Position numbers and translations under genes: made by a program. This document shows positions 1 through 64,000 of a stretch of 64,000 bases of DNA, piece after piece (positions within the stretch are counted from its first letter, which is position 1; each line of letters opens with the position of its first letter). The stretch covers positions 4,224,501-4,288,500 of the forward strand of contig RHDP01000001.1 of the NCBI GenBank assembly GCA_003725745.1, written 5' to 3'. Origin of the DNA: Streptomyces sp. I6 (GTDB taxonomy: Bacteria; Actinomycetota; Actinomycetes; Streptomycetales; Streptomycetaceae). The notes beneath the pieces were generated by a model that searched no databases, was not told the DNA's origin, and saw only the letters and a program-made list of their open reading frames with translations.

Positions 1-341
1 TGGGTGAGGACCACCCATCCACCCTGACCTCCCGTAACAACCTCGCCGCCGCCTACCAGGCGGCGGGGGATGTGGGGCGGGCGGTTCCGCTGTTCGAGCA
101 GACGCTCACCGACCGGGTGCGGGTGCTGGGTGAGGACCACCCATCCACCCTGACCTCCCGTAACAACCTCGCCGGCGCGTACGAGTCGTCGGGGGATCTG
201 GGGCGGGCGGTCCCGTTGTTCGAGCGGACCCTCACCGACATGGTGTGGGTGCTGGGGGAAGAGCATCCGATCACGGTGACGGTCCGAGGCAATCTCACCG
301 CGGCCATGGCCGAACGCGAAGGCCGCACCGGGTCGTCGTGA
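1..341 (+). CDS. TPR-repeat protein, C-terminal fragment
   Basis: The reading frame is open from base 3, so the start lies outside the window. About 112 residues remain, made of tetratricopeptide repeats of the TPR_12 type found in actinomycete NB-ARC/TPR proteins (repeated cores such as TLTSRNNLA, GRAVPLFE and VLGEDHP). The repeat is 42 residues, or 126 bp, and the first two copies (from bases 1 and 127) are almost identical at DNA level. The last, more divergent copy ends in AMAEREGRTGSS. TPRs mediate protein-protein contact; whether this protein has an N-terminal NTPase domain cannot be seen. It converges on the polysialyltransferase-like gene at 516. The TPR call is firm; the function is unknown. 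Confidence 0.85.
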   Translation, partial: GEDHPSTLTSRNNLAAAYQAAGDVGRAVPLFEQTLTDRVRVLGEDHPSTLTSRNNLAGAYESSGDLGRAVPLFERTLTDMVWVLGEEHPITVTVRGNLTAAMAEREGRTGSS

Positions 342-346
342 TCACG

Positions 347-370
347 GTGTCACAAGCATGGATGTGACAC
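347..370. terminator. Hairpin between convergent genes
   Basis: GTGTCACA (347-354) and TGTGACAC (363-370) form a perfect 8-bp stem with an 8-nt loop just after the TPR stop codon. There is no U-tract, as is common in Streptomyces. It lies in the 174-bp gap between two convergent genes and could act in both directions. The palindrome GTGATCAC occurs twice nearby (338-345 and 391-398). Confidence 0.45.
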
Positions 371-515
371 AGGGGCAGAGCCGTCGGAACGTGATCACGT
401 TCCCGCAGGTCGCCCTGTGTCGCCCCACCGGGGCGGGCGAAGCGGGGCCAGGCTTCGTCACCAGCGCGCCCGCTCCCGCCCGCTTCCTCCAGTCGAAGTC
501 CCGTAGCCCGGCCGG

Positions 516-2057
516 TCAGCCGAGCGCGGCGCGCTTGATGCGGCGGACCCGGCGGGCCACGCGGCGGATGGCGGCGTGACGGGGGACCGGGAGACCGCCG
601 GGGAGGCCCAGGACCGTCAGGCGGCGGCGCTTGAAGTAGCTGGCGCTGCCGTCCGTGAGACGGGCCGCGAGATACGCCTCCGCCACCGGGCGCAGATCCG
701 CCCGGATCTGCGGCTGCATGGCGAAGCCGACGGCCTGAATCAGCCCCGACAGTTCCCCGTCGGCGGGGCGCGGGGCGCCGGGGCGGCCGTTCTCCAGGTC
801 GGGAACAAGTGCGTCGACCAGTGTCACCGGCACCCGGTTGCTGTTCTGGTACGGCTTCAGCCGGTCGAGCAGCGGCGCCGTCCCGACCCGCGCGACCGGG
901 ATGCCGTAGAAGGTGCTCGCGGTCATCAGCGCCGTGGAGAAGCACCCCACCACCAGCGCGGGCCTGAGCTGCCGGTACAGCACCTCGGCCAGCACCGGCC
1001 GGTCCACCACGGTCAGTTCGGCTCCCAGCTTCTCCGCCTCGCGCTCCAGTGCCCGCGACCACGCCGCGGGCGCCACCGGGTGCGGTTTGAAGACCAGCCG
1101 ACGGTGGCCGTGGGCGACCGCGCCCCGGACCATCCGCAGGTGCAGGGCCTCCTCCTCCTCGGCGGTGAGGATGCCCAGGGACGCGAGGTACTGCCCGAGC
1201 AGCAGCGCGGGCTGCTCGCCGGGACGGTCGGAGGAACTGTCGGAGGCGCGGTCGGAGGCGCCGGCCGTGGCGCCCGCTGCATCGGGTTCGGCGAATTCGG
1301 CGAGTGCCGCGTGGTCGGCGGGGTCGGCGAGTTCGGCGACCACCTTGGTGAACGCCTCGGTCGGCACCGTTTCCGGCCGGGCCCCGAACTCCTCCAGCAG
1401 CAGCGGCGTCAGCCCCGGCACCAGATCGAGGTGCAGCAGCCTGCGCACCCGCTCGCCCACCAGTGGGTCGATCTTGTTGCGGGTCGGGCCGTAGCTCATC
1501 AGCCCGTCCGCGTACACGTCGAGACGGGCGTCCGGGAACAACTGCGCCACCGCGAGCGCCGGATTGACCTGGATGGACTCCAGGGCCAGCTCGATCCGGT
1601 CGTCGCCCAGGCCCCACAGCATCCGCAGATACCGCTCCCACATCGGGACGTCGTCCGGGCGGGGCGACCAGCCGCCCGGATGGAAGGGGGCGATCGCCTC
1701 GTTCCACGACAGCACTCCGTCGAAGCGGCCGCGCAGCCGCTCGAAGCCCGGCATCCGGTCGACCGGGGTCGCCGTCTCCGGGGTCGCCGCGTTGTTGCTC
1801 ACCAGCAGCAGCCGCCGGTCCGCCGGGGCGAAGCAGCCGCTGTCGAGCGCGGCCGCCAGTGTCGCCGCGCCGTACAGGGTGGAGGCGAAGAAGATCTGCG
1901 TGGTCCGTGCGGTGTTCGTGCCCGGGGCGGTGTTCGTGCCTGAGGCGGTGGCTGTGCGCGGCGCGGTATTCGTGCCAGGGCCGGTGTTCGTGTGCGGGGC
2001 GGCGCTCGTGTCCGGGGCGGTGCCCGTGCCCTGGACCGTGTTGGTGTCCGTACGCAT
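516..2057 (-). CDS. Polysialyltransferase-like glycosyltransferase
   Basis: This 513-residue protein resembles the bacterial polysialyltransferase (POLYST) GT-B family. The family motifs can be recognised: an acidic-Gly element in DVYADGLMSYGP (about residue 186), the HP motif in FKPHPVAP (about 322) and a Ser/Thr motif in VGCFSTALMTA (about 372). Such enzymes add or polymerise nonulosonic acids from CMP-donors. Its start overlaps the stop of the GT2 gene by one base (TGATG), so the two are translationally coupled. Residues 1-50 are a Thr/Pro/Ala/Asn low-complexity stretch with repeated TNTAPGTNTA-like units, probably an expansion and not part of the fold. In this cluster it most likely builds a Kdn-type teichulosonic acid; this is inferred from neighbours. 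Confidence 0.75.
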   Translation of the reverse strand: MRTDTNTVQGTGTAPDTSAAPHTNTGPGTNTAPRTATASGTNTAPGTNTARTTQIFFASTLYGAATLAAALDSGCFAPADRRLLLVSNNAATPETATPVDRMPGFERLRGRFDGVLSWNEAIAPFHPGGWSPRPDDVPMWERYLRMLWGLGDDRIELALESIQVNPALAVAQLFPDARLDVYADGLMSYGPTRNKIDPLVGERVRRLLHLDLVPGLTPLLLEEFGARPETVPTEAFTKVVAELADPADHAALAEFAEPDAAGATAGASDRASDSSSDRPGEQPALLLGQYLASLGILTAEEEEALHLRMVRGAVAHGHRRLVFKPHPVAPAAWSRALEREAEKLGAELTVVDRPVLAEVLYRQLRPALVVGCFSTALMTASTFYGIPVARVGTAPLLDRLKPYQNSNRVPVTLVDALVPDLENGRPGAPRPADGELSGLIQAVGFAMQPQIRADLRPVAEAYLAARLTDGSASYFKRRRLTVLGLPGGLPVPRHAAIRRVARRVRRIKRAALG

Positions 2058-3088
2058 CAGGCCGCTCCCGCCATGGCGGAGGCGGAGGTCGCCGGTGCGC
2101 CGGCCGGGCGCCTGCGCAGTCTGCGCAGCCGGGAGGAGCGTTCCCGGTCCATGCCGTCGAGTGCTTTTCCGAGAATGTCCTGCGGCATTCTGCGCAGGGC
2201 GTCCGCGCTCATCGCACGCAGTTTCCGGGCCACGGCCGGTTCGAACCTCTCGATCGATCCCAGGTGATGGGAGATGACGGCACAGTAGGTCCGGACGGCT
2301 TTCGGCAGCAGCCGCTCGGATTCCGGATCGTTCGCGGTCTCCTCGATTACCTGGTCGAATGCCCTGATGAAATCGAGCTGCCGTACGTCGCCGATCTGCG
2401 TCAGCGACGAGGCGACCCCCCGGCGGTAGAAGACCCCCAGCAGGCCGACCGCGGCGAAGGACTCCGCTTCGCGGTGCAGCCGCCAGATCCAGGGCCGGTC
2501 CTCGGCGGTGCGCAGCCCGTCCGTGAAGTGCAGCAGTCCCCGGTCCAGCAGCTCGCGCCGGTAGATCCCGGCCCAGGCCATCGGGTAGTCGACGGAGGTG
2601 GACCGGTCGGCGGGCAGGATCGCGTCACGCGGCCGGAGCACCTCGTTCCGCCGCCCGACGGGCACCCGGAAGACCCTGCGTTCCCGGCCGGTGCACTGCA
2701 CATGGTCGGTGCGGACGAAGTCGGTGCCGAGTTCCTCGGCCGCCGCGAGCAGCCGCGCGTAGTAGCCCGGAGCCAGCCAGTCGTCGCCGTCGAGGAAGGT
2801 GATGTACTCGCCGCGGGCGGCGTCCAGGCCGGTGTTGCGGGCCGTGGCCAGCCCGCCGTTCCGCTCGTGTCTGATGAGCACCGCCCCCGGTACCTCGCGT
2901 ACCGCACGCTCCAGGACCTCCGGAGTCCCGTCCGTCGAGCAGTCGTCGACGAGCAGGAACTCGAAGTCCTCGCGGGCGTTCGCCCGGAGGCTTCCCAGAG
3001 TGTCGGGCGCAAAGGCCTGGACGTTGTAGAAGGGCACGATGACCGAGAGCTTGACCACGCGCCGGACCTTAGGCGCGGGCCCCGTCAT
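2057..3088 (-). CDS. Family 2 glycosyltransferase
   Basis: This 343-residue GT2 has a GT-A fold. The N-terminal KLSVIVPFYN strand, the nucleotide-binding DDCSTDGT and the DXD-type FLDGDDWL are all visible, followed by a longer C-terminal region. The ATG at 3088 gives MTGPAPKVRRVVKLSV; a GTG two codons before KLSVIVPFYN is an alternative, and upstream extension to 3133 looks unlikely. It is co-directional and coupled with the polysialyltransferase-like gene, and divergent from the DUF6716-like gene at 3258. It probably transfers a sugar (perhaps a galactose- or glucose-type substituent or linkage unit) onto the wall glycopolymer. The sugar specificity cannot be read from the sequence. Confidence 0.85.
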   Translation of the reverse strand: MTGPAPKVRRVVKLSVIVPFYNVQAFAPDTLGSLRANAREDFEFLLVDDCSTDGTPEVLERAVREVPGAVLIRHERNGGLATARNTGLDAARGEYITFLDGDDWLAPGYYARLLAAAEELGTDFVRTDHVQCTGRERRVFRVPVGRRNEVLRPRDAILPADRSTSVDYPMAWAGIYRRELLDRGLLHFTDGLRTAEDRPWIWRLHREAESFAAVGLLGVFYRRGVASSLTQIGDVRQLDFIRAFDQVIEETANDPESERLLPKAVRTYCAVISHHLGSIERFEPAVARKLRAMSADALRRMPQDILGKALDGMDRERSSRLRRLRRRPAGAPATSASAMAGAA

Positions 3089-3257
3089 TCGCTCTGTCCG
3101 CCGAAAGGACGGCGGGTGAACAAGGTGCGGCAAAACCGTTAACCCGGACGCCTCCCGTGCCTTTCCCGGGCGCTTTCGCCTTCCGTCGACGCGCTGTTAA
3201 CCATCTGTTGCTGCCGAGTTGGGCCGCCGAGCCGAATGCCTTTCTAACGTCCTCGGC

Positions 3258-4640
3258 GTGCCGTCACGTACCAGCCAGGCGCCGCGCGTCGCCGTGCTCG
3301 CCGACTCCGACACCCGGTGGAAGTGGGGCGCGCTCACCGCGCGCCGCATCGCCGCCGCGGACCACCCCGACCGCCTCGATCACCCCGATCGCCCCGGCCA
3401 CCCCGATCACCCCGATCGCCCCGGCCAACCCGTCGAACCGGCCGGGTTCCTGCTGCGGGGGAGGGCGACGCCCACCGCGCGGCAGCTCGCCGAGGTCGGC
3501 GTCGGGACGGACTCCGTGCGCGAGGTCACCGGCGCCCGGTTCCTCCGCGCGATCCGCGAAGAGGGGTACGACGTCGTCGTCCTCGCCCTCGTCGGCGGCG
3601 CCGTGCAGGCCATGCTCCACGGCATCGCGGCCCTGCGGCTGCCCCGCCGGCCCGTGCTGGTCACCGGCTACGTCGGCGTCGTGTACGAGAAGCTCGCCGA
3701 CGGGCTGCTGCTGCGGCACGGCGCGGACGTCGTGCTCGCCAACTCCCGCCACGACGTGCACCGGTTCCGCGCCGTGTACGAGGGTGTCGGTGCCGACGCC
3801 TCGGCGGTGACCGAGGCCGCGCTGCCGTTCCTCGGCGGTGCCCCGTACGAGCGGCGGGAGGGCCGGGACACGGTCGTCTTCGCCGTCCAGCCGTCCGTCC
3901 CGGAGAGCCGGGCCGACCGGATGTACCTGCTCGGCAGGCTCGCCGGGCACGCCAGGCTCCACCCGTCCCGCGAGGTGCTGCTCAAGCTCCGCTCCCGGCC
4001 CGGGGAGCACACCACGCACCTGGAGGAGCTGCCGTACCAGAGGCTCGCCGAGCGGCTCCCCGGCGGGCTGCCGCCGAACCTCCGCCTCGTGTACGGGCAC
4101 ATGGGCGAGGTCCTGGACCGGACCGACCTGCTGGTCACCGTCTCCTCGACCGCCGCGCTCGAAGCGCTCCACCGGCGCGTCCCCACCGCGATCCTCACCG
4201 ACCTCGGCGTCCGCGAGGCGCTGGGCAACCACCACTTCCTCGGCTCCGGGCTGCTCACCTCCTGGGACCGGCTCGACGCCGGGCACCGGCCCGAACCGGA
4301 CGGGGAGTGGCTGGCCAGGCAGGGCGTCGCCGCCGACGGGACGTACGAGAAGGCCTTCGACGCGGCCCGTGAACGCGTCGCCGGGCTGCTGCGGCAGCCG
4401 GAACTCCCGCCCGTCGCCCCCTACTACACCCCCGCGACCGCCCCCGGCTATCTGCCGGGGCTCCTCGCCCGCCACCGCCTCGCCGCGGACGGCGGCCCGC
4501 TGCCCGGAACCGCACCGGCCGACGAGCCCACGGGGGTGCGCCGGGTCCTGCGCGAAGCGGTGCGCCGCGCGGCACGCGGCGCCTACCGCCACGGCGTGCA
4601 GCGCGTGGCGCCCGCCATCCGCCGGATGGGCGAGCTGTGA
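3258..4640 (+). CDS. DUF6716-type putative glycosyltransferase
   Basis: A 460-residue cytoplasmic protein of the family annotated in streptomycetes as DUF6716 or polysaccharide-biosynthesis related. Visible elements include RVAVLADSDTRWKWGAL at the N-terminus, PVLVTGYVGVVYEKLADGLLLRHGADVVLANS in the first half and VTVSSTAALEALHRRVPTAILTD near residue 300. The last resembles the Ser/Thr donor-binding segment of polysialyltransferase-type GT-B enzymes. GTG 3258 is preferred; a TTG at 3219 is also in frame. Residues about 35-58 are an HPDRPGHPD-like repeat (tandem CACCCCGATCGC), another low-complexity expansion. It is first in an operon with the next three genes. A role in assembling the glycopolymer is inferred from context. 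Confidence 0.65.
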   Translation: MPSRTSQAPRVAVLADSDTRWKWGALTARRIAAADHPDRLDHPDRPGHPDHPDRPGQPVEPAGFLLRGRATPTARQLAEVGVGTDSVREVTGARFLRAIREEGYDVVVLALVGGAVQAMLHGIAALRLPRRPVLVTGYVGVVYEKLADGLLLRHGADVVLANSRHDVHRFRAVYEGVGADASAVTEAALPFLGGAPYERREGRDTVVFAVQPSVPESRADRMYLLGRLAGHARLHPSREVLLKLRSRPGEHTTHLEELPYQRLAERLPGGLPPNLRLVYGHMGEVLDRTDLLVTVSSTAALEALHRRVPTAILTDLGVREALGNHHFLGSGLLTSWDRLDAGHRPEPDGEWLARQGVAADGTYEKAFDAARERVAGLLRQPELPPVAPYYTPATAPGYLPGLLARHRLAADGGPLPGTAPADEPTGVRRVLREAVRRAARGAYRHGVQRVAPAIRRMGEL

Positions 4641-4671
4641 CCGACCCGAAGGCCCGAAGGAGTCCCACCCC

Positions 4672-6066
4672 ATGACCACCGTCCTCGCCGTGATCCCCGC
4701 GAGGGGCGGCTCCAAGGGCGTGCCCGGCAAGAACCTCGCCGCGGTCGGTGGCGTCCCGCTCGTCGCGCGTGCCGTACGGGCCTGCGTCGGATCGGCCCTG
4801 GTCACCGATGTCGTGGTGTCCACCGACGACCCGGCGGTCGCGGACGCGGCGCGGGCGGCCGGGGCGGCCCTCGGCGCGACCGGCCGGGTCCACTGCGTCG
4901 ACCGTCCGGCGGACATCGCGGGCGACGCCGCGACCAGCGAGTCCGCGGTGCTCCACGCCATGGACGCCTACGAAGCGGTGCACGGCCGCACCGTCGACGT
5001 CGCCCTCCTCGTCCAGTGCACCAGCCCCTTCCTGACCAGCGACGACATCGACGGGGTCGCCTCCGCGGTGGCGAAGGACGGCGCCGACACCGCGGTCACG
5101 GTCGCCCCGTTCCACGCCTTCGTCTGGCGCCGCGGGCCGGCGGCGGACACTCCCGCGTCCGCGGGCGCCCTCGCGCCCGTAGGCGGTGGATCGGCGGCGG
5201 GCACCTCCGCGTCCACCGGCGTCCCCGCGTCCGCGGGCGGTGGATCGGCGGGCGCCACCCTCGCTCCCACCGGCACCGCCGCTCCTACCGCCGCCCTCGC
5301 TCCCACCGCCGCTCCCACCGGCACCGCCGGGGACGGCGGCCGGGGCGTCAATCACGACAAGAGCCACCGCCCCCGGCGGCAGGACCGGCCCGAGGACTTC
5401 CTGGAGACCGGGGCCGCCTACGCCATGGACGCCCGGGGTTTCCGTGTCCACGGGCACCGGTTCTTCGGGCACACCGCGCTCGTCGAGACCGACCCGGCAC
5501 GGGTCCTGGAGATCGACGACCCGCACGACCTCGCCCGTGCCCGCGCCCTGGCACCGCTGCTCGACGCGGCGGCCGTCCCCACCCGCGCGGACGTGGACGC
5601 CGTCGTCCTCGACTTCGACGGCACCCAGACCGACGACCGCGTCCTCATCGATTCCGAGGGCCGCGAACTCGTCGCCGTGCACCGCGGCGACGGCCTCGGC
5701 ATCGCCGCCCTGCGCCGTGCCGGGCTGAAGCTGCTGATCCTCTCCACCGAGCAGAACCCCGTCGTCGCGGCCCGCGCCCGCAAGCTCAACCTTCCCGTCC
5801 TGCACGGCATCGACCGCAAGGACGCCGCCCTGAGGCGGTGGTGCGAGGAGAGCGGGGTCGCGCCCGAGCGGGTCCTCTACGCCGGCAACGACGTCAACGA
5901 CCTGTCCTGCTTCGGGCTGGTCGGCTGGCCCGTCGCCGTCGCGAGCGCACACGACTCCGTGCGTGCCGCCGCGCGTGCCGTCACCACCACCCCCGGTGGC
6001 GCCGGCGCCGTCCGGGAGATCGCCACCTGGCTTCTCGGTCCCACCCTCGCCACCCCCACCCAGTAA
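4672..6066 (+). CDS. CMP-nonulosonate cytidylyltransferase fused to HAD phosphatase
   Basis: This 464-residue two-domain enzyme has an N-terminal CMP-acylneuraminate synthetase (NeuA type; VLAVIPARGGSKGVPGKN loop at residues 3-22, LLVQCTSPFLT and later RPEDFLETGAAYAMD). A C-terminal KdsC/NeuA2-like HAD phosphatase follows (DFDGTQTDD at 314-322, LLILSTEQNP, and YAGNDVNDL for the second acidic motif). It would activate a nonulosonic acid as its CMP-sugar and could also dephosphorylate the 9-phosphate. About 70 residues (155-225, nt 5134-5349) of Ala/Gly/Pro/Thr/Ser repeat interrupt the synthetase between FVWRR and NHDKSH. ATG 4672 sits 31 bp after the previous gene. Substrate (Kdn versus sialic acid) is inferred, favouring Kdn because no NeuC epimerase is present here. 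Confidence 0.87.
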   Translation: MTTVLAVIPARGGSKGVPGKNLAAVGGVPLVARAVRACVGSALVTDVVVSTDDPAVADAARAAGAALGATGRVHCVDRPADIAGDAATSESAVLHAMDAYEAVHGRTVDVALLVQCTSPFLTSDDIDGVASAVAKDGADTAVTVAPFHAFVWRRGPAADTPASAGALAPVGGGSAAGTSASTGVPASAGGGSAGATLAPTGTAAPTAALAPTAAPTGTAGDGGRGVNHDKSHRPRRQDRPEDFLETGAAYAMDARGFRVHGHRFFGHTALVETDPARVLEIDDPHDLARARALAPLLDAAAVPTRADVDAVVLDFDGTQTDDRVLIDSEGRELVAVHRGDGLGIAALRRAGLKLLILSTEQNPVVAARARKLNLPVLHGIDRKDAALRRWCEESGVAPERVLYAGNDVNDLSCFGLVGWPVAVASAHDSVRAAARAVTTTPGGAGAVREIATWLLGPTLATPTQ

Positions 6067-6089
6067 GCCGAACCGTAAGGAACCCCCTG

Positions 6090-7079
6090 ATGAACTCCCG
6101 TCTGCGCACCCTCGGCAGCAGGACCGCCGGTCCCGGCCGGCCCGTCTACGTCACCGGTGAGATCGGCATCAACCACAACGGCGACCTGGACAACGCCCTC
6201 GCGCTGATCGACGCCGCCGCCGACGCGGGCTGCGACGCGGTCAAGTTCCAGAAGCGCACCCCGGAGATCTGCACCCCCCGCGACCAGTGGGACATCGAGC
6301 GCGACACCCCCTGGGGCCGGATGACGTACATCGACTACCGCCACCGTGTGGAGTTCGGCGAGGACGAGTACCGGGCCATAGACGCGCACTGCCGCGAGCG
6401 CGGCATCGACTGGTTCGCCTCCCCGTGGGACACCGAGGCCGTCGCCTTCCTGGAGAAGTTCGACGTTCCCGCCCACAAGGTGGCCTCGGCCTCCCTCACC
6501 GACGACGAGCTGCTGCGCGAGCTGCGCGCCACCGGCAGGACGGTCATCCTCTCCACCGGCATGTCGACGTCGAAGCAGATCCGGCACGCCGTGGAGGTCC
6601 TCGGCAGCGAGAACATCCTCCTCTGCCACGCCACCTCGACGTACCCGGCCAAGGCCGAGGAGCTGAACCTCCGGGTCATCAACACCCTGATGCAGGAGTA
6701 CCCGAACGTCCCGATCGGCTACTCCGGGCACGAGACCGGTCTGCAGACCACCCTCGCGGCCGTGGCGCTGGGCGCCGCGTTCGTCGAGCGCCACATCACC
6801 CTCGACCGCGCCATGTGGGGCTCGGACCAGGCGGCCTCGGTCGAGCCCGGCGGGCTTCAGCGCATGGTCCGCGACATCCGCACCATCGAGGCCGCCCTCG
6901 GCGACGGCGTGAAGAAGGTCTACGACTCCGAACTCGCCCCGATGAGGAAGCTCCGCCGCGTCCCCGGCGTCGTCGCCGAGCACGAGGCCGGGGCCGAGTC
7001 CCAGCCCGAGTCCCAGACCGGGGCCGAGTCCCCGTCCGGGGCCGAGGGCAGCGAGCGGGCCGAGCCGGTCGCGGTCTGA
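6090..7079 (+). CDS. NeuB-type nonulosonic acid synthase
   Basis: This 329-residue enzyme of the NeuB family condenses phosphoenolpyruvate with a mannose derivative to make a nonulosonic acid. The TIM-barrel signatures are clear: GEIGINHNGDLDNALALIDAAADAGCDAVKFQKR (residues 23-56), FASPWDTEAVAFLE, ILSTGMSTSKQI, LCHATSTYPAKAEELNL, IGYSGHETGLQTTLAAVALGAAFVERHITLDRAMWGSDQAASVEP. The usual C-terminal SAF (antifreeze-like) domain is absent. Instead a Glu/Ser/Gly/Ala-rich tail of about 30 residues with repeats follows residue 300. It lies 23 bp after the cytidylyltransferase and 4 bp before the next gene, so the three form one operon. Product is probably Kdn or Kdn-9-phosphate for teichulosonic acid. 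Confidence 0.9.
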   Translation: MNSRLRTLGSRTAGPGRPVYVTGEIGINHNGDLDNALALIDAAADAGCDAVKFQKRTPEICTPRDQWDIERDTPWGRMTYIDYRHRVEFGEDEYRAIDAHCRERGIDWFASPWDTEAVAFLEKFDVPAHKVASASLTDDELLRELRATGRTVILSTGMSTSKQIRHAVEVLGSENILLCHATSTYPAKAEELNLRVINTLMQEYPNVPIGYSGHETGLQTTLAAVALGAAFVERHITLDRAMWGSDQAASVEPGGLQRMVRDIRTIEAALGDGVKKVYDSELAPMRKLRRVPGVVAEHEAGAESQPESQTGAESPSGAEGSERAEPVAV

Positions 7080-7083
7080 CGGC

Positions 7084-8199
7084 ATGGACCTCGCCTTCGT
7101 CGAGAGCCCGGTCCAGCTGCTGAACGTCCTGGAGTGGGCACACGCGCCCGCCCCCGCCGCGGTGCCTGCCCCGGCCGCGGTGCCTGCCCCGGCCGCGGTG
7201 CCCGCCCAGCCGGGGCCGGACGCGGCCCGGGGCGCGGTGGTCCGAGGCGGCTGCCTGACGGTCGTCGTGCTCTCGCCCACCGACCCCATGTCCCGCGGGC
7301 AGCTCCGCCGGATGGCCGAGCTGGCCCGCGACGAGGGGGTCACGGTGCGCTGGCAGGAGGCCCGGGGCGGGGCGGACGCGGTGGTGCGGACCGTGCGCGC
7401 GCTTGGCCCCCTGCTGCGGCGGGCCGAGCGCATCGTCATCGGCGACCCGTTCTCCCGCTATGTGCAGCTCCTGCTCACCCTGGCGGGAACCCGGCGGCTG
7501 ACCGTGGTCGACGACGGCACGGCGACCATGGAGTTCGTGGTGCAGCTGACCCAGGGCGAACGGCTGGTGCGCTGGCACCGGCGGGGCCGCCGCGGCCCGC
7601 GCGAGCTGCTGCTCGCGCCGGTCTCGGCGGCCGCCCGCCGCCGGCTCACCCCGTCCGGCCACCGCGAGGTGGAGCTGTTCACGGCGATGCCCGTGGAGGA
7701 GGCGCCGGAAGGCATCGCCGTCACCCCGAACCGCTTCCGGTGGACCCGCTCGCGGTTCGGCCCGCCGCTGCTCACCCGGGGTGCGGACCTGGTGGGGACG
7801 TCGCTCGTGGAGACCGGAGTGGTCGGCCCCGAGCCCTATCTGGAGGCCGTCGGCTCGCTCGCCCGGGCGCATGGCGCCACCCGCTACTTCGCCCATCGCC
7901 GGGAGGGCACGGACAAGCTGCACCGGCTGGCCGCCACCACCGGTCTGGAGATCGTCCGGCCCGATCTCCCGCTGGAGCTGGTCGCGCGGCGTAGGCCGGT
8001 CGGACGCACGGTGCTGAGCTTCCCCTCCACGGTCGTGCACACCCTGCCGCTCGTGCTGGCGGGCACCGGCGTGACGGTGGCGGTGTGCGACATCGCCCCG
8101 GAGTGGCTCAGGGACACGGCGTCCCCCTGGGCCCGGGGCTTCCTCGCGGGGATCACCGGAACGGCGCGGCACGTGCACCGGCTGTCGGCGCCCGTCTGA
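7084..8199 (+). CDS. Second polysialyltransferase-like glycosyltransferase
   Basis: This 371-residue protein is the last gene of the operon. It has the three short polysialyltransferase-type motifs: VVDDGTATMEF (acidic-Gly), FAHRREGTDK (degenerate HP element) and LSFPSTVVHTLPL (Ser/Thr motif). It starts MDLAFVESPVQLLNVLEW, as in sialyltransferases of this group. Residues 21-42 carry an APAPAAVPAPAAVP repeat (18-bp tandem unit). Together with the enzyme at 516 it could provide initiating and elongating activities for the Kdn polymer; which does which is unknown. Its last codons (ARHVHRLSAPV and stop) are the first unit of a six-copy 64-bp repeat array downstream. Confidence 0.72.
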   Translation: MDLAFVESPVQLLNVLEWAHAPAPAAVPAPAAVPAPAAVPAQPGPDAARGAVVRGGCLTVVVLSPTDPMSRGQLRRMAELARDEGVTVRWQEARGGADAVVRTVRALGPLLRRAERIVIGDPFSRYVQLLLTLAGTRRLTVVDDGTATMEFVVQLTQGERLVRWHRRGRRGPRELLLAPVSAAARRRLTPSGHREVELFTAMPVEEAPEGIAVTPNRFRWTRSRFGPPLLTRGADLVGTSLVETGVVGPEPYLEAVGSLARAHGATRYFAHRREGTDKLHRLAATTGLEIVRPDLPLELVARRRPVGRTVLSFPSTVVHTLPLVLAGTGVTVAVCDIAPEWLRDTASPWARGFLAGITGTARHVHRLSAPV

Positions 8200-8553
8200 C
8201 CCGTGGCCGGGAACGCTGGCGGAGGAGGCGCGGCACGTGCACCGGCTGTCGGCGCCCGTCTGACCCGTGGCCGGGAACGCTGGCGGAGGAGGCGCGGCAC
8301 GTGCACCGGCTGTCGGTACCCGTCTGACCCGTGGCCGGGAACGCTGGTGGAGGAGGCGCGGCACGTGCACCGGCTGTCGGTACCCGTCTGACCCGTGGCC
8401 GGGAACGCTGGTGGAGGAGGCGCGGCACGTGCACCGGCTGTCGGTACCCGTCTGACCCGTGGCCGGGAACGCTGGTGGAGGAGGCGCGGCACGTGCACCG
8501 GCTCTCGGTACCCGTCTGACCCGTGGCCGGGAACGCTGGCGGAGGAGGCGCGG
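8164..8553 (+). repeat. 64-bp tandem repeat array, six copies
   Basis: Six head-to-tail copies of a 64-bp unit begin inside the last codons of the preceding gene; the ACGTGCACCGGCTGTCGG core recurs at 8171, 8235, 8299, 8363, 8427 and 8491. Copies 1-2 read GGCGCC and copies 3-6 GGTACC at the same place, and GCTGGCGG/GCTGGTGG varies, so the copies have drifted or been homogenised. The unit is not a multiple of three, and each copy brings its own TGA, so it does not extend the protein. There are no unique spacers, so it is not CRISPR. Each unit contains the palindrome GCACGTGC. Confidence 0.97.
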
Positions 8554-8976
8554 GTACGGGTGGACCGCCTCGCGGGGGCCGGCCGTCACGGAGGGACGTG
8601 CCGAGGGAGCGTTCGCCCCACGGCGGACCGCACCGGCGGGGGCGCCCGCCGGTGCTGGGGAGAGCCGCGGGAAGCCGTGAGGAGCCGCGCGGAAGACACG
8701 TGGAGCCGCGCGGAAGACACGTGGAGCCACGGGGAGCCGCGGGGAGGGGCGTACCGCGAGGAGCCGTGTGTTCCCGCCGCCCGGCCCGGGCTCACCCGTA
8801 CGGGCGACCCGGACGCGACAGGAGGCCGGAGAGTCCATATCGTGGTCAGGAGCGGGTGAGCTTACCCACACCGAACGACGGCCAAGCGTCGTCAGACGCG
8901 TTTTCTTCCCCCTATAGGGCTGAACTTTTGTTGATCTCGAGTTAGTTGGGCCTTGAAGGGGCCTACTCTTCAACGG
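8554..8976. other. Intergenic stretch after the 64-bp array
   Basis: About 420 bp without a convincing gene. It holds a 21-bp direct duplication (8682-8702 and 8703-8723, core GCCGCGCGGAAGACACGTG). The last 100 bp are relatively AT-rich (TTTTCTTCCCCCTATAGGG, TTGTTGATCTCGAG) and probably carry the promoter of the amidohydrolase gene. TACTCT at 8964-8969 lies 7 nt before the GTG at 8977, which fits a leaderless transcript. Confidence 0.6.
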
Positions 8977-10227
8977 GTGAACCAGTTGATGTCCCGCGAG
9001 CCCGACGCCGGTCCCCCCGGCGAAGCCGAGTTGCCCGGCGACCACGTTCTGCCCGGCACGCTGCCCGACGCCCTGCGCACCGAACTCATCGCCTTCCGCC
9101 GGGACTTGCACATGCACCCGGAACTGGGGAACCAGGAGTTCCGCACGACTGCCGCGATCAAGACGCGGCTGGAGGCCGCCGGCCTGCACCCGCAGGTGCT
9201 CTCGACCGGTACGGGACTGGTGTGCGACGTGGGTACCGACCGGGTGCGGCCCATGCTCGCGCTGCGCGCCGACATCGACGGCCTGCCGATCCCGGACACC
9301 AAGGCGGGAGTGCCGTACCGCTCGACCGTGCCGGACCGGGCCCACGCCTGCGGCCACGACGTCCACACCACGGTGGTGCTCGGCGCCGGACTGGTGCTCG
9401 CGGACCTCGACCGGCAGGGGCTGCTGCCCCACCCGGTGCGGCTGCTCTTCCAGCCCGCGGAGGAGGTGCTGCCGGGCGGCGCGGCCGACGCCATCGAGTC
9501 CGGGGTGCTGGACGGGGTGGGCCGGATCATCGCCGTGCACTGCGACCCCCGCGTCGACGCCGGCCGGATCGGACTGCGCATCGGTCCCATCACCTCGGCG
9601 TGCGATCGGCTGGAGATCACCCTCGACGGCCCCGGCGGCCACACCGCCCGCCCGCATCTGACCACGGACCTGGTCACGGCCGCCGCCAAGATCGTCACCG
9701 AGGTCCCCGCGCTGCTGGCCCGCCGGGTCGACACCCGTTCCGGACTCGCTCTGACCTGGGGCCGCATCGAGTCCGGGCACGCCTGCAACGTGATCCCGCA
9801 GCACGCGGAACTCGCGGGCACCGTCCGCTGCCTTGACCTGCCGGCCTGGCGGGAGGCCCCGGACCTGGTGCACGCGGCGGTCGACGAGATCGCGACCCTG
9901 CACCGGGCGAAGTCCCAGATCAACTACATCCGCGGGGTGCCGCCCGTGGTCAACGACCCCGTGGTCGCCGAGCTGCTGCACGACGCCCACGCCGCGCGGC
10001 GCGGATCGCAGGCGATCGAGGACACCGAGCAGAGCCTCGGCGGCGAGGACTTCTCCTGGTACCTGGAACACGTCCCGGGCGCCATGGCCCGCCTGGGCGT
10101 CCGTGCCCCGGGGTCGGGCACCCGTCTCGACCTGCACCGGGGCGACTTCGATGTAGACGAGGAGGCCATCCGTGTCGGCGTCGAACTCTTCACTGCGGCG
10201 GCGCTGCTTGACGACCACCGATCGTAA
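8977..10227 (+). CDS. M20D-family amidohydrolase (AmiA/AmiB-like)
   Basis: A cytosolic metallohydrolase of about 416 residues in the M20D amidohydrolase/hippurate hydrolase family, which cleaves N-acyl or amide bonds. Motifs in order: FRRDLHMHPELGNQEFRT, the metal-binding and acidic ALRADIDGLPI and HACGHDVHTT, LLFQPAEEVLPGGA with the catalytic Glu-Glu, a dimerisation lid region (GPGGHTARPHL) and a C-terminal GGEDFSWYLEHVPGAMARLG. GTG 8977 is chosen because a TACTCT -10-like box sits 7 nt upstream (possible leaderless mRNA); ATG 8989 is an alternative. A similar M20D pair lies beside the M. tuberculosis nucleoside genes, which matches its place before the nucleoside importer here. The natural substrate is unknown. 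Confidence 0.9.
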   Translation: MNQLMSREPDAGPPGEAELPGDHVLPGTLPDALRTELIAFRRDLHMHPELGNQEFRTTAAIKTRLEAAGLHPQVLSTGTGLVCDVGTDRVRPMLALRADIDGLPIPDTKAGVPYRSTVPDRAHACGHDVHTTVVLGAGLVLADLDRQGLLPHPVRLLFQPAEEVLPGGAADAIESGVLDGVGRIIAVHCDPRVDAGRIGLRIGPITSACDRLEITLDGPGGHTARPHLTTDLVTAAAKIVTEVPALLARRVDTRSGLALTWGRIESGHACNVIPQHAELAGTVRCLDLPAWREAPDLVHAAVDEIATLHRAKSQINYIRGVPPVVNDPVVAELLHDAHAARRGSQAIEDTEQSLGGEDFSWYLEHVPGAMARLGVRAPGSGTRLDLHRGDFDVDEEAIRVGVELFTAAALLDDHRS

Positions 10228-10300
10228 CCGGACAGTTCACCTTGTGTTCGTCGAACGCGACGATCCGATAACGGCTGTCGAACACGTCTTTACCTGACAT

Positions 10301-10312
10301 CTACGCGCGTTA
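10301..10312. promoter_or_regulatory. Putative nucleoside-regulon operator (degenerate copy)
   Basis: CTACGCGCGTTA differs from the palindrome CTACGCGCGTAG in the last two bases and lies 62 nt before the BMP lipoprotein start. It is the weakest of five copies in the window; the other four are perfect and also precede nucleoside genes. Operator function is inferred. Confidence 0.6.
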
Positions 10313-10374
10313 CGATCGCCGCAAAACCAGCGCCGGAAGTGGCGCTTTCGGTCAGGTTTATAAGGAGCCTCTCA

Positions 10375-11421
10375 GTGCGCCGGATCACCAGGATCGCCAC
10401 CGTGGGCATAGCGTCCGCGGCTCTCGCGCTGTCCGCCACCGCGTGTGGCGGCAAGACCTCGTCCGAGGCCGGCTCGGACGGTGGTACCAAGGCGGCCATC
10501 GCCTACGACATCGGCGGCCGCGGCGACCAGTCGTTCAACGACGCCGCCTACGCGGGCCTCGCCAAGGCCGAGAAGGAGCTCGGTGTCAAGGGCACCGAGG
10601 CCGAGCCCAGCGAGGGCGAGGCGGACCCGGACAAGGTCCAGCGCCTCACGTCGCTGGCCCGCGCCGGGAACAACCCGGTGATCGGCGTCGGCTTCGCCTA
10701 CGCTCCGGCCATCGCCGAGGTCGCTCCGAAGTTCCCGGACACCACCTTCGGTCTCATCGACGACACCTCCAAGACCGGCAAGAACATCGCCAACCTGGTC
10801 TTCAACGAGGAGCAGGGCTCGTACCTGGCCGGTGTCGCCGCCGCCAAGGTGACGAAGTCCAACACCGTCGGCTTCATCGGCGGCGTCGAGACCCCGCTGA
10901 TCAAGAAGTTCGAGGCGGGCTACGTCCAGGGCGTCAAGGACACCAACAAGGACGTCAACGTCAAGGTCCAGTACCTGACCCAGCCGCCGGACTTCGGTGG
11001 CTTCTCCAAGCCGGACCTCGGCAAGGCCGCGGCACAGGGTCAGCTCGACGCCGGTGCCGACGTGATCTACGCCGCCGCCGGTCTCGCGGGCTCCGGCTCG
11101 ATCGAGGCGGCCGCCAAGGCCAAGAAGTGGGCCATCGGCGTCGACTCGGACCAGTACAACCAGCAGGGCCTGGCCGCGTACAAGGACTTCATCCTCACCT
11201 CGGTGACGAAGGACGTCTCGGACGCCGTCTTCAACCTCATCAAGTCGGTCGAGGACGGCAAGCCGCAGTCCGGTGAGATCCGCTACGGCCTGGACAAGGA
11301 CGGCGTGGGCCTGGCCACCTCCAACCCGGCCTTCACCAAGATGACGGACGTCGTCGCCGCGGTCGACAAGGCGAAGGCCGACATCATCGCCGGCAAGATC
11401 GAGGTCAAGTCCGCTCCGTAA
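10375..11421 (+). CDS. BMP-family nucleoside-binding lipoprotein
   Basis: A 348-residue substrate-binding lipoprotein of the BmpA/Med family, which delivers nucleosides to an ABC importer. GTG 10375 has an excellent AAGGAG site 7 nt upstream. The signal peptide ends in LALSATAC, with the lipidated Cys at residue 24; Ala replaces the usual Leu at -3. The mature domain has the family segments AIAYDIGGRGDQSFNDAAYAGL, VIGVGFAYAPAIAEVAPKFPDTTFGLID, NIANLVFNEEQGSYLAGVAAA and VIYAAAGLAGSGSIEAAAK. It is followed by a terminator-like stem and then the ATPase and permease genes, so it is probably made in excess of the membrane components. A degenerate copy of the nucleoside palindrome precedes it. Confidence 0.93.
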   Translation: MRRITRIATVGIASAALALSATACGGKTSSEAGSDGGTKAAIAYDIGGRGDQSFNDAAYAGLAKAEKELGVKGTEAEPSEGEADPDKVQRLTSLARAGNNPVIGVGFAYAPAIAEVAPKFPDTTFGLIDDTSKTGKNIANLVFNEEQGSYLAGVAAAKVTKSNTVGFIGGVETPLIKKFEAGYVQGVKDTNKDVNVKVQYLTQPPDFGGFSKPDLGKAAAQGQLDAGADVIYAAAGLAGSGSIEAAAKAKKWAIGVDSDQYNQQGLAAYKDFILTSVTKDVSDAVFNLIKSVEDGKPQSGEIRYGLDKDGVGLATSNPAFTKMTDVVAAVDKAKADIIAGKIEVKSAP

Positions 11422-11440
11422 CCGAGCGGCCCGATCCGAT

Positions 11441-11491
11441 GGTCCCCGGGTCCGGGAGGGCAGCGCGAGCCGCCCTTCCGGACCCCGGACC
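11441..11491. terminator. Long imperfect stem between lipoprotein and ATPase genes
   Basis: GGTCC...GTCCGGGAGGGC (11441-11461) pairs with GCCCTTCCGGAC...GGACC (11472-11491) to give a stem of about 18-20 bp with one mismatch or bulge. A partial terminator here would let the binding protein be made in excess over the ATPase and permeases, as is usual in ABC operons. Confidence 0.6.
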
Positions 11492-11526
11492 GGGTTCTGG
11501 CCGTCGGTTTTCGCTATTCGCGACCG

Positions 11527-11538
11527 CTACGCGCGTAG
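11527..11538. promoter_or_regulatory. Putative nucleoside-regulon operator
   Basis: A perfect CTACGCGCGTAG palindrome lies 104 nt before the ATPase gene and after the lipoprotein terminator. This suggests that the ATPase-permease-cdd-deoA unit has its own regulated promoter. Confidence 0.7.
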
Positions 11539-11642
11539 AGCCCCTGTGGGCGAGGTAACTTCGCCCCACTCCCTGCCCGCGACACCCTCGTGGCGTCCGC
11601 CCTGCCCACTGCTTCTCGCTCCTTCCCCGCCAAGGAGAGTGC

Positions 11643-13214
11643 GTCATCAACGCGTCCAGTCCGTCAACGCCGCCGGCTGTAGAACTGCGCGGCATCACCA
11701 AGCGCTTCCCCGGCGTCGTCGCCAACCACGACATCGACATCACCATCGGCAAGGGCACGGTCCACGCCCTCGTCGGTGAGAACGGTGCCGGCAAGTCGAC
11801 CCTGATGAAGATCCTCTACGGCATGCAGAAGCCGGACGAGGGGACGATCACGATCGACGGCAGGCAGGTCGGCTTCCACAGCCCGGCCGATGCCATCGCG
11901 GCCGGCATCGGCATGGTCCACCAGCACTTCATGCTGGCGGACAACCTCACCGTGCTCGAGAACGTCGTGCTCGGCGGCGAGAAGCTGTACGGGATCGGGG
12001 CGAAGGCCCGCGACAAGATCAGGGAGATCTCCGACGCGTACGGGCTGAACATCCGCCCCGACGTCCTGGTCGAGCAGCTCGGTGTCGCCGACCGCCAGCG
12101 CGTCGAGATCCTCAAGGTGCTCTACCGCGGCGCCCGCACCCTCATCCTCGACGAGCCGACCGCGGTGCTGGTGCCGCAGGAGGTCGAGGCGCTCTTCGAT
12201 AACCTCCGCGAGCTCAAGGCCGAGGGCCTGACCGTCATCTTCATCTCCCACAAGCTGGGCGAGGTGCTCTCGGTGGCCGACGAGATCACCGTCATCCGCC
12301 GCGGCACCACCGTCGGTACCGCCGACCCGCGCAGCACCACCCCGAAGCAGCTCGCCGAGCTGATGGTGGGAAGCGAGCTGCCCTCGCCGGAGACCCGCGA
12401 GTCGACCGTGACCGATGTGCCGATGCTGGACGTCGACGGGCTGCGGCTGACCGCGACCGACCCCGACGGTGTCGTCCGCGAGGTCCTCGACGGCATCTCC
12501 CTCACCATCCACAAGGGCGAGGTCATGGGCATCGCCGGTGTCGAGGGCAACGGCCAGACCGAGCTCATCGAGGCGCTGATGGGCATGCGCGACCCCGACG
12601 GCGGCGTCATCACCCTCGACGGGACGGACATCTCGCACGCCCCGACCCGCAAGCGCCGCGAGGACGGCATCGGGTACATCCCCGAGGACCGCCACCGCCA
12701 CGGACTGCTGCTCGAGTCGCCGCTCTGGGAGAACCGCATCCTCGGCCACGTCACCGAGCGGCCCAACAGCGTCAAGGGCCTGCTCGACCTCAGGGCGGCC
12801 CGCAAGGACACCGAGCGGATCGTCCGCGAGTACGACGTCCGCACCCCCGGCATCGAGGTCACGGCCGCGTCCCTGTCCGGCGGCAACCAGCAGAAGCTGA
12901 TCGTCGGCCGCGAGATGAGCCACCACCCCAAGCTGCTGATCGCCGCCCACCCCACGCGGGGCGTGGACGTCGGCGCGCAGGCGCAGATCTGGGACCAGAT
13001 CCGCGAGGCACGGCGGGAGGGCCTGGCGGTGCTGCTGATCTCCGCCGACCTGGACGAGCTGATCGGGCTCTCCGACACCCTGCGGGTGATGTACCGCGGC
13101 CGGCTGGTCGCGGACGCCGACCCCGCCACGATCACCCCCGAGGAGCTGGGTTCGGCCATGACCGGCGCCGCCACCGGCCACCTCGAGCACAACGAGAACG
13201 GTGAGGGCCGATGA
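11643..13214 (+). CDS. Nucleoside ABC transporter ATPase, two ABC domains
   Basis: A duplicated ABC ATPase of about 523 residues, RbsA/NupA-like. The N-terminal domain has Walker A GENGAGKST, a Q-loop region (VHQHFMLADNLTV) and Walker B LILDEPTAVL. The C-terminal domain has a degenerate Walker A (GVEGNGQTE), signature LSGGNQQK and a Walker B variant LLIAAHPTRGVD in which Ala replaces the Glu. The coding frame clearly includes VINASSPSTPPAVELRGITKRFPGVVANHDI, but no ATG, GTG or TTG lies in frame between the stop at 11556 and the Walker A motif. AAGGAG at 11632-11637 points to GTC 11643 or ATC 11646 as the start, or to a sequence error. It overlaps the next gene by ATGA. Confidence 0.9.
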   Translation, partial: VINASSPSTPPAVELRGITKRFPGVVANHDIDITIGKGTVHALVGENGAGKSTLMKILYGMQKPDEGTITIDGRQVGFHSPADAIAAGIGMVHQHFMLADNLTVLENVVLGGEKLYGIGAKARDKIREISDAYGLNIRPDVLVEQLGVADRQRVEILKVLYRGARTLILDEPTAVLVPQEVEALFDNLRELKAEGLTVIFISHKLGEVLSVADEITVIRRGTTVGTADPRSTTPKQLAELMVGSELPSPETRESTVTDVPMLDVDGLRLTATDPDGVVREVLDGISLTIHKGEVMGIAGVEGNGQTELIEALMGMRDPDGGVITLDGTDISHAPTRKRREDGIGYIPEDRHRHGLLLESPLWENRILGHVTERPNSVKGLLDLRAARKDTERIVREYDVRTPGIEVTAASLSGGNQQKLIVGREMSHHPKLLIAAHPTRGVDVGAQAQIWDQIREARREGLAVLLISADLDELIGLSDTLRVMYRGRLVADADPATITPEELGSAMTGAATGHLEHNENGEGR

Positions 13215-14320
13215 AGAAGTTCGACAAGGACCGGCTGCTCCTCGGCATCGCCGGCCCGGGTCTCGCCCTGGTCGTGGCGTTCCTGCTCACCTCCGTGGTG
13301 CTGCTCGTCTCGGACCGCGACCCGATCGAGCCGTACCGCCTGATGTTCCAGACGGCCGAGTTCACGGACGTCCAGGTCAACATCATCAACCAGGCCGGTA
13401 CGTACTACCTCGCCGCGCTCGCCGTGGCCGTCGGCTTCCGGATGAACCTGTTCAACATCGGTGTGGACGGCCAGTACCGCCTCGCCGTGATGCTCGCCGC
13501 CGTCGTCGGCGCGTCCGTCGAACTGCCCGGCCCCCTGCACATCCTGCTGATCGTGATCGTCGCCATGCTGGTCGGGGCGCTCTGGGCCGGTATCGCCGGA
13601 ATCCTGAAGACCACCCGCGGGGTCAGCGAGGTCGTCTCCACGATCATGCTCAACGCGATCGCCACCAGCCTGATCGCCTGGATGATCCTCCCCGCCAACC
13701 TCGGCGAGCAGCTGCCCGGCTCGAACGACCTGACCACCGGCGAGATCGCCGAGTCCGGCTGGTTCCCGGGCCTGGCGATGGAGGGCGGCACCATCTACGG
13801 CTTCACCCTCGTGGCCTTCGCCCTCGGCATCGTCTACTGGTTCACGCTCAACCGCACCCGCTTCGGCTTCGACCTGCGCGCCACCGGTGCCAGCGAGTCC
13901 GCGGCGCAGGCGAGCGGTGTCGACTCCAAGAAGATGGTCCTCACCGCCATGCTGATCTCGGGCGCGGTGGCCGGTCTCGTCGGCATGCCGCTGCTGCTGG
14001 GCCAGACCCACACGTACAGCCTGAGCTTCCCGGCCGGCGTCGGCTTCACCGGCATCACCATCGCCCTGCTGGGCCGCAACAACCCGATCGGCATCTTCTT
14101 CGCCGCGCTCCTCATCTCCTTCATCGAGAAGACCTCGGCCGACCTGGACCAGTTCGGCTACGAGAAGGAGATCGCGACGATCATGCAGGGACTCATCGTG
14201 ATCTCGGTCGTCGTGTCCTACGAACTCGTCCGCCAGTACGGGCTCCGCCGCCAGCAGCAGAAGGTCGGCGAGGAACTCGCCGCCCAGGCCCGCAGGAACA
14301 AGGAAGAGGTTGCGCTGTGA
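13211..14320 (+). CDS. Nucleoside ABC transporter permease 1
   Basis: A 369-residue integral membrane protein of the BPD_transp_2 family (branched-chain amino acid/ribose/nucleoside type). Hydrophobic segments occur throughout, for example LLLGIAGPGLALVVAFLLTSVVLLV near residue 10, ILLIVIVAMLVGALWAGIAGIL, and AMLISGAVAGLVGMPLLLGQ. The GVSEVVSTIMLNAIA segment is typical of permeases paired with BMP lipoproteins. It begins inside the ATPase stop (ATGA) and its own stop overlaps the start of a small reading frame (GTGA) leading to permease 2, so the operon is tightly coupled. It forms the membrane channel with the second permease. Confidence 0.92.
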   Translation: MKKFDKDRLLLGIAGPGLALVVAFLLTSVVLLVSDRDPIEPYRLMFQTAEFTDVQVNIINQAGTYYLAALAVAVGFRMNLFNIGVDGQYRLAVMLAAVVGASVELPGPLHILLIVIVAMLVGALWAGIAGILKTTRGVSEVVSTIMLNAIATSLIAWMILPANLGEQLPGSNDLTTGEIAESGWFPGLAMEGGTIYGFTLVAFALGIVYWFTLNRTRFGFDLRATGASESAAQASGVDSKKMVLTAMLISGAVAGLVGMPLLLGQTHTYSLSFPAGVGFTGITIALLGRNNPIGIFFAALLISFIEKTSADLDQFGYEKEIATIMQGLIVISVVVSYELVRQYGLRRQQQKVGEELAAQARRNKEEVAL

Positions 14321-14445
14321 GTGACGCGCGCGCGGCCGCCGGGCCGCAGACGACGACGAAGGCCGCGGCCCTGCGCCGCGGGAGCGGAGAACGGGTCACC
14401 GCCCAGGCGTCAGCGCCGGGGGAGAACGAAATGAGGACGGCATGA
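14317..14445 (+). CDS. Possible 42-residue linking reading frame
   Basis: GTG 14317 overlaps the permease 1 stop (GTGA), and the frame closes with a TGA that overlaps the permease 2 start (ATGA, 14442-14445). It encodes a hydrophilic Ala/Thr/Arg-rich peptide, MSDARAAAGPQTTTKAAALR and so on. It may be translated only to couple the two permease genes, or it may be a frame-shifted N-terminal extension of permease 2. No recognisable domain. Confidence 0.35.
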   Translation: MSDARAAAGPQTTTKAAALRRGSGERVTAQASAPGENEMRTA

Positions 14446-15713
14446 GCGAGTCCACGAGCACGGTCTCGATGACGAGCACCGCGCCCCGGAAGGGCGGTGG
14501 ACGCCCCACGCTGTCGCTGCCCGTCATCCTGCTGGTCATCGCGGCCGGTCTCGCGCTGTTCTCGCTGGTCCGCGTGATCAGCGGAGCCAACGACCTGACC
14601 TCGGTCGGCCAGGTCTCCGGAGCCCTCCAGCTGGCCGTCCCGATCGGCCTCGCCGGACTCGGCGGCCTGTGGGCCGAGCGGGCCGGTGTGATCAACATCG
14701 GCCTCGAGGGCATGATGATCATGGGCACCTGGTTCGGTGCCTGGGCGGGGTTCCAGTGGGGCCCCTGGACCGGTGTCCTGATGGGCGTCGTCGGCGGCGC
14801 GCTCGGCGGCCTGCTGCACGCGGTCATGACGGTGACGTTCAACGTGAACCACATCGTCTCGGGTGTCGCCATCAACATCCTCGCCGTCGGCGTCACCCGC
14901 TACCTGTCGAACTTCACCTTCGCCGAGGAGCCCGGCGGCTCCTCGAAGCAGTCCCCGCGCATCGACCAGATCCCCGAGATCACCATTCCCGGGCTCTCGG
15001 AGGCGCTGGCGGACCTCCAGGCCAAGCACTGGTTCTTCGTCTCCGACCTGGCGGGCGTGCTCGGCGGCCTGGTCACCGACCTGTCCCTGCTGACGGTCAT
15101 CGCGCTGCTGCTGGTGCCCGCCACCTGGTGGATCCTGTGGCGCACCGGCTTCGGCCTGCGGCTGCGGTCCTGCGGTGAGAACCCCGTCGCCGCCGAGACC
15201 CTCGGCGTCAACGTCTACAAGTACAAGTACATCGCGGTGATCGCCTCCGGCGCGCTGGCCGGACTCGGCGGCGCCTTCCTCGTGATCGTCTCCACCGGCA
15301 TCTACCAGGAGGGCCAGACCGGAGGCCGCGGCTACATCGGTCTCGCCGCGATGATCTTCGGCAACTGGATGCCGGGAGGAATGGCGCTCGGAGCCGGACT
15401 GTTCGGCTTCACCGACAGCCTCAAGCTGCGCGGCGGCGCCGAGAACGTCCACGCCATGCTTCTGCTGCTGGCGATCCTGCTGGTGCTGGCCTTCGCCTGG
15501 CAGCTGTACAAGAAGAAGTACTGGCAGGGCGCGATCTCCCTCGCCGTCTCCGGCATGCTCTTCGTCTGGTACGGGTTCACCGACGCGCTGCCCAGCCAGT
15601 TCGTGGACGCCGCTCCCTATGTCACCACCCTCCTGGTCCTCGCGCTGTCGGCGCAGCGCCTCAGGCCGCCGAAGGCCGACGGCCAGCCGTACAAGAAGGG
15701 GCAGGGCAAGTGA
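14442..15713 (+). CDS. Nucleoside ABC transporter permease 2
   Basis: A 423-residue polytopic BPD_transp_2 permease, partner of the protein at 13211. It has a Ser/Thr-rich cytoplasmic N-terminus, then LSLPVILLVIAAGLALFSLVRVI, WAERAGVINIGLEGMMIMGTWFGAW (a conserved segment in this family), VNHIVSGVAINILAVGVTRYL, GENPVAAETLGVNVYKYKYIAVIASGALAGLGGAFL and GRGYIGLAAMIFGNWMPGGMALGAGLFG. The C-terminal basic tail follows a hydrophobic stretch (YVTTLLVLALSAQRL). Its stop overlaps the cytidine deaminase start by GTGA, tying import directly to catabolism of the imported cytidine. Confidence 0.92.
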   Translation: MSESTSTVSMTSTAPRKGGGRPTLSLPVILLVIAAGLALFSLVRVISGANDLTSVGQVSGALQLAVPIGLAGLGGLWAERAGVINIGLEGMMIMGTWFGAWAGFQWGPWTGVLMGVVGGALGGLLHAVMTVTFNVNHIVSGVAINILAVGVTRYLSNFTFAEEPGGSSKQSPRIDQIPEITIPGLSEALADLQAKHWFFVSDLAGVLGGLVTDLSLLTVIALLLVPATWWILWRTGFGLRLRSCGENPVAAETLGVNVYKYKYIAVIASGALAGLGGAFLVIVSTGIYQEGQTGGRGYIGLAAMIFGNWMPGGMALGAGLFGFTDSLKLRGGAENVHAMLLLLAILLVLAFAWQLYKKKYWQGAISLAVSGMLFVWYGFTDALPSQFVDAAPYVTTLLVLALSAQRLRPPKADGQPYKKGQGK

Positions 15714-16174
15714 CGCCCGGCCCCGCCCCGGCCGCCGAGGCCGGCGCCGTCGACTGGGCGGCCCTGCGCGAGGCGGCGCGGGACGCGATGTCCCACGCGT
15801 ACGTCCCGTACTCGGGCTACCCGGTCGGTGCGGCCGCCCTCGTCGACGACGGCCGCACGGTCAGCGGCTGCAACGTCGAGAACGCCTCGTACGGCCTGTC
15901 GCTGTGCGCCGAGTGCGGACTCGTGTCGCAGTTGCAGGCCTCGGGCGGCGGCCGGCTCACCCACTTCACCTGTGTGGACGGCAACGGCGACGTGCTGATG
16001 CCGTGCGGCCGCTGCCGCCAGCTCCTGTACGAGTTCGGCGGGCCCGCCCTGCTGCTGGACACCGAGGCGGGCGTCCTGCCCCTCTCCGAAATGCTGCCCC
16101 TGGCCTTCGGCCCGCAGAAGCTGGGCCCGGACAAGCCGGGGTCGCAGGAACCCGGCCCGGAGGCACCCCGCTAG
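15710..16174 (+). CDS. cdd: Cytidine deaminase
   Basis: This 154-residue homotetramer-type cytidine deaminase hydrolyses cytidine and deoxycytidine to uridine and deoxyuridine. The N-terminal AYVPYSGYPVGAAALVDDG contains the substrate-binding residues. CNVENASYGLSLCAECGLVSQL gives the first zinc Cys and catalytic Glu, and MPCGRCRQLLYEFG the other two zinc cysteines. The GTG start overlaps the permease stop (GTGA). A Pro/Gly-rich tail follows residue 140. It acts in the cytoplasm on nucleosides brought in by the upstream importer, and its product feeds the phosphorylase gene that follows. Confidence 0.95.
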   Translation: MTPGPAPAAEAGAVDWAALREAARDAMSHAYVPYSGYPVGAAALVDDGRTVSGCNVENASYGLSLCAECGLVSQLQASGGGRLTHFTCVDGNGDVLMPCGRCRQLLYEFGGPALLLDTEAGVLPLSEMLPLAFGPQKLGPDKPGSQEPGPEAPR

Positions 16175-16293
16175 TGCCCTGAGGGCACCGGGCCCCGCAG
16201 GGCCCTGACCCGGCGGCCCTTCCGCCGCTCCGGCGGAGGGGCCGCGCCATCTTTCGCACCACCTCGTTCGCACCCGGAAGGACCCCACCACAC

Positions 16294-17570
16294 ATGGACG
16301 CCATCTCCGTCATCCGCACCAAGCGCGACCGAGGCGAACTCTCCCCCGAGCAGATCGACTGGGTCATCGACGCGTACACCCGCGGCGAGGTCGCCGACGA
16401 GCAGATGTCGGCCCTGGCGATGGCGATCCTGCTCAACGGCATGAACCGTACCGAGATCGCCCGCTGGACCGCCGCGATGATCGCGTCCGGCGAGCGCATG
16501 GACTTCTCGTCGCTGTCCCGCCCGACCGCCGACAAGCACTCCACCGGCGGCGTGGGCGACAAGATCACGCTTCCGCTGGCACCGCTGGTCGCCGCCTGCG
16601 GCGCCGCCGTGCCGCAGCTGTCCGGCCGCGGCCTCGGCCACACCGGCGGCACCCTCGACAAGCTGGAGTCCATCCCCGGCTGGCGGGCGCTGCTGTCCAA
16701 CGAGGAGATGCTGCGGGTCCTCGACACCACCGGTGCGGTCATCTGCGCCGCGGGCGACGGGCTCGCCCCCGCCGACAAGAAGCTCTACGCGCTGCGCGAC
16801 GTCACCGGCACGGTCGAGGCGATCCCGCTGATCGCCTCCTCGATCATGTCCAAGAAGATCGCCGAGGGCACCGGCTCGCTCGTGCTGGACGTGAAGGTGG
16901 GCTCCGGCGCCTTCATGAAGAACGTCGAGGACGCCCGGGAGCTGGCCTCCACCATGGTCGGCCTCGGCACGGACCACGGCGTGAAGACCGTGGCGCTGCT
17001 CACGGACATGTCCACGCCGCTCGGTCTCACCGCGGGCAACGCCCTGGAGGTCCGCGAGTCCGTCGAGGTGCTGGCGGGCGGCGGCCCCGCCGACGTCGTC
17101 GAGCTGACCCTCGCGCTGGCCCGCGAGATGCTCGACGCGGCCGGCGTCAGGGACGCCGACCCGGCGAAGGCCCTGGCCGACGGTTCGGCGATGGACGTCT
17201 GGCGCCGCATGGTCGCCGCGCAGGGCGGCGACCCGGACGCCGCGCTCCCGGTCGCCCGCGAGCAGCATGTGATCACGGCACCGGCCTCGGGCGTGCTGAC
17301 CCGCCTCGACGCCTACCAGGTCGGCGTCGCGGCCTGGCGCCTGGGCGCCGGCCGGGCCCGCAAGGAGGACCCCGTGCAGGCGGGCGCGGGCGTCGAGCTG
17401 CACGCCAAGCCCGGCGAGGAGGTCACCGAGGGCGCCCCGCTGATGACCCTGCACACGGACACCCCGAGAAGTTCGACTACGCCCTGCGGTCCCTGGAGGG
17501 CTCCTTCGGCATCGCCGCACCGGGCACCGCCCACGAGGCGACCCCGGTGGTGCTGGAGCGCATCGCCTGA
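16294..17570 (+). CDS. deoA: Thymidine phosphorylase, frameshifted near the 3' end
   Basis: Pyrimidine-nucleoside phosphorylase (nucleoside phosphorylase/glycosyltransferase family II) that releases thymine or uracil and pentose-1-phosphate. ATG 16294 begins MDAISVIRTKRDRGELSPEQIDWVIDAYTRG. Phosphate-binding KHSTGGVGDK, SGRGLGHTGGTLDKLESIPG and KKIAEGTGSLVLDVK are intact. Near 17462-17470 the frame is lost: ACACCCCGAGAAG should be ACACCCCGGAGAAG (TPEKFDYAL). With one G restored, the protein continues SLEGSFGIAAPGTAHEATPVVLERIA and stops at 17568-17570, 425 residues in all. Uncorrected, a wrong frame runs on to 17616. The deletion looks like one of a series of assembly indels in this window. 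Confidence 0.93.
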
Positions 17571-17582
17571 TCCGGGCGGGTT

Positions 17583-17618
17583 CGTCACCCGTCCCCGAGG
17601 TCTTCCGGGGCGGTGACG
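17583..17618. terminator. Terminator after deoA
   Basis: CGTCACC...CCCCG (from 17583) pairs with CGGGG...GGTGACG (to 17618) around the loop AGGTCTTC, 12 nt after the corrected deoA stop. It probably ends the nucleoside importer/catabolism operon. Confidence 0.65.
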
Positions 17619-17664
17619 TCTCCCCGGCCGCCGACCCGTTCCCGGTCGGCGACTTCCTTCGGCT

Positions 17665-17698
17665 GAACGGGACCGGCGGTGGGCCGCCGGTCCCGTTC
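17665..17698. terminator. Perfect 15-bp hairpin before the Uma2-like gene
   Basis: GAACGGGACCGGCGG (17665-17679) and CCGCCGGTCCCGTTC (17684-17698) form a perfect 15-bp stem with a 4-nt TGGG loop. It is the second terminator-type structure in tandem after deoA, and insulates the next gene, which starts at 17740. Confidence 0.75.
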
Positions 17699-17739
17699 GG
17701 CATGCTGGACTCGGTGCCGCACCGACAGAGGAGACCGCG

Positions 17740-18330
17740 ATGGGCGCACTCGGCGTCGACCCACCGGCCTCTCACGGCCGGGAGTGGGACGACCTCGTCC
17801 GTCTCCGGGAGGAGACGGACGCGCCCGAGGGCTGCAAGGTGGAGCTCATCGAGGGGACCGTCACCGTGTCCCCCACGCCTGCGAACAGCCACAACAGCGT
17901 CGCCCAGCGGGTCCAGCGGCAGCTCTGCACGGTGCTTCCCGAGGACTGGGGCGTCTACCAGACCCTGGCCGTGGCCATTCCCTCTCGGCTGGGCATGTTC
18001 ATTCCGGATCTGGTCGTGGCGCCCGAGGCGGCTCTCGACGAACCCGGCCACTGCATCCCCGCCGCGGCCGCCCTGCTCGTCGTCGCGATCACCTCGAAGT
18101 CCAGCGCCAACCACGACCGGATCGAGAAGCTGCACGGCTATGCGACGGCCGGAGTGCCCTGGTATCTGCTGCTCGACAGCTGGCACTCGGGGCGGCCCAC
18201 AGCGACCCTGTACGGACAGCCCAGGAACGCCACGTACCGCGTACTCGACACGGTGAAGTACGGAGAAGGGCTGCACATCCCCGCCCCCTTCGACCTCACG
18301 ATCGACACCGGCGCCTTCCCCGCCGGCTGA
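17740..18330 (+). CDS. Uma2-family PD-(D/E)XK-like protein, altered active site
   Basis: This 196-residue protein belongs to the Uma2 (DUF820) family of putative restriction-endonuclease-fold nucleases, which is greatly expanded in Streptomyces. The family elements are visible: KVELIEGTVTVSPTPANSHN, then PDLVVAPEAAL (the Asp), LLVVAITSKSSANHDRIEKLHGYA and GVPWYLLLD. In most members the strand after the Asp reads VEVTSKS or AEITSKS; here Ala116 occupies the position of the catalytic Glu, although the Lys of TSKS remains. Activity may therefore be impaired. The ATG is preceded by AGAGGAGACC. The biological role of the family is unknown; homologues are often monocistronic as here. Confidence 0.8.
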   Translation: MGALGVDPPASHGREWDDLVRLREETDAPEGCKVELIEGTVTVSPTPANSHNSVAQRVQRQLCTVLPEDWGVYQTLAVAIPSRLGMFIPDLVVAPEAALDEPGHCIPAAAALLVVAITSKSSANHDRIEKLHGYATAGVPWYLLLDSWHSGRPTATLYGQPRNATYRVLDTVKYGEGLHIPAPFDLTIDTGAFPAG

Positions 18331-18429
18331 CAGCGCGCGCGGACTTCCCTGCCCGCCCCTGCCCGCCTCGCGCGGGATGTGACCGCGCCGCTCCGATGAG
18401 TTGCCGCGGCGGGCGCGGTCTCCTCTCGT

Positions 18430-18750
18430 ATGGACAGCATCGAGCAGCCCGTCGTTCTGGAACTCCCCGGCCGGATCATCCCGGCCGATGTGCCGCTGCT
18501 GTGCGCCCGGCTGCGGAGACACACCGCCGCCGCAGGCACCGGCGGGGAGATCGTGTGCGATGCGGGCCGGCTGGCCGTCGCCGATCTGACGGCCGTGCAC
18601 GCCGTCGCCCGGCTGCGGCTGACCGCGCGGAGACTGGGCCGGGAGCTGCGGCTGGTGAACGCCGGTCCCGAACTGCTCGCCCTGCTCGACCTCACCGGGC
18701 TGGGCGGCGACGGCCAGGGCCGGGCGGCTCCGCTCAGCCCCCGGTGCTGA
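18430..18750 (+). CDS. STAS-domain protein
   Basis: A 106-residue protein with a single STAS (anti-sigma-factor antagonist-like) fold: [24 protein letters not shown], then [52 protein letters not shown]. In SpoIIAA-type antagonists the phosphorylated Ser sits in a DLSG/SS motif; here the equivalent stretch reads VADLTAV, so phosphorylation at the usual place is uncertain. Its last 17 bases overlap the end of the convergent ECF sigma gene. A regulatory role towards an anti-sigma factor is possible but not shown; no partner kinase is adjacent. Confidence 0.75.
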
Positions 18751-19720
18751 GCCGCTCCGGCAGCCCGAACAGCGGGAACCACCGCTTGGTGTCCAGGAAG
18801 AAGTCCATCGCGCCGATCCGGCCGCCGGCGACCTCCAGGACGATCAGCGCCCAGGGCTCGTAGCCCTCGCCGTCCCGGCCGCGGTGGTACTGGGCGAAGG
18901 CCGGCGAGCCGTTGGCCACCGTCGGGACCAGCTTCGAGCCGCGGCACACCTCGCCGGGACCGAGCATCCAGCCCACGATGTCGTCGTGGCCGCGCAGCCA
19001 CAGGTCGTACGGGGGCATGGACATGGTGGCGTCCTCGTGCAGCAGCGCCGTCAGCGCCTGCATGTCGTACCCCTGGAAGGCGGTGACATAGCGCTCCAGC
19101 AGCTTCTGCTGCTCCTCGTCGAGCGGGTCCGCCGGATCGGAGTCCGAGGGGTCGTACTCGGAGAGGGAGGCGCGGGCCCTCTGGAGCGCGCTGTTGACCG
19201 AGGCGACGGACGTGCCCAGGAGTTCGGCCACTTCGGCGGCCTTCCACGCCAGCACCTCCCGCAGGATCAGCACCGCGCGCTGCTTCGCGGGCAGGCGCTG
19301 CAGCGCCGCGACGAACGCCAGCCTGATCGACTCGCGCTCCACCGCCGTGTCGGCCGGGTCGGCCACGGACGGCAGCACCCGCCCGTCCGGCACCGGCTCC
19401 AGCCAGGTGATTTCCGGACGGGCGGTGAGCCGGGCCTGCGCCACCGGGGTGGCCTCGGTCAGGTCCATCGGACGGGCCCGGCGGTTGCCCGCGTGCAGCA
19501 TGTCCAGGCACACGTTCGTGGCGATGCGGTACAGCCAGGACCGCAGCGAGGACCGCCCCTCGAACTTCCCGAGGTTCTTCCAGGCCCGCACCATGGTGTC
19601 CTGGACCGCGTCCTCCGCCTCGAAGGCGGAGCCGAGCATGCGGTAGCAGTATCCGGTGAGCTCCTTCCGGTACCCCTCCAGCCCGGATTCGAGGTCCTGC
19701 GCCGCCGCCTGATCATCCAT
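18734..19720 (-). CDS. ECF sigma factor with SnoaL-like C-terminal domain
   Basis: A 328-residue RNA polymerase sigma factor. Region 2 is [52 protein letters not shown]; region 4 is [44 protein letters not shown]. The last 130 residues form a SnoaL/NTF2-like domain ([28 protein letters not shown]). ECFs with such C-terminal domains are regulated by the attached domain and often lack a separate anti-sigma factor, which agrees with none being present here. ATG 19720 gives [13 protein letters not shown]. The promoter specificity and signal are unknown. Confidence 0.9.
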
Positions 19721-19786
19721 GGGTCTGTTCCCGTCGCCGTCCGCTCCAGCCCTCCGGACGCTACCGGGCGGCACTGACAACGGGGC

Positions 19787-20500
19787 TCAGGTGCCCGGCT
19801 TGCGGCCGTAGACGTGCACGTCGTCCCCGTTCTTGAGCAGGTTCCAGTACGCCTTGGCGTCCGCCGGCCGCATATTGACGCACCCTCCGGAGCCCGGCGG
19901 GTTGTACATGCTCTTGGTGACCGAGTGGAACGCCTGCCCGCCGTCGAAGAACTGCGAGTAAGGCATCCACACCTTGTAGATCGTCGACCAGTGGTTGGCG
20001 CTGCGGTGGTAGATCCGCTTCGCCCCGGTCCGGGTCTCCGCGCCGTCCCGCCCGGTCCGCACCGGCACCGGCCCGTACGTCAGCTTCGCCCCGTCCTGGA
20101 TCCAGCTGAGCTGCCTGGTCAGGTCGACGCAGGCGATGCGCCCCTTGTCGGTCGGGCAGATGCCGGCCCTGTTCGGGGTCGTGCCCGCGGCCCGCTGGGC
20201 GAGGATGGTGCTCATCGTGCGCCAGGTGACCGGACCCGCGTAGCCGACGGTCGGGGTGATCCCGTGCCATCGCTGGAAGGTCTGGATCGCCTTGCAGTCC
20301 GACGGCGACTGCCGTCCGTCGACCTTCAGGCCCATGAACTTCTCGACCTGCTTCTGGTACGGCCCGGTCGACGTCGTGCACGATGCCGCCTGGGCGGGTG
20401 CGGCGCCGAGCGCGAGGCTCAGCGGCACCACCAGCCCGGCGGCGCCGAGGACGACGCCACCCCGTCTCCGTATGGTCCCCCACTGCCCTGTGCGGTCCAC
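19787..20500 (-). CDS. Secreted L,D-transpeptidase (YkuD)
   Basis: This 237-residue exported enzyme would make 3-3 cross-links in peptidoglycan. It has a basic N-terminus and hydrophobic signal peptide ending near AAPAQAASC, a peptidoglycan-binding-type region (KFMGLKVDGRQSPSDCKAIQTFQRWHGI) and the YkuD catalytic domain with HSVTKSMYNPPGSGGCVNMR, containing the His and catalytic Cys of the SxGC(V/I)N(M/L)R signature. GTG 20500 is preferred because GGGGAG lies 9 nt upstream; GTG 20506 and TTG 20509 are too close to it. It acts outside the membrane on the cell wall. It reads in the same direction as the sigma gene 66 bp downstream. Confidence 0.88.
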   Translation of the reverse strand: MDRTGQWGTIRRRGGVVLGAAGLVVPLSLALGAAPAQAASCTTSTGPYQKQVEKFMGLKVDGRQSPSDCKAIQTFQRWHGITPTVGYAGPVTWRTMSTILAQRAAGTTPNRAGICPTDKGRIACVDLTRQLSWIQDGAKLTYGPVPVRTGRDGAETRTGAKRIYHRSANHWSTIYKVWMPYSQFFDGGQAFHSVTKSMYNPPGSGGCVNMRPADAKAYWNLLKNGDDVHVYGRKPGT

Positions 20501-20644
20501 GGTCACCAACTCCCCTGCACTCCCGGTGCGGTTGCCTCGACCTTTGGACGCGTACGGGGGAGCCGTGGTTGTAGGGAGGAGGGGACGGATTCGGCGGGAT
20601 CCGGCGGGCCCCGGCGAATCCCCGCCACAGCCGTCACAGCGGCC

Positions 20645-21940
20645 TCAGTGGCGCACTGCCGCCGCGGAGAGCAGGGGACGGCGTTCCCGCACCCGCGCCG
20701 CGTACGACCCGTACAGCGTGATCGACACGACCCCGAGGACCGCGAGCAGTCCCAGCAGGACCGTGCCGGCCCAGCCCCCGGAGTGGAAGGCGACGGCGCC
20801 CAGCGTGCCGCCCGCGCTGCTGCCCAGGTAGTACGCGGACTGGTACAGGGCCGACGCCTGCGCGCGGCCCGTCGTCGCGGTACGGCTGACCGAGGAGGAG
20901 GCCACCGCGTGCCCCGCGAAGAAGCCCGCGGTGATCAGCACCAGGCCCGACAGCACCGCCGTCAGCGAGTCGGCGAGCGACAGCAGCAGACCCGCCGCCG
21001 TCGTGCCGACCGCCAGGTACAGCGCACCGCGCCGGCCGAGCCTCCCCACCAGGCGTCCCGCCGCGGCCGACGAGACCGTACCGACCAGATAGACCAGGAA
21101 GACGGAGCCGACGACCCCCTGGGGCAGGCCGAACGGGTCGCCGGCGAGGCGGTAGCCGATCACGGTGTACACCGCGCCGAAGACCGTCATGAACAGCGCG
21201 CCGATCCCGTACAGCCGCATCAGCAGCGGGTCCGACAGATGACCGCGGACGGTGCGCGCCAGCGCGCCCGCGTTCAGCGGGCCGGGAGTGAAGTGCCGCG
21301 CCTTCGGCAGCAGCAGCCGGAACGCCACGGTGCAGACCACCGCCATCAGCCCGACCGCGGCGAGCGCCGCCCGCCAGCCCCACAGCTGCGCGACCCAGCC
21401 GGTCACGATCCGGCCGCTCATCCCGCCGATGCTGTTGCCCGCGACGAACAGCCCGATCGCCGCGATCAGCGCCTTCGGGCGCACCTCCTCCGCCAGGTAC
21501 GCCATCGCCGAGGCGGGGATGCCCGCCAGCGCCGCGCCCTGCACCGCACGCAGGGCCACCAGCCACTCCGGGCCGGGCGCGAACGGGACCAGCAGCCCGA
21601 GGGCCGTCGCCACCACCAGGGACACCGTCATCAGCCGCACCCGGCCGAACCGCTCGGACAGCGCGCTGAGCGGCAGTACGCACAGGGCGAGCGCCCCGGT
21701 GGCAGCGGAGACGGTCCAGCTGGCCGCGCTCGCGGTCACGCCGAACTCGCCGGACACGGCGGGCAGCAGGGCCTGGGTGGAGTAGAGGAGGGCGAAGGCG
21801 GCTACGCCCGCGGCGAAGAGCGCGAGGCTCATCCTCCGGTAGCCGGGGACCCCGGGGGCGAGCCGGGGCGGGGTGGGTTCGGGGGACGGCGAGGAGAGGG
21901 CACCCACGGTGGTGGGCGCCCCGGTACTGGCGGAAGGCAT
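20645..21940 (-). CDS. MFS transporter, YnfM-like
   Basis: A 431-residue major facilitator with about 12 membrane segments. The conserved loop after TM2 is seen as LSERFGRVRLMTVSL, and the second half has the equivalent GRLVGRLGRRGALYL. The N-terminus before the first segment is Ser/Thr/Pro-rich. It resembles the YnfM-type subgroup of putative exporters, commonly found divergent from a LysR regulator, as here. ATG 21940 (MPSASTGAP) is chosen; longer in-frame extension into the divergent regulator is not credible. The substrate is unknown; export of a small metabolite or drug is likely and expression is probably under the neighbouring LysR protein. Confidence 0.88.
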   Translation of the reverse strand: MPSASTGAPTTVGALSSPSPEPTPPRLAPGVPGYRRMSLALFAAGVAAFALLYSTQALLPAVSGEFGVTASAASWTVSAATGALALCVLPLSALSERFGRVRLMTVSLVVATALGLLVPFAPGPEWLVALRAVQGAALAGIPASAMAYLAEEVRPKALIAAIGLFVAGNSIGGMSGRIVTGWVAQLWGWRAALAAVGLMAVVCTVAFRLLLPKARHFTPGPLNAGALARTVRGHLSDPLLMRLYGIGALFMTVFGAVYTVIGYRLAGDPFGLPQGVVGSVFLVYLVGTVSSAAAGRLVGRLGRRGALYLAVGTTAAGLLLSLADSLTAVLSGLVLITAGFFAGHAVASSSVSRTATTGRAQASALYQSAYYLGSSAGGTLGAVAFHSGGWAGTVLLGLLAVLGVVSITLYGSYAARVRERRPLLSAAAVRH

Positions 21941-21966
21941 ACCTCGAAGGTAGGCGCGGCCTTTTG

Positions 21967-21981
21967 ATGCGTCCAATGCAT
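21967..21981. promoter_or_regulatory. LysR-type T-N11-A box between divergent genes
   Basis: ATGCGTCCAATGCAT at 21967-21981 is an inverted repeat (ATGC/GCAT) of the T-N11-A form bound by LysR-type regulators. It lies in the short gap between the MFS gene (start 21940) and the regulator (start 22003), where it could control both. Confidence 0.6.
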
Positions 21982-22002
21982 AGAACGGCTTTAATCGTTC
22001 CC

Positions 22003-22956
22003 ATGGTGCATGACCGCAGTTCGCAGGCCCGCCTGTCACCGAGTAGTTACGAAGAAGACATGCGGCTGCTGCTCGCGCCGCGACTCGCGTACTTCGCCGG
22101 GGTCGCCCGCCACGAGCATGTGACCAGGGCCGCACAGGAACTCGGCGTGCCCCAGTCGACGCTCTCGCGCGCCATGGTCCGCCTCGAACAGGACCTGGGC
22201 GTGGTGCTGTTCACCCGCAAGGGCCGCACCGTGTCGCTGACACCCGCCGGCCGAGACTTCCTCGCCTCGGTGGAGCGGGCACTCGGCGAGGTCGAGCGGG
22301 CGGCGGAGTCGGTACGCGCGGACGCCGATCCGTCCGGGGGCAAGGTCGCCTTCGGCTTCCTGCACACCATGGGCTCCGAGACCGTGCCCGAGCTGATCCG
22401 GGCGTTCCGTGTGGACCACCCCCGGGTCCGCTTCACACTGGTCCAGAACTACGGCGAGGCCATGATCGAACGGCTACGGGCCGGCGAACTCGACCTCTGC
22501 CTCACCTCGCCGGTCCCGGACGCGCCCGACCTCGTCGCCCGGCGCCTCGACGAGCAGCGGCTGCGGCTCGTCGTGCCCGACGACCACCGGCTCGCCACCC
22601 GCAAGCGCATCCGGCTGGCCGAGGCCGCGGACGAGACCTTCGTGACCCTCGAACCCGGCTACGGGCTGCGCCGCATCACCGACGCGCTCTGCGCCGAGGC
22701 GGGCTTCTCGCCGCGCGTCGCCTTCGAGGGCGAGGAGGCGGAGACGCTCCGCGGCCTGGTCGCCGCGGGCCTCGGTGTGGCCCTGCTGCCGCCGCCGGCG
22801 GTGCCGCGCCCCGGGGTGGTCGAACTGACGGTGACGGCGCCGCGGGCGATCCGGGAGGTGGGGGTGGCGTGGCTGGACGGGCACCCGGACACCCCGCCGG
22901 TGGCGGCGTTCAAGAAGTTCCTGCTGTCGCGCCGGGGGAACCTGCTCCCGGACTGA
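22003..22956 (+). CDS. LysR-type transcriptional regulator
   Basis: A 317-residue LysR regulator. The N-terminal winged helix-turn-helix is AYFAGVARHEHVTRAAQELGVPQSTLSRAMVRLEQDLGVVLFTRKGRTVSLTPAG, followed by a linker helix and a periplasmic-binding-protein-like effector domain (KVAFGFLHTMGSETVPELIRAFRVDHPRVRFTLVQN). ATG 22003 gives MVHDRSSQARLSPSS; ATG 22060 (MRLLLAPRLAYF), preceded by GAAGAAG, is an alternative. It is divergent from the MFS gene, with a T-N11-A inverted repeat between them, and most likely activates that gene in response to a transported compound. Confidence 0.9.
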   Translation: MVHDRSSQARLSPSSYEEDMRLLLAPRLAYFAGVARHEHVTRAAQELGVPQSTLSRAMVRLEQDLGVVLFTRKGRTVSLTPAGRDFLASVERALGEVERAAESVRADADPSGGKVAFGFLHTMGSETVPELIRAFRVDHPRVRFTLVQNYGEAMIERLRAGELDLCLTSPVPDAPDLVARRLDEQRLRLVVPDDHRLATRKRIRLAEAADETFVTLEPGYGLRRITDALCAEAGFSPRVAFEGEEAETLRGLVAAGLGVALLPPPAVPRPGVVELTVTAPRAIREVGVAWLDGHPDTPPVAAFKKFLLSRRGNLLPD

Positions 22957-23530
22957 GCCGCGCGAGCGGGGCCCGGCCGGGTGGACGCGGTCGGGCTCTC
23001 ACGGGCGTCCAGTGCTCGCGAACCCGCGGTCAGCTGCGCTCACCCGCGGTCGGTGCCCCGCGTCCCCGCGTGGCGTGCCCCGCGTTCCCGTGTGGCGTGC
23101 TCCGCGCGTCCGCGTTCAGCGCGCGGGCAGGAGCAACGCCGCGCGTGCCGCCCCGTACTGCCCGTACTGCCCGTGTCGCGCGTGCCGCGCCCCGTACTGC
23201 CCGTCCCCGCGTCCCCGCGTGGCGTGCCCCGCGTCCCCGGGTGGCGTGCTCCGCGCGTCCGCGTTCAGCGCGCGGGCAGGAGCAACGCCGCGCGTACCGC
23301 CCGGGTCCGGCAGCCCGCACCTCAGGCGGGCGCAGGTGGCGCACGAGGTGAGTGCCCGCCCGCACGAGCCGGACGCCGTACCGCCCGGGTCCGGCGGCCT
23401 CGTAGCCGGGTTCGGCGCCCGGACGCCCGACCCGGTGCCCGCGGGTACGGCCGCGCCGCAGCGGCGCACCCGTACCGCCGCCGGCGCAAACCCCGCCCAC
23501 GCACGGGCCGTCCGGCGCGCTCTGCCGCCG
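22957..23530. repeat. Repeat-rich gap with an 89-bp direct duplication
   Basis: No convincing gene. An 89-bp segment occurs twice, at 23061-23149 and 23210-23298 (offset 149 bp); both contain CGTCCCCGCGTGGCGTGCCCC and a 55-bp identical core at 23092-23146 and 23241-23295. Between them lie short repeats of CCCGTACTGCCCGT. Long open frames on both strands here are Arg/Pro/Ala-rich products of GC bias. The stretch lies 3' of both flanking convergent genes. Confidence 0.85.
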
Positions 23531-24391
23531 TCAGTGCCGCAACGCCCGCCCGAAGCCCGCGGCCAGGGGCATGCGGAGGCCCAGCGGAGGGGGAGCGGCG
23601 AGTGCGTCGGCGACGGGACGGGCGTAGGCGCGCGAGAACAGCGAGCCGAGGACGAAGTCCGCTGCCAGCGCCTGGACCTCGGCCTGGTACTGGCGCAGCG
23701 CGTGCCCGTCCGAGTGGACCTCGAACCGGCAGGTGTCGCGGTTCGTCTTCTTCGCCCGTTCCGCCAGCCGGTACGACAGCTCCGGAGCGCTCCTCGCGTC
23801 GTTGGTGCCGTGCACGATCAGCACTCGGCGGCCCACGAGCTGCTTCACCGGTTCGGGGTCCGCCGCCATGTCGTCCTCCGGCAGCCAGGGGGCGAGTGCC
23901 AGCACCGAGTTGACGGCGGCGTGGCCGGCCGCGTGCAGCGCGGCGCGGCCTCCCATGCCCTGGCCGGCCAGGCACACGGGGACGTCGCCGTAGCGCCGGA
24001 CCGCCTCGTCCGCGGCCCGGGACGTGTCCGCCGCGAGCCGGGCTTCCGCGCCGTTCCAGCCGCGGCCGCGGTAGCGCACCACGTGTGCGGCGAGGCCGTC
24101 AGCGCGGCCGGCCCGGGCGAGCGAGCGCGCCAGCGGCAGCGCGGAGGAGTGGGAGAGCGTGGAGGGGCCGCGTGCCGACTCGGGCCGGCCGTCCGGCAGT
24201 ACCAGCACCACTCCTGTGACGACCCCGTCCGCCGACTCTCCGAACGTCCGGACCGCGCGGCCCAGCCCGGCCCGCGTATCGCCGTCGCCTTCCCGTTCCT
24301 CCCGCGCCGCGTTCCCCTCGAACCGTGCACGGGCCGACCCCGCCGCGCCCGCCATACGCCCCCACCACCGGGGCAGTGCCTGGTGTGCCAT
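23531..24391 (-). CDS. Alpha/beta-hydrolase-fold protein without a standard nucleophile
   Basis: A 286-residue alpha/beta hydrolase of the dienelactone hydrolase-like type: VVLVLPDGRPESARGPSTLS near the oxyanion region, VPVCLAGQGMGGRAALHAAG as the nucleophile elbow, RRVLIVHGTNDARSAPE with the acidic residue and SDGHALRQYQ with the His. In the elbow the expected G-x-S-x-G reads GQGMGG, with Gly where Ser, Cys or Asp should be, so it may not be a classical hydrolase. It is divergent from add, with the nucleoside-type palindrome in the 115-bp gap much nearer to add. Function unknown. Confidence 0.75.
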   Translation of the reverse strand: MAHQALPRWWGRMAGAAGSARARFEGNAAREEREGDGDTRAGLGRAVRTFGESADGVVTGVVLVLPDGRPESARGPSTLSHSSALPLARSLARAGRADGLAAHVVRYRGRGWNGAEARLAADTSRAADEAVRRYGDVPVCLAGQGMGGRAALHAAGHAAVNSVLALAPWLPEDDMAADPEPVKQLVGRRVLIVHGTNDARSAPELSYRLAERAKKTNRDTCRFEVHSDGHALRQYQAEVQALAADFVLGSLFSRAYARPVADALAAPPPLGLRMPLAAGFGRALRH

Positions 24392-24478
24392 GTCAGAACA
24401 GTCTCAGAAGGACAGGTGTACGCCACCCGTCCGCACGGTCACCGTTGCGTATCGACGGGTGATGCGTGCAGATGCCTT

Positions 24479-24490
24479 CTACGCGCGTAG
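24479..24490. promoter_or_regulatory. Putative nucleoside-regulon operator
   Basis: A perfect CTACGCGCGTAG palindrome ends 16 nt before the adenosine deaminase ATG. Bound protein would overlap the transcription start or block ribosome loading, which suggests repression. Confidence 0.72.
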
Positions 24491-24506
24491 GGAATAGAGT
24501 GCGGAG

Positions 24507-25694
24507 ATGACGAGCCAGACACCCCACGCGTCCTCCGGGGGAAGCGCCCCCGGGCACCAGGGGCCCACCGCGGACCAGATCCGCCGCGCCCCCAAGGTTC
24601 TTCTGCACGACCACCTCGACGGCGGGCTGCGCCCCGGCACGGTCATCGACCTCGCCCGTGCCGTCGGCTACGACGCCCTGCCCGAGACCGAGCCGGACAA
24701 ACTCGGCGTCTGGTTCCACGAGGCAGCCGACTCCGGCTCGCTGGAACGCTATCTGGAGACGTTCGCGCACACCTGTGCCGTCATGCAGACCCGGGAGGCC
24801 CTCAAGCGCGTCGCCGTCGAGTGCGCCGAGGACCTGGCCGAGGACGGCGTCGTCTACGCCGAGGTGCGCTACGCGCCGGAGCAGCACCTCGAAGCGGGGC
24901 TCACCCTGGAAGAGGTCGTCGAGGCCGTCAACGAGGGATTCCGGGAGGGGGAACGCCGGGCCCGGGCCAACGGCCACCGCATCCGGGTCGGCGCCCTGCT
25001 GACCGCCATGCGGCACGCCGCCCGGGCGCTGGAGATCGCCGAGGTCGCCAACCGCTACCGCGACGAGGGTGTCGTGGGCTTCGACATCGCGGGCGCCGAG
25101 GCCGGCTACCCGCCCACCCGCCACCTCGACGCCTTCGAGTACCTCAAGCGGGAGAACAACCACTTCACGATCCACGCCGGGGAGGGGTTCGGGCTGCCGT
25201 CCATCTGGCAGGCCCTCCAGTGGTGCGGCGCCGACCGGCTCGGCCACGGCGTCCGCATCATCGACGACATCGAGGTCGCCGCCGACGGCGGTGTGAAGCT
25301 GGGACGGCTGGCGGCGTACGTCCGGGACAAGCGCATCCCGCTGGAGCTGTGCCCGACGTCCAATCTGCAGACCGGCGCGGCGTCCTCCTACGAGGAGCAC
25401 CCCATCGGGCTGCTGCGCCGACTGCACTTCCGGGCCACCGTCAACACGGACAACCGGCTGATGAGCAACACGAGCATGAGCCGTGAGTTCGAGCTGCTGA
25501 CCGGGACGTTCGGCTACACGCTCGACGACATGCAGTGGTTCACCGTCAATGCGATGAAGTCGGCGTTCATTCCTTTTGATGAGCGGCTCGCGATGATCAA
25601 TGATGTCATCAAGCCGGGATACGCCGAACTCAGGTCCGAGTGGCTCTTCCAGCAGACGGCCACGACCAGCGGTTCCGGCTCCGAACAGGGCTGA
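24507..25694 (+). CDS. add: Adenosine deaminase
   Basis: A 395-residue zinc-dependent adenosine deaminase converting adenosine and deoxyadenosine to inosine and deoxyinosine. Motifs: [16 protein letters not shown] (zinc His-x-His), [13 protein letters not shown] (zinc His and catalytic Glu), [10 protein letters not shown] (catalytic His) and [17 protein letters not shown] (zinc Asp-Asn pair of this clade). The N-terminus has about 25 extra Ser/Gly-rich residues. ATG 24507 is preceded by GGAG and by the CTACGCGCGTAG palindrome. Product inosine is a substrate for the purine nucleoside phosphorylase at 43473, which carries the same palindrome. Confidence 0.96.
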
Positions 25695-25715
25695 GTCGCG
25701 GAGATGGGAAAGCGG

Positions 25716-25735
25716 CCGGGAGCGTCAACTCCCGG
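25716..25735 (+). terminator. Rho-independent-type terminator after add
   Basis: CCGGGAG and CTCCCGG form a 7-bp stem with loop CGTCAA, followed by TCCTTTTCGTTTTCC. It lies 21 nt after the add stop and is one of the few hairpins in the window with a T-rich tail. Confidence 0.8.
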
Positions 25736-25827
25736 TCCTTTTCGTTTTCCCGGCTGTTTGCGGGGCCCGGGGCGTGCTGGCTAGCTTGCAAAGCCGTGTC
25801 ATTCCCCTCTCCAAGGAAACCCACCTG

Positions 25828-26121
25828 ATGAAGCAAGCTGCTGCCAAGACCCTAGGTGCCGCCGCCCTCGGTGCCGCCTTCGCCGCTGCCGCCGCCGGTT
25901 CCGCGTCGGCGACGACGGCCCTCCCCGACGTCGGCACGCCGGTCGACGCCCTCTCCGCCGTCCAGCCGGCCGCGCTGCCCGCCGTCGAGGACCTCGCCGG
26001 GCAGTCCGGCCCCCGGATCCTGCCCGCGCCTGCCCCGGCCGGCGGCCTTCTGGGCGGTCTGCCGGTCGGCGCGACGCCGCTGAACGGCCTCCCGCTGAAC
26101 GGTCTTCCGCTGCCCGTGTGA
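25828..26121 (+). CDS. Small secreted protein
   Basis: A 97-residue exported protein: basic MKQAAAKT, hydrophobic LGAAALGAAFAAAAAG, a likely signal peptidase site after SASA, then a mature region rich in Pro, Leu, Ala and Gly (ALPDVGTPVDALSAVQPAALPAV, LLGGLPVGATPLNGLPLNGLPL). AAGGAA lies 10 nt before ATG 25828. Similar small secreted proteins of unknown function are common in Streptomyces, and a second one is at 34557. Repeated NGLPL units at the C-terminus suggest unit duplication. No domain that I recognise. Confidence 0.8.
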   Translation: MKQAAAKTLGAAALGAAFAAAAAGSASATTALPDVGTPVDALSAVQPAALPAVEDLAGQSGPRILPAPAPAGGLLGGLPVGATPLNGLPLNGLPLPV

Positions 26122-26243
26122 TGCGGGCGGCGCCCATGTGACGCGTGCGGACTCCGCGGGATCCGCGCGGACGGTGCCCACCCGACGCGGGCGGACAGCG
26201 TCCGGCGCCTGCCGGGCACCGGACGGCCCGAGCGCCGGCGACA

Positions 26244-26278
26244 CGGGGCGCGCACCCGGCAACCGGGTGCGCGCCCCG
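26244..26278. terminator. Perfect 16-bp hairpin between convergent genes
   Basis: CGGGGCGCGCACCCGG (26244-26259) and CCGGGTGCGCGCCCCG (26263-26278) form a perfect 16-bp stem with a CAA loop, in the gap between the small secreted protein gene and the convergent PspC-like gene. A likely bidirectional terminator. Confidence 0.85.
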
Positions 26279-26297
26279 CTCGTGGCCGCGGCGGACG

Positions 26298-26465
26298 TCA
26301 CCAGGCGGTGGACGCGGGCTTCTCCGCCGGCAGCAGCAGCCACAGCGCCAGATAGAGCAGGAACTGCGGGCCGGGCAGCAGACAGGACACCAGGAAGATC
26401 ACGCGCATGGTGGTCGCGGAGGTGCCGAAGCGCCCTGCCAGCGCTGCGCACACTCCGCCGATCAT
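26298..26465 (-). CDS. PspC-domain small membrane protein, probably truncated by a frameshift
   Basis: The frame from ATG 26465 encodes 55 residues with a typical PspC domain (MIGGVCAALAGRFGTSATTM, then RVIFLVSCLLPGPQFLLYLALWLLLPAEKP), a hydrophobic segment expected to span the membrane. Upstream, ATG 26527 has a strong GAAGGAG site and reads MAALTRPR, the N-terminus I would expect for this family, but in another frame. One missing C in the run opposite 26506-26510 would join the two. If so, the full protein is about 76 residues. PspC proteins take part in envelope stress responses in other bacteria; the role here is unknown. Confidence 0.75.
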   Translation of the reverse strand: MIGGVCAALAGRFGTSATTMRVIFLVSCLLPGPQFLLYLALWLLLPAEKPASTAW

Positions 26466-26618
26466 CCTCCCCCACTCCTCCGGAGCGGGCGGTGCCCCCA
26501 GTCGCGGGGGCGGGTGAGTGCGGCCATGGTGGGCTCCTTCACGAGTTCTTCGGGGAGCCGTTCCGTCGGGCTCCCGATGACTCCATCGTCACCCGGAACA
26601 AGCGGAACAAGCGTCGCT

Positions 26619-27188
26619 CTAGGGGGCGATCCCGACCCTGGGAATCGTCGGGGTGGGACCCTGGGGGACGTCGTCCCGGAGCACGCGCCCCCGCCCCTTC
26701 CCGCGGCCCGCCGGACGGCGTCCGGAGCCCCCGCGCCGCAGCCGGGCCCGCCCGGCGGGGACGACGAGGAGATGGGCCAGCGCCACCCCCGCGGTGTTGA
26801 GCAGCAGCGAGTCCACGTCGACGACCCGGCCCGGTACCGCGGTCTGGAGCAGTTCGATGCCCAGGGACAGCAGCGCTCCCGCCGCGACCGTACGCGCCAG
26901 CGAGGCCCACGGGGAGACGGCGATCCTGCCGCCCGCCATCGGAAGCAGTATCCCGAGGGGCGCCAGGAGCAGCAGCCCCTCGCCGATCCGGCGTGCCCCC
27001 TGGACGGGGCCCGCCGCGAGGTCTGCCTTGATGCCCGCCAGCGGCTCCAGATTCGCCGCCGTCACCCACGGCACGTCCAGCGGGCGGAGCGTCAGCCACG
27101 CCACGACGGCGAGATGTGCGAGGAGGAGGACGCCTCCCGCCACGCGGAAGCGGATGGCGGCCCTGCCGCCCGAACCTTGACGCTGCAC
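26619..27188 (-). CDS. VanZ-like membrane protein
   Basis: A protein of about 189 residues of the VanZ family. Segments: VAGGVLLLAHLAVVAWLTLRPLDVPWV, then NLEPLAGIKADLAAGPVQGARRIGEGLLLLAPLGILLPMAGG, SLARTVAAGALLSLGIELLQTAVPGRVVDVDSLLLNTAGVALAHLLV, which contains the conserved ELLQ and DVDSLLLNTAG. Four membrane segments are likely, with a basic Arg/Gly-rich cytoplasmic tail. The start is uncertain: GTG 27188 is used, but the frame is open to 27236. VanZ confers low-level teicoplanin resistance in enterococci; most actinomycete homologues have no known role. Confidence 0.8.
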   Translation of the reverse strand: MQRQGSGGRAAIRFRVAGGVLLLAHLAVVAWLTLRPLDVPWVTAANLEPLAGIKADLAAGPVQGARRIGEGLLLLAPLGILLPMAGGRIAVSPWASLARTVAAGALLSLGIELLQTAVPGRVVDVDSLLLNTAGVALAHLLVVPAGRARLRRGGSGRRPAGRGKGRGRVLRDDVPQGPTPTIPRVGIAP

Positions 27189-27378
27189 GCCCCCCAAGAC
27201 GCGATGACCGGTGGGATCGGTTCCGCACGGACGCACCCGTGTGGTGGCCCCGCCGGAGCCCTCCCCAGCGGTCCTCCCCGGGAGCCGTCCCCGGGATTCT
27301 TCCCCGGGGGGTTCTCCCCGGGGAAGAATGCCCAGCCGCCCAGCCGCCCTGTCGAGCCGCCCTGCCGAGCCGCCCTGC

Positions 27379-28083
27379 TCAGGAGGCCGGGGCCGGTATC
27401 GGCAGGTCCGCGGTCGGCAGGGCGGTGTCGGGCCGCTGCCTGACCGAGTCCGTACAGCGGTAGCCGCGCGGCGCGTCGTCGCCCGGTCCGGCCAGGACCA
27501 CCGTGCCGCTCCCGGCCGCCGCCGGGCTCTCCGCCAGCGTGCACACGACCTGTGCCAGTGCCGCCGCCGGCAGGTCCCCGGGCTGGCGGCTCAGCCGCAG
27601 GGTGCCCGCGGGATCGCCGTCGCGCGCCGGGGAGAGGGTCAGCGGCCCCCGTACGAGGCTCGTGAAACCGGCTTCCCGCTCGGTTGCCGAAGGCTGCTCC
27701 AGCAGCTCGCCCAGGAGCAACCGGGCGGTACGCACCCGGTCGCCGGTCCGTCCCTCGGAGACCGTGACGGTGCGGTCCACCGCCTCGAGCGCCGACGCGC
27801 ACACCAGGTACACGCGCACCGGCAGCTGCGGTTGCGACGAGGTGGCGGTCTCCTTGCCGGAGAGCGTGCACGGCACCCGGGAGGGCGCCGGGCCGGCGTC
27901 GACCGGGACCGTGGTCGTCCTGATGCCGCAGCCGGCGGCGGCAGCGAGGGCGACGGCGGCCGCCAGGGCCGCGGCCGCGCGGCGTGCCCCGGGCCGGGGG
28001 ACGCCGCGACCCGGCCCGGCGGGTCCGGCGGCCGCCGTAGCGTCCGGTGCGGGGGCCCGGCGCTGCCCGCGTACTCGGATCAC
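27379..28083 (-). CDS. afsQ3: Lipoprotein encoded with the AfsQ two-component system
   Basis: A 234-residue lipoprotein: Arg/Pro-rich N-terminus, hydrophobic AAAALAAAVALAAAAGC with the lipobox Cys near residue 52, then a mature region with RTARLLLGELLEQPSATEREAGFTSLV and LSRQPGDLPAAALAQVVCTLAE, resembling GerMN-like repeats. Its GTG start overlaps the kinase stop by GTGA, so the three genes are one operon. From memory, the third gene of the S. coelicolor afsQ operon also encodes a lipoprotein. A role in sensing or modulating the kinase outside the membrane is inferred. Confidence 0.82.
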   Translation of the reverse strand: MIRVRGQRRAPAPDATAAAGPAGPGRGVPRPGARRAAAALAAAVALAAAAGCGIRTTTVPVDAGPAPSRVPCTLSGKETATSSQPQLPVRVYLVCASALEAVDRTVTVSEGRTGDRVRTARLLLGELLEQPSATEREAGFTSLVRGPLTLSPARDGDPAGTLRLSRQPGDLPAAALAQVVCTLAESPAAAGSGTVVLAGPGDDAPRGYRCTDSVRQRPDTALPTADLPIPAPAS

Positions 28084-29636
28084 CGCGCGTCGCCCGCCTC
28101 TCCCTGACCTGCGTCGCGCTCGGTGCCGCGCTCCCCGCCGGCCGTTCCGCGCTCCCCGCCGGCCCGTCCGTGTTCCTCCGGGGTGATGCCGGAGGCGTCA
28201 CGGGGCAGCCGCAGTACGAAGACCGCACCGCCGTCGCCGTCCGCCGAGTTGGCCGCGGTGATGCCGCCACCGTGGATCAGGGCGTTCTCCATCGCGATGG
28301 ACAGTCCCAGCCCGCTGCCCTCGGACCGCGGCCGCGAGGCGCTGGCCTTGTAGAACCGGTCGAAGACGTGCGGCAGGACCTCCTCCGGGATGCCCGGACC
28401 GTGGTCCCGCACCTCGATGAGCAGTTCCTCGCCCTCGGTGCGCACCGCCACCCGCACCGGCGACCCGCCGTGCTTCAGCGCGTTGCCGATCAGATTGGCG
28501 AGTATGACGTCGAGGCGGCGCGGGTCGAGGCGGGCCATGATGCCGCGCTCCGCGTCCAGTTCGACGGCGTCCAGCCAGGCCCGCGCGTCGATGCAGGCGG
28601 TGACCTGGTCGGCGACGTCGACGTCGTCGAGGACCAGCCGGGCCGTACCCGCGTCGAAGCGGGTCACCTCCATCAGATTCTCCACCAGGTCGTTCAGCCG
28701 CCGTGTCTCGCTCACCACCAGCTCCACCGCCGGGGCGATCATCGGGTCGAGGGCGTCCTGCTCGCCCTCCAGGATCTCCGTCACCGCGGTCAGCGCGGTG
28801 AGCGGGGTACGCAGCTCGTGCGACATGTCGGCGACGAAGCGGCGGCTGGACTCCTCCCGCGCGCTCATGTCCGCCATCTTCTTCTCCAGCGACTCCGCCG
28901 CCTTGTTGAAGGTCCGCGACAGCTCCGCCAGTTCGTCCGTTCCGGACACCTGCAGCCGGGTGTCCAGTTTGCCCTCACCGAGCTGCCGGGCCGCCTGCCC
29001 GAGCCGCTGGACCGGCTTGAGCACGGTCGTCGCCGCGGCCTGCGCCAGCAGCGCCGAGCCGAGCAGGGCCAGGGCCGTGGCGATGCCCAGCGACCAGGCG
29101 AGCGAGTTGAGGTCCTGCCGCTCCTGGTCGAGGGACTTGAGCAGATAGCCGGTGGGGCCGCCGCCGACGACGCGGGTACCGGCCACCAGATAGGGCGTGT
29201 CGCCCCGCTGGGTGCGCACCCAGAACAGGTGCGGCTGCTCGGCGACCGCCTTCCGGAGTTCCGCGGGCACGTCGCCGAGGGTGAAGAGGTCCGGGTCGGA
29301 GGCGCCGACGACGGGCTTGCCCGCCGCCCGCTCCCCGAGCAGCAGCACGCTGTAGCCGGCGTCGCCGCCGGCCATCTGCTCGGCGGTGGTCTGGAGTTCG
29401 GCCTCCGTGGGCCGCGCCGGCAGCGACGCGGCACGGTTCTGCATCTGCTGCCGGAAGTCGCCGAGCGCCGCGTCCTGCGTACGGGTCAGCACGGCCTCGC
29501 GGTTCAGCCAGTACGCGATGCCGGAAGCGGACACGGCGGCGGTCAGGGCGACCAGGCCGAAGACGACGACGAGGCGCAGCCGGAGACTGGTCCAGCCGAG
29601 TCCCGCGAGTATGGCCCTCTTCGCGGCACCGCTCAC
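28080..29636 (-). CDS. afsQ2: Sensor histidine kinase AfsQ2
   Basis: A 518-residue membrane kinase: first membrane segment LRLVVVFGLVALTAAVSASGIAYWL, an extracellular sensor region of about 150 residues, a second segment (SLGIATALALLGSALLAQAAATTVL), HAMP, HisKA with FVADMSHELRTPLTALTA (phospho-acceptor His near residue 273) and a HATPase domain with N-box NLIGNALKHGG, DHGPGIPEEVLPHVFDRFYKAS and GSGLGLSI. GTG 29636 overlaps the afsQ1 stop by GTGA. It should phosphorylate AfsQ1. In S. coelicolor this system responds to nitrogen-source (glutamate) conditions and influences antibiotic production. Confidence 0.93.
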   Translation of the reverse strand: MSGAAKRAILAGLGWTSLRLRLVVVFGLVALTAAVSASGIAYWLNREAVLTRTQDAALGDFRQQMQNRAASLPARPTEAELQTTAEQMAGGDAGYSVLLLGERAAGKPVVGASDPDLFTLGDVPAELRKAVAEQPHLFWVRTQRGDTPYLVAGTRVVGGGPTGYLLKSLDQERQDLNSLAWSLGIATALALLGSALLAQAAATTVLKPVQRLGQAARQLGEGKLDTRLQVSGTDELAELSRTFNKAAESLEKKMADMSAREESSRRFVADMSHELRTPLTALTAVTEILEGEQDALDPMIAPAVELVVSETRRLNDLVENLMEVTRFDAGTARLVLDDVDVADQVTACIDARAWLDAVELDAERGIMARLDPRRLDVILANLIGNALKHGGSPVRVAVRTEGEELLIEVRDHGPGIPEEVLPHVFDRFYKASASRPRSEGSGLGLSIAMENALIHGGGITAANSADGDGGAVFVLRLPRDASGITPEEHGRAGGERGTAGGERGTERDAGQGEAGDAR

Positions 29637-30310
29637 TGAGGCGTGTCCAGTCGGTAGCCCACACCTCTGACCGTGCGGATCAGCGTCGGCGAGGACGGTA
29701 CGTCCTCCACCTTCGCCCGCAGCCGCTGGACGCAGGCGTCCACCAGGCGGGAGTCGCCCAGGTAGTCGTGCTCCCACACCAGGCGCAGCAGCTGCTGGCG
29801 CGACAGGGCCTGGCCGGGACGGCGGCTCAGCTCCAGCAGGAGACGCAGCTCGGTCGGTGTGAGCTGCAGATCCTCGCCGTTCTTGGTGACCGTCATCGCG
29901 GAGCGGTCGATCACCAGTGAGCCGAAGGTCGCCGAGTCCGTGGACTCGCGCTCACCGCGCCGCAGCACGGCTCGGATCCGGGCGTCGAGGACCCGCCCCT
30001 GCACCGGTTTGACGACGTAGTCGTCGGCGCCCGACTCCAGGCCCACGACGACGTCGATGTCGTCACTGCGCGCGGTCAGCAGGATGATCGGCAACTGGTC
30101 CGTTCGCCTGATCCGCCGGCACACCTCGAAACCGTCGATGCCGGGCAGCATCACGTCCAGCACGATCAGGTCCGGCCGCTGCTCACGCAGCAGCTTCAGG
30201 CCGTCCTCGCCCGTCGCCGCGGTGGCCACACGGTGGCCCTGGCGTGACAGCGAGAGTTCGAGGGCCGTGCGGATGGCGTCGTCGTCCTCGATCAGCAACA
30301 GGAAAGGCAC
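29633..30310 (-). CDS. afsQ1: OmpR-family response regulator AfsQ1
   Basis: A 225-residue response regulator with receiver domain (FLLLIEDDDAIRTALELSL, phospho-Asp in LIVLDVMLPGIDGFEVCRR, conserved Thr in IILLTAR, Lys in DYVVKPVQ) and a C-terminal winged helix DNA-binding domain (LTPTELRLLLELSRRPGQALSRQQLL, SRLVDACVQRLRAKVED, IRTVRGVGYRL). GTG 30310 gives MPFLLLIEDDD and the length I recall for S. coelicolor AfsQ1; ATG 30319 adds three residues. It is divergent from sigQ. A perfect direct repeat of the AfsQ1-type site lies between them, so it probably controls sigQ and possibly its own operon. Confidence 0.96.
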   Translation of the reverse strand: MPFLLLIEDDDAIRTALELSLSRQGHRVATAATGEDGLKLLREQRPDLIVLDVMLPGIDGFEVCRRIRRTDQLPIILLTARSDDIDVVVGLESGADDYVVKPVQGRVLDARIRAVLRRGERESTDSATFGSLVIDRSAMTVTKNGEDLQLTPTELRLLLELSRRPGQALSRQQLLRLVWEHDYLGDSRLVDACVQRLRAKVEDVPSSPTLIRTVRGVGYRLDTPQ

Positions 30311-30390
30311 GGCAGTCATTCTGGCCCATGCGGCCCCGACACTTCGACCGCCGGACCGCCACGGCCCGTCCCACCGGGGACGAGGGGCCT

Positions 30391-30406
30391 GTGACAGGTC
30401 TGTGAC
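30391..30406 (+). promoter_or_regulatory. AfsQ1 binding site upstream of sigQ
   Basis: GTGAC (30391-30395), six bases AGGTCT and GTGAC (30402-30406) match exactly the GTnAC-N6-GTnAC consensus that I recall as published for AfsQ1. It is 82 nt before the sigQ ATG and about 80 nt from the afsQ1 start on the other strand. Confidence 0.8.
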
Positions 30407-30488
30407 AGTCGGCGGACAGCGGTGTGAAGTCCCCCGGGCAGAGTCTTCACCACGAGATGGGAACGGACTCCTGCCGACGGGGGGCGAG

Positions 30489-31268
30489 ATGAACTCACTG
30501 CACAGCACCGCTTCGAGCGCGGTTGTCACGCGTCTCCACGACGTCGTGCGGAACACCGAGAAGTCCGGCGCCGTGAACGTGCGGGGGTGCGCTCGCGGCG
30601 CCGGGCGTCAGCACAAGCCGTCAGCCGCGGAGCAGGCGCGTACGCCCTGGATGACGGTCGTTGACGCGAAGGCCGAGGGGGGCCACGGGGGAAGCGCGTA
30701 CGGGGAGGGCCCGGGGGAGCGGAGCGGTCCGGAGGATCGGGCGGACGCCGAAGCGGCGTTCACCGCCTACGTCCGGGAGCGCCGCGCCTCCCTGTACGCG
30801 GCGGCGTACCACCTGACCGGTGACCGCTACGAGGCGGAGGACCTGCTGCAGAGCGCGCTGTTCTCCACCTACCGGGCGTGGGACCGGATCAGCGACAAGG
30901 CGGCGCTCGGCGGCTATCTGCGCAGGACGATGACGAACCTGCACATCAGCGCGTGGCGTCGGCGCAAGATCGACGAGTACCCGACCGAGGAGCTTCCGGA
31001 GACGGCGGGCGACACGGACGCGATGCGCGGCACGGAGCTGCGGGCGGTCCTGTGGCAGGCGCTGGCCCGGCTTCCCGAGCTGCAGCGCACGATGCTGGTG
31101 CTGCGCTACTACGAGGGACGCACGGATCCGGAGATCGCGGACATCCTCGGCATCAGCGTCGGCACGGTGAAGTCGAGCATCTGGCGCTCCCTGCGCCGGA
31201 TGCGCGAGGACGGGGCTCTCAGCTTCGGCCGTGACGAGGAGGAGTCCTTCGGCGAGCTGGTGGCCTGA
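30489..31268 (+). CDS. sigQ: ECF sigma factor SigQ
   Basis: A 259-residue ECF sigma factor, divergent from afsQ1. After an 85-residue Gly/Ala/Glu-rich N-terminus, region 2 reads FTAYVRERRASLYAAAYHLTGDRYEAEDLLQSALFSTYRAWDRISDKAALGGYLRRTMTNLHISAWR and region 4 LARLPELQRTMLVLRYYEGRTDPEIADILGISVGTVKSSIWRSLRRMRED. Position and family identify it as sigQ, a target of AfsQ1 in S. coelicolor that has been reported to counteract AfsQ1 effects on antibiotics. ATG 30489 follows GGGGGGCGAG. The perfect AfsQ1 site upstream supports direct control. Confidence 0.92.
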   Translation: MNSLHSTASSAVVTRLHDVVRNTEKSGAVNVRGCARGAGRQHKPSAAEQARTPWMTVVDAKAEGGHGGSAYGEGPGERSGPEDRADAEAAFTAYVRERRASLYAAAYHLTGDRYEAEDLLQSALFSTYRAWDRISDKAALGGYLRRTMTNLHISAWRRRKIDEYPTEELPETAGDTDAMRGTELRAVLWQALARLPELQRTMLVLRYYEGRTDPEIADILGISVGTVKSSIWRSLRRMREDGALSFGRDEEESFGELVA

Positions 31269-31382
31269 AGGCGGCACGGGGGACCCGCGCGGGGCCACGG
31301 GGGAGCTACGGGGGCCTCGGCAACGACGGGGACCTCGGGAACGACGGGGGAGGGAAACGGGGGACCGCGGGGGGAAGGTGAG

Positions 31383-31421
31383 GCGGGGCCGTACGGGGCC
31401 GGGGGTCTTGTACGGCCCCGC
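31383..31421 (+). terminator. 12-bp stem terminator after sigQ
   Basis: GCGGGGCCGTAC (31383-31394) and GTACGGCCCCGC (31410-31421) form a perfect 12-bp stem with a 15-nt loop, 115 nt after the sigQ stop. Confidence 0.75.
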
Positions 31422-31832
31422 TTCGCGTGCCCACGAGGGCGGCCGGAGCCGTGTGCCGCGGTCGCAGGTGCGGGCCGGACGGGTCAACCGGGAGGGGCGC
31501 GGCGCCGGACGCCGTGGTCTCGCCGGGCCCCTGGGCCGCAGGCGTGGAGCGGACCGCCCGCGGCGGCACCACGTGCCGGAAATCCCTACCGGGCACTCAC
31601 GGGGGTCGCCTCGTGGCCGGCTGCGGCTGCGGCTGCGACGGCGCCGGCCACCCTGTCTTTCATCCCCCTCCACTGCCTCGACTCACCTTCACTGCCCGAC
31701 TCCCTTGACTCACCTCGACTCCCCTTCACTCCCCTTCACTCACGTTCGCCCGGTCCCGACGGTGTCGCGCGCAGGACCGGCGGAAGTGGAGAGCGCCCCG
31801 GAGCCCGTGGCGCCCAACCCGACCGGGCCGTC
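31422..31832. other. Gap with a pyrimidine-rich tract
   Basis: About 410 bp between the sigQ terminator and the convergent SDR-QueA gene. I see no gene. The striking element is a C/T-rich strand at 31655-31745 with imperfect repeats of CTTCACTCCC and CTCGACTC and almost no G, unlike the rest of the window. The stretch before the terminator (31269-31382) holds GGGGGA-type repeats. Confidence 0.6.
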
Positions 31833-33653
31833 TCAGTCGGGCAGGAGGAGATTGACGTCTCCGAACTCGCCCCACAGGTAGTGTTCGGCCCGTGCCTCCG
31901 CGTAACAGGTGGTGAGCAGCTCGGCTCCGGCCAAGGCCTCCAGGAGCCTCAGATGGGACGCCTCGGCCTGGTGCAGCCCGGTGAGGAGACCGGAGACCGT
32001 CTGGATCGTCCGTTGCGGACCGATGACGAGATCGGTCCAGCCGCGGGCCGCTCGCACCCTGCCTTGCGGGTCGGCGGCGGACTCGAGGGCACGGACGGCG
32101 GTCGTGCCGACGGCGACGATCCTCCCGCCGCATGCACGCACGTTGTTGATCAGGTGTGCGGTGGCCGGGGGAACCGCGAACAGCTCCGGGCCGGGCGGCC
32201 GACTCGGCGCACCGGGGGCCGGCCGGGTGTGGAGTTCGATTGGTGCGATCACCACGCCCCGCGTCACCAGGGCGGTCACCAGCTGGTCGGTGAAGGGACG
32301 GGCCGCGCTGGGCAGCTCCGCGGACTGGTGGGTGGGCGCTCCCGACGCCACTGCTGCCGCCTCGGCGAAGACCGTCTGCTGCGCGGACAGCGGATGGCGG
32401 GCCCCGGCATCCTCGTGGAACGGGCGTCCCCGGCGTCGGAGACGGTCCGTCGCGGGTCCCGACGCCAGGAAGTGTGCCAGCCACAACCGGTTCGATCCCG
32501 GCTCCAGCCTGCGGTCGAGCACCACCCGGACCCGGGCGTGGTCGTCGACGGTGACCACGGTCCCGGGCGCACAGGTGTCGGCGGGCGTACCGCCCTCCGC
32601 GGAGGACAGCTCCACCACCCAGCGGCCGTCGTCCAACCGGGTGGAGAACCGCATGGTCACCGGTTCCGATCCGGCCCGGCCGTCGACCTCGGGAGGTGCG
32701 GTCGCGGAGGTGTTCACCACCAGGACGTCCAGCGGGCGCAGCAGGCGGGGCAGTTCGGAGAAGTGATGGTGAGTCACCGCGCCCGACGCCTTCCTCCCCA
32801 CCAGCAGCCTCACGTCGCCGCGGTCGACACCGTGCTCCTCCGGCGGCACGTTCGCCTTCAGGTTCCCGGGGAGTGAGAAGTTCCCGCGGGAGAGACCGGT
32901 GCTCTCGCGGGAGAGACCGGTGCTCTCGCGGGAGAGACCGGTGCTCTCGCGGGCCGGTGGCCTCCGCCCGCCGCGCTGCGTCCCGGGAGCGGAGGCGGAG
33001 GTGCCGTCGGTGGGGTCGGCGGGCAGGGAGGTTCCCGCCCCGGCGCTCTGGAGGATCTCGGCCGTGTCGTAGTGGCCGGACGGGGCGCCGTGCTCCAGCA
33101 GCTCCAGCAGGGCGGGGGCCTGCGTGTGGCCGTCGGAGTCGACGGTCCAGACGCGCACGAGCGGTTCCTCGATCGCGATCTCGGCCGCCAGCCGGTCCAG
33201 TGCCGCCTTGACCGCGCTGTACCCGCCGTGGGGGCCGCCGGGCTCCGCCGCGGTGTGGGGGCTGACGGCCGCCACGACGCCTCGCGACTCCCGCAGGAGC
33301 GGCAGAGCCGTACGGAGCAGGCCGAGGGGTGCCAGTACGGTCACGTCCAGCAGGCGGCGGAACGCGTCGGGTGGCTGGTCGCACAGCGCGAGCGGCGGCC
33401 GGACTCCGGCGTTGCTCACCAGGAGGTCGAGCCCTCCGAGGTCGCGGGCTGCCTCGACCAGCGCCGTCTGGTGGCTCTCGTCGCGGACGTCTCCGGCCAG
33501 CGCGGTCACGGGAGTCTCCACCGGGGCTCCGAGGCCGTCCACGGCGCCGGCGTCGGCGGTGTCCAGCACCAGTGACCAGCCCCGGCCGTGCAGTCGACGG
33601 GCCAGCTCGAGAGCCGGCGCGTCCAGGGAGCCGGCGATGACCGCAGTGCGCAT
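31833..33653 (-). CDS. SDR domain fused to QueA-like SAM:tRNA ribosyltransferase-isomerase
   Basis: One frame of 606 residues. Residues 1-215 form a short-chain dehydrogenase (TAVIAGSLDAPALELARRL, NAG in LLVSNAGVRPP, VAAVSPHTA and GGYSAVKAALD with Tyr and Lys). Residues about 255-606 are QueA-like (DVRLLVGR, LDVLVVNTSATAPPEV, RVVLDRRLEPGSNRLWLAHFLA, IVAVGTTAVRALESAA, TVSGLLTGLHQAEASHLRLLEALAG and AEHYLWGEFGDVNLLLPD). Between them lies a triple STGLSRES repeat encoded by a 24-bp tandem unit. There is no stop between the domains. An internal GTG at 32849 with GAAGG 5 nt upstream could start the QueA part alone. QueA catalyses a queuosine step; actinomycete homologues have no proven role. Confidence 0.82.
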   Translation of the reverse strand: MRTAVIAGSLDAPALELARRLHGRGWSLVLDTADAGAVDGLGAPVETPVTALAGDVRDESHQTALVEAARDLGGLDLLVSNAGVRPPLALCDQPPDAFRRLLDVTVLAPLGLLRTALPLLRESRGVVAAVSPHTAAEPGGPHGGYSAVKAALDRLAAEIAIEEPLVRVWTVDSDGHTQAPALLELLEHGAPSGHYDTAEILQSAGAGTSLPADPTDGTSASAPGTQRGGRRPPARESTGLSRESTGLSRESTGLSRGNFSLPGNLKANVPPEEHGVDRGDVRLLVGRKASGAVTHHHFSELPRLLRPLDVLVVNTSATAPPEVDGRAGSEPVTMRFSTRLDDGRWVVELSSAEGGTPADTCAPGTVVTVDDHARVRVVLDRRLEPGSNRLWLAHFLASGPATDRLRRRGRPFHEDAGARHPLSAQQTVFAEAAAVASGAPTHQSAELPSAARPFTDQLVTALVTRGVVIAPIELHTRPAPGAPSRPPGPELFAVPPATAHLINNVRACGGRIVAVGTTAVRALESAADPQGRVRAARGWTDLVIGPQRTIQTVSGLLTGLHQAEASHLRLLEALAGAELLTTCYAEARAEHYLWGEFGDVNLLLPD

Positions 33654-33756
33654 GCCTCTCTCCAGACTCTGCGCCCCGCTTCTCATCGTATGTCCCTCCT
33701 GGGCGGTTCGTGGGCGGTGCTCTGTCCACGGAGGTCGGCGACGCAGGCCCCTGCCG

Positions 33757-33780
33757 CCCGCCGTCCCTGCGGACGGCGGG
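33757..33780. terminator. 10-bp hairpin after the uridine-kinase-like gene
   Basis: CCCGCCGTCC and GGACGGCGGG form a perfect 10-bp stem with loop CTGC, in the gap between the uridine-kinase-like gene and the SDR-QueA gene, which read in the same direction. It separates the two transcription units. Confidence 0.7.
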
Positions 33781-33800
33781 AGTCCGCCGGGACGCCCTCG

Positions 33801-34436
33801 TTACACCGTCTCCCCGGCGGGGACGCGGCAGCTGCCCGCCGTGGCGGCGGCGAGGCGGACGAGTGCCTCGTCCGCGGCGCAGGGGTGGGCGCCGAGTGCC
33901 GCCTGGCGTGCGACGATGCCGCGTTCCGCGCGCATCAGCCGCCAGCCGCGCCGGAGCAGGAAGGGCACGGACTTGCGGCTTTCACGCAGATCCCGCACCA
34001 GGCGGCGCCGGAAGGTCGTCGAGGGCCGTCCGCGCAGGCACAGGGCATCCGCGAGGAGGCCGAGCCGCCGGCAGCGGTCCGCGATGTCCGCGGCGAAGAT
34101 GCCCTCCGCGACGAAGAGCGGGGTGCGGGAGATGTCGACGGTCTCACGGCCGGTCCGCGAGCTGGTGGCGATGTCGTACACGGGGACCGTGGTCCGCCCC
34201 GTGCGGCACAGTTCGGCGACCGCGCGGACCGCGGCGTCGGCGTCCCAGGAGGCCGGGGAGTCCCAGTCGACGGCCGTGGTGCCCGCCATCAGCGGGAGGC
34301 TCGGGTCGTCCCCCTCCTTGTAGAAGTCGTCGAGGCGCAGCACCGGGAGGCCGGAGCGGGCGGCGAGGGACGATTTTCCGGAACCGGAGGGCCCGGACAG
34401 CAGGACGACGCGCGTCGGCGGGGGTTGGGAACTCAC
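33801..34436 (-). CDS. Uridine-kinase-like P-loop protein
   Basis: A 211-residue P-loop kinase of the uridine/cytidine kinase type: RVVLLSGPSGSGKSSLAAR (Walker A), LPVLRLDDFYKEGDD (the conserved DDFYK motif that positions the acceptor), DWDSPASWD, VPVYDIATSSRTG and TPLFVAEGIFAAD. The lid region RGRPSTTFRRRLVRDLRESRKS follows. GTG 34436 gives MSSQPPPTRVVLLSG. It would phosphorylate uridine or a related nucleoside using ATP or GTP, which would fit the nucleoside theme, but no CTACGCGCGTAG palindrome precedes it. The actual substrate is not certain. Confidence 0.82.
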   Translation of the reverse strand: MSSQPPPTRVVLLSGPSGSGKSSLAARSGLPVLRLDDFYKEGDDPSLPLMAGTTAVDWDSPASWDADAAVRAVAELCRTGRTTVPVYDIATSSRTGRETVDISRTPLFVAEGIFAADIADRCRRLGLLADALCLRGRPSTTFRRRLVRDLRESRKSVPFLLRRGWRLMRAERGIVARQAALGAHPCAADEALVRLAAATAGSCRVPAGETV

Positions 34437-34556
34437 GGGACACCAGTGTGAGGCATTGACCCGTGCGTGGGATCCCCCGGAGGTCCGGTTGGTATCGAGC
34501 GTCACATCGCAACTACGCTGCGTCGTCGACCGGTTACTTCTGGAGGCAGGATTCCC

Positions 34557-34898
34557 ATGGCAGGCACGAAGTTGCTCAGGGCGGCCGGGCTGGCCGTGAC
34601 CGCGCTGGGCGCGGCGCTCGGCGCCGGGGCCGCACCGGCCCAGGCGGCGCCAGCGGACGGCCACGGCTCGGCGGCCGTGAACGCCCTCGCGGACACCGTC
34701 GGGTACGTCGGCGCACCCGTCGAGAGCGTCCCGCTGAACCCGCTCGCGCACACCGGTGTGGACCCGCTCGACAACGGGGTGGGCACGCAGGTCGCCGACT
34801 TCCAAGCGCTCGACACCCGGCATGTCACCGGCTCGCTGGGCAGCCCGCGGGAGATCCCGGCCGCCGGTCCGCTGCTCGGCGGGCTGATCCCGGGCTGA
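34557..34898 (+). CDS. Small secreted protein
   Basis: A 113-residue exported protein. Signal peptide MAGTKLLRAAGLAVTALGAALGAGAAPAQA, then a mature region of about 80 residues rich in Ala, Gly, Pro, Val and Asp (VNALADTVGYVGAPVESVPLNPLAHTGVDPLDNGVGTQVADFQAL) ending LLGGLIPG. GGAGG lies 10 nt before ATG 34557. It resembles the protein at 25828 in type and in the LLGGL...PG ending. The last codons (GGG CTG ATC CCG GGC TGA) are also the first units of an 11-bp tandem array running downstream. Function unknown. Confidence 0.8.
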   Translation: MAGTKLLRAAGLAVTALGAALGAGAAPAQAAPADGHGSAAVNALADTVGYVGAPVESVPLNPLAHTGVDPLDNGVGTQVADFQALDTRHVTGSLGSPREIPAAGPLLGGLIPG

Positions 34899-35012
34899 TC
34901 CCGGGCTGGTCCCGGGCTGGTCCCGGGCTGGTCCCGGGCTGGTCCCGGGCTGGTCCCGTGCTGGTCCCGGGCTGGTCCCGGGCTGGTCCCGGGCTGGTCC
35001 CCGGCTGGTGCG
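34881..35012 (+). repeat. 11-bp tandem repeat array, about 12 copies
   Basis: GGGCTGGTCCC recurs every 11 bp from 34881 to about 35012. The first two copies (GGGCTGATCCC) form the last codons and stop of the secreted protein gene; later copies are nearly identical, with one T variant. The array is non-coding beyond the stop. The remaining 160 bp to 35174 hold no gene that I can see. Confidence 0.95.
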
Positions 35013-35174
35013 GGGCCGACGGCGAGGATGCGCGGTGGCTTCCGCCGGGTCCGACCGATGGGCTGACGTGGACCAGGGCGACGGGCCCGCGGGGGTGATC
35101 CCCCGCAAGCCCGCCGCCCTGCCGCGCGGTGCAGCGGAACGCGCGGCGCACCCGCCGCGCGTTCCGGGGACGCG

Positions 35175-36089
35175 TCAGTAGCCGGAGCCGGAGGCCCCCA
35201 GCGAACCCGTCGGGTGCCAGACCGTCTTGGTCTCGAGGAAGGCCGTCAGCCGGTCCGTGCCGGGCTCGGCCGTCCAGTCCTCCGCGCGGCGACGCAGCAC
35301 CCGCTTGAGGTTGTCCGCGGCGGCGACCTCCAGCTCGGTGGCGAGCTGCGCCTCGGCCCCGGTGAGGTCGATCGCGTTGACGTCCTGGTGCGCGGCCAGC
35401 GGGGCGGCGATCTCCGCCGTGCGGCCGGACAGGATGTTGACCACTCCGCCGGGGAGGTCGGACGTGGCCAGCACCTCGCCGAGCGACAGCGCCGGCAGCG
35501 GCGCCCGCTCCGAGGCGACGGCCACGACCGTGTTGCCCGTCGCGATCGCGGGGGCGATCACCGAGACCAGCCCGAGGAAGGACGACTCCTGCGGGGCGAG
35601 CACGGCGACGACACCGGTCGGCTCGGGCGTCGACAGGTTGAAGTACGGGCCCGCCACCGGGTTCGCCCCGCCGGCGATCTGGCCGATCTTGTCCGTCCAG
35701 CCCGCGTACCACACCCAGCGGTCGATCGCGGCGTCCACCGCCGCGCCCGCCTTGGACTTGGACAGGCCCTCGGCGCCGGCCACCTCGCGGACGAACTGCT
35801 CCCTGCGGCCCTCCAGCATCTCCGCTACGCGGTAGAGGACCTGGCCCCGGTTGTAGGCCGTCGCGCCCGACCAGCCGCCGAACGCCTTGCGCGCGGCGAC
35901 GACCGCGTCACGGGCGTCCTTGCGTGACGACAGCGGCGCGTTGGCCAGCCACTTTCCCTTGCCCGCCGCGCCGGCGGCTGATGTCGCTGCGGTCACCTCG
36001 TACACCCGGCCGCTCTCGCTGCGGGGGAACTTGCCCCCGACGTACAGCTTGTAGGTCTTGAAGACGGACAGACGCGTCGGCTCAGACAT
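35175..36089 (-). CDS. Non-catalytic aldehyde dehydrogenase-like partner
   Basis: A 304-residue protein with the ALDH N-terminal/NAD-binding fold only: FKTYKLYVGGKFPRSESGRVYEV, RKDARDAVVAARKAFGGWSGATAYNRGQVLYRVAEMLEGR, FNLSTPEPTGVVAVLAPQESSFLGLVSVIAPAIATGNTVVAVASE and NILSGRTAEIAAPLAAHQDVNAIDLTG. It ends where the catalytic domain should begin, so the catalytic Cys and the general-base Glu are absent. It overlaps the full-length ALDH gene by 8 nt (ATGTCTGA). The pair resembles a split ALDH16, in which one of two fused ALDH domains is inactive. It is probably a structural or regulatory subunit of the neighbouring enzyme. Confidence 0.82.
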   Translation of the reverse strand: MSEPTRLSVFKTYKLYVGGKFPRSESGRVYEVTAATSAAGAAGKGKWLANAPLSSRKDARDAVVAARKAFGGWSGATAYNRGQVLYRVAEMLEGRREQFVREVAGAEGLSKSKAGAAVDAAIDRWVWYAGWTDKIGQIAGGANPVAGPYFNLSTPEPTGVVAVLAPQESSFLGLVSVIAPAIATGNTVVAVASERAPLPALSLGEVLATSDLPGGVVNILSGRTAEIAAPLAAHQDVNAIDLTGAEAQLATELEVAAADNLKRVLRRRAEDWTAEPGTDRLTAFLETKTVWHPTGSLGASGSGY

Positions 36090-37529
36090 CGAGGTAGGCC
36101 TCCAGACCGTGGCGGCCGCCCTCGCGGCCGAAGCCCGACTCCTTGTATCCGCCGAAGGGCGAGGTCGGGTCGAACTTGTTGAAGGTGTTCGCCCACACGA
36201 CACCCGCGCGGAGCTTGTTCGCCACCGCGAGGATGCGGGAGCCCTTCTCCGTCCAGATGCCGGCGGACAGGCCGTACGGGCTGTTGTTGGCCTTGGCGAC
36301 GGCCTCGTCCGGTGTCCGGAACGTCAGCACCGACAGCACCGGGCCGAAGATCTCGTCACGGGCGATGGTGTGGGCCTGGGTGACGTTGGTGAACAGCGTC
36401 GGGGCGAACCAGTAGCCGGCCGACGGCAGCTCGCACGGAGCCGTCCAGCGCTCGGCGCCCTCCGCCTCACCGGTCTCGGCGAGGGCCGTGATCCGGGCCA
36501 GCTGCTCGGCCGAGTTGATGGCGCCGATGTCGGTGTTCTTGTCCAGCGGGTCGCCGAGGCGCAGGGTCGACAGCCGCCGCTTGAGGGAGTCCAGCAGCTC
36601 GTCGTGGACCGATTCCTGGACGAGGAGGCGGGAGCCCGCGCAGCAGACCTGGCCCTGGTTGAAGAAGATGCCGCCGACGATGCCCTCGACGGCCTGGTCG
36701 ACGGGGGCGTCGTCGAAGACGATGTTGGCGCCCTTGCCGCCCAGCTCCAGCGTGAGCTTCTTGTCCGTGCCCGCGACCTCGCGGGCGATGGCCTTGCCGA
36801 CCCCGGTGGAACCGGTGAAGGCCACCTTGTTCACGTCCGGGTGGGCGACGAGCGCCGCGCCCGCGTCGCCGTAGCCGGGGACGATGTTGACGACGCCCTT
36901 GGGCAGGCCGGCCTGGCGGCAGACGTCGGCGAAGAAGAGCGCGGACAGCGGGGTGGTCTCGGCGGGCTTGAGCACCACCGTGTTGCCGGTGGCGAGCGCC
37001 GGGGCGATCTTCCACGCGAGCATCAGCAGCGGGAAGTTCCAGGGGATGACCTGGCCCGCGACGCCGAGCGGCTTCGGGTCGGGCCCGTACCCGGCGTGGC
37101 CGAGCTTGTCCGCCCAGCCCGCGTAGTAGAAGAAGTGCGCCGCGACCAGCGGGAGGTCGGCGTCGCGGGTCTCCCTGATCGGCTTGCCGTTGTCCAGCGT
37201 CTCCAGGACGGCGAACTCGCGCGAGCGCTCCTGGATGATCCGGGCGATGCGGAAGAGGTACTTGGCGCGCTCGGAACCCGGCAGCGCGGACCACTTCGCG
37301 AACGCCCTGCGCGCCGCCCCCACCGCGCGGTCGATGTCCTCGGCGCCCGCCCGGGCGACCTCGGACAGGACCTCCTCGGTGGAGGGGAGACGGTCTTGAA
37401 GACCCTCCCGTCGGCGGCGTCGGTGAACTCGCCGTCGATGAAGAGTCCGTACGACGGGGCGATGTCGACGACCGACCGCGACTCGGGCGCGGGTGCGTAC
37501 GCGAACGCCGAAAGCTTGTCCATGGTCAT
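36082..37529 (-). CDS. Aldehyde dehydrogenase, frameshifted near the N-terminus
   Basis: An NAD-dependent ALDH of about 482 residues once one base is restored. It starts MTMDKLSAFAYAPAPESRSVV and reads to FKTVSP, where the frame breaks near 37385-37392 (coding strand GTCTCCCCTCCACCGAG; one base missing after the C run). It continues in the other frame from the STEEVLSEVARAG region: VIPWNFPLLMLAWKIAPALATGNTVVLKPAE, LELGGKGANIVFDDA with the general-base Glu, NQGQVCCAGSRLLVQ with the catalytic Cys, and PFGGYKESGFGREGG. It is coupled upstream to deoC (5-bp gap) and downstream to the non-catalytic partner. It could oxidise acetaldehyde released by DeoC to acetate. Confidence 0.9.
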
Positions 37530-37534
37530 GGGTC

Positions 37535-38482
37535 TCAGTCCACCGTCACGTAGTCGGGGCCGGAGTAGCGGCCGGTCGCCAGCTTCTGGCGCTGCATCAG
37601 AAGGTCGTTGAGCAGGCTGGAGGCACCGAACCGGAACCAGTGGCCGTCCAGCCAGTCCTGGCCCGCGGTCTCGTTGACGAGCACCAGGAACTTGATGGCG
37701 TCCTTGCTGGTGCGGATGCCGCCGGCGGGCTTCACGCCGACCTGTACGCCGGTCTGCGCGCGGAAGTCGCGGACGGCCTCCAGCATGAGCAGGGTGTTGG
37801 CCGGGGTCGCGTTGACGGCGACCTTTCCGGTCGACGTCTTGATGAAGTCGGCTCCGGCCATCATGCCGAGCCAGGAGGCGCGGCGGATGTTGTCGTACGT
37901 GGAGAGTTCGCCGGTCTCGAAGATGACCTTCAGCCGGGCCGGGCCGGAGGCCTCCTTCACGGCGCGGATCTCCTCGAAGACCTTCATGTAGTCGCCCGCG
38001 AGGAAGGCGCCGCGGTCGATCACCATGTCGATCTCGTCGGCCCCGGCCTCGACGGCGTCGCGGGTGTCCGCGAGCTTGACGTCCAGCGCGGCGCGGCCGG
38101 CGGGGAAGGCGGTGGCGACGGAGGCGACCTTCACGTCCGCTCCGGCCAGCGCGGCCTTGGCGGTGGCCACCATGTCGGGGTAGACGCAGACGGCGGCCGT
38201 CGCCGGCGTGGTGCGGTCGGTCGGATCGGGATGGACGGCCTTGGCGGCGAGCGCCCGGACCTTGCCCGGGGTGTCCGCGCCTTCGAGCGTCGTCAGGTCG
38301 ATCATCGAGATGGCCAGGTCGATGGCGTACGCCTTGGCCGTCGTCTTGATCGAGCGGGTGCCGAGAGACGCGGCGCGCGCTTCCAGGCCGACAGGATCGA
38401 CCCCGGGCAGCCCGTGCAGGAAGCGGCGCAGTGCGCTGTCGGACGAGGTCACGTCAGCGAATGCAGGTGCAATGGTGGGCAT
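37535..38482 (-). CDS. deoC: Deoxyribose-phosphate aldolase
   Basis: A 315-residue class I aldolase splitting 2-deoxyribose-5-phosphate into glyceraldehyde-3-phosphate and acetaldehyde. DLAISMIDLTTLEGADTPGKVRALAAKA, AVCVYPDMVATAKAAL, EIDMVIDRGAFLAGDYMKVFEEI, ADFIKTSTGKVAVNATPAN (Schiff-base Lys) and VGVKPAGGIRTSKDAIKFL (second active-site Lys) are intact. ATG 38482 or GTG 38488 are both possible. The CTACGCGCGTAG palindrome lies 19 nt upstream of the ATG. It heads an operon with the aldehyde dehydrogenase pair, linking deoxynucleoside catabolism to central metabolism. Confidence 0.95.
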   Translation of the reverse strand: MPTIAPAFADVTSSDSALRRFLHGLPGVDPVGLEARAASLGTRSIKTTAKAYAIDLAISMIDLTTLEGADTPGKVRALAAKAVHPDPTDRTTPATAAVCVYPDMVATAKAALAGADVKVASVATAFPAGRAALDVKLADTRDAVEAGADEIDMVIDRGAFLAGDYMKVFEEIRAVKEASGPARLKVIFETGELSTYDNIRRASWLGMMAGADFIKTSTGKVAVNATPANTLLMLEAVRDFRAQTGVQVGVKPAGGIRTSKDAIKFLVLVNETAGQDWLDGHWFRFGASSLLNDLLMQRQKLATGRYSGPDYVTVD

Positions 38483-38501
38483 GGTCACCAGACCAGCATA
38501 T

Positions 38502-38513
38502 CTACGCGCGTAG
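38502..38513. promoter_or_regulatory. Putative nucleoside-regulon operator
   Basis: A perfect CTACGCGCGTAG palindrome lies 19 nt before the deoC ATG (minus strand), in the 99-bp gap shared with the divergent PH-domain gene (ATG 38582). Its position favours control of deoC. Confidence 0.72.
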
Positions 38514-38581
38514 CAACCTGTACAGGGGGCACCGGGGACTCGTCAGCGGCCGCCACGGGGCCATGCGGCAGAATCGTGGGC

Positions 38582-39223
38582 ATGGACAACCTCCAGCAGC
38601 CGACCGCCGAGCCGGTCCACGCCGACCGCGCCTACCGTTCGCTTTCCGGTATCGCCGCCGGTGTGCTGCTGCTCGCACTCACCGGCTGGATCGGCGGTGA
38701 CGCACTCGTCCGCGGCGAGGGGCTGACGCCGTGGGTCGCGTTCGCGGGGCTTCTGGTGCTGGTGCCGCTGATCGTCGCCTTCACGCTGCGGCCGGCGGTC
38801 TTCGCCAACGACGACCGGCTCCGCATCAGGAACCCCTTCCGCACCATCGTCCTGCCCTGGCAGACGGTCGCGGACGTGCGCGCCGGGTACTCCAGCGAGG
38901 TCCTCACCGAGGACGGCGCCACGTACCAGCTGTGGGCCGTGCCGGTGTCCCTGCGGCAGCGCAAGACGGCCGCCCGCAGGCAGTCGAGGGCGGCGGCCGC
39001 GGGCGATTCCCGCCGCACCCGGACGGGAGGAGCCCCGGCCGGCGGCGGCGCGCCGCACGTGGCGCCCGGTGACCGGACGATCGCCGAACTCAGGGAGCTT
39101 TCCGAGCAGGCCGGGCACCGGCCGACCGCCGGGGGCGAACAGCGGGTGCGCTGGGCGTACGAGATCGCCGGCCCGGTCGTGGTGGGATCGGTCGCCCTGG
39201 TGGTCCTGCTCGCCGTCGGCTGA
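38582..39223 (+). CDS. PH-domain membrane protein
   Basis: A 213-residue protein with two N-terminal membrane segments (GIAAGVLLLALTGWIGGDALV and VAFAGLLVLVPLIVAFTL), a bacterial PH-like (PF10756 type) domain (PAVFANDDRLRIRNPFRTIVLPWQTVADVRAGYSSEVLTEDGATYQLWAVPVSLRQRK), a disordered Arg/Gly linker and a C-terminal membrane segment (IAGPVVVGSVALVVLLAV). Common in actinomycetes, function unknown. It is divergent from deoC. An 8-bp tandem array starts 10 nt after its stop. Confidence 0.85.
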   Translation: MDNLQQPTAEPVHADRAYRSLSGIAAGVLLLALTGWIGGDALVRGEGLTPWVAFAGLLVLVPLIVAFTLRPAVFANDDRLRIRNPFRTIVLPWQTVADVRAGYSSEVLTEDGATYQLWAVPVSLRQRKTAARRQSRAAAAGDSRRTRTGGAPAGGGAPHVAPGDRTIAELRELSEQAGHRPTAGGEQRVRWAYEIAGPVVVGSVALVVLLAVG

Positions 39224-39232
39224 CACTCGCCT

Positions 39233-39294
39233 CCGGACCTCCGGACCTCCGGACCTCCGGACCTCCGGACCTCCGGATTCCGGACCTCCGGACG
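39233..39294 (+). repeat. 8-bp tandem array (CCGGACCT)
   Basis: Five perfect and three imperfect copies of CCGGACCT follow the PH-domain gene stop within 10 nt. Non-coding. Confidence 0.95.
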
Positions 39295-39438
39295 AGGAGG
39301 GGCCGCGGGACCGCGGGGCGGCGTGGTGGGTGGCCGGGGGACGGGCAGCGGCCGCGGGGAGGTCCGGCCCGTCCGGGCGGGGATCGAGGGCCGGTGGACC
39401 GGGGATACGGGCGCCGTCCGCGGCCGGCCCGGGGTCGG

Positions 39439-39613
39439 CGTACGGGTGTACGGGTGTACGGGTATACCGGCGTACGGGATAAGGCGTGCGGGCGTGCGGG
39501 CGTGCGGGCGTGCGGGCGTGCGGGCGTACGGGCGTACGGGCGTACGGGCGTACGGGCTAAGGCGTGCGGGCTAAGGCGTGCGGGTCGTGCGGGTTACGGG
39601 CATACGGCTACGC
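39439..39613. repeat. 8-bp tandem array (CGTGCGGG/CGTACGGG)
   Basis: About 20 units alternate between CGTACGGG and CGTGCGGG, with short interruptions (CTAAGG), between the PH-domain gene and the convergent mannosyltransferase gene. A block of T-variant copies, a block of G-variant copies and another T block suggest local unit amplification. Nothing else is seen in the 39295-39438 stretch. Confidence 0.93.
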
Positions 39614-39644
39614 GTTTGCGGTTACTGGCGTGGTCGTCCACCCG

Positions 39645-40841
39645 TCAGGGCGGCCCCTGCCACACCAGGAGCAGGTGCCCGCCCATCCAGGCCGAGGACA
39701 GCACCGCCCCGCCCAGGACCAGCACCGCCGCCGCCCTGCGGGCCCGCGCCACCGCCAGCGCGACCGGCAGCAGCAGCGGGAAGGCGGGCAGCAGGAACCG
39801 GGCGCGGGGGAAGTAGACGCCGCCGCTGCCGAGGACGATGAGCAGCAGCACACCCGTGAACACCACCAGCACCAGGGGCTGCCGGTCGGCGAGGCACAGC
39901 AGGAACAGCCCGGTGGCCAGCACCAGGACCACGGAGACGAGCACCATCAGCAGATGCGGGTCCGCGTCGTACGCCAGGTGCCGGGTGAGTTCCTCCAGCG
40001 TCGCCCTTCCGCCGTCCCACACGTTGGTCCACCGCTGCTGCACGGCGAAGTAGCCGTCCCAGCGCCCGAGGCGGAGCGCCACCCAGGCCACATAGCCGCA
40101 CCATCCCAGTGGGGCGATCAGCGCCCCCGCGAGCGCACGCCGGCCGCGGGTGCGGACGAACGCCGTCAGCCCGGCCACGGCCACCGCGGTGGCGATCGCG
40201 ACACCCGTCGGCCGGGTGAGTCCGGCGAGGGCCGCGAGCCAGCCCGCCCAGAGCCAGCGGCCGGTGAGCGCCGCGTACAGCGACCATGCCACCAGCGCCG
40301 TGAACAGCGATTCGGTGTAGCCCATCCACTGGACGACCGCGACCGGCATCGCGCCCCAGAGCACCGCTAGCACGGTTCCGGTCCGCCGTCCGTGCAGCCG
40401 GTCGCCGACGGCGAAGACGCCCCACGCCGCGGCGACGGACGCCACCACGGCGACGACCAGGGCCACCGAGGCGGGGCTGCCCGGGGTCACCGCGGAGACG
40501 GTCCTCACCAGCAGCGGGTAGAGCGGGAAGAACGCCAGGTTGCTGGTGTTCGGCGTGGTGCCCAGCTCGTGGTGGTAACCGCGGTCGGCGATCCCCAGGT
40601 ACCACTGGGTGTCCCAGGAGGCGGCCAGTGTCGGCCAGAGGCTCTCGCCCTTGAGGTGGGCCCACCGTGCGAGCACCAGGAGCCCCGTCAGCCGCACCGC
40701 GAGATAGCCGAGCAGCGCCGGGGCGGCCCGGTTCAGGGCGCGGAGCAGCCTGCTCTGCCGGCCGGGTACGGCGCCGCCTCCCGAGCCGGGTCCCCGGCGG
40801 GAGGCGGGGACGGTGGCGTGGTGGGTCGCGGTCGGGGGCAC
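39645..40841 (-). CDS. PIG-V-like membrane mannosyltransferase
   Basis: A 398-residue polytopic protein of the PIG-V/GT-C type. The luminal acidic motif region is SWDTQWYLGIADRGYHHE, after the first membrane segment (LLGYLAVRLTGLLVLARW), followed by NLAFFPLYPLLVRTVSAV, both typical of the family. Some nine to eleven membrane segments follow (for example ALVVAVVASVAAAWGVFAVGDRL, LVLVVFTGVLLLIVLGSGGVYF). The conserved WMGYTESLFTALVAWSLYAAL and LAGLTRPTGVAIA are also there. GTG 40841 begins MPPTATHHATV. It would transfer a polyprenyl-phosphate-linked sugar on the outer face of the membrane; the acceptor is unknown. Confidence 0.85.
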   Translation of the reverse strand: MPPTATHHATVPASRRGPGSGGGAVPGRQSRLLRALNRAAPALLGYLAVRLTGLLVLARWAHLKGESLWPTLAASWDTQWYLGIADRGYHHELGTTPNTSNLAFFPLYPLLVRTVSAVTPGSPASVALVVAVVASVAAAWGVFAVGDRLHGRRTGTVLAVLWGAMPVAVVQWMGYTESLFTALVAWSLYAALTGRWLWAGWLAALAGLTRPTGVAIATAVAVAGLTAFVRTRGRRALAGALIAPLGWCGYVAWVALRLGRWDGYFAVQQRWTNVWDGGRATLEELTRHLAYDADPHLLMVLVSVVLVLATGLFLLCLADRQPLVLVVFTGVLLLIVLGSGGVYFPRARFLLPAFPLLLPVALAVARARRAAAVLVLGGAVLSSAWMGGHLLLVWQGPP

Positions 40842-41568
40842 GGGGACTGCTCCGGTGTTCGGCGGGCGCTACCGCCACCCTCGCCCGCGGGGTACGGAGG
40901 GGCACGGGCCGGTAGGTCGGTTGCCGTAGGGAAATCACCCGCAGGAAGACCCCGCCCGAGTACGGCTCCTGCCGGCTGCGCTGCCGCGCCCGCGCTTGTG
41001 TCCGCTCGTGGCCGGGCTCGTGCCCGTGCCCGTGCCCGCGCTCGTGGCCGGCTCGTGCCCGGCTCGCGTCCGGCTGGCTTCCGGGCGGGTCGCACCGCGG
41101 GGGTCAGACGGCGGCGTCGCATCGGTCCGGGGCCGCGCTCGTGCCCGCTCGTGCCCGGTTCGCGTCCGCGCTCGTGCCCGCGTCCGTGGGGGTGTCTGCG
41201 CCGGTACGGCATGCGCGCCCGTTCCCGCGTGCGGTTCCCCATCCGCGCCCGGTCCGTGTCCCCCCGGTCCGCGCCCGGTTCGCGTCCGGCTGGCTTCCGG
41301 GCGGGTCGCACCGCGGGGGTCAGACGTCGGCGTCGCATCGGTCCGGCACCGCGCTCGTGCCCGCTCGTGCCCGGTTCGCGTCCGCGCTCGTGCCCGCGTC
41401 CGTGGGGGTGTCTGCGCCGGTACGGCATGCGCGCCCGTTCCCGCGTGCGGTTCCCCATCCGCGCCCGGTCCGTGTCCCCCGGTCCGCGCCCGGTTCGACA
41501 CCCGCCCGGTGCCCGCGTACGGGCACGGCCGGACGGGGCACCGGACGCCCGTCCGGCCCGACGGGCCG
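40842..41568. repeat. 727-bp gap with a 216-bp tandem duplication
   Basis: A 216-bp unit occurs twice head to tail at 41065-41280 and 41281-41497, nearly identical (GACGGCGGCG/GACGTCGGCG, GGGGCC/GGCACC, and one C fewer in a C-run). Smaller GCTCGTGCCCG and CGTGCCCGT repeats fill 40990-41064. Because 216 is a multiple of three, both strands appear to encode long Arg/Ala/Gly-rich repeats, but codon use, composition and lack of any homologous shape argue against a gene. It lies 3' of the phosphosugar mutase and upstream of the mannosyltransferase. Confidence 0.88.
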
Positions 41569-43268
41569 TCAGATCCCGGCGGCCTCCGCCAGGTCCCGCT
41601 TCACGGCCGCGAGGACCTCTGCGGCACGGGCCCGCGCGGCCGGCAGCCCGCTCGGCCCGGCGACCGGCACCACGACCTCCAGGTAGCACTTGAGCTTGGG
41701 CTCGGTGCCGCTGGGACGGACGATGACGCGGGCGTCGTACTCGCCCTCCAGGTAGTACCTCAGACCGTCCGTGGGCGGCAGTGCGCCGGAGCCCTCCGAG
41801 AGGTCCTCCGCCGACGCCACGCGCAGGCCGGCCAGTGCCGCGGGCGGCTTGTCCCGCAGCCGTCGCATGGCCTCCGCGATGACGCCCAGGTCCTCCACCC
41901 GTACCGACAACTGGTCCGTGGCGTGCAGGCCGTGGGCGACGGCGAGGTCGTCCAGCAGGTCCGTGAGGGTGCGGCCCTCGGCCTTGAGTTCCGAAGCCAG
42001 TTCGGCGACCAGCAGCGCGGCGGTGATGCCGTCCTTGTCGCGCACGCCGTCCGGGTCGACGCAGTAGCCGAGGGCCTCCTCGTAGCCGTACCGCAGGCCC
42101 TCCGCCCGGGAGATCCACTTGAAGCCGGTCAGGGTCTCCTCGTAGCCGAGGCCCGCCGTCCGGGCGATCCGGCCGAGCAGCGACGAGGACACGATCGACG
42201 TGGCGAACGTGCCGCTCGCCCCCTTCGCCGGCACGCCACCCGACGCACCGTCCGAAGCATTCGCCGACACGCCCTTGCGGACGAGGTGCGCACCGAGCAG
42301 CACGCCGACCTCGTCGCCGCGGAGCATGCGCCAGCCGCCGTCCGCGGTCTCGTCGGGGACCGCGACCGCGCAGCGGTCGGCGTCGGGGTCGTTGGCGATG
42401 ACGAGGTCCGGACCGGCCTCGCGTGCCTTCGCGAAGGCGAGGTCCATCGCGCCCGGCTCCTCCGGGTTGGGGAAGGCGACCGTGGGGAAGTCCGGGTCGG
42501 GCTCGGCCTGCTCGCCGACGAGCACGGGGGCGGGGAAGCCGGCCCGCTCCCAGGCCGCCAGCACCACGTCCGTGCCGACGCCGTGCAGGGCCGTGTGGAC
42601 CACGCGGGCCGTTCGCGGCGAGTGCGGGCTGAGGACCGCGTCGGTGCGCTCCAGATAGGACCGCAGGACCTCGTCCCGAGCGTCTCCCAGCCGCTCTCGG
42701 GACGCGGCAGGTCGTGGATGCTGCCGACCGCCTCGATCGCCGCGGCGATCCCGGCGTCGGCCGGGGGCACGATCTGCGCGCCGTCGCCGAGGTAGACCTT
42801 GTATCCGTTGTCACGCGGGGGGTTGTGGCTCGCGGTGACCTCGACACCGGCGACGGCGCCCAGGTGCCGGATCGCGAACGCGAGCACGGGTGTGGGCAGC
42901 GGGCGCGGCAGCAGCGCGGCGCGCAGCCCGGCACCGGTCATCACGGCGGCGGTGTCACGGGCGAAGTCCGCCGACTTGTGGCGGGCGTCGTAGCCGATCA
43001 CGACCAGACCGCCGGTGTGGCCCCGGGCCTTGAGGTACGCGGCCAGACCGGCCGCCGCGCGGATCACGACGACGCGGTTCATCCGCATCGGCCCGGCCCC
43101 GAGTTCGCCGCGCAGACCGGCCGTGCCGAACTGCAGCGTCCCGGCGAACCGGGCGCCCAGCTCCGCCGTGTCCCCTGCGTCGATGATCCGGGCCAGCTCG
43201 TCCCGGGTCTCCGCGTCGGGGTCCTCGGCCAGCCAGGTCCGGGCCTGCGCGATCAGGTCCTGCGCCAC
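41569..43268 (-). CDS. Phosphosugar mutase (probable phosphopentomutase), frameshifted
   Basis: A protein of about 566 residues of the alpha-D-phosphohexomutase superfamily. GTLQFGTAGLRGELGAGPMRMN and GVEVTASHNPPRDNGYKVYLGDGAQI (phospho-Ser in TASHNPP), NDPDADRCAVAVPD (metal site), GYEEALGYCVDPDGVRDKDGI (sugar loop) and RPSGTEPKLKCYLE (phosphate site) are present. The frame breaks at 42675-42677: the coding strand reads CTCGGGACGAG, expected CTCGGGGACGAG (LGDEVLRSYLERTD). An 18-residue SANASDGASGGVPAKGASG-type insertion precedes TFATSIVSSS. It lies downstream of the purine nucleoside phosphorylase gene, as pmmB lies by deoD in M. tuberculosis, so I favour pentose-1-phosphate to pentose-5-phosphate conversion over mannose metabolism. 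Confidence 0.85.
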
Positions 43269-43472
43269 GGTGATGTGCCTCTCTGAAGTCGTCGTGAGCG
43301 TGGGCGGCGCCGGTTGTGTCCCCTCCGCCTCTGCCTCCGGCGCCGGCGCCGGCGCCTGCCTGCCCGTCCCGGGCGGCGGTGGATGTCTCTGCCCCCCCCG
43401 GCCCGCCGCCCGGGCGCCGGAGCGACGCGGGGTCCGTGCCCGGCGCCGTTGCGGAGCCCGGGCGGCGACCCG

Positions 43473-44282
43473 TCAGATCCTGGCCAGTACCCGGGTCAGC
43501 AGCTCGCCCATCCGGGCCGCGGAGTCGCGTCCGGCCTGCAGTACCTCTTCGTGGTTGAGCGGCTCGCCCGAGAGCCCGGCCGCGAGGTTGGTGACCAGGG
43601 AGATCCCGAGCACCTCGGCACCGGCCTCACGGGCCGCGATCGCCTCGAGCACGGTGGACATGCCCACCAGGTCGCCGCCCATGACCCGGACCATGTGGAT
43701 CTCGGCAGGGGTCTCGTAGTGCGGGCCGGGGAACTGAACGTAGACGCCTTCCTCGAGCGTCGGGTCCACCTCCTTGCACAGCGCCCGCAGCCTCGGCGAG
43801 TACAGGTCGGTCAGGTCCACGAAGTTGGCGCCGGCGATCGGGGAGGCGGCGGTGAGGTTGATGTGGTCGCCGATCAGGACCGGCTGGCCGGGCCGCATGC
43901 CCTCGCGCAGACCGCCGCAGCCGTTGGTCAGGACGACGGTCTTGCAGCCGGAGGCGACGGCGGTGCGCACACCGTGCGCCACGGCGGCGACGCCGCGGCC
44001 CTCGTAGTAGTGCGTGCGGCCGAGGAAGACGAGTGCGCGCTTGTCGCCGATCCGGTACGAGCGGACCTTGCCGCCGTGGCCCTCGACCGCCGGGGGCGGG
44101 AAGCCGGGCAGCTCGGTGACCGGGAACTCGGCCTCGGGAGCACCGAGGGCATCGACCGCGGGCGCCCAGCCCGAGCCCATCACCAGGGCGACGTCATGGG
44201 TGTCGGCGCCGGTCAGCTCTCGCAGGCGCGCGGCCGCGGCGTCGGCGGCGGCATGGGGGTCCGGGGTAAGGGAAAGGTTCAC
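43473..44282 (-). CDS. punA: Purine nucleoside phosphorylase
   Basis: A 269-residue trimeric-type (class II) purine nucleoside phosphorylase that splits inosine and guanosine with phosphate. [17 protein letters not shown] (phosphate loop), [89 protein letters not shown] (base-binding Glu and Asn regions). GTG 44282 begins [20 protein letters not shown]. The perfect palindrome CTACGCGCGTAG lies 24 nt upstream. The phosphosugar mutase follows after 204 bp of GCCGGCG-rich sequence. It acts on inosine from Add, and its pentose-1-phosphate product would feed the mutase. Confidence 0.94.
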
Positions 44283-44306
44283 GGGAAAAGCCTAGCCTGA
44301 GAAACC

Positions 44307-44318
44307 CTACGCGCGTAG
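44307..44318. promoter_or_regulatory. Putative nucleoside-regulon operator
   Basis: A perfect CTACGCGCGTAG palindrome ends 24 nt before the purine nucleoside phosphorylase start (minus strand). No rightward gene starts nearby, so it must serve the phosphorylase-mutase unit. Confidence 0.73.
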
Positions 44319-44481
44319 ATGAGGATGCTCACGACTCCGCAACCCTTTCCTCGTGGAAACGCACAAGGAGTGTGCAGGGGCCCGCGAGGAGTGCGCAGGG
44401 GCCCGCCCCCGCGCCGTCCGCCGGTCGCGGGAGACCGGCTCCGCGCCCGGTCCGGGCAGCCTGGCGCCGGGGCCTTGGGGG

Positions 44482-44919
44482 TCAGCAAGGACGCTTGCGC
44501 AGCTCCATCACATAGTCGTGGGGGGCGCCCGCCGACTCGGCCGCGTCGGCGATCTCGCCGAGGTAGCGGGCGGAGGGCAGGCCGCCCTCGTACCCGTTCA
44601 GCACGTACACCCAGGCCGGCTCCTCGCCGTCCAGCGTGTGCACCCGCACGCGCATGCGCCGGTAGATGTCGAGCCCGACGCCCTCCCAGCGGTCCATCGA
44701 GTCCTCGTCGAGCGGGGCGATGTCGTACAGCGCGACGAACACCTGCGAGCGGGGAGCCTCCACGATCGTGGCCAGCGCCCCCTCCCAGCCCATCTGCTCG
44801 CCGCCGAAGGTCAGCCGCCAGCCGTTGAGCCAGCCCGTGCCGCGCAGCGGGGAGTGCGGTGCGCGGCGGGTCATCAGCCGCGCGTCGAGGTTGCCGGCGT
44901 ACGCGGCGTAGAGCGACAT
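44482..44919 (-). CDS. Gamma-glutamylcyclotransferase-like protein
   Basis: A 145-residue protein of the GGCT/AIG2-like fold: MSLYAAYAGNLDARLMTRRAPHSPLRGTGWLNGWRLTFGGEQMGWEGALATIVEAPRSQVFVALYDIAPLDEDSMDRWEGVGLDIYRR. The N-terminal YAAYAGNLD corresponds to the YGSN-type loop, and the LDEDSMDRWEGV segment contains the usual catalytic Glu position. ATG 44919 is clear. It would act in glutathione-like or gamma-glutamyl peptide turnover, but Streptomyces use mycothiol, so the substrate is unknown. It sits alone between the phosphorylase gene and lpdA, and its 3' end lies 163 bp from the operator at 44307. Confidence 0.78.
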   Translation of the reverse strand: MSLYAAYAGNLDARLMTRRAPHSPLRGTGWLNGWRLTFGGEQMGWEGALATIVEAPRSQVFVALYDIAPLDEDSMDRWEGVGLDIYRRMRVRVHTLDGEEPAWVYVLNGYEGGLPSARYLGEIADAAESAGAPHDYVMELRKRPC

Positions 44920-45333
44920 GGGATCGAGGGTACGGGAGGGGAAGCGGTGGCCGCCCGCCCCGATGCCCCGGGGCGGGCGGCCGGGCGGGGTCGGTCCGGG
45001 GGTGTGTCCGGGCCGGTGCGGGCGGTTCGGCGCCGTCGCCGGGTTTCGGCCGGGGCGGGGCCGTGGGCAGGGCCGCCGGTGGGTGTGTCCGGGCCGGTCC
45101 GGGCGGGGGCCGGGTCCGTGCCGGGAGTCCGCCGGGGCGCGGCTGTGGGGAGGGCGGTTCGGTGGGTGTGTCCGGGCCGGTGTGCGCGGGCCCGGCGGCC
45201 GTGCGGGGTCTCGCCGCCGGCCTGCCCGGTGCGCTTCCCGCCCCGCAGAGCCCCGGCGCGAGGCGGGTTCCGGTGTGCGGGAGAATGGGTGGGACGGATA
45301 CCCGGCAGAGCGAGAGCGCGAGGCGTAACCCCA
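44920..45333. repeat. GC-rich gap with repeated GTGTGTCCGGGCCGGT
   Basis: 414 bp without a gene, between two divergent starts. GTGTGTCCGGGCCGGT recurs at about 45002, 45083 and 45166 (spacing 81-83 bp), embedded in GGCGGTTCGG and GGGCGGGG repeats. The promoter of the reductase gene should lie in the last 80 bp (GAGAATGGGTGGGACGGATAC). Confidence 0.7.
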
Positions 45334-46773
45334 GTGACCCGGATCGTGATCATCGGTGGCGGACCCGGCGGATACGAGGCGGCTCTGGTGGCCGCCCAGC
45401 TCGGCGCGGAGGTGATCGTCGTCGACTGCGACGGCCTCGGCGGAGCGTCCGTCCTCACCGACTGCGTGCCCTCCAAGACCCTGATCGCCACCGCCGAGGT
45501 GATGACCAACTTCGACTCCTCGCACGAGGAGCTCGGCATCATCGTCGCGGACGACACCCCGCACATCGATCAGCCCGCCCGGATCGTGGGCGTCGACCTC
45601 GGCAAGGTCAACCGCCGGGTGAAGCGGCTCGCGCTCGCCCAGTCCCACGACATCACCGCCTCCGTGACCCGTGCGGGCGCGCGGGTCATGCGCGGTCGCG
45701 GCCGGCTGGAGGGCGGGCAGGCGCTCGACGGCTCCCGCAAGGTGGTCGTCACCGCGGCCGACGGCAGCGAGGAGACGCTCACCGCCGACGCCGTGCTGAT
45801 CGCCACCGGCGGGCACCCGCGCGAGATCCCCGACGCGCAGCCCGACGGGGAGCGGATCCTCAACTGGACCCAGGTGTACGACCTGGACGAGCTGCCCGAA
45901 GAGCTGATCGTGGTCGGCTCGGGCGTGACGGGTGCCGAGTTCGCCGGTGCCTACCAGGCGCTCGGTTCCCGCGTCACGCTGGTCTCGTCCCGCGACCGCG
46001 TGCTGCCGGGCGAGGACCCGGACGCCGCCGCCGTCCTCGAGGACGTCTTCCGGCGCCGCGGCATGAACGTCATGGCCCGCTCCCGCGCGCAGTCCGCCAA
46101 GCGGGTCGGCGACCGGGTCGAGGTGACGCTGGCCGACGGCCGGGTGATCACCGGCACGCACTGCCTGATGGCCGTCGGCGCCGTCCCCAACTCCGCGGGC
46201 ATGGGCCTGGAGGAGGCCGGGGTCAGGCTCACCGAGTCGGGGCACATCTGGACCGACAAGGTCTCGCGGACGAGCGCGCCGGGCGTGTACGCGGCCGGCG
46301 ACGTCACCGGGGTCTTCGCGCTGGCGTCGGTGGCGGCGATGCAGGGGCGTATCGCCGTGTACCACTTCCTCGGCGACGCGGTGACTCCGCTCAACCTCAA
46401 GACCGTGTCCTCGAACGTCTTCACCGACCCGGAGATCGCGACGGTCGGTTACACGCAGGCGGACGTGGACGGCGGCGTCATCGACGCCCGGGTCGTCAAA
46501 CTGCCGCTGCTGCGCAACCCGCGCGCCAAGATGCAGGGCATCAGGGACGGCTTTGTGAAGATCTTCTGCCGGCCCGGCACCGGCATCGTGGTCGGCGGAG
46601 TGGTCGTGGCCCCGCGGGCCTCGGAACTGATCCATCCCATCTCGATCGCGGTCGACAACAACCTGACGGTGGAACAGATCGCAAACGCCTTCACCGTGTA
46701 CCCGTCGTTGTCGGGCTCGATCGCGGAAGTCGCCCGCCAGCTGCACACCCGGAAGGCGACGGGCGAGGCGTAG
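45334..46773 (+). CDS. lpdA: LpdA-type NAD(P)H-quinone reductase
   Basis: A 479-residue flavoprotein disulfide reductase-family enzyme. FAD/NAD motifs RIVIIGGGPGGYEAALVAAQLGAEVIVVD and LIVVGSGVTGAEFAGAYQALGSRVTLV, the second FAD site in APGVYAAGDVTGVFALASVA, and a C-terminal dimerisation domain (TDPEIATVGYTQADVDGG, HPISIAVDNNLTVEQIANAFTVYPSLSGSIAEVAR). In true lipoamide dehydrogenases the redox site is CxxxxC; here it reads GGASVLTDCVPSKTL with only the second Cys, so no disulfide can form. This matches M. tuberculosis LpdA (Rv3303c), reported as an NAD(P)H:quinone reductase. GTG 45334 is the chosen start. A DeoR regulator follows 145 bp downstream. Confidence 0.9.
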   Translation: MTRIVIIGGGPGGYEAALVAAQLGAEVIVVDCDGLGGASVLTDCVPSKTLIATAEVMTNFDSSHEELGIIVADDTPHIDQPARIVGVDLGKVNRRVKRLALAQSHDITASVTRAGARVMRGRGRLEGGQALDGSRKVVVTAADGSEETLTADAVLIATGGHPREIPDAQPDGERILNWTQVYDLDELPEELIVVGSGVTGAEFAGAYQALGSRVTLVSSRDRVLPGEDPDAAAVLEDVFRRRGMNVMARSRAQSAKRVGDRVEVTLADGRVITGTHCLMAVGAVPNSAGMGLEEAGVRLTESGHIWTDKVSRTSAPGVYAAGDVTGVFALASVAAMQGRIAVYHFLGDAVTPLNLKTVSSNVFTDPEIATVGYTQADVDGGVIDARVVKLPLLRNPRAKMQGIRDGFVKIFCRPGTGIVVGGVVVAPRASELIHPISIAVDNNLTVEQIANAFTVYPSLSGSIAEVARQLHTRKATGEA

Positions 46774-46905
46774 CGCCGGGAGCCCCGGGATCAACCCCGG
46801 CAAGCCGGGACGATAGGGCATGGTGTCTATACCACCTCCGGTACCTCCCTGTTGGCAACTTCTCGTATTCGGCGCAAAGTGCTGAAAAGCATCGACGGCT
46901 GGGGT

Positions 46906-46911
46906 TACTGT
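46906..46911 (+). promoter_or_regulatory. -10 box for a possible leaderless deoR transcript
   Basis: TACTGT (TAnnnT type) ends 7 nt before the GTG of the DeoR gene, which fits transcription starting at the first base of the start codon. No purine-rich ribosome site precedes the GTG. Confidence 0.55.
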
Positions 46912-46918
46912 CAGTTTC

Positions 46919-47841
46919 GTGTTCGCTGCAGAACGTCGTCAATTGATCCTCGAAATGGTGCGCGCCAACGGAGCCGTTTCGCTCCGTGAGCTCGCCCGCG
47001 TCGTCCAGACCTCCGAAGTGACCGTACGGCGGGACGTGCGGGCCTTGGAGGCAGAAGGACTGCTCGACCGCCGGCACGGCGGTGCGGTGTTGCCGGGCGG
47101 ATTCACGCGAGAATCCGGCTTCCCGCAGAAATCCCATCTCGCGACCGCGGAGAAGACGGCCATCGCCGATCTCGCCGCGGGCCTGGTCGAAGAAGGCGAG
47201 GCCATCGTGGTCGGCGCCGGCACGACCACACAGGAGCTGGCCCGCCGGCTCGCCCGGATCCCCGGGCTCACCGTGGTCACCAACTCGCTGCTCGTCGCAC
47301 AGGCGCTGGCGCACGCCAACCGGGTCGAGGTCGTGATGACCGGCGGCACGCTGCGTGGGTCCAACTACGCGCTGGTCGGCAGCGGGGCGGAGCAGTCCCT
47401 CCAGGGGCTGCGGGTCTCCCGCGCCTTCCTGTCCGGCAGCGGCCTGACGGCCGAGCGCGGGCTGTCCACCTCCAACATGCTGTCGGCGAGTGTGGACCGG
47501 GCACTGGTGCAGGCGGCCTCGGAGGTCGTGGTGCTGGCCGACCACACCAAGCTGGGCACCGACACCATGTTCCAGACCGTGCCGACCGACGTGATCACCC
47601 GCCTGGTGACGGACGAGCCGCCCCCGCACGACGAACGGGCGGCAACGGAGCTGCAGGCGCTCGCGGACCAGGGCGTCGAGGTCGCCGTGGCGGGCGCGGC
47701 GGTCGACGCGGCCCGTCCGCGCCGTGAGGTCCCCCTCCCCGGCCAGCGCCGCACCACCCACCCGACGACCCCCTCCGCCCGGCCGCGGCCCTCACCGCCG
47801 AACCTCCGGACCGGCGCGTGGCCGACCTGCGCCGCCGCTGA
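46919..47841 (+). CDS. DeoR-family regulator, probably frameshifted near the 3' end
   Basis: N-terminal winged HTH (MFAAERRQLILEMVRANGAVSLRELARVVQTSEVTVRRDVRALEAEGLLDRRHGGAVL) and a DeoRC sugar-phosphate-binding domain (AIADLAAGLVEEGEAIVVGAGTTTQELARRL, LTVVTNSLLVAQALA, VMTGGTLRGSNYALVG, VVLADHTKLGTDTMFQ). As read, the frame runs past the expected end to 48229 through repeats. The frame giving LTAEPPDRRVADLRRR with a stop at 47839-47841 looks like the natural end, which needs one missing base between about 47745 and 47785 and gives 307 residues. A GTG start with TACTGT 7 nt before it suggests a leaderless mRNA. DeoR proteins sense phosphosugars, so it is a candidate (unproven) regulator of the nucleoside genes. 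Confidence 0.85.
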
Positions 47842-48328
47842 GGACGGCGGACCGGGTGCCCCGGGGCCGGTCACGGCTCCGCGCCCGGTACGCACGCGGG
47901 CCGTGTCCGGTGCACGCGGGCCGTGTCCGGGCCCGGGGCGCGGCGGGGCCGGGCGTGCGGGCAGGCGGCCGCAGGTGCCTCGGAGCGGGGACCGGCCCCG
48001 GGGGGCCCGGCACCGGGCCTTCTCCGCGGTCTCCGTGATTTCGCGGTTTCCGTGGTCTCTGCCGCCTCTGCGGTCTCGCATCTTCTGCGGGCCGACCTGT
48101 CTGCGGGTCGGTCCGGAGGGTCGGCGTGTCATGGGGTCGGCGTGTCATGGGGTCGGCGTGCGTGCCGGTCTGCGGGTCGGCCGGTCTGCGGGTCTGGGTG
48201 CCTGGGTGTCTGGGTGTCTGGGTGCCTGAGGGTTCCGGGACTTCTGCTGTTGCCGGGGTTGCCGGGGTTGCCGGTGCGGGGGCGGAGCCCGGAGTCGTGG
48301 CGGCGGTCTCGGCGGCCGCCGCCACGGC
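47842..48328. repeat. 487-bp gap of short tandem repeats
   Basis: No gene. It contains, in order, two GCACGCGGGCCGTGTCCGG copies, GTCATGGGGTCGGCGT repeats (about 48128-48157), GGTCTGCGGGTC repeats (48176-48200), GTGTCTGGGTGCCTGG-like 8-10-bp units (48200-48232) and GTTGCCGGG repeats (48248-48272). A G/T-biased strand in 48120-48280 is unlike the coding regions. It lies 3' of both flanking convergent genes. Confidence 0.85.
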
Positions 48329-48931
48329 CTACGCGGCCCGCGCCTTCAGACCGCGCAATGTCAGTGCCAGCAGACGGTCGGCGAGTTCCGGGTCGGAGGG
48401 GGCCTGCTCGGCTGCCAGCGCGATCGCGTTGGTGAGCTGGAGGAGGTCGGTGATGGACACGTCCTCCCGGACCGCGCCGGCCGCCTGGGCGCGGGAGAGC
48501 AGCCGGGAGCCCGCCTCGCGGAGGGGCACGCTGCACTGGGAGAGCGCCGAACCGGCGTCGTGCGAGGCCGACATGAGTGCCCGGGCCACCCCGCGGTATT
48601 CACCCGCATGAGTGATGAGGGCGCGCAGCCATTCCACGAGGGCGCCGCACGGCTGGTCCGCCGAGGCCAGCTCCGCGGACCGGGTGAGCAGTGACGCCAG
48701 CGCGTCCTGGAAGACCGCGTTCATCAGCGCGTGACGGTTCGGGAAATGGCGGTACAACGTGCCGATGCCCACGCCCGCCCGCCTGGCGACGTCCTCCAGG
48801 GACGCGTCCGTGCCGTGCTCGGCGAACGCCCTGCGCGCCTCGGCCAGCAACCGCTCGTAGTTGCGGCGTGCGTCGGCCCGCATCGGCCGTACCGCGCCCG
48901 CCGCGTCGCCGGCCGCCGTACTCGTCGTCAT
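48329..48931 (-). CDS. TetR-family transcriptional regulator
   Basis: A 200-residue TetR regulator: N-terminal HTH RRNYERLLAEARRAFAEHGTDASLEDVARRAGVGIGTLYRHFPNRHALMNAVF (residues about 24-76) and a helical ligand/dimer domain (LLTRSAELASADQPCGALVEWLRALITHAGEYRGVARALM). ATG 48931 gives MTTSTAAGDAAG; an earlier in-frame ATG at 48943 is less likely. It is upstream of, and reads away from, accA2 (their 3' and 5' ends face across 118 bp: its start is near the accA2 stop). The target genes and ligand are unknown. Confidence 0.9.
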   Translation of the reverse strand: MTTSTAAGDAAGAVRPMRADARRNYERLLAEARRAFAEHGTDASLEDVARRAGVGIGTLYRHFPNRHALMNAVFQDALASLLTRSAELASADQPCGALVEWLRALITHAGEYRGVARALMSASHDAGSALSQCSVPLREAGSRLLSRAQAAGAVREDVSITDLLQLTNAIALAAEQAPSDPELADRLLALTLRGLKARAA

Positions 48932-49049
48932 GGCACCCAGCATGCCATCGGTGCGCGGGTGCGGACCCCGCGTCCGCTCACGGAACGCGGGACGGGGCCC
49001 GCCGGGTGGAATCCGGCGGGCCCCGTCCGCGAGCGGATGAGTGGCGGGG

Positions 49050-50812
49050 TCAGTCCTTGATCTCGCAGATCACCGCGCCGGACGTGATCGACGCGCCGAC
49101 CTCGGCGCTGAGGCCCTTCACGGTGCCGGAGCGGTGCGCGTTGAGCGGCTGCTCCATCTTCATCGCCTCCAGGACGACGACGAGGTCGCCCTCGTTGACC
49201 TGCTGGCCCTCCTCGACGGCGATCTTGACGATGGTGCCCTGCATCGGCGAGGCGAGGGTGTCGCCGGAGGCGGCCGGGCCGGACTTCTTGGCCGCGCGGC
49301 GCTTGGGGCGGGCACCGCCGGCCGCGGCGGTCCGGGCCAGCGTCATACCCAGCGAGGACGGCAGTGAGACCTCGAGGCGCTTGCCGCCGACCTCGACGAC
49401 GACGGTCTCGCGGCCCGGCTCATCCTCCGCCTCGGTGTCGGCCGGGGCGGCGAAGGGCTTGATCTCGTTGACGAACTCGGTCTCGATCCAGCGGGTGTGG
49501 ATCGTGAACGGGGTGCCGTCCGCCGGGGCGAACGCCGGGTCGGTGACGACGGCGCGGTGGAACGGGATCGCGGTCGCCATGCCCTCGACCTGGAACTCGG
49601 CCAGGGCGCGGGCGGCGCGCTGCAGAGCCTGCTCACGGGTGGCGCCGGTGACGATCAGCTTCGCCAGCAGCGAGTCCCACGCGGGGCCGATCACGCTGCC
49701 GGACTCCACGCCCGCGTCCAGCCGGACACCCGGGCCGGAGGGCGGGACGAAGGAGGTGACCGTGCCGGGCGCGGGAAGGAAGTTGCGGCCCGGGTCCTCT
49801 CCGTTGATGCGGAACTCGAAGGAGTGGCCCCGCCGCGGCGGGTCGTCGTAGCCCAGCTTCTCCCCGTCCGCGATACGGAACATCTCCCGCACCAGGTCGA
49901 TGCCGGTGACCTCCTCGGTGACCGGGTGCTCGACCTGCAGCCGGGTGTTGACCTCGAGGAAGGAGATCGTGCCGTCGTTGCCGACGAGGAACTCCACGGT
50001 GCCCGCGCCGACGTAGCCGGCCTCCTTGAGGATGGCCTTGGACGCGCGGTACAACTCGGCGTTCTGCTCCTCGGAGAGGAACGGCGCGGGGGCCTCCTCC
50101 ACCAGCTTCTGGTGCCGGCGCTGCAGCGAGCAGTCACGGGTCGACACGACCACCACGTCGCCGTGCTGGTCGGCCAGGCACTGGGTCTCGACATGGCGCG
50201 GCTTGTCCAGGTACCGCTCGACGAAGCACTCGCCGCGGCCGAACGCCGCGACGGCCTCGCGCACCGCCGAGTCGTACAGCTCGGGGACCTCCTCCAGCGT
50301 GCGGGCGACCTTGAGGCCGCGCCCGCCGCCGCCGAAGGCGGCCTTGATCGCGATCGGGAGGCCGTGCTCCTCGGCGAAGGCGACGACCTCGTCCGCGCCG
50401 GACACCGGGTCGGAGGTACCGGCCACCAGCGGGGCGCCGGCGCGCTGGGCGATATGACGGGCCGCCACCTTGTCGCCGAGGTCGCGGATCGCGGCGGGCG
50501 GGGGCCGATCCAGGTCAGCCCGGCGTCGATGACCGCCTGGGCGAAATCGGCGTTCTCGGAGAGGAAGCCGTATCCGGGGTGGATGGCGTCCGCGCCCGAG
50601 TCCGCTGCGGCCTGGAGGACCTTGCCCATGTCCAGGTAGCTGGCGGCCGGGGTGTCACCGCCCAGGGCGAACGCTTCGTCGGCTGCGCGGACGTGCAGAG
50701 CGTCACGGTCCGGGTCGGCGTAGACGGCTACGCTCGCGATCCCGGCGTCCCGGCATGCACGGGCAACGCGGACAGCGATCTCGCCTCGGTTGGCGATGAG
50801 CACCTTGCGCAC
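49050..50812 (-). CDS. accA2: Acyl-CoA carboxylase alpha subunit (biotin carboxylase and carrier), frameshifted
   Basis: About 587 residues once one base is restored. Biotin carboxylase domain [54 protein letters not shown], then, after the break, [20 protein letters not shown] and [28 protein letters not shown]-terminal biotin carrier domain with [13 protein letters not shown] (biotinyl Lys). The frame breaks at 50500-50504: a run of five G (plus strand) should be six, giving [20 protein letters not shown] 50812 has GGAGG upstream. With PccB and AccE it carboxylates propionyl- or acetyl-CoA for polyketide and fatty acid precursors. BirA at 55171 would attach biotin. Confidence 0.95.
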
Positions 50813-51280
50813 GATGGCTCCCTCCTTGCTGTTGTCCGGGTGTAGACGTCCCGGTTTGCGGCTACGCCGCGGGCCGTTCCCCGTCCGGGCGTGCCGGCCG
50901 GAGCACTCGGCGGGTCACCGCGCCGAAGACTTCGCTGAAACACGCTGAGTTTAGGGACTGCCGACACGGCCTTTCGACCCGTTCCCGGTCGTGAGCTTCC
51001 CCACACGGAGGGTGAGCCGGGGCGTGGCCGTGCGGTGTATGCCCTTGTCGCACCACGGTACGTCGGTTTTCTCCTGTGCAGAGTAGCCGTCACGTGTGGT
51101 CAAGGTCTCTGCCCCAGCGGCCAGCGGCTGCGCGCGTTTCTTTGTGGAGTCCCTACGAATGGCCGAATGGTTCTTTGCCTGTGCGCGGACCCTTGTCCGG
51201 GGGTTTACCCGTTAGTAGCGTTCGCTCTGTCGTTCGTACTGCTGGTAACTGAGGCTGGGAAGCCCAAGGGGGTGGGTGCC
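50813..51280. other. Divergent promoter region of accA2 and a membrane protein gene
   Basis: About 470 bp between divergent starts. No gene that I trust. It is less GC-rich than average in places (ACACGCTGAGTTTAGGG, GTTTTCTCCTGTGCAGAGTAGCC, TCTTTGTGGAGTCCC), as expected for promoters. CGGACCCTTGTCCG at about 51188-51201 is a small hairpin. Confidence 0.5.
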
Positions 51281-51790
51281 GTGGTGCGCAGAACGGTGGC
51301 CGTGGTCGCCGCGATCGTGCTCTGCCTGGAAGCCGTCGGCATCGTGGTGATCAACGGCATCATGGCCACCTTCGTACACCACCAGAGCATGTCCCTGGAC
51401 GGCCTCGACCCCGACGTCATGGTCGCCGGCACCTGGGCGATGGGCGGGGTCTCCGGGTTCTTCCTCGCCGTCTGCGGCACCCTCTTCCTCGTCGCCGCGG
51501 TGCGCGACCGCGGCCCCGGCCGCTGGGGACGGGTCCTCCTGGTCGGCTGCGCGGTGGTGCACGGCGTGCTGGGCGCGCTGGCCGTGGGGCCGGTCGGCTG
51601 GCACGCGTTCACGTTCCTGATGGTGGTACTGGGGCTGATCGTGTTCGCCCTGCTGCAGTACGGCGGGACGGAGCCCGCGGGAAGCACGGAGCCGGCGGGA
51701 AGCGGGGAAGGCGCCCCGCCCGCCGGGGAGGGCCCTCCGGCCTCCCTGGACAAGGGGCCCGTCGTCGGCGACGGGCCGGCCAGGGCCTGA
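51281..51790 (+). CDS. Four-helix membrane protein of unknown function
   Basis: A 169-residue protein starting at GTG 51281 with GGGGG 8 nt upstream (GTG 51284 equally possible): VRRTVAVVAAIVLCLEAVGIVVINGIM, then MVAGTWAMGGVSGFFLAVCGTLFLVAAV, GRVLLVGCAVVHGVLGALAVGPVGW and FTFLMVVLGLIVFALLQYG give about four membrane segments. A Pro/Gly/Ser/Glu-rich cytoplasmic tail contains EPAGSTEPAGSGEG repeats. From memory, a similar small membrane protein sits between accA2 and maf in S. coelicolor. No functional motif recognised. Confidence 0.75.
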   Translation: MVRRTVAVVAAIVLCLEAVGIVVINGIMATFVHHQSMSLDGLDPDVMVAGTWAMGGVSGFFLAVCGTLFLVAAVRDRGPGRWGRVLLVGCAVVHGVLGALAVGPVGWHAFTFLMVVLGLIVFALLQYGGTEPAGSTEPAGSGEGAPPAGEGPPASLDKGPVVGDGPARA

Positions 51791-51829
51791 CGAGGCCGCC
51801 GCGGGCGTCCCCGGCGTGCTGGATGGTGC

Positions 51830-51921
51830 GCGGTCACGGCGCGGGTGTCCCCGGGTGGTGCGCGGTCACGGCCGCGGTCACGGCGCGGGTGTCCCCGGGC
51901 GGTGTGCGGTCACGGCGCGGG
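51830..51921 (+). repeat. 26-bp direct repeats between convergent genes
   Basis: GCGGTCACGGCGCGGGTGTC and its next six bases occur at 51830-51855 and 51874-51899, with a shortened third copy at 51906-51921. It lies 3' of both the membrane protein gene and maf. Confidence 0.85.
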
Positions 51922-51997
51922 CCGCGAGGCCGCCGTACGCGACCCGGGTGGTGTCCCGACGAGGTGCGGGCGCGCCGGTCCCGGCGTGCCGGCCGCA

Positions 51998-52603
51998 TCA
52001 CGCCCAGAGGTCGGTGATGCCGATTCCCAGGTCCGCCAGCAGCCGGCGCAGCAGCGGCAGGGACAGCCCGATCACATTGCCGTGGCTGCCCTCGATCGAG
52101 TCGACGAACGGGGCCGACCTGCCGTCCAGGGTGAACGCGCCCGCCACGTGCAGCGGTTCGCCGCTCGCGACGTACGCGGCGATCTCGGCGTCCGTCGGGT
52201 CGCCGAAGCGCACGGTGGTGGATTCCGTGGCGGACGCCCGGCGGCCGGTGGCGGTGTCGACGACGCAGTGGCCCGTCCGCAGCACGCCCGCACGGCCGCG
52301 CATGGACTTCCACCGGGCGGTGGCCTCCTCCTCGTCCGCCGGCTTGCCGAGGGCCTCGCCGTCGAGTTCGAGTACGGAGTCGCAGCCGATGACGAGCGCG
52401 CCGGCCGACTCGGGGCGGGCGGCTACCGCGTCCGCCTTGGCCTCGGCGAGGACGAGGGCCAGCGTGCCGGGGTCGGGGGCGGTCAGCGCGTCCTCGTCGA
52501 CACCGCTGACGACGACCTCGGGGGCGAGCCCCGCATCGCGCAGCAGCCCCAGGCGGGCGGGCGAGGCGGAGGCGAGGACGACACGGCGGCGCTGATCGGT
52601 CAT
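51998..52603 (-). CDS. maf: Maf-like nucleotide pyrophosphatase
   Basis: A 201-residue house-cleaning NTP pyrophosphatase of the Maf family. [31 protein letters not shown] (phosphate-binding N-terminus), [57 protein letters not shown] and [28 protein letters not shown]. It hydrolyses non-canonical or modified NTPs to NMPs. ATG 52603 gives MTDQRRRVV; an upstream in-frame ATG is less likely. It belongs to the same direction group as accE and pccB, with which it is conserved in streptomycetes. Confidence 0.9.
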
Positions 52604-52787
52604 GCGGGCCATCGTAGGCGGCCGGGGCGGTGTCCCGGAGCCCGCTGCGGCAGTCCGCCGGATTCGCGGTGCGCCACCTGCGGCACGGCGGCCGCACAGC
52701 CGCCCGCGCGTACGGCCGTCAGCCGTACGCCCTCCAGCCCGCACCGCCCGCACGGCTCGTCCAGCCCGCACCGCCCCCTCAGCGTGC

Positions 52788-52863
52788 GGCCGTCGGCGCG
52801 CACGTCCGCCCGTGCCACGGCCGTCGGCGCGCATGTCCCCCCGCGTGCGGCCGTCGGCGCGCA
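52788..52863. repeat. Three GGCCGTCGGCGCGCA repeats
   Basis: Copies at 52788-52802, 52819-52833 and 52849-52863 (spacing about 30 bp) lie in the 287-bp gap between maf and the small membrane protein gene. A GCCCGCACCGCCC repeat precedes them. Long frames here are composition artefacts. Confidence 0.8.
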
Positions 52864-52890
52864 CGCGTGCGGCTCCGCCCGCCAGGGCCG

Positions 52891-53019
52891 TCAGCGCAGC
52901 CCCACGGTGATCATCGCGATGACCATGGCGAGTGCCAGCAGGACGCCCACACGGCGCATCATCGCCTGCATCTCGCGCATCTCCTGCGGAGGTTCGTTCT
53001 CCGGGTCGGACCACAGCAT
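52891..53019 (-). CDS. 42-residue single-pass membrane protein
   Basis: A short but convincing gene: ATG 53019 begins [20 protein letters not shown], followed by [22 protein letters not shown] and stop at 52891. A soluble acidic N-terminus of 20 residues precedes one membrane helix with basic residues (RR) on the inner side. From memory, a nearly identical small protein lies at the same place, between maf and the carboxylase epsilon gene, in other streptomycetes. Function unknown; conserved position suggests a link with the acyl-CoA carboxylase operon, from which it is separated by a strong hairpin. Confidence 0.75.
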
Positions 53020-53046
53020 GGTTCCGATCGTGGTGGCGGGAGGCGA

Positions 53047-53078
53047 GGGGCGCCTGAGTACGGATACTCAGGCGCCCC
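53047..53078. terminator. Perfect 14-bp hairpin after accE
   Basis: GGGGCGCCTGAGTA (53047-53060) and TACTCAGGCGCCCC (53065-53078) form a perfect 14-bp stem with a CGGA loop. It lies downstream of the pccB-accE unit on the minus strand and is a likely terminator. Confidence 0.85.
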
Positions 53079-53135
53079 GGCTCCAGGGACCAGTCACGGA
53101 CCGGTGGGGGCCGTCGTGCGCTCCCGCCCGCGGGC

Positions 53136-53342
53136 TCAGCCCGGCCAGTATGTGCGCGTCCACGCCCGCGGTCCGGGCCGCAGCGCCCGGGCCCGGGCGA
53201 TACGGGCGGGGTCCGACCACTCCTCGGGCGGCAGGGGCGTGCCGGACACGGCGGAGGCCGTCACCGCGGCGCGCGCCTGGACCACCGCCAGGGCGGCGGC
53301 CAGTTCCTCCGGGGTCGGGTTTCCCCGTACGACCCTGATCAT
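53136..53342 (-). CDS. accE: Acyl-CoA carboxylase epsilon subunit
   Basis: A 68-residue protein: [25 protein letters not shown] and a C-terminal Trp-rich part ([27 protein letters not shown]), both typical of the small epsilon subunits that stimulate actinomycete acyl-CoA carboxylases. It starts 31 bp downstream of the pccB stop on the same strand. It binds the beta subunit and increases activity of the AccA2-PccB complex. Confidence 0.9.
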
Positions 53343-53373
53343 CGATGCTCCTCTCTGCCCTCGGGGCCCGGTG

Positions 53374-54975
<1,602 letters not shown>

Positions 54976-55170
54976 CGGGATGCGGCTCCCTGCCTGGTCA
55001 CGGGGGTGTTGGCTACGTAAAGAGCGGTGGGCTACTGATTCGTAGCGTATCGGCGCGGATACCGTTCGGCAGTGCGGCGTTGGCCACACCCCGGAGTGCT
55101 TGCGCACACGGCACGACACGGTCTCCCCGCGGTTCGCCTCGCGCGGACGGAAGGGGCCAAGCTGTGCGGC

Positions 55171-56079
55171 ATGACGCCTCATGACACCCCCGGCAACCCG
55201 CTCGGCGGTCACGGGACTCCCGGCAGCCCCTCCGGCCCCTCCGCCGGTGGGCGCTGGTCCGATCTCGACCGCCCACCGCTGAACGCGGCCGCCCTGCGCC
55301 GCGCACTGATTCGCCCCGGCGGGCTGTGGACCTCGCTGGACGTCGTCGAGCGGGTCGGCTCCACCAACTCCGACCTGGTGGACCGGGCCGCGGAACTCGG
55401 CGAGGGGGCCGTACTCGTCGCCGAGGAGCAGACGTCCGGCCGCGGCCGCCTCGACCGCAGCTGGACCGCGCCTCCGCGCTCCGGGCTCTTCCTCTCCGTC
55501 CTGCTGAAGCCCGGCGTGCCCGTGGCCCGCTGGGGGTGGCTGCCGTTGCTGACCGGGGTCGCCGCGGCGACGGGCCTGGCCCGGGCGGCGGGTGCCGACT
55601 TCGCCCTGAAGTGGCCGAACGACCTGATGGTGAAGGTCGGCGGGGAGGAGCGGAAGGCCGGCGGAATCCTCGCCGAGCGAGTGGGCGGCGATGGCGTCGT
55701 CATCGGTATCGGGGTCAACGTCACCCTGCGCGAGGACGAACTCCCCGTACCGCAGGCGGGCTCCCTGGCTCTCGCGAACGCCGTCTCCACCGACCGCGAC
55801 CCCCTGCTGCGGGCGCTGCTGCGCTCGCTGGAGGACTGGTACGGCGTCTGGCGGGCGGCGAACGGCGACGCCCGCGCCTCGCGGCTGCAGGAGACGTACG
55901 CGGCGGGCTGCTCGACCCTGGGCCTCACGGTCCGCGCCGAGCTCCCCGGTGACCGGAGCCTGATCGGCGAGGCGGTCGCGATCGACGGCGACGGACGGCT
56001 GGTGGTGACCACCCCCGACGGAAAGGACCACCCCATCGGGGCCGGGGACATCGTCCACCTGCGGCCGGACGGCCGGTGA
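55171..56079 (+). CDS. birA: Biotin-protein ligase, no HTH domain
   Basis: A 302-residue class I biotin-[acetyl-CoA carboxylase] ligase. It has the catalytic core [50 protein letters not shown] (biotinyl-AMP loop), [26 protein letters not shown] (catalytic Lys in KWPNDL) and GIGVNVTL, and a C-terminal SH3-like domain ([33 protein letters not shown]). There is no N-terminal winged helix, so it is not a repressor. An N-terminal Gly/Pro/Ser-rich extension precedes the core. Divergent from pccB; the shared gap of 195 bp carries GCTACTGATTCGTAGC, a small inverted repeat. Confidence 0.93.
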
Positions 56080-56262
56080 CCGGGGGTGCGGCCGCCCGGT
56101 GTGATCGGCCGGACACCCCGGAGCGGCCGCGCCACCGGGACGTGAGCCAGGGCACACCTGCCGTATCGTTGAGGCCGCGCCGGGCTTCCCGCGGTCATAC
56201 GCGGACCGGCAGGCACGACAGATCGGCAGGGCAGTGCGCAGGGAACGGGCAGGAGGCGGCCG

Positions 56263-57507
56263 GTGACCGTCGACGACAGCGCCTCCGGCGCGGACGCTTC
56301 CGGCGGGGACTTCCCGGGCGGGAGCGTACCGGGGACGGAGACCTCCGGCGGGGGCCCGCCCGCCCGGGCTGACTCCTCCGGGGGCGGCCCGGGCCGGAGG
56401 CAGACGTCCGACGTCCACCCGACGCCGCACCACGAGGTGGACCACACCGCTGAGCCGACCAAGGACCCGCTGGCCATCCGGCTGGAACAGCTGATCCTCG
56501 GCGCGGACCGCCGCTACACCCCCTTCCAGGCGGCCCGCACGGCCGGCGTCTCGATGGACCTCGCGTCCCGCTTCTGGCGGGCCATGGGTTTCGCCGACAT
56601 CGGCCAGGCCAAGGCCCTGACCGAGGCCGATGTACTCGCGCTGCGCCGTCTGGCCGGTCTGGTCGAGGCGGGGCTGCTGAGCGAGCCGATGGCGGTCCAG
56701 GTGGCGCGGTCCACCGGCCAGACCACCGCGCGGCTCGCCGAGTGGCAGATCGACTCCTTCCTGGAGGGCCTCACCGAGCCGCCCGAGCCGGGCATGACCC
56801 GGACCGAGGTCACCTATCCCCTGGTCGAGCTGCTGCTGCCGGAGCTGGAGGAGTTCCTCGTCTATGTGTGGCGCCGCCAGCTCGCCGCGGCCACCGGCCG
56901 GGTCGTGCAGGCCGCGGACGACGAGGAGATGGTCGACCGTCGGCTCGCCGTCGGCTTCGCCGACCTCGTCGGCTTCACCCGGCTGACCCGGCGCCTGGAG
57001 GAGGAGGAGCTGGGCGAACTGGTCGAGGCGTTCGAGACCACCTGCGCCGACCTGGTCGCCGCGCACGGCGGACGGCTGATCAAGACGCTCGGCGACGAGG
57101 TGCTGTTCGCGGCGGACGACGCGGGGACGGCCGCGGAGATCGCGATGCGGCTGATCGAGACGCTGGCGAACGACGAGACGATGCCCGCGCTGCGGGTCGG
57201 CATCTCCTTCGGGACGGTCACGACCCGGATGGGAGACGTGTTCGGCACGACGGTGAACCTGGCGAGCCGGCTGACCTCGATAGCGCCGAAGGACGCCGTC
57301 CTGGTGGACGGGGCGTTCGCGAAGGAACTGGCGCGTGCCGGAGACGCGCCCGTGTCGGAGGCCGAGGCCGCGGAGGCGGCGGCCGCAGCCGAGAAGGAGG
57401 GCGAGGAGCCCCCGTCGTACCGCTTCGCGCTGCAGCCCATGTGGCAGCGGCCGGTGCGCGGGCTCGGAGTGGTGGAGCCCTGGCTGCTGACGCGCCGCCC
57501 GGCCTAG
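56263..57507 (+). CDS. cya: Class III adenylate cyclase
   Basis: A 414-residue cytosolic cyclase making cAMP. A disordered Gly/Ser/Asp-rich N-terminus of about 60 residues, a helical regulatory region ([40 protein letters not shown]) and the class III catalytic domain: [16 protein letters not shown] (metal Asp), [16 protein letters not shown] (second Asp), [31 protein letters not shown] (transition-state residues). GTG 56263 follows GGCAGGAGGCGGCC. In S. coelicolor, Cya-derived cAMP affects germination and development. The enoyl-CoA hydratase gene follows 43 bp downstream. Confidence 0.94.
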
Positions 57508-57550
57508 GATTCCCGCCGGTGAACCATCGTTAACCGGGAGGTCGTCCATC

Positions 57551-58441
57551 ATGTCCGAGGTCAGGTCCCAGGCCAGGTCCGAGAGCGGGTCCGAGAACGG
57601 GTCGGAGGTCGGCTCGGAGGTCGGGTCGGAGGTCGGGTCCGAGAGCCCGTCCGAGCAGCGTTTCGGGGAGTTCGTCGCGGTGCGCCGCCACGAGGCCGGG
57701 CACGTCGCCGAGCTGGTGCTCGACCGGCCCAAGGCCATGAACGCGGTCTCCACGGAGATGGCCCGCTCGATCGCGGCCGCCTGCGGCGCGCTGGCGGCGG
57801 ACCGCTCGGTCAGGGTGACCGTGGTGACCTCGTCGAACGACCGGGCCTTCTGCGTCGGCGCCGACCTCAAGGAGCGCAACTCCTTCACGGACGCGGAGCT
57901 GGTCCGGCAGCGGCCGGCGGCCCGGGCCGCGTACACCGGGGTGCTGGAACTGCCGATGCCGACGATCGCGGCGGTGCACGGCTTCGCCCTGGGCGGCGGG
58001 TTCGAGCTGGCTCTTTCCTGCGATGTGATCGTGGCCGACGCGACGGCCGTGGTCGGGCTGCCGGAGGTATCCGTCGGCGTGATCCCCGGCGGCGGGGGTA
58101 CGCAGCTGCTGCCGCGGCGCGTGGGGGCCGCTCGGGCGGCCGAGCTGGTGTTCACGGCCCGGCGGGTGGAGGCGGCCGAGGCGCGGGAGTTGGGCCTGGT
58201 GGACGAACTCGCCGACGACGCCCGTCCCGCCGCCCTCGCCCTGGCCGCCCGGATGGCCGCGAACTCCCCGGTCGGCCTGCGGGCCGCCAAGCGGGCGCTG
58301 CGCCTCGGTCATGGCCTCGACCTGCGGGCGGGGCTCGAGGTCGAGGACGCCGCCTGGCGTTCGGTGGCGTTCTCCGGAGACCGGGCCGAGGGCGTCGCGG
58401 CCTTCAACGAGAAGCGGAAGCCGGAGTGGCCCGGCGAGTGA
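57551..58441 (+). CDS. Enoyl-CoA hydratase/isomerase family protein
   Basis: A 296-residue crotonase-fold protein. [39 protein letters not shown] (oxyanion loop) and [54 protein letters not shown], with the two Glu of the hydratase active site at the expected places. Residues 1-32 are a [18 protein letters not shown] repeat (15-bp tandem units), an in-frame expansion before the domain. ATG 57551. It would hydrate 2-enoyl-CoA in fatty acid degradation; the natural substrate is not defined. Same direction as cya and the GGDEF gene. Confidence 0.9.
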
Positions 58442-58468
58442 AACGCACACGAAAATCCCTAAGCTGGG

Positions 58469-59605
58469 GTGATGGGTGAGGATGTCCGGCTGCGAGCCGT
58501 CGTCGCGCTCGCGCAGGCGATGGCGGCCGCACGCACACCGCGGGAGCTGTGGCGGGGTGCGGCGGTGGCCGCGTGCGACGCGCTGAGCGGGAGCTTCGCC
58601 GCGCTCTCCGTCTGGGAGCGGGACCGGGGCCGGCTGAAGGTGCTCGTGAACGCCGGGGCCCGCGCGCCGGACGAGGAGGAGTTCCCCGACGGCGAGACGT
58701 ACCCGGTGCACCGCTTCCCCGAGATCACCGAGTTCCTGCACGAGCAGTGGGCCGGGGGCGGTGCCCCGCGCGCCTGGGTGGAGACGGCCGAGGGCCCGGC
58801 GGAGGGCGAGCACGGCTACAGCCACCAGCGGGTCGACGCGCTGCGGCAGCGCGGGCGCGGCTGCTGTGTCGTCGCGCCGATCGTGCTGCACGGCCGGGCC
58901 TGGGGCGAGCTGTACGTGGCCCGGCCTGCGGGTGAGCCCGTGTTCGACCGGGACGACGCCGGCTTCGCGACCGTGCTGGCCCAGGTCGTGGCGGCCGGGA
59001 TAGCCCAGCAGGAGCGGCTCGAGGAGGTCCGCAGGCTCGCGTTCACCGATCCGCTGACCGGGCTCGCCAACCGGCGGGCCGTCGACGTCCGCCTCGACGA
59101 GGTGCTGGAGCAGCACCGGGCGGACGGCTCGGTGGTGTCCCTGGTGGTGTGCGACCTCAACGGCCTCAAGCGGGTCAACGACACCCACGGCCATGCGGCG
59201 GGGGACCGGCTGCTGGAGCGCTTCGGCTCGGTGCTGTCGCTGTGCGGCGCGATGCTGCCGGGGGCGCTGGCCGCGCGGCTCGGGGGCGACGAGTTCTGCC
59301 TGCTCACCGCGGGTCCGTCGGCCGACGACGTCGTCAAGGTCGCCGAGGAGCTCTGCGAGCGGGCGGGCGGGCTGAAACTGGGGGAGGGGGTGGCCTGCGG
59401 CGTCGCGTCGACGGGCGACCCGATCGGCGCGGTGCGCTCCGCCCGCAGGCTGTTCCGGCTCGCGGACGCCGCACAGTACCGCGCGAAGGCCGCCCGGGCG
59501 ACGGGGCCGGTGGTCGCGGGCCGGGACGACTCGGTTCTCCCGCTCGCGGACACCCCGCCGCCGTCCCCGCAGAACCGCCGCCGCTTCCGCGACGCCCGCG
59601 GCTGA
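58469..59605 (+). CDS. GAF-GGDEF diguanylate cyclase
   Basis: A 378-residue cytosolic protein: GAF domain at residues about 12-180 (AVAACDALSGSFAALSVWERDRGRLKVLVNAGARAPDEEEF, GCCVVAPIVLHGRAWGELYVARP) and GGDEF domain at about 190-350 (LAFTDPLTGLANRRAVDVRLDEVL, VVCDLNGLKRVNDTHGHAAGDRLLERF, ARLGGDEFCLL). The GGDEF motif is intact, so c-di-GMP synthesis is expected, controlled by a ligand of the GAF domain. GTG 58469 and ATG 58472 are both possible starts. I recall a GAF-GGDEF protein of this type (CdgE) in this region of Streptomyces genomes; in the genus c-di-GMP controls BldD and development. Confidence 0.93.
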   Translation: MMGEDVRLRAVVALAQAMAAARTPRELWRGAAVAACDALSGSFAALSVWERDRGRLKVLVNAGARAPDEEEFPDGETYPVHRFPEITEFLHEQWAGGGAPRAWVETAEGPAEGEHGYSHQRVDALRQRGRGCCVVAPIVLHGRAWGELYVARPAGEPVFDRDDAGFATVLAQVVAAGIAQQERLEEVRRLAFTDPLTGLANRRAVDVRLDEVLEQHRADGSVVSLVVCDLNGLKRVNDTHGHAAGDRLLERFGSVLSLCGAMLPGALAARLGGDEFCLLTAGPSADDVVKVAEELCERAGGLKLGEGVACGVASTGDPIGAVRSARRLFRLADAAQYRAKAARATGPVVAGRDDSVLPLADTPPPSPQNRRRFRDARG

Positions 59606-59973
59606 GCGGGCGGTTCCGCTTCGGCGATACCCGCGGCTGTGCGGGCGGTGCCGCTTCGGCGGCGTCCGTGGCCCGGCAGACGGGGGCGCTCCCGCGCTAC
59701 TCGGGGCCGAGCAGGTGCCGTGGCCGAGCCGGTGCCGTGGCCGAGCCGGTGCCGCCGCTTCCGCGCGATCGCGCCGCCCGCCCGCCCCGTGGCGGGCCGG
59801 GATCGGCGGCGAGCCGCCGTCCGTGTCCGCCGGTCGGTGTCGGTCGGTGCCGGTTGATGCCGGTTGATGCCGGTCGGTGCCGGTCGGTGCCCGTCGATGC
59901 CGGTCGCCGTCCGCCGCGGATTGCGGCCATCCACCTCGTGACAGAGAGGGATTCAATCCGTAGGGTGCTGAAT
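59606..59973 (+). repeat. 368-bp gap with 10- and 18-bp repeats before hutH
   Basis: Contains two copies of GGTGCCGTGGCCGAGCC at about 59715-59750 and about eight copies of a 10-bp unit (CGGTCGGTGC/CGGTTGATGC) at 59831-59910. The hutH promoter should be between 59910 and 59973 (TTGCGGCC, CATCCACCTCGTGACAGAGAGGG). No gene seen. Confidence 0.88.
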
Positions 59974-61548
59974 ATGGATATGCACACAGTCGTGGTGGGG
60001 ACGTCCGGGACCACCGCCGAAGACGTCATCGCCGTGGCTCGCGGCAACGCCCGGATCGAGCTCTCCGGTGACGCGCTCTCCGCGCTCGCCGCAGCGCGCG
60101 CGATCGTGGACGCCCTCGCCGCGAAGCCCGAGCCGGTGTACGGGGTCTCGACCGGGTTCGGCGCCCTGGCGACCCGGCACATCGGTCACGACCTGCGCAC
60201 CCAGCTCCAGCGCAACATCGTCCGCTCGCACGCCGCCGGAATGGGCCCCCATGTCGAGCGTGAGGTCGTCCGCGCCCTGATGTTCCTCCGGCTGAAGACG
60301 GTGGCGTCCGGGCACACCGGTGTACGCCCCGAGGTCGCACAGACCATGGCGGACGTCCTCAACGCCGGGATCACACCGGTCGTGCACGAGTACGGCTCCC
60401 TCGGCTGCTCCGGCGACCTCGCGCCGCTGTCGCACTGCGCTCTGACGCTGATGGGGGAGGGCGACGCCGAAGGTCCCGACGGCACCGTCCGCCCGCCGGC
60501 GAACTCCTCGCCGCCCACGGCATCAAGCCGGTCGAACTGCACGAGAAGGAGGGCCTCGCCCTCCTCAACGGCACCGACGGCATGCTCGGCATGCTGATCA
60601 TGGCTCTCGACGATCTGCGCAGGCTCTACACCTCCGCCGACATCACCGCCGCCCTCACGCTGGAGGGGCTGCTCGGCACGGACACGGTCCTCGCGCCCGA
60701 CCTGCACGCCATCCGCCCCACCCCGGCCAGGCCGCCTCCGCCGCCAACATGCGCGCCGTGCTCCAGGGCTCCGAGCTGACCGGCCACTACCAGGAGGAGG
60801 AGGCCCCCGCGTCCAGGACGCCTACTCGGTGCGCTGCGCGCCGCAGGTCGCCGGAGCCGGCCGGGACACCATCGCCCACGCCGCCCTGGTCGCCGAACGC
60901 GAACTCGCCGCCGCCATCGACAATCCGGTGGTGCTGCCCGGAGGCACCTCCCCGGACGGAGGCTCCCGGGGAGGCAGGGTCGAGTCCAACGGCAACTTCC
61001 ACGGCGCGCCCGTCGCGTATGTGCTCGACTTCCTCGCCATCGCCGCCGCCGACCTCGGCTCCATCGCCGAACGCCGCACCGACCGGCTGCTCGACAAGAA
61101 CCGCTCCCACGGTCTGCCGCCCTTCCTCGCCGACGACGCGGGCGTGGACTCCGGCCTGATGATCGCCCAGTACACGCAGGCGGCGCTCGTCAGCGAGATG
61201 AAGCGGCTCGCCGTACCGGCCTCCGCCGACTCCATCCCCTCCTCCGCCATGCAGGAGGACCACGTCTCCATGGGCTGGTCGGCCGCGCGCAAACTGCGCA
61301 CCGCCGTCGACAACCTGGCCCGGATCATCGCGGTCGAGCTGTACGCGGCGACCCGCGCGATCGGGCTGCGCCGGGGCCTCACCCCCGCGCCCGCCTCCCA
61401 GGCGGTCATGGCGGCCCTGCGCGCGGCGGGTGTGGACGGCCCCGGGCCGGATCGTTTCCTCGCCCCGGACCTGGCGGCCGCCGAGGCGTTCGTCCGGGAC
61501 GGGCTGCTCATCGAGGCCGTGCAGCCGGTGACCGGTCCGCTGGCGTAG
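59974..61548 (+). CDS. hutH: Histidine ammonia-lyase, three frameshifts
   Basis: About 525 residues when corrected; deaminates histidine to urocanate. ATG 59974 or 59980 gives MDMHTVVVGTSGTTAEDV. PVYGVSTGFGALA, RNIVRSHAAGMG and YGSLGCSGDLAPLSH (MIO cofactor site, Cys-Ser-Gly instead of the usual Ala-Ser-Gly) are in the first frame. Frame is lost at 60491-60493 (CGCCCG for CGCCCCG), 60716-60719 (CCGCCCCA for CCGCCCCCA) and 60804-60808 (GGCCCCCG for GGCCCCCCG). Restored frames give EKEGLALLNGTDGMLGMLIMAL, ANMRAVLQGSELTGHYQEEEAPRVQDAYSVRCAPQV and NPVVLPGG, FHGAPVAYVLDFLAIA and IPSSAMQEDHVSMGW. Three errors in 320 bp, all single C losses, point to assembly error. Confidence 0.93.
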
Positions 61549-61769
61549 GGCGGGACACGCCCCAGACGTCCCGTCCTGCGAGCCGCGCACGCCGCCCCGC
61601 CCCGCCCCGTCCGGGCCGCGCCGCACCGCGCCCCACCGCGCCGCCCTGCCCGGCCGTTCGCAGCACCGGCCGCGCCGCCCTGCGCGGCCGGTGCTGCCCG
61701 CCGGTGCTGCCCGCCGGTGATCCGCCGGCGGATCCGGCGCGGCGGGCGCCGGTGCGGGCGCCGGCGGTC
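61549..61769. other. GC-rich gap between convergent genes
   Basis: About 220 bp of C/G-only-looking sequence with CCGCCCCGCCCCG, GCCGGTGCTGCCC repeats and GATCCGCCGGCGGATC (61730 region), a possible terminator stem. No gene seen. Confidence 0.5.
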
Positions 61770-63577
61770 TCACCCGGCGGGCCGCTCGGGGCGTACGCGG
61801 GTGCCCAGGGCCCCTTCGGCGGCCCGCCCGAGGGGCCCGGTGCCGCGGGCCTGTCCATCCGCGGTGCCCAGCGCCGAGGCGAACCGGTATCCCCGGGCCA
61901 TGTCGTGCGCGGGGCGGACGCCCGCCCCGCGCACCGGGGCCGGCCGGGGAGCACCGGGTGGCGGCCGGTGCCGGACCCGCGAGGCGACGGGCACCTCCCC
62001 GGAGCGCGCCGAGGCAGGTGATCCGCCGCTTCCGGCAGGCGCCGGCCCGGGGGCCGGCAGGCTCACCTCCACCTGCCCGGCGCCGGTCCTGCGGCGCTGA
62101 CCGGCCCAGTCCTCCACCTGGCTGCGGCAGGCGAGGTCGAGGTGGGACGCACCGCTGAGGTCCACATGGACACGGGGCTCGGCGGCCACCGACTCCAGAG
62201 CGTCGATCAGGCGGGGCAGCCGCAGGAAGGTCGCGTTGCCGCTCAGCGTCAGGCGGGTGACGCCGTCCGCGGACGTGATCCGGGCCGTCATCCGGGACAT
62301 GCGCACGGCTGCCAGGACGATGGCGACGGCCAGGCCCGCGAGCACGCCCTCCAGGAGGTTGGAGACGACGATCGCCACGGTGGTGATCACCATGACGACT
62401 CCCTCGCCGCGGTCGGTCCGCCACATCCGCGGGAAGGCCGCGGGGTCGAAGAGCTTCCAGCCGGCGTGGACGAGGATCCCGGCGAGTACCGCCACGGGGA
62501 CGAGCCCCAGCAGCCCGGGGAGCAGCAGCCCGAACGCCAGCAGCCAGCCGCCGTGCACCACTCGGGAGACCTTGGTCCTCGCGCCGGCCTGTACGTTGGC
62601 CGAACTCCGGGCGATCACCGCGGTGATGGGCAGTGCGCCCAGCAGCCCGCACAGGGAGTTGCCGACGCCCTGCGATACCAGTTCGGCGTTGTACCGGGTA
62701 CGGGGCCCGCTGTGCATCCGGTCGACGGCCGCCGCGCTGAACAGGGTCTCCGCGGAGGCGATGACGGCGAAGGTGACGACCGTGGTGAGCACCCCGATGT
62801 CGAGGAGTCCGGCGAAGTCCCCGGATCCGGGACCGCGACCGCGTCGCGCAGATTGCCGAAGGAGACGCGCTGGACGTCGAATCCGGGGAAGGCCGCCACG
62901 ACCGTTCCGATCGCCACCACGGCCAGCGGCGCGGGCACCCTGCCGACCGGGCCGGGGACCTTCCGCCACGCGAAGCACAGGGCGACGGACAGCACCCCGA
63001 GCAGGAGCGCCGCGCTCCGCTGCGGCTCGGCGAGCGTCCGGCCGAGGAGGTCGGGAAGGCCCGCCAGGTTCCCCAGGGCCGATCCGGTCTGCGGGGAGTC
63101 GGTCAGGGCGTAGGTCTGGCTCAGGATCAGCGGAAGGCCGATGCCGGCGAGCATGCCCTGGACGACCGCGAGCGAGATGGACTGGAAGACACGTCCCATC
63201 CGCAGTGCCCCGAGCAGCACCTGGAGCAGGCCCGCGGCCAGGACGACTGGCCCCAGCAGGCCGAGGCCGTGCTCGCTGACGAACTCCATGACGAGGGCCG
63301 CGAGTCCGGCGGCCGGACCGCTGACCTGGATGCTGCTGCCTGGCAGGAGTCCGACGACCAGTCCGCCGACGATCCCGGACACGATGCCCAGGGCCACGGG
63401 CACCCCGGAGGCCACCGCGATTCCGATGCACAGGGGCACGGCGACCAGGAAGACCACGAGCGAGGCGAGGAGGTCCGTGCCGAGCGAGGACATGCCGCCG
63501 CCGGCCGGTGCGGAGGGCCGCGGCGCCCGGTACGCATGGCGCGGCGGCTGTTTCCGTGAGAGGGAGAGCGTTGACAC
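61770..63577 (-). CDS. SulP-family anion transporter, frameshifted
   Basis: About 602 residues when one base is restored. SulP transporter with about 12 membrane segments (LASLVVFLVAVPLCIGIAVASGVPVALGIVSGIVGGLVVGLLPGSSIQVSGPAAGLAALV, VVQGMLAGIGLPLILSQTY) and a C-terminal STAS-like domain (RLTLSGNATFLRLPRLIDALESVAAEPRVHVDLSGASHLDLACRSQVEDW). The frame breaks at 62819-62822: the coding strand reads CCGGGGACTTC, expected CCGGGGGACTTC (DPGDFAGLLDIGV). GTG 63577 follows AAAGGACC. It lies downstream of a beta-carbonic anhydrase gene, a pairing that suggests bicarbonate rather than sulfate uptake. A Pro/Arg/Ala-rich tail follows the STAS domain. Confidence 0.9.
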
Positions 63578-63644
63578 GATGGTCCTTTCGCGCGCACCGG
63601 TGGCCGGTGCGCGCCGGGGAAGGGCATGGGGGCGGGGTGCGGTG

Positions 63645-64000
63645 TCAGCAGCGGCCGGGATCGCCGTACACCGAGCTGAGTTCCTTCACCTCGGCCGTGT
63701 CGACGCGGTAGTACCAGGCGTGCAGGCCGAGGCGGCCGGCGGCGAGCGCGCGCTCGATCGGTGGGTAGCCCCGCAGCGCCTCGAGCTGGGCCGCGACATG
63801 GCACTGGACGTGGGCCTCCAGCTCGGCGTCGTCCGGTGCGGCACCGCGCAGGGACGACAGAGCGGGGCGGGAGGGCTCGAGCCAGGTCGCCACGCTGGGC
63901 AGCGTGCTCAGGTCGTCGCCGCGGGCCAGAGCGGCCACCGCGCCGCAGTGCGAGTGGCCGCAGACGATGACGTCGCGCACCCGCAGCACGTCGACCGCGT
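63645..64000 (-). CDS. Beta-carbonic anhydrase, C-terminal part
   Basis: The frame is open to the window edge; about 118 C-terminal residues are seen. DVIVCGHSHCGAVAAL carries the zinc His and Cys of the beta class (the first zinc Cys lies outside). ATWLEPSRPALSSL, HVAAQLEALRGYPPIERALAAGRLGLHAWYYRVDTAEVKELSSVYGDPGRC is a typical C-terminus. It interconverts CO2 and bicarbonate. The SulP transporter gene begins 67 bp downstream on the same strand, so the two form a likely bicarbonate uptake unit. Confidence 0.92.
   Translation of the reverse strand, partial: AVDVLRVRDVIVCGHSHCGAVAALARGDDLSTLPSVATWLEPSRPALSSLRGAAPDDAELEAHVQCHVAAQLEALRGYPPIERALAAGRLGLHAWYYRVDTAEVKELSSVYGDPGRC

What the first reader, a model, noticed from the sequence alone, without database searches (positions are those of the whole stretch)
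10301..44318. A 12-bp palindrome marks five nucleoside-salvage units: a candidate regulon
CTACGCGCGTAG occurs perfectly at 11527, 24479, 38502 and 44307, and with two end mismatches at 10301. Each lies 16-104 nt before a nucleoside gene or operon: BMP lipoprotein, ATPase-permeases-cdd-deoA, add, deoC-ALDH pair, and purine nucleoside phosphorylase-mutase. I saw no copy elsewhere in 64 kb. At about 72% GC, I estimate well under 0.1 perfect copies by chance. The extended form is close to YCTACGCGCGTAGR. Closeness to start codons (16-24 nt in three cases) fits a repressor. I do not know a named Streptomyces regulator for this site, although one may be catalogued in comparative-genomics collections.
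Basis: partly seen in the sequence, partly recalled or inferred. Interest (0 to 1): 0.88.

Follow-up and report, generated by a model that had tools for sequence, protein, structure and literature searches.

The report
Nucleoside-purine regulon with LacI repressor
A short DNA word in front of the nucleoside-recycling genes of Streptomyces is most likely the landing site of one repressor, until now without a known job, which also appears to reach genes for taking up and breaking down nucleotides and for making purines.

Summary
CTACGCGCGTAG occurs exactly four times in the 7.05 Mb genome, all in this cluster, each before nucleoside genes. It is in 61 of 61 same-genus and 60 of 61 same-family genomes sampled. 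The two-mismatch site at 10301 is not significant alone but is conserved in 12 of 12 loci, own included.
The regulon reaches further. Near-copies (one mismatch) are kept upstream of a nucleobase permease (18/18), a dihydropyrimidinase operon (14/20), two 5'-nucleotidase-like genes (7/14, 9/12) and purS (14/26); control palindromes average 0.03-0.06.
Most likely regulator: the LacI-family protein beside glnR (recalled as SCO4158). One of ten LacI helices in this genome is of that type.
All 22 Streptomyces orthologs read have His where 42 of 42 relatives with the segment have Arg, hinting at a changed effector. Binding, sign and effector are untested.

The parts
10301..10312 (+). Operator CTACGCGCGTTA before the BMP lipoprotein gene; its end overlaps a -10-like TACGAT at 10311-10316
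   Evidence: CTACGCGCGTTA in 12 of 12 loci examined, own included; TAnnnT at the same offset in 12 of 12
11527..11538 (+). Perfect operator between the BMP gene and the ABC ATPase-permease-permease-cdd-deoA operon
   Evidence: same place in 11 other fetched loci
24479..24490 (+). Perfect operator before add; -10-like TAGAGT at 24495-24500, then 6 nt, then ATG
   Evidence: TAnnnT at +17 in 14 of 14 loci, own included
38502..38513 (-). Perfect operator before deoC; -10-like TATGCT at 38500-38495, then 6 nt, then GTG
   Evidence: TAnnnT at +14 in 4 of 4 loci, own included
44307..44318 (-). Perfect operator before the PNP gene; -10-like TAGGCT at 44294-44289, then 6 nt, then GTG
   Evidence: TAnnnT at +25 in 20 of 21 loci, own included
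10339..11421 (+). BMP/PnrA-like substrate-binding lipoprotein (nucleoside ABC importer)
   Evidence: PF02608, E 5.7e-57
11641..13214 (+). ABC ATPase of the importer; start uncertain (no ATG/GTG/TTG in frame before 11805)
   Evidence: PF00005; frames
13211..15713 (+). Two permeases (13211-14320, 14442-15713)
   Evidence: PF02653
15710..16174 (+). Cytidine deaminase
   Evidence: PF00383; NF004064 over cut-off
16294..17616 (+). Thymidine/pyrimidine-nucleoside phosphorylase
   Evidence: NF004490 over cut-off
24507..25694 (+). Adenosine deaminase
   Evidence: PF00962; NF006847 over cut-off
37535..38488 (-). Deoxyribose-phosphate aldolase DeoC
   Evidence: TIGR00126 over cut-off
35175..37323 (-). 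Aldehyde dehydrogenase ORFs (36082-37323 and 35175-36203) downstream of deoC
   Evidence: PF00171
43473..44282 (-). Purine-nucleoside phosphorylase
   Evidence: TIGR01698 and NF006054 over cut-off
41569..43268 (-). PGM/PMM-type mutase (likely phosphopentomutase role, inferred from context), read in two ORFs
   Evidence: PGM_PMM_I in 42129-43268; PGM_PMM_II, III and IV in 41569-42603
46919..48229 (+). DeoR-family regulator: considered and rejected as the reader of the site
   Evidence: PF00455/PF08220; no operator-like site (up to 2 mismatches) next to it

Best explanation
CTACGCGCGTAG (often T-flanked, TCTACGCGCGTAGA) is the operator of one LacI/GalR-family repressor, encoded outside the window at G000:C1:3073856-3074878 beside glnR (recalled S. 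coelicolor name SCO4158). The dimer binds inside the core promoters, over the -35 region, the spacer or the -10 depending on the gene, and so blocks RNA polymerase; several targets look leaderless. The regulon covers nucleotide and nucleoside uptake (5'-nucleotidase-like enzymes, BMP ABC importer, nucleobase permease), breakdown (add, cdd, deoA, PNP, deoC, dihydropyrimidinase operon) and a branch into de novo purine synthesis (purS-purQ, in some genera purN). Shown by comparison: the sites, their conservation, the regulator-operator pairing and the single candidate among the LacI genes of this genome. Inferred: binding, repression, and a purine- or nucleoside-derived effector that differs from that of the relatives.
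For: Sites. Conservation: upstream of the BMP gene; 59 of 75 fetched family loci with a perfect site lie before PNP, add, deoC, the ATPase, a second adenosine deaminase or PurN. One-mismatch sites in other family genomes: NCS2 permease 18 of 18, hydrolase of the dihydropyrimidinase operon 14 of 20, 5'-nucleotidase A 7 of 14, purS 14 of 26, against 119 control palindromes averaging 0.03-0.06, largest 2; 5'-nucleotidase B 9 of 12, own included, control mean 0.04. Pairing: 39 of 119 loci with TCTACGCGCGTAGA hold a LacI gene with helix G[TV]SxAVVSYVxN; in Kibdelosporangium, Arthrobacter, Rothia and several gamma-proteobacteria the site sits before the LacI gene or its operon, with a PfkB-type kinase, an NCS1-type permease or a nucleoside hydrolase. 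Uniqueness: one of ten LacI helices over the Pfam cut-off in this genome is of that type. Orthologs at 84-100% identity in the 22 same-genus genomes listed. Promoter anatomy.
Against: No binding or expression data. The regulator is about 1.16 Mb from the main cluster. Its own promoter has only a conserved half-site (CGCGTAG, 22 of 22), which may be no more than a -10 box. G614, chosen because its LacI shares the helix, has three perfect sites, but none before an obvious nucleoside gene. At the conserved purS position 8 of 26 lack a site, and 6 of 20 hydrolase upstream regions lack one. With two mismatches allowed the controls rise (purS: mean 1.19, largest 18 of 26), so two-mismatch counts are weak. 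Eight of the 14 one-mismatch sites in the own genome have no conservation test or functional link. The three perfect sites from outside the family in the order sample lie inside ORFs. At up to one mismatch none of the seven genomes exceeds its reversed control.
Confidence: 0.88

Rival explanations
1. The DeoR-family protein encoded at 46919-48229, near the PNP gene, reads the site.
For: It is inside the cluster and DeoR-family proteins regulate nucleoside genes elsewhere (the latter half recalled).
Against: The motif has no copy next to its gene. Its best NCBIfam matches are AgaR and GlpR types below cut-off, with E. coli-type DeoR far weaker. The operator goes with a LacI helix in 39 of 119 loci from several phyla. 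PMC3224704 (passages seen) puts SCO4920, the recalled S. coelicolor counterpart, in a module with bldN, not with nucleoside genes; that module's own consensus sequence I did not see.
Confidence: 0.05
2. Another unidentified regulator (for example the LysR protein at 21964-22956 or a second LacI) binds the same word here, and the LacI match is inherited coincidence.
For: No experiment excludes it; a LysR gene lies in the cluster.
Against: The other nine LacI helices over the cut-off are of ordinary types; a 12-bp palindrome with central CG is a LacI type of operator and not a LysR type (general knowledge).
Confidence: 0.06
3. The word is not an operator but a chance or mutational feature (restriction site relic, Z-DNA-prone CGCG repeat).
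For: CGCGCG words are common in GC-rich DNA; copies with one or two mismatches are at background level.
Against: Four perfect copies all in one 33 kb stretch, conservation at orthologous promoters in other genera and fixed offsets to -10-like boxes.
Confidence: 0.01

Closest known systems
PurR regulon of E. coli and related gamma-proteobacteria (LacI family)
   Same: LacI-family global regulator that reaches purine synthesis and nucleotide genes (PMC4052901, passages seen); palindromic operator with central CG (recalled)
   Different: Not an ortholog: PurR model NF007979 scores 173 bits against a cut-off of 501; operator word differs (recalled); this one centres on uptake and breakdown, with purine synthesis as a smaller part
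CytR / DeoR control of nucleoside catabolism in E. coli
   Same: Same kinds of target: deoCABD-type genes, cdd, nucleoside import (recalled)
   Different: CytR model NF008269 scores 166 of 436 bits; E. coli splits the job between two regulators (recalled)
UriR of Corynebacterium (LacI family, uridine utilisation)
   Same: LacI-family nucleoside regulator of actinobacteria; named among local nucleoside regulators AdeR, HpxR, UriR in PMC4052901 (passages)
   Different: UriR model NF051853 scores 117 of 550 bits; UriR is local, this one spans the genome
RbsR2/RbsR3 of Bifidobacterium (ribonucleoside regulons)
   Same: LacI-family regulators of nucleoside hydrolase, ribokinase and nucleoside transporters (PMC4746261, passages seen)
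   Different: Their predicted motif is TGATAAAACGTTTTATCA, a different word
XdhR of S. coelicolor
   Same: A known purine-salvage regulator of Streptomyces, repressor of the xdh operon that answers to ppGpp (PMC6627660, passages)
   Different: TetR-type by recall; one operon; xdh was not among the genes found or looked for here
SCO4158 (LacI-family protein beside glnR)
   Same: The likely regulator itself, by gene neighbourhood (recalled name; a passage seen places sco4158 downstream of glnR)
   Different: In what I saw of the held papers it is linked to pigment production (Meng 2012, seen only as a citation) or suggested to control glnR (PMC9739823, passage), not to nucleosides

Membership tests
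LacI/GalR family (regulator) | N-terminal LacI helix-turn-helix over the Pfam cut-off | tested here: met
   PF00356 match of 56.5 bits against cut-off 27 at C1:3073874
LacI/GalR family (regulator) | C-terminal periplasmic-binding-protein-like effector domain | tested here: met
   Sequence alignment over residues 4-298 to CcpA, 5-328 to RbsR and 5-338 to PurR chains
LacI/GalR family (regulator) | Binds a palindrome with central CG | tested here: inconclusive
   The paired word has this form, but binding was not measured
PurR equivalog | Score over NCBIfam cut-off for PurR | tested here: not met
   173 bits, cut-off 501
CytR equivalog | Score over NCBIfam cut-off for CytR | tested here: not met
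   166 bits, cut-off 436
UriR equivalog | Score over NCBIfam cut-off for UriR | tested here: not met
   117 bits, cut-off 550
RbsR equivalog | Score over NCBIfam cut-off for RbsR | tested here: not met
   183 bits against 382 and 173 against 531
AVVSYV-helix LacI group (defined here by helix and operator) | Recognition helix G[TV]SxAVVSYVxN | tested here: met
   GTSTAVVSYVIN in the own genome and unchanged in the 22 same-genus loci, own included
AVVSYV-helix LacI group (defined here by helix and operator) | Common descent of the group | tested here: inconclusive
   43 rows fall on one side of a branch with support 100/99, but only five outside rows, all from the own genome, were in the tree and the tool warns of long branches
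AVVSYV-helix LacI group (defined here by helix and operator) | Effector-domain Arg three residues before the G-W/F motif | tested here: not met
   Arg in 42 of 42 non-Streptomyces rows where the segment was found (4 more had none; many rows are close relatives), His in 22 of 22 Streptomyces orthologs

The most novel reading that the evidence does not exclude
In Streptomycetaceae an ancestral local nucleoside repressor kept its DNA word but changed its effector (pocket Arg to His) and grew into a genome-wide regulator that joins nucleic-acid scavenging, pyrimidine-ring breakdown and de novo purine synthesis, with operator strength set gene by gene through conserved mismatches. It would be a missing global purine and nucleoside regulator of Streptomyces and a handle on the GTP and ppGpp supply that feeds antibiotic production.
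Probability: 0.4. Interest if true: 0.78.

Novelty: new member of a known kind. Interest (0 to 1): 0.62.

Why it matters
It gives a conserved orphan regulator a concrete, testable job and a target list. A 2019 review of purine metabolism and antibiotics in Streptomyces has no occurrence of PurR or LacI in its text and names XdhR for the xdh operon (PMC6627660, term search and passages). The same operator-helix pairing also predicts regulators for nucleoside hydrolase modules in Pantoea, Providencia, Cedecea and Pseudomonas and probably their relatives. The comparison of Arg-bearing and His-bearing members sets up a test of how a LacI protein changes its effector while keeping its DNA site.

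Tried and rejected
A literal paper search for the word gave only two DNA-structure/binding papers. Genome-wide 1-mismatch counting gave no excess over the reversed control, so it was dropped as evidence and replaced by upstream conservation. The two-mismatch copy at 34406 lies in an ORF and was set aside.

Perfect sites outside the family were flagged inside ORFs by a longest-ORF or GC-based caller and treated as chance: L165, L166, L173-L175, L363-L365 (L364 and L365 in an IMP dehydrogenase-like gene by eye). Of 20 perfect sites picked because they lie off the main cluster, L224, L232, L236, L237 and L238 have no clear link, L225-L227 and L229 precede a secreted protein, L234 a HAD hydrolase. 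Of 30 same-genus loci, five were not matched to a PNP/add/deoC/ATPase/AddB start by the automatic step: L149 only to the divergent LPD gene, L155 at a contig end beside a BMP-like gene, L161 inside an ORF, L158 before the HAD hydrolase, L156 unexplained.

G614 was a prediction from the helix alone: it has three perfect sites, but none before an obvious nucleoside gene, so it counts only half. I fetched L258, L259 and L261 around such sites and did not analyse them. A structure prediction of the LacI was not run, because the tool names DNA search and related-loci sequences and this protein came from the genome search. The TAnnnT offsets given are the best of about 100 offsets per group, chosen after looking.
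Full report
Check of the observation. The word CTACGCGCGTAG is at the four stated places and the two-mismatch copy at 10301. None of 100 dinucleotide shuffles of the window has a perfect copy; from base composition 0.007 would be expected in the window and 0.73 in the genome. With two mismatches allowed the window has 6 copies, which 29 of 100 shuffles also reach. The whole assembly (7,054,598 bases) has exactly these four perfect copies; the reversed control word occurs once. With one mismatch allowed the genome has 18 sites and the control 22, so single mismatched copies prove nothing on their own.

Genes.

Conservation of the word. It is present in 61 of 61 same-genus genomes, 60 of 61 family genomes covering 16 of 17 genera, 135 of 147 order genomes (outside the family 3 of 15, one copy each) and 14 of 296 phylum genomes (9 of these are same-genus, the other five have one copy each). 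I matched fetched perfect sites to window genes with tblastn: 59 of 75 family loci have PNP, add, deoC, the importer ATPase, a second adenosine deaminase or PurN within 400 nt downstream. Of the 75, 20 were picked because they lie off the main cluster (10 of these 20 match), and three pairs of rows are the same place. The site at 10301 is not a decayed copy: CTACGCGCGTTA is found upstream of BMP in 12 of 12 loci examined, own included, and its altered end merges with a TAnnnT hexamer in 12 of 12.

Members outside the window. One-mismatch sites in the own genome pointed to a xanthine/uracil-type permease (PF00860), two 5'-nucleotidase/cyclic-phosphodiesterase-like genes (NCBIfam matches below cut-off), purS-purQ, and an operon of a carbon-nitrogen hydrolase, a class-III aminotransferase and a dihydropyrimidinase over the NCBIfam cut-off. 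These were picked after seeing their function; the test is whether other family genomes keep a site there. From 27 genomes I fetched upstream stretches outside the own genome: all 18 with a permease hit at 67% identity or more, all 14 with 5'-nucleotidase A, all 26 purS genes, and 20 of 21 genomes' best hydrolase hits. Sites with up to one mismatch: permease 18 of 18, hydrolase 14 of 20, 5'-nucleotidase A 7 of 14, purS 14 of 26. For 119 palindromes of the same composition the mean was 0.03-0.06 regions and the largest 2. With two mismatches: 5'-nucleotidase A 14 of 14 (control mean 0.62, largest 3); purS 20 of 26 (control mean 1.19, largest 18), a weak figure that includes a CTACGCGCTGAG word lying elsewhere; at the conserved purS position the number is 18 of 26 (no control). 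For 5'-nucleotidase B, found in 12 of 29 genomes including the own, 9 of 12 have a site with one mismatch (control mean 0.04, largest 2) and 12 of 12 with two (control mean 0.45, largest 3). In other genomes perfect copies precede purN (L228, L230, L356, L366; purH-like ORF next to it in L230 by eye) and, in Streptomyces sp. TRM68367, the stretch before a purL-like ORF that should hold purS-purQ (L036, by eye). The mismatches are typical for each gene (CTACGTGCGTAG for the hydrolase, CTACGCGCGGAG for the permease), as if operator strength were set gene by gene; that is inference.

Promoter anatomy. Aligned on the operator, a TAnnnT hexamer sits at a fixed place: offset +25 for PNP in 20 of 21, +17 for add in 14 of 14, +14 for deoC in 4 of 4 and +11 for BMP in 12 of 12, own included. 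The offsets are the best of about 100 per group and the rows are related, so the percentages are not independent tests. In the window the hexamers of add, deoC and PNP are followed by exactly six bases and then the start codon. That is the layout of leaderless transcripts, and it puts the operator over the -35 region or the spacer, or onto the -10 for BMP. A bound dimer would block RNA polymerase. No such clear hexamer was found for the ATPase, permease, hydrolase, AddB and 5'-nucleotidase groups; purS shows one at +10 (61%) and +27 (67%).

The regulator. In Arthrobacter and Rothia the site lies before a PfkB-kinase gene followed by a LacI gene, in Kibdelosporangium directly before a LacI gene. 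Across all 119 loci, 39 contain a LacI gene with the helix G[TV]SxAVVSYVxN; a broader LacI pattern found no other LacI type, but that pattern misses some LacI helices. They include Pantoea, Serratia, Erwinia, Providencia, Cedecea, Pluralibacter, Pseudomonas, Bifidobacterium, Microbacteriaceae and a Chloroflexota record; many are close relatives, so the number of independent cases is smaller. In the four gamma-proteobacterial loci drawn in full (Pantoea, Providencia, Cedecea, Pseudomonas) a transporter, the LacI and a nucleoside-hydrolase-like gene stand in this order, with one more ORF between in Pseudomonas (PF01156 in the two tested). The own genome has ten LacI helices over the Pfam cut-off, and only the one at C1:3073874 has AVVSYV. 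Its orthologs are 84-100% identical in the 22 same-genus genomes listed in a 246-genome class sample (149 genomes without a match are not listed), the next best being 46% elsewhere. The neighbour upstream looks like GlnR by eye, and a paper places SCO4158 downstream of glnR (PMC9739823, passage); the identification with SCO4158 rests on that and on recall. All 22 orthologs have CGCGTAGACT just before the start codon: a half-site fused with a -10-like box.

Effector. In the sensor domain, 42 of 42 non-Streptomyces members with the segment found have Arg three residues before the G-W/F motif (four more had no segment), while 22 of 22 Streptomyces orthologs have His. In the alignment to RbsR the His stands opposite an Arg, which I recall as matching the sugar-contacting Arg197 of LacI. 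This suggests a changed effector. Which ligand is unknown. One sign for both uptake/breakdown and purine synthesis would fit a supply signal such as PRPP or a purine base; this is speculation.

Known work. Ravcheev 2014 (PMC4052901, passages) lists PurR as the global LacI purine regulator of three gamma-proteobacterial orders, and AdeR, HpxR and UriR among five local nucleoside groups; I could not open its supplement, and AdeR could in principle be a member of this group. The regulator scores below the NCBIfam cut-offs for PurR, CytR, RbsR and UriR. Seven held papers name SCO4158 (listing); in passages of two and one table row of a third it is not tied to nucleosides, the other four I did not open. 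Searches listed no paper that describes this regulon by title or abstract start; the library lacks most subscription journals and RegPrecise itself.

Verdict. The finding is real and larger than reported. Regulon and operator are well supported by comparison; the regulator assignment is strong; repression, leaderless starts and effector are predictions.

Noticed in passing
window 41569-43268 (-): The PGM/PMM-type mutase is split over two ORFs in different frames (domain I in one, II-IV in the other): a frameshift in the assembly or in the gene.
   Followed up: no
window 11541-11805 (+): The importer ATPase reading frame has no ATG, GTG or TTG before 11805, although domain-like residues start well upstream: a rare start codon or a sequence error.
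   Followed up: partly
L221, L222, L223, L233, L235: In five genomes a perfect operator lies at codons 3-7 of a second adenosine deaminase as called; the true start may be further in.
   Followed up: partly
L225, L226, L227, L229: In four genomes of one genus a perfect site lies about 40 nt before a secreted-looking protein (Pfam putative Ig domain in the one tested, L225) with no evident nucleoside role.
   Followed up: partly
L158 and L234: A perfect site lies 16 nt before a similar HAD-family hydrolase gene in two loci; possibly a nucleotidase.
   Followed up: partly
G000:C1:1349142-1349167: Two one-mismatch operators in tandem, 14 bp apart, before 5'-nucleotidase A; tandem copies recur in L300, L304 and L306.
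   Followed up: partly
L088 (Microbacteriaceae): A LacI with helix TSTAVVSYVINNGPRPV as in Streptomyces stands divergent to another ORF with a perfect site between them; a second perfect site precedes an NMT1/THI5-type substrate-binding protein gene.
   Followed up: partly
L057, L065, L080, L082: Transporter-LacI-nucleoside hydrolase modules under the same operator word in Pseudomonas, Providencia, Pantoea and Cedecea.
   Followed up: partly
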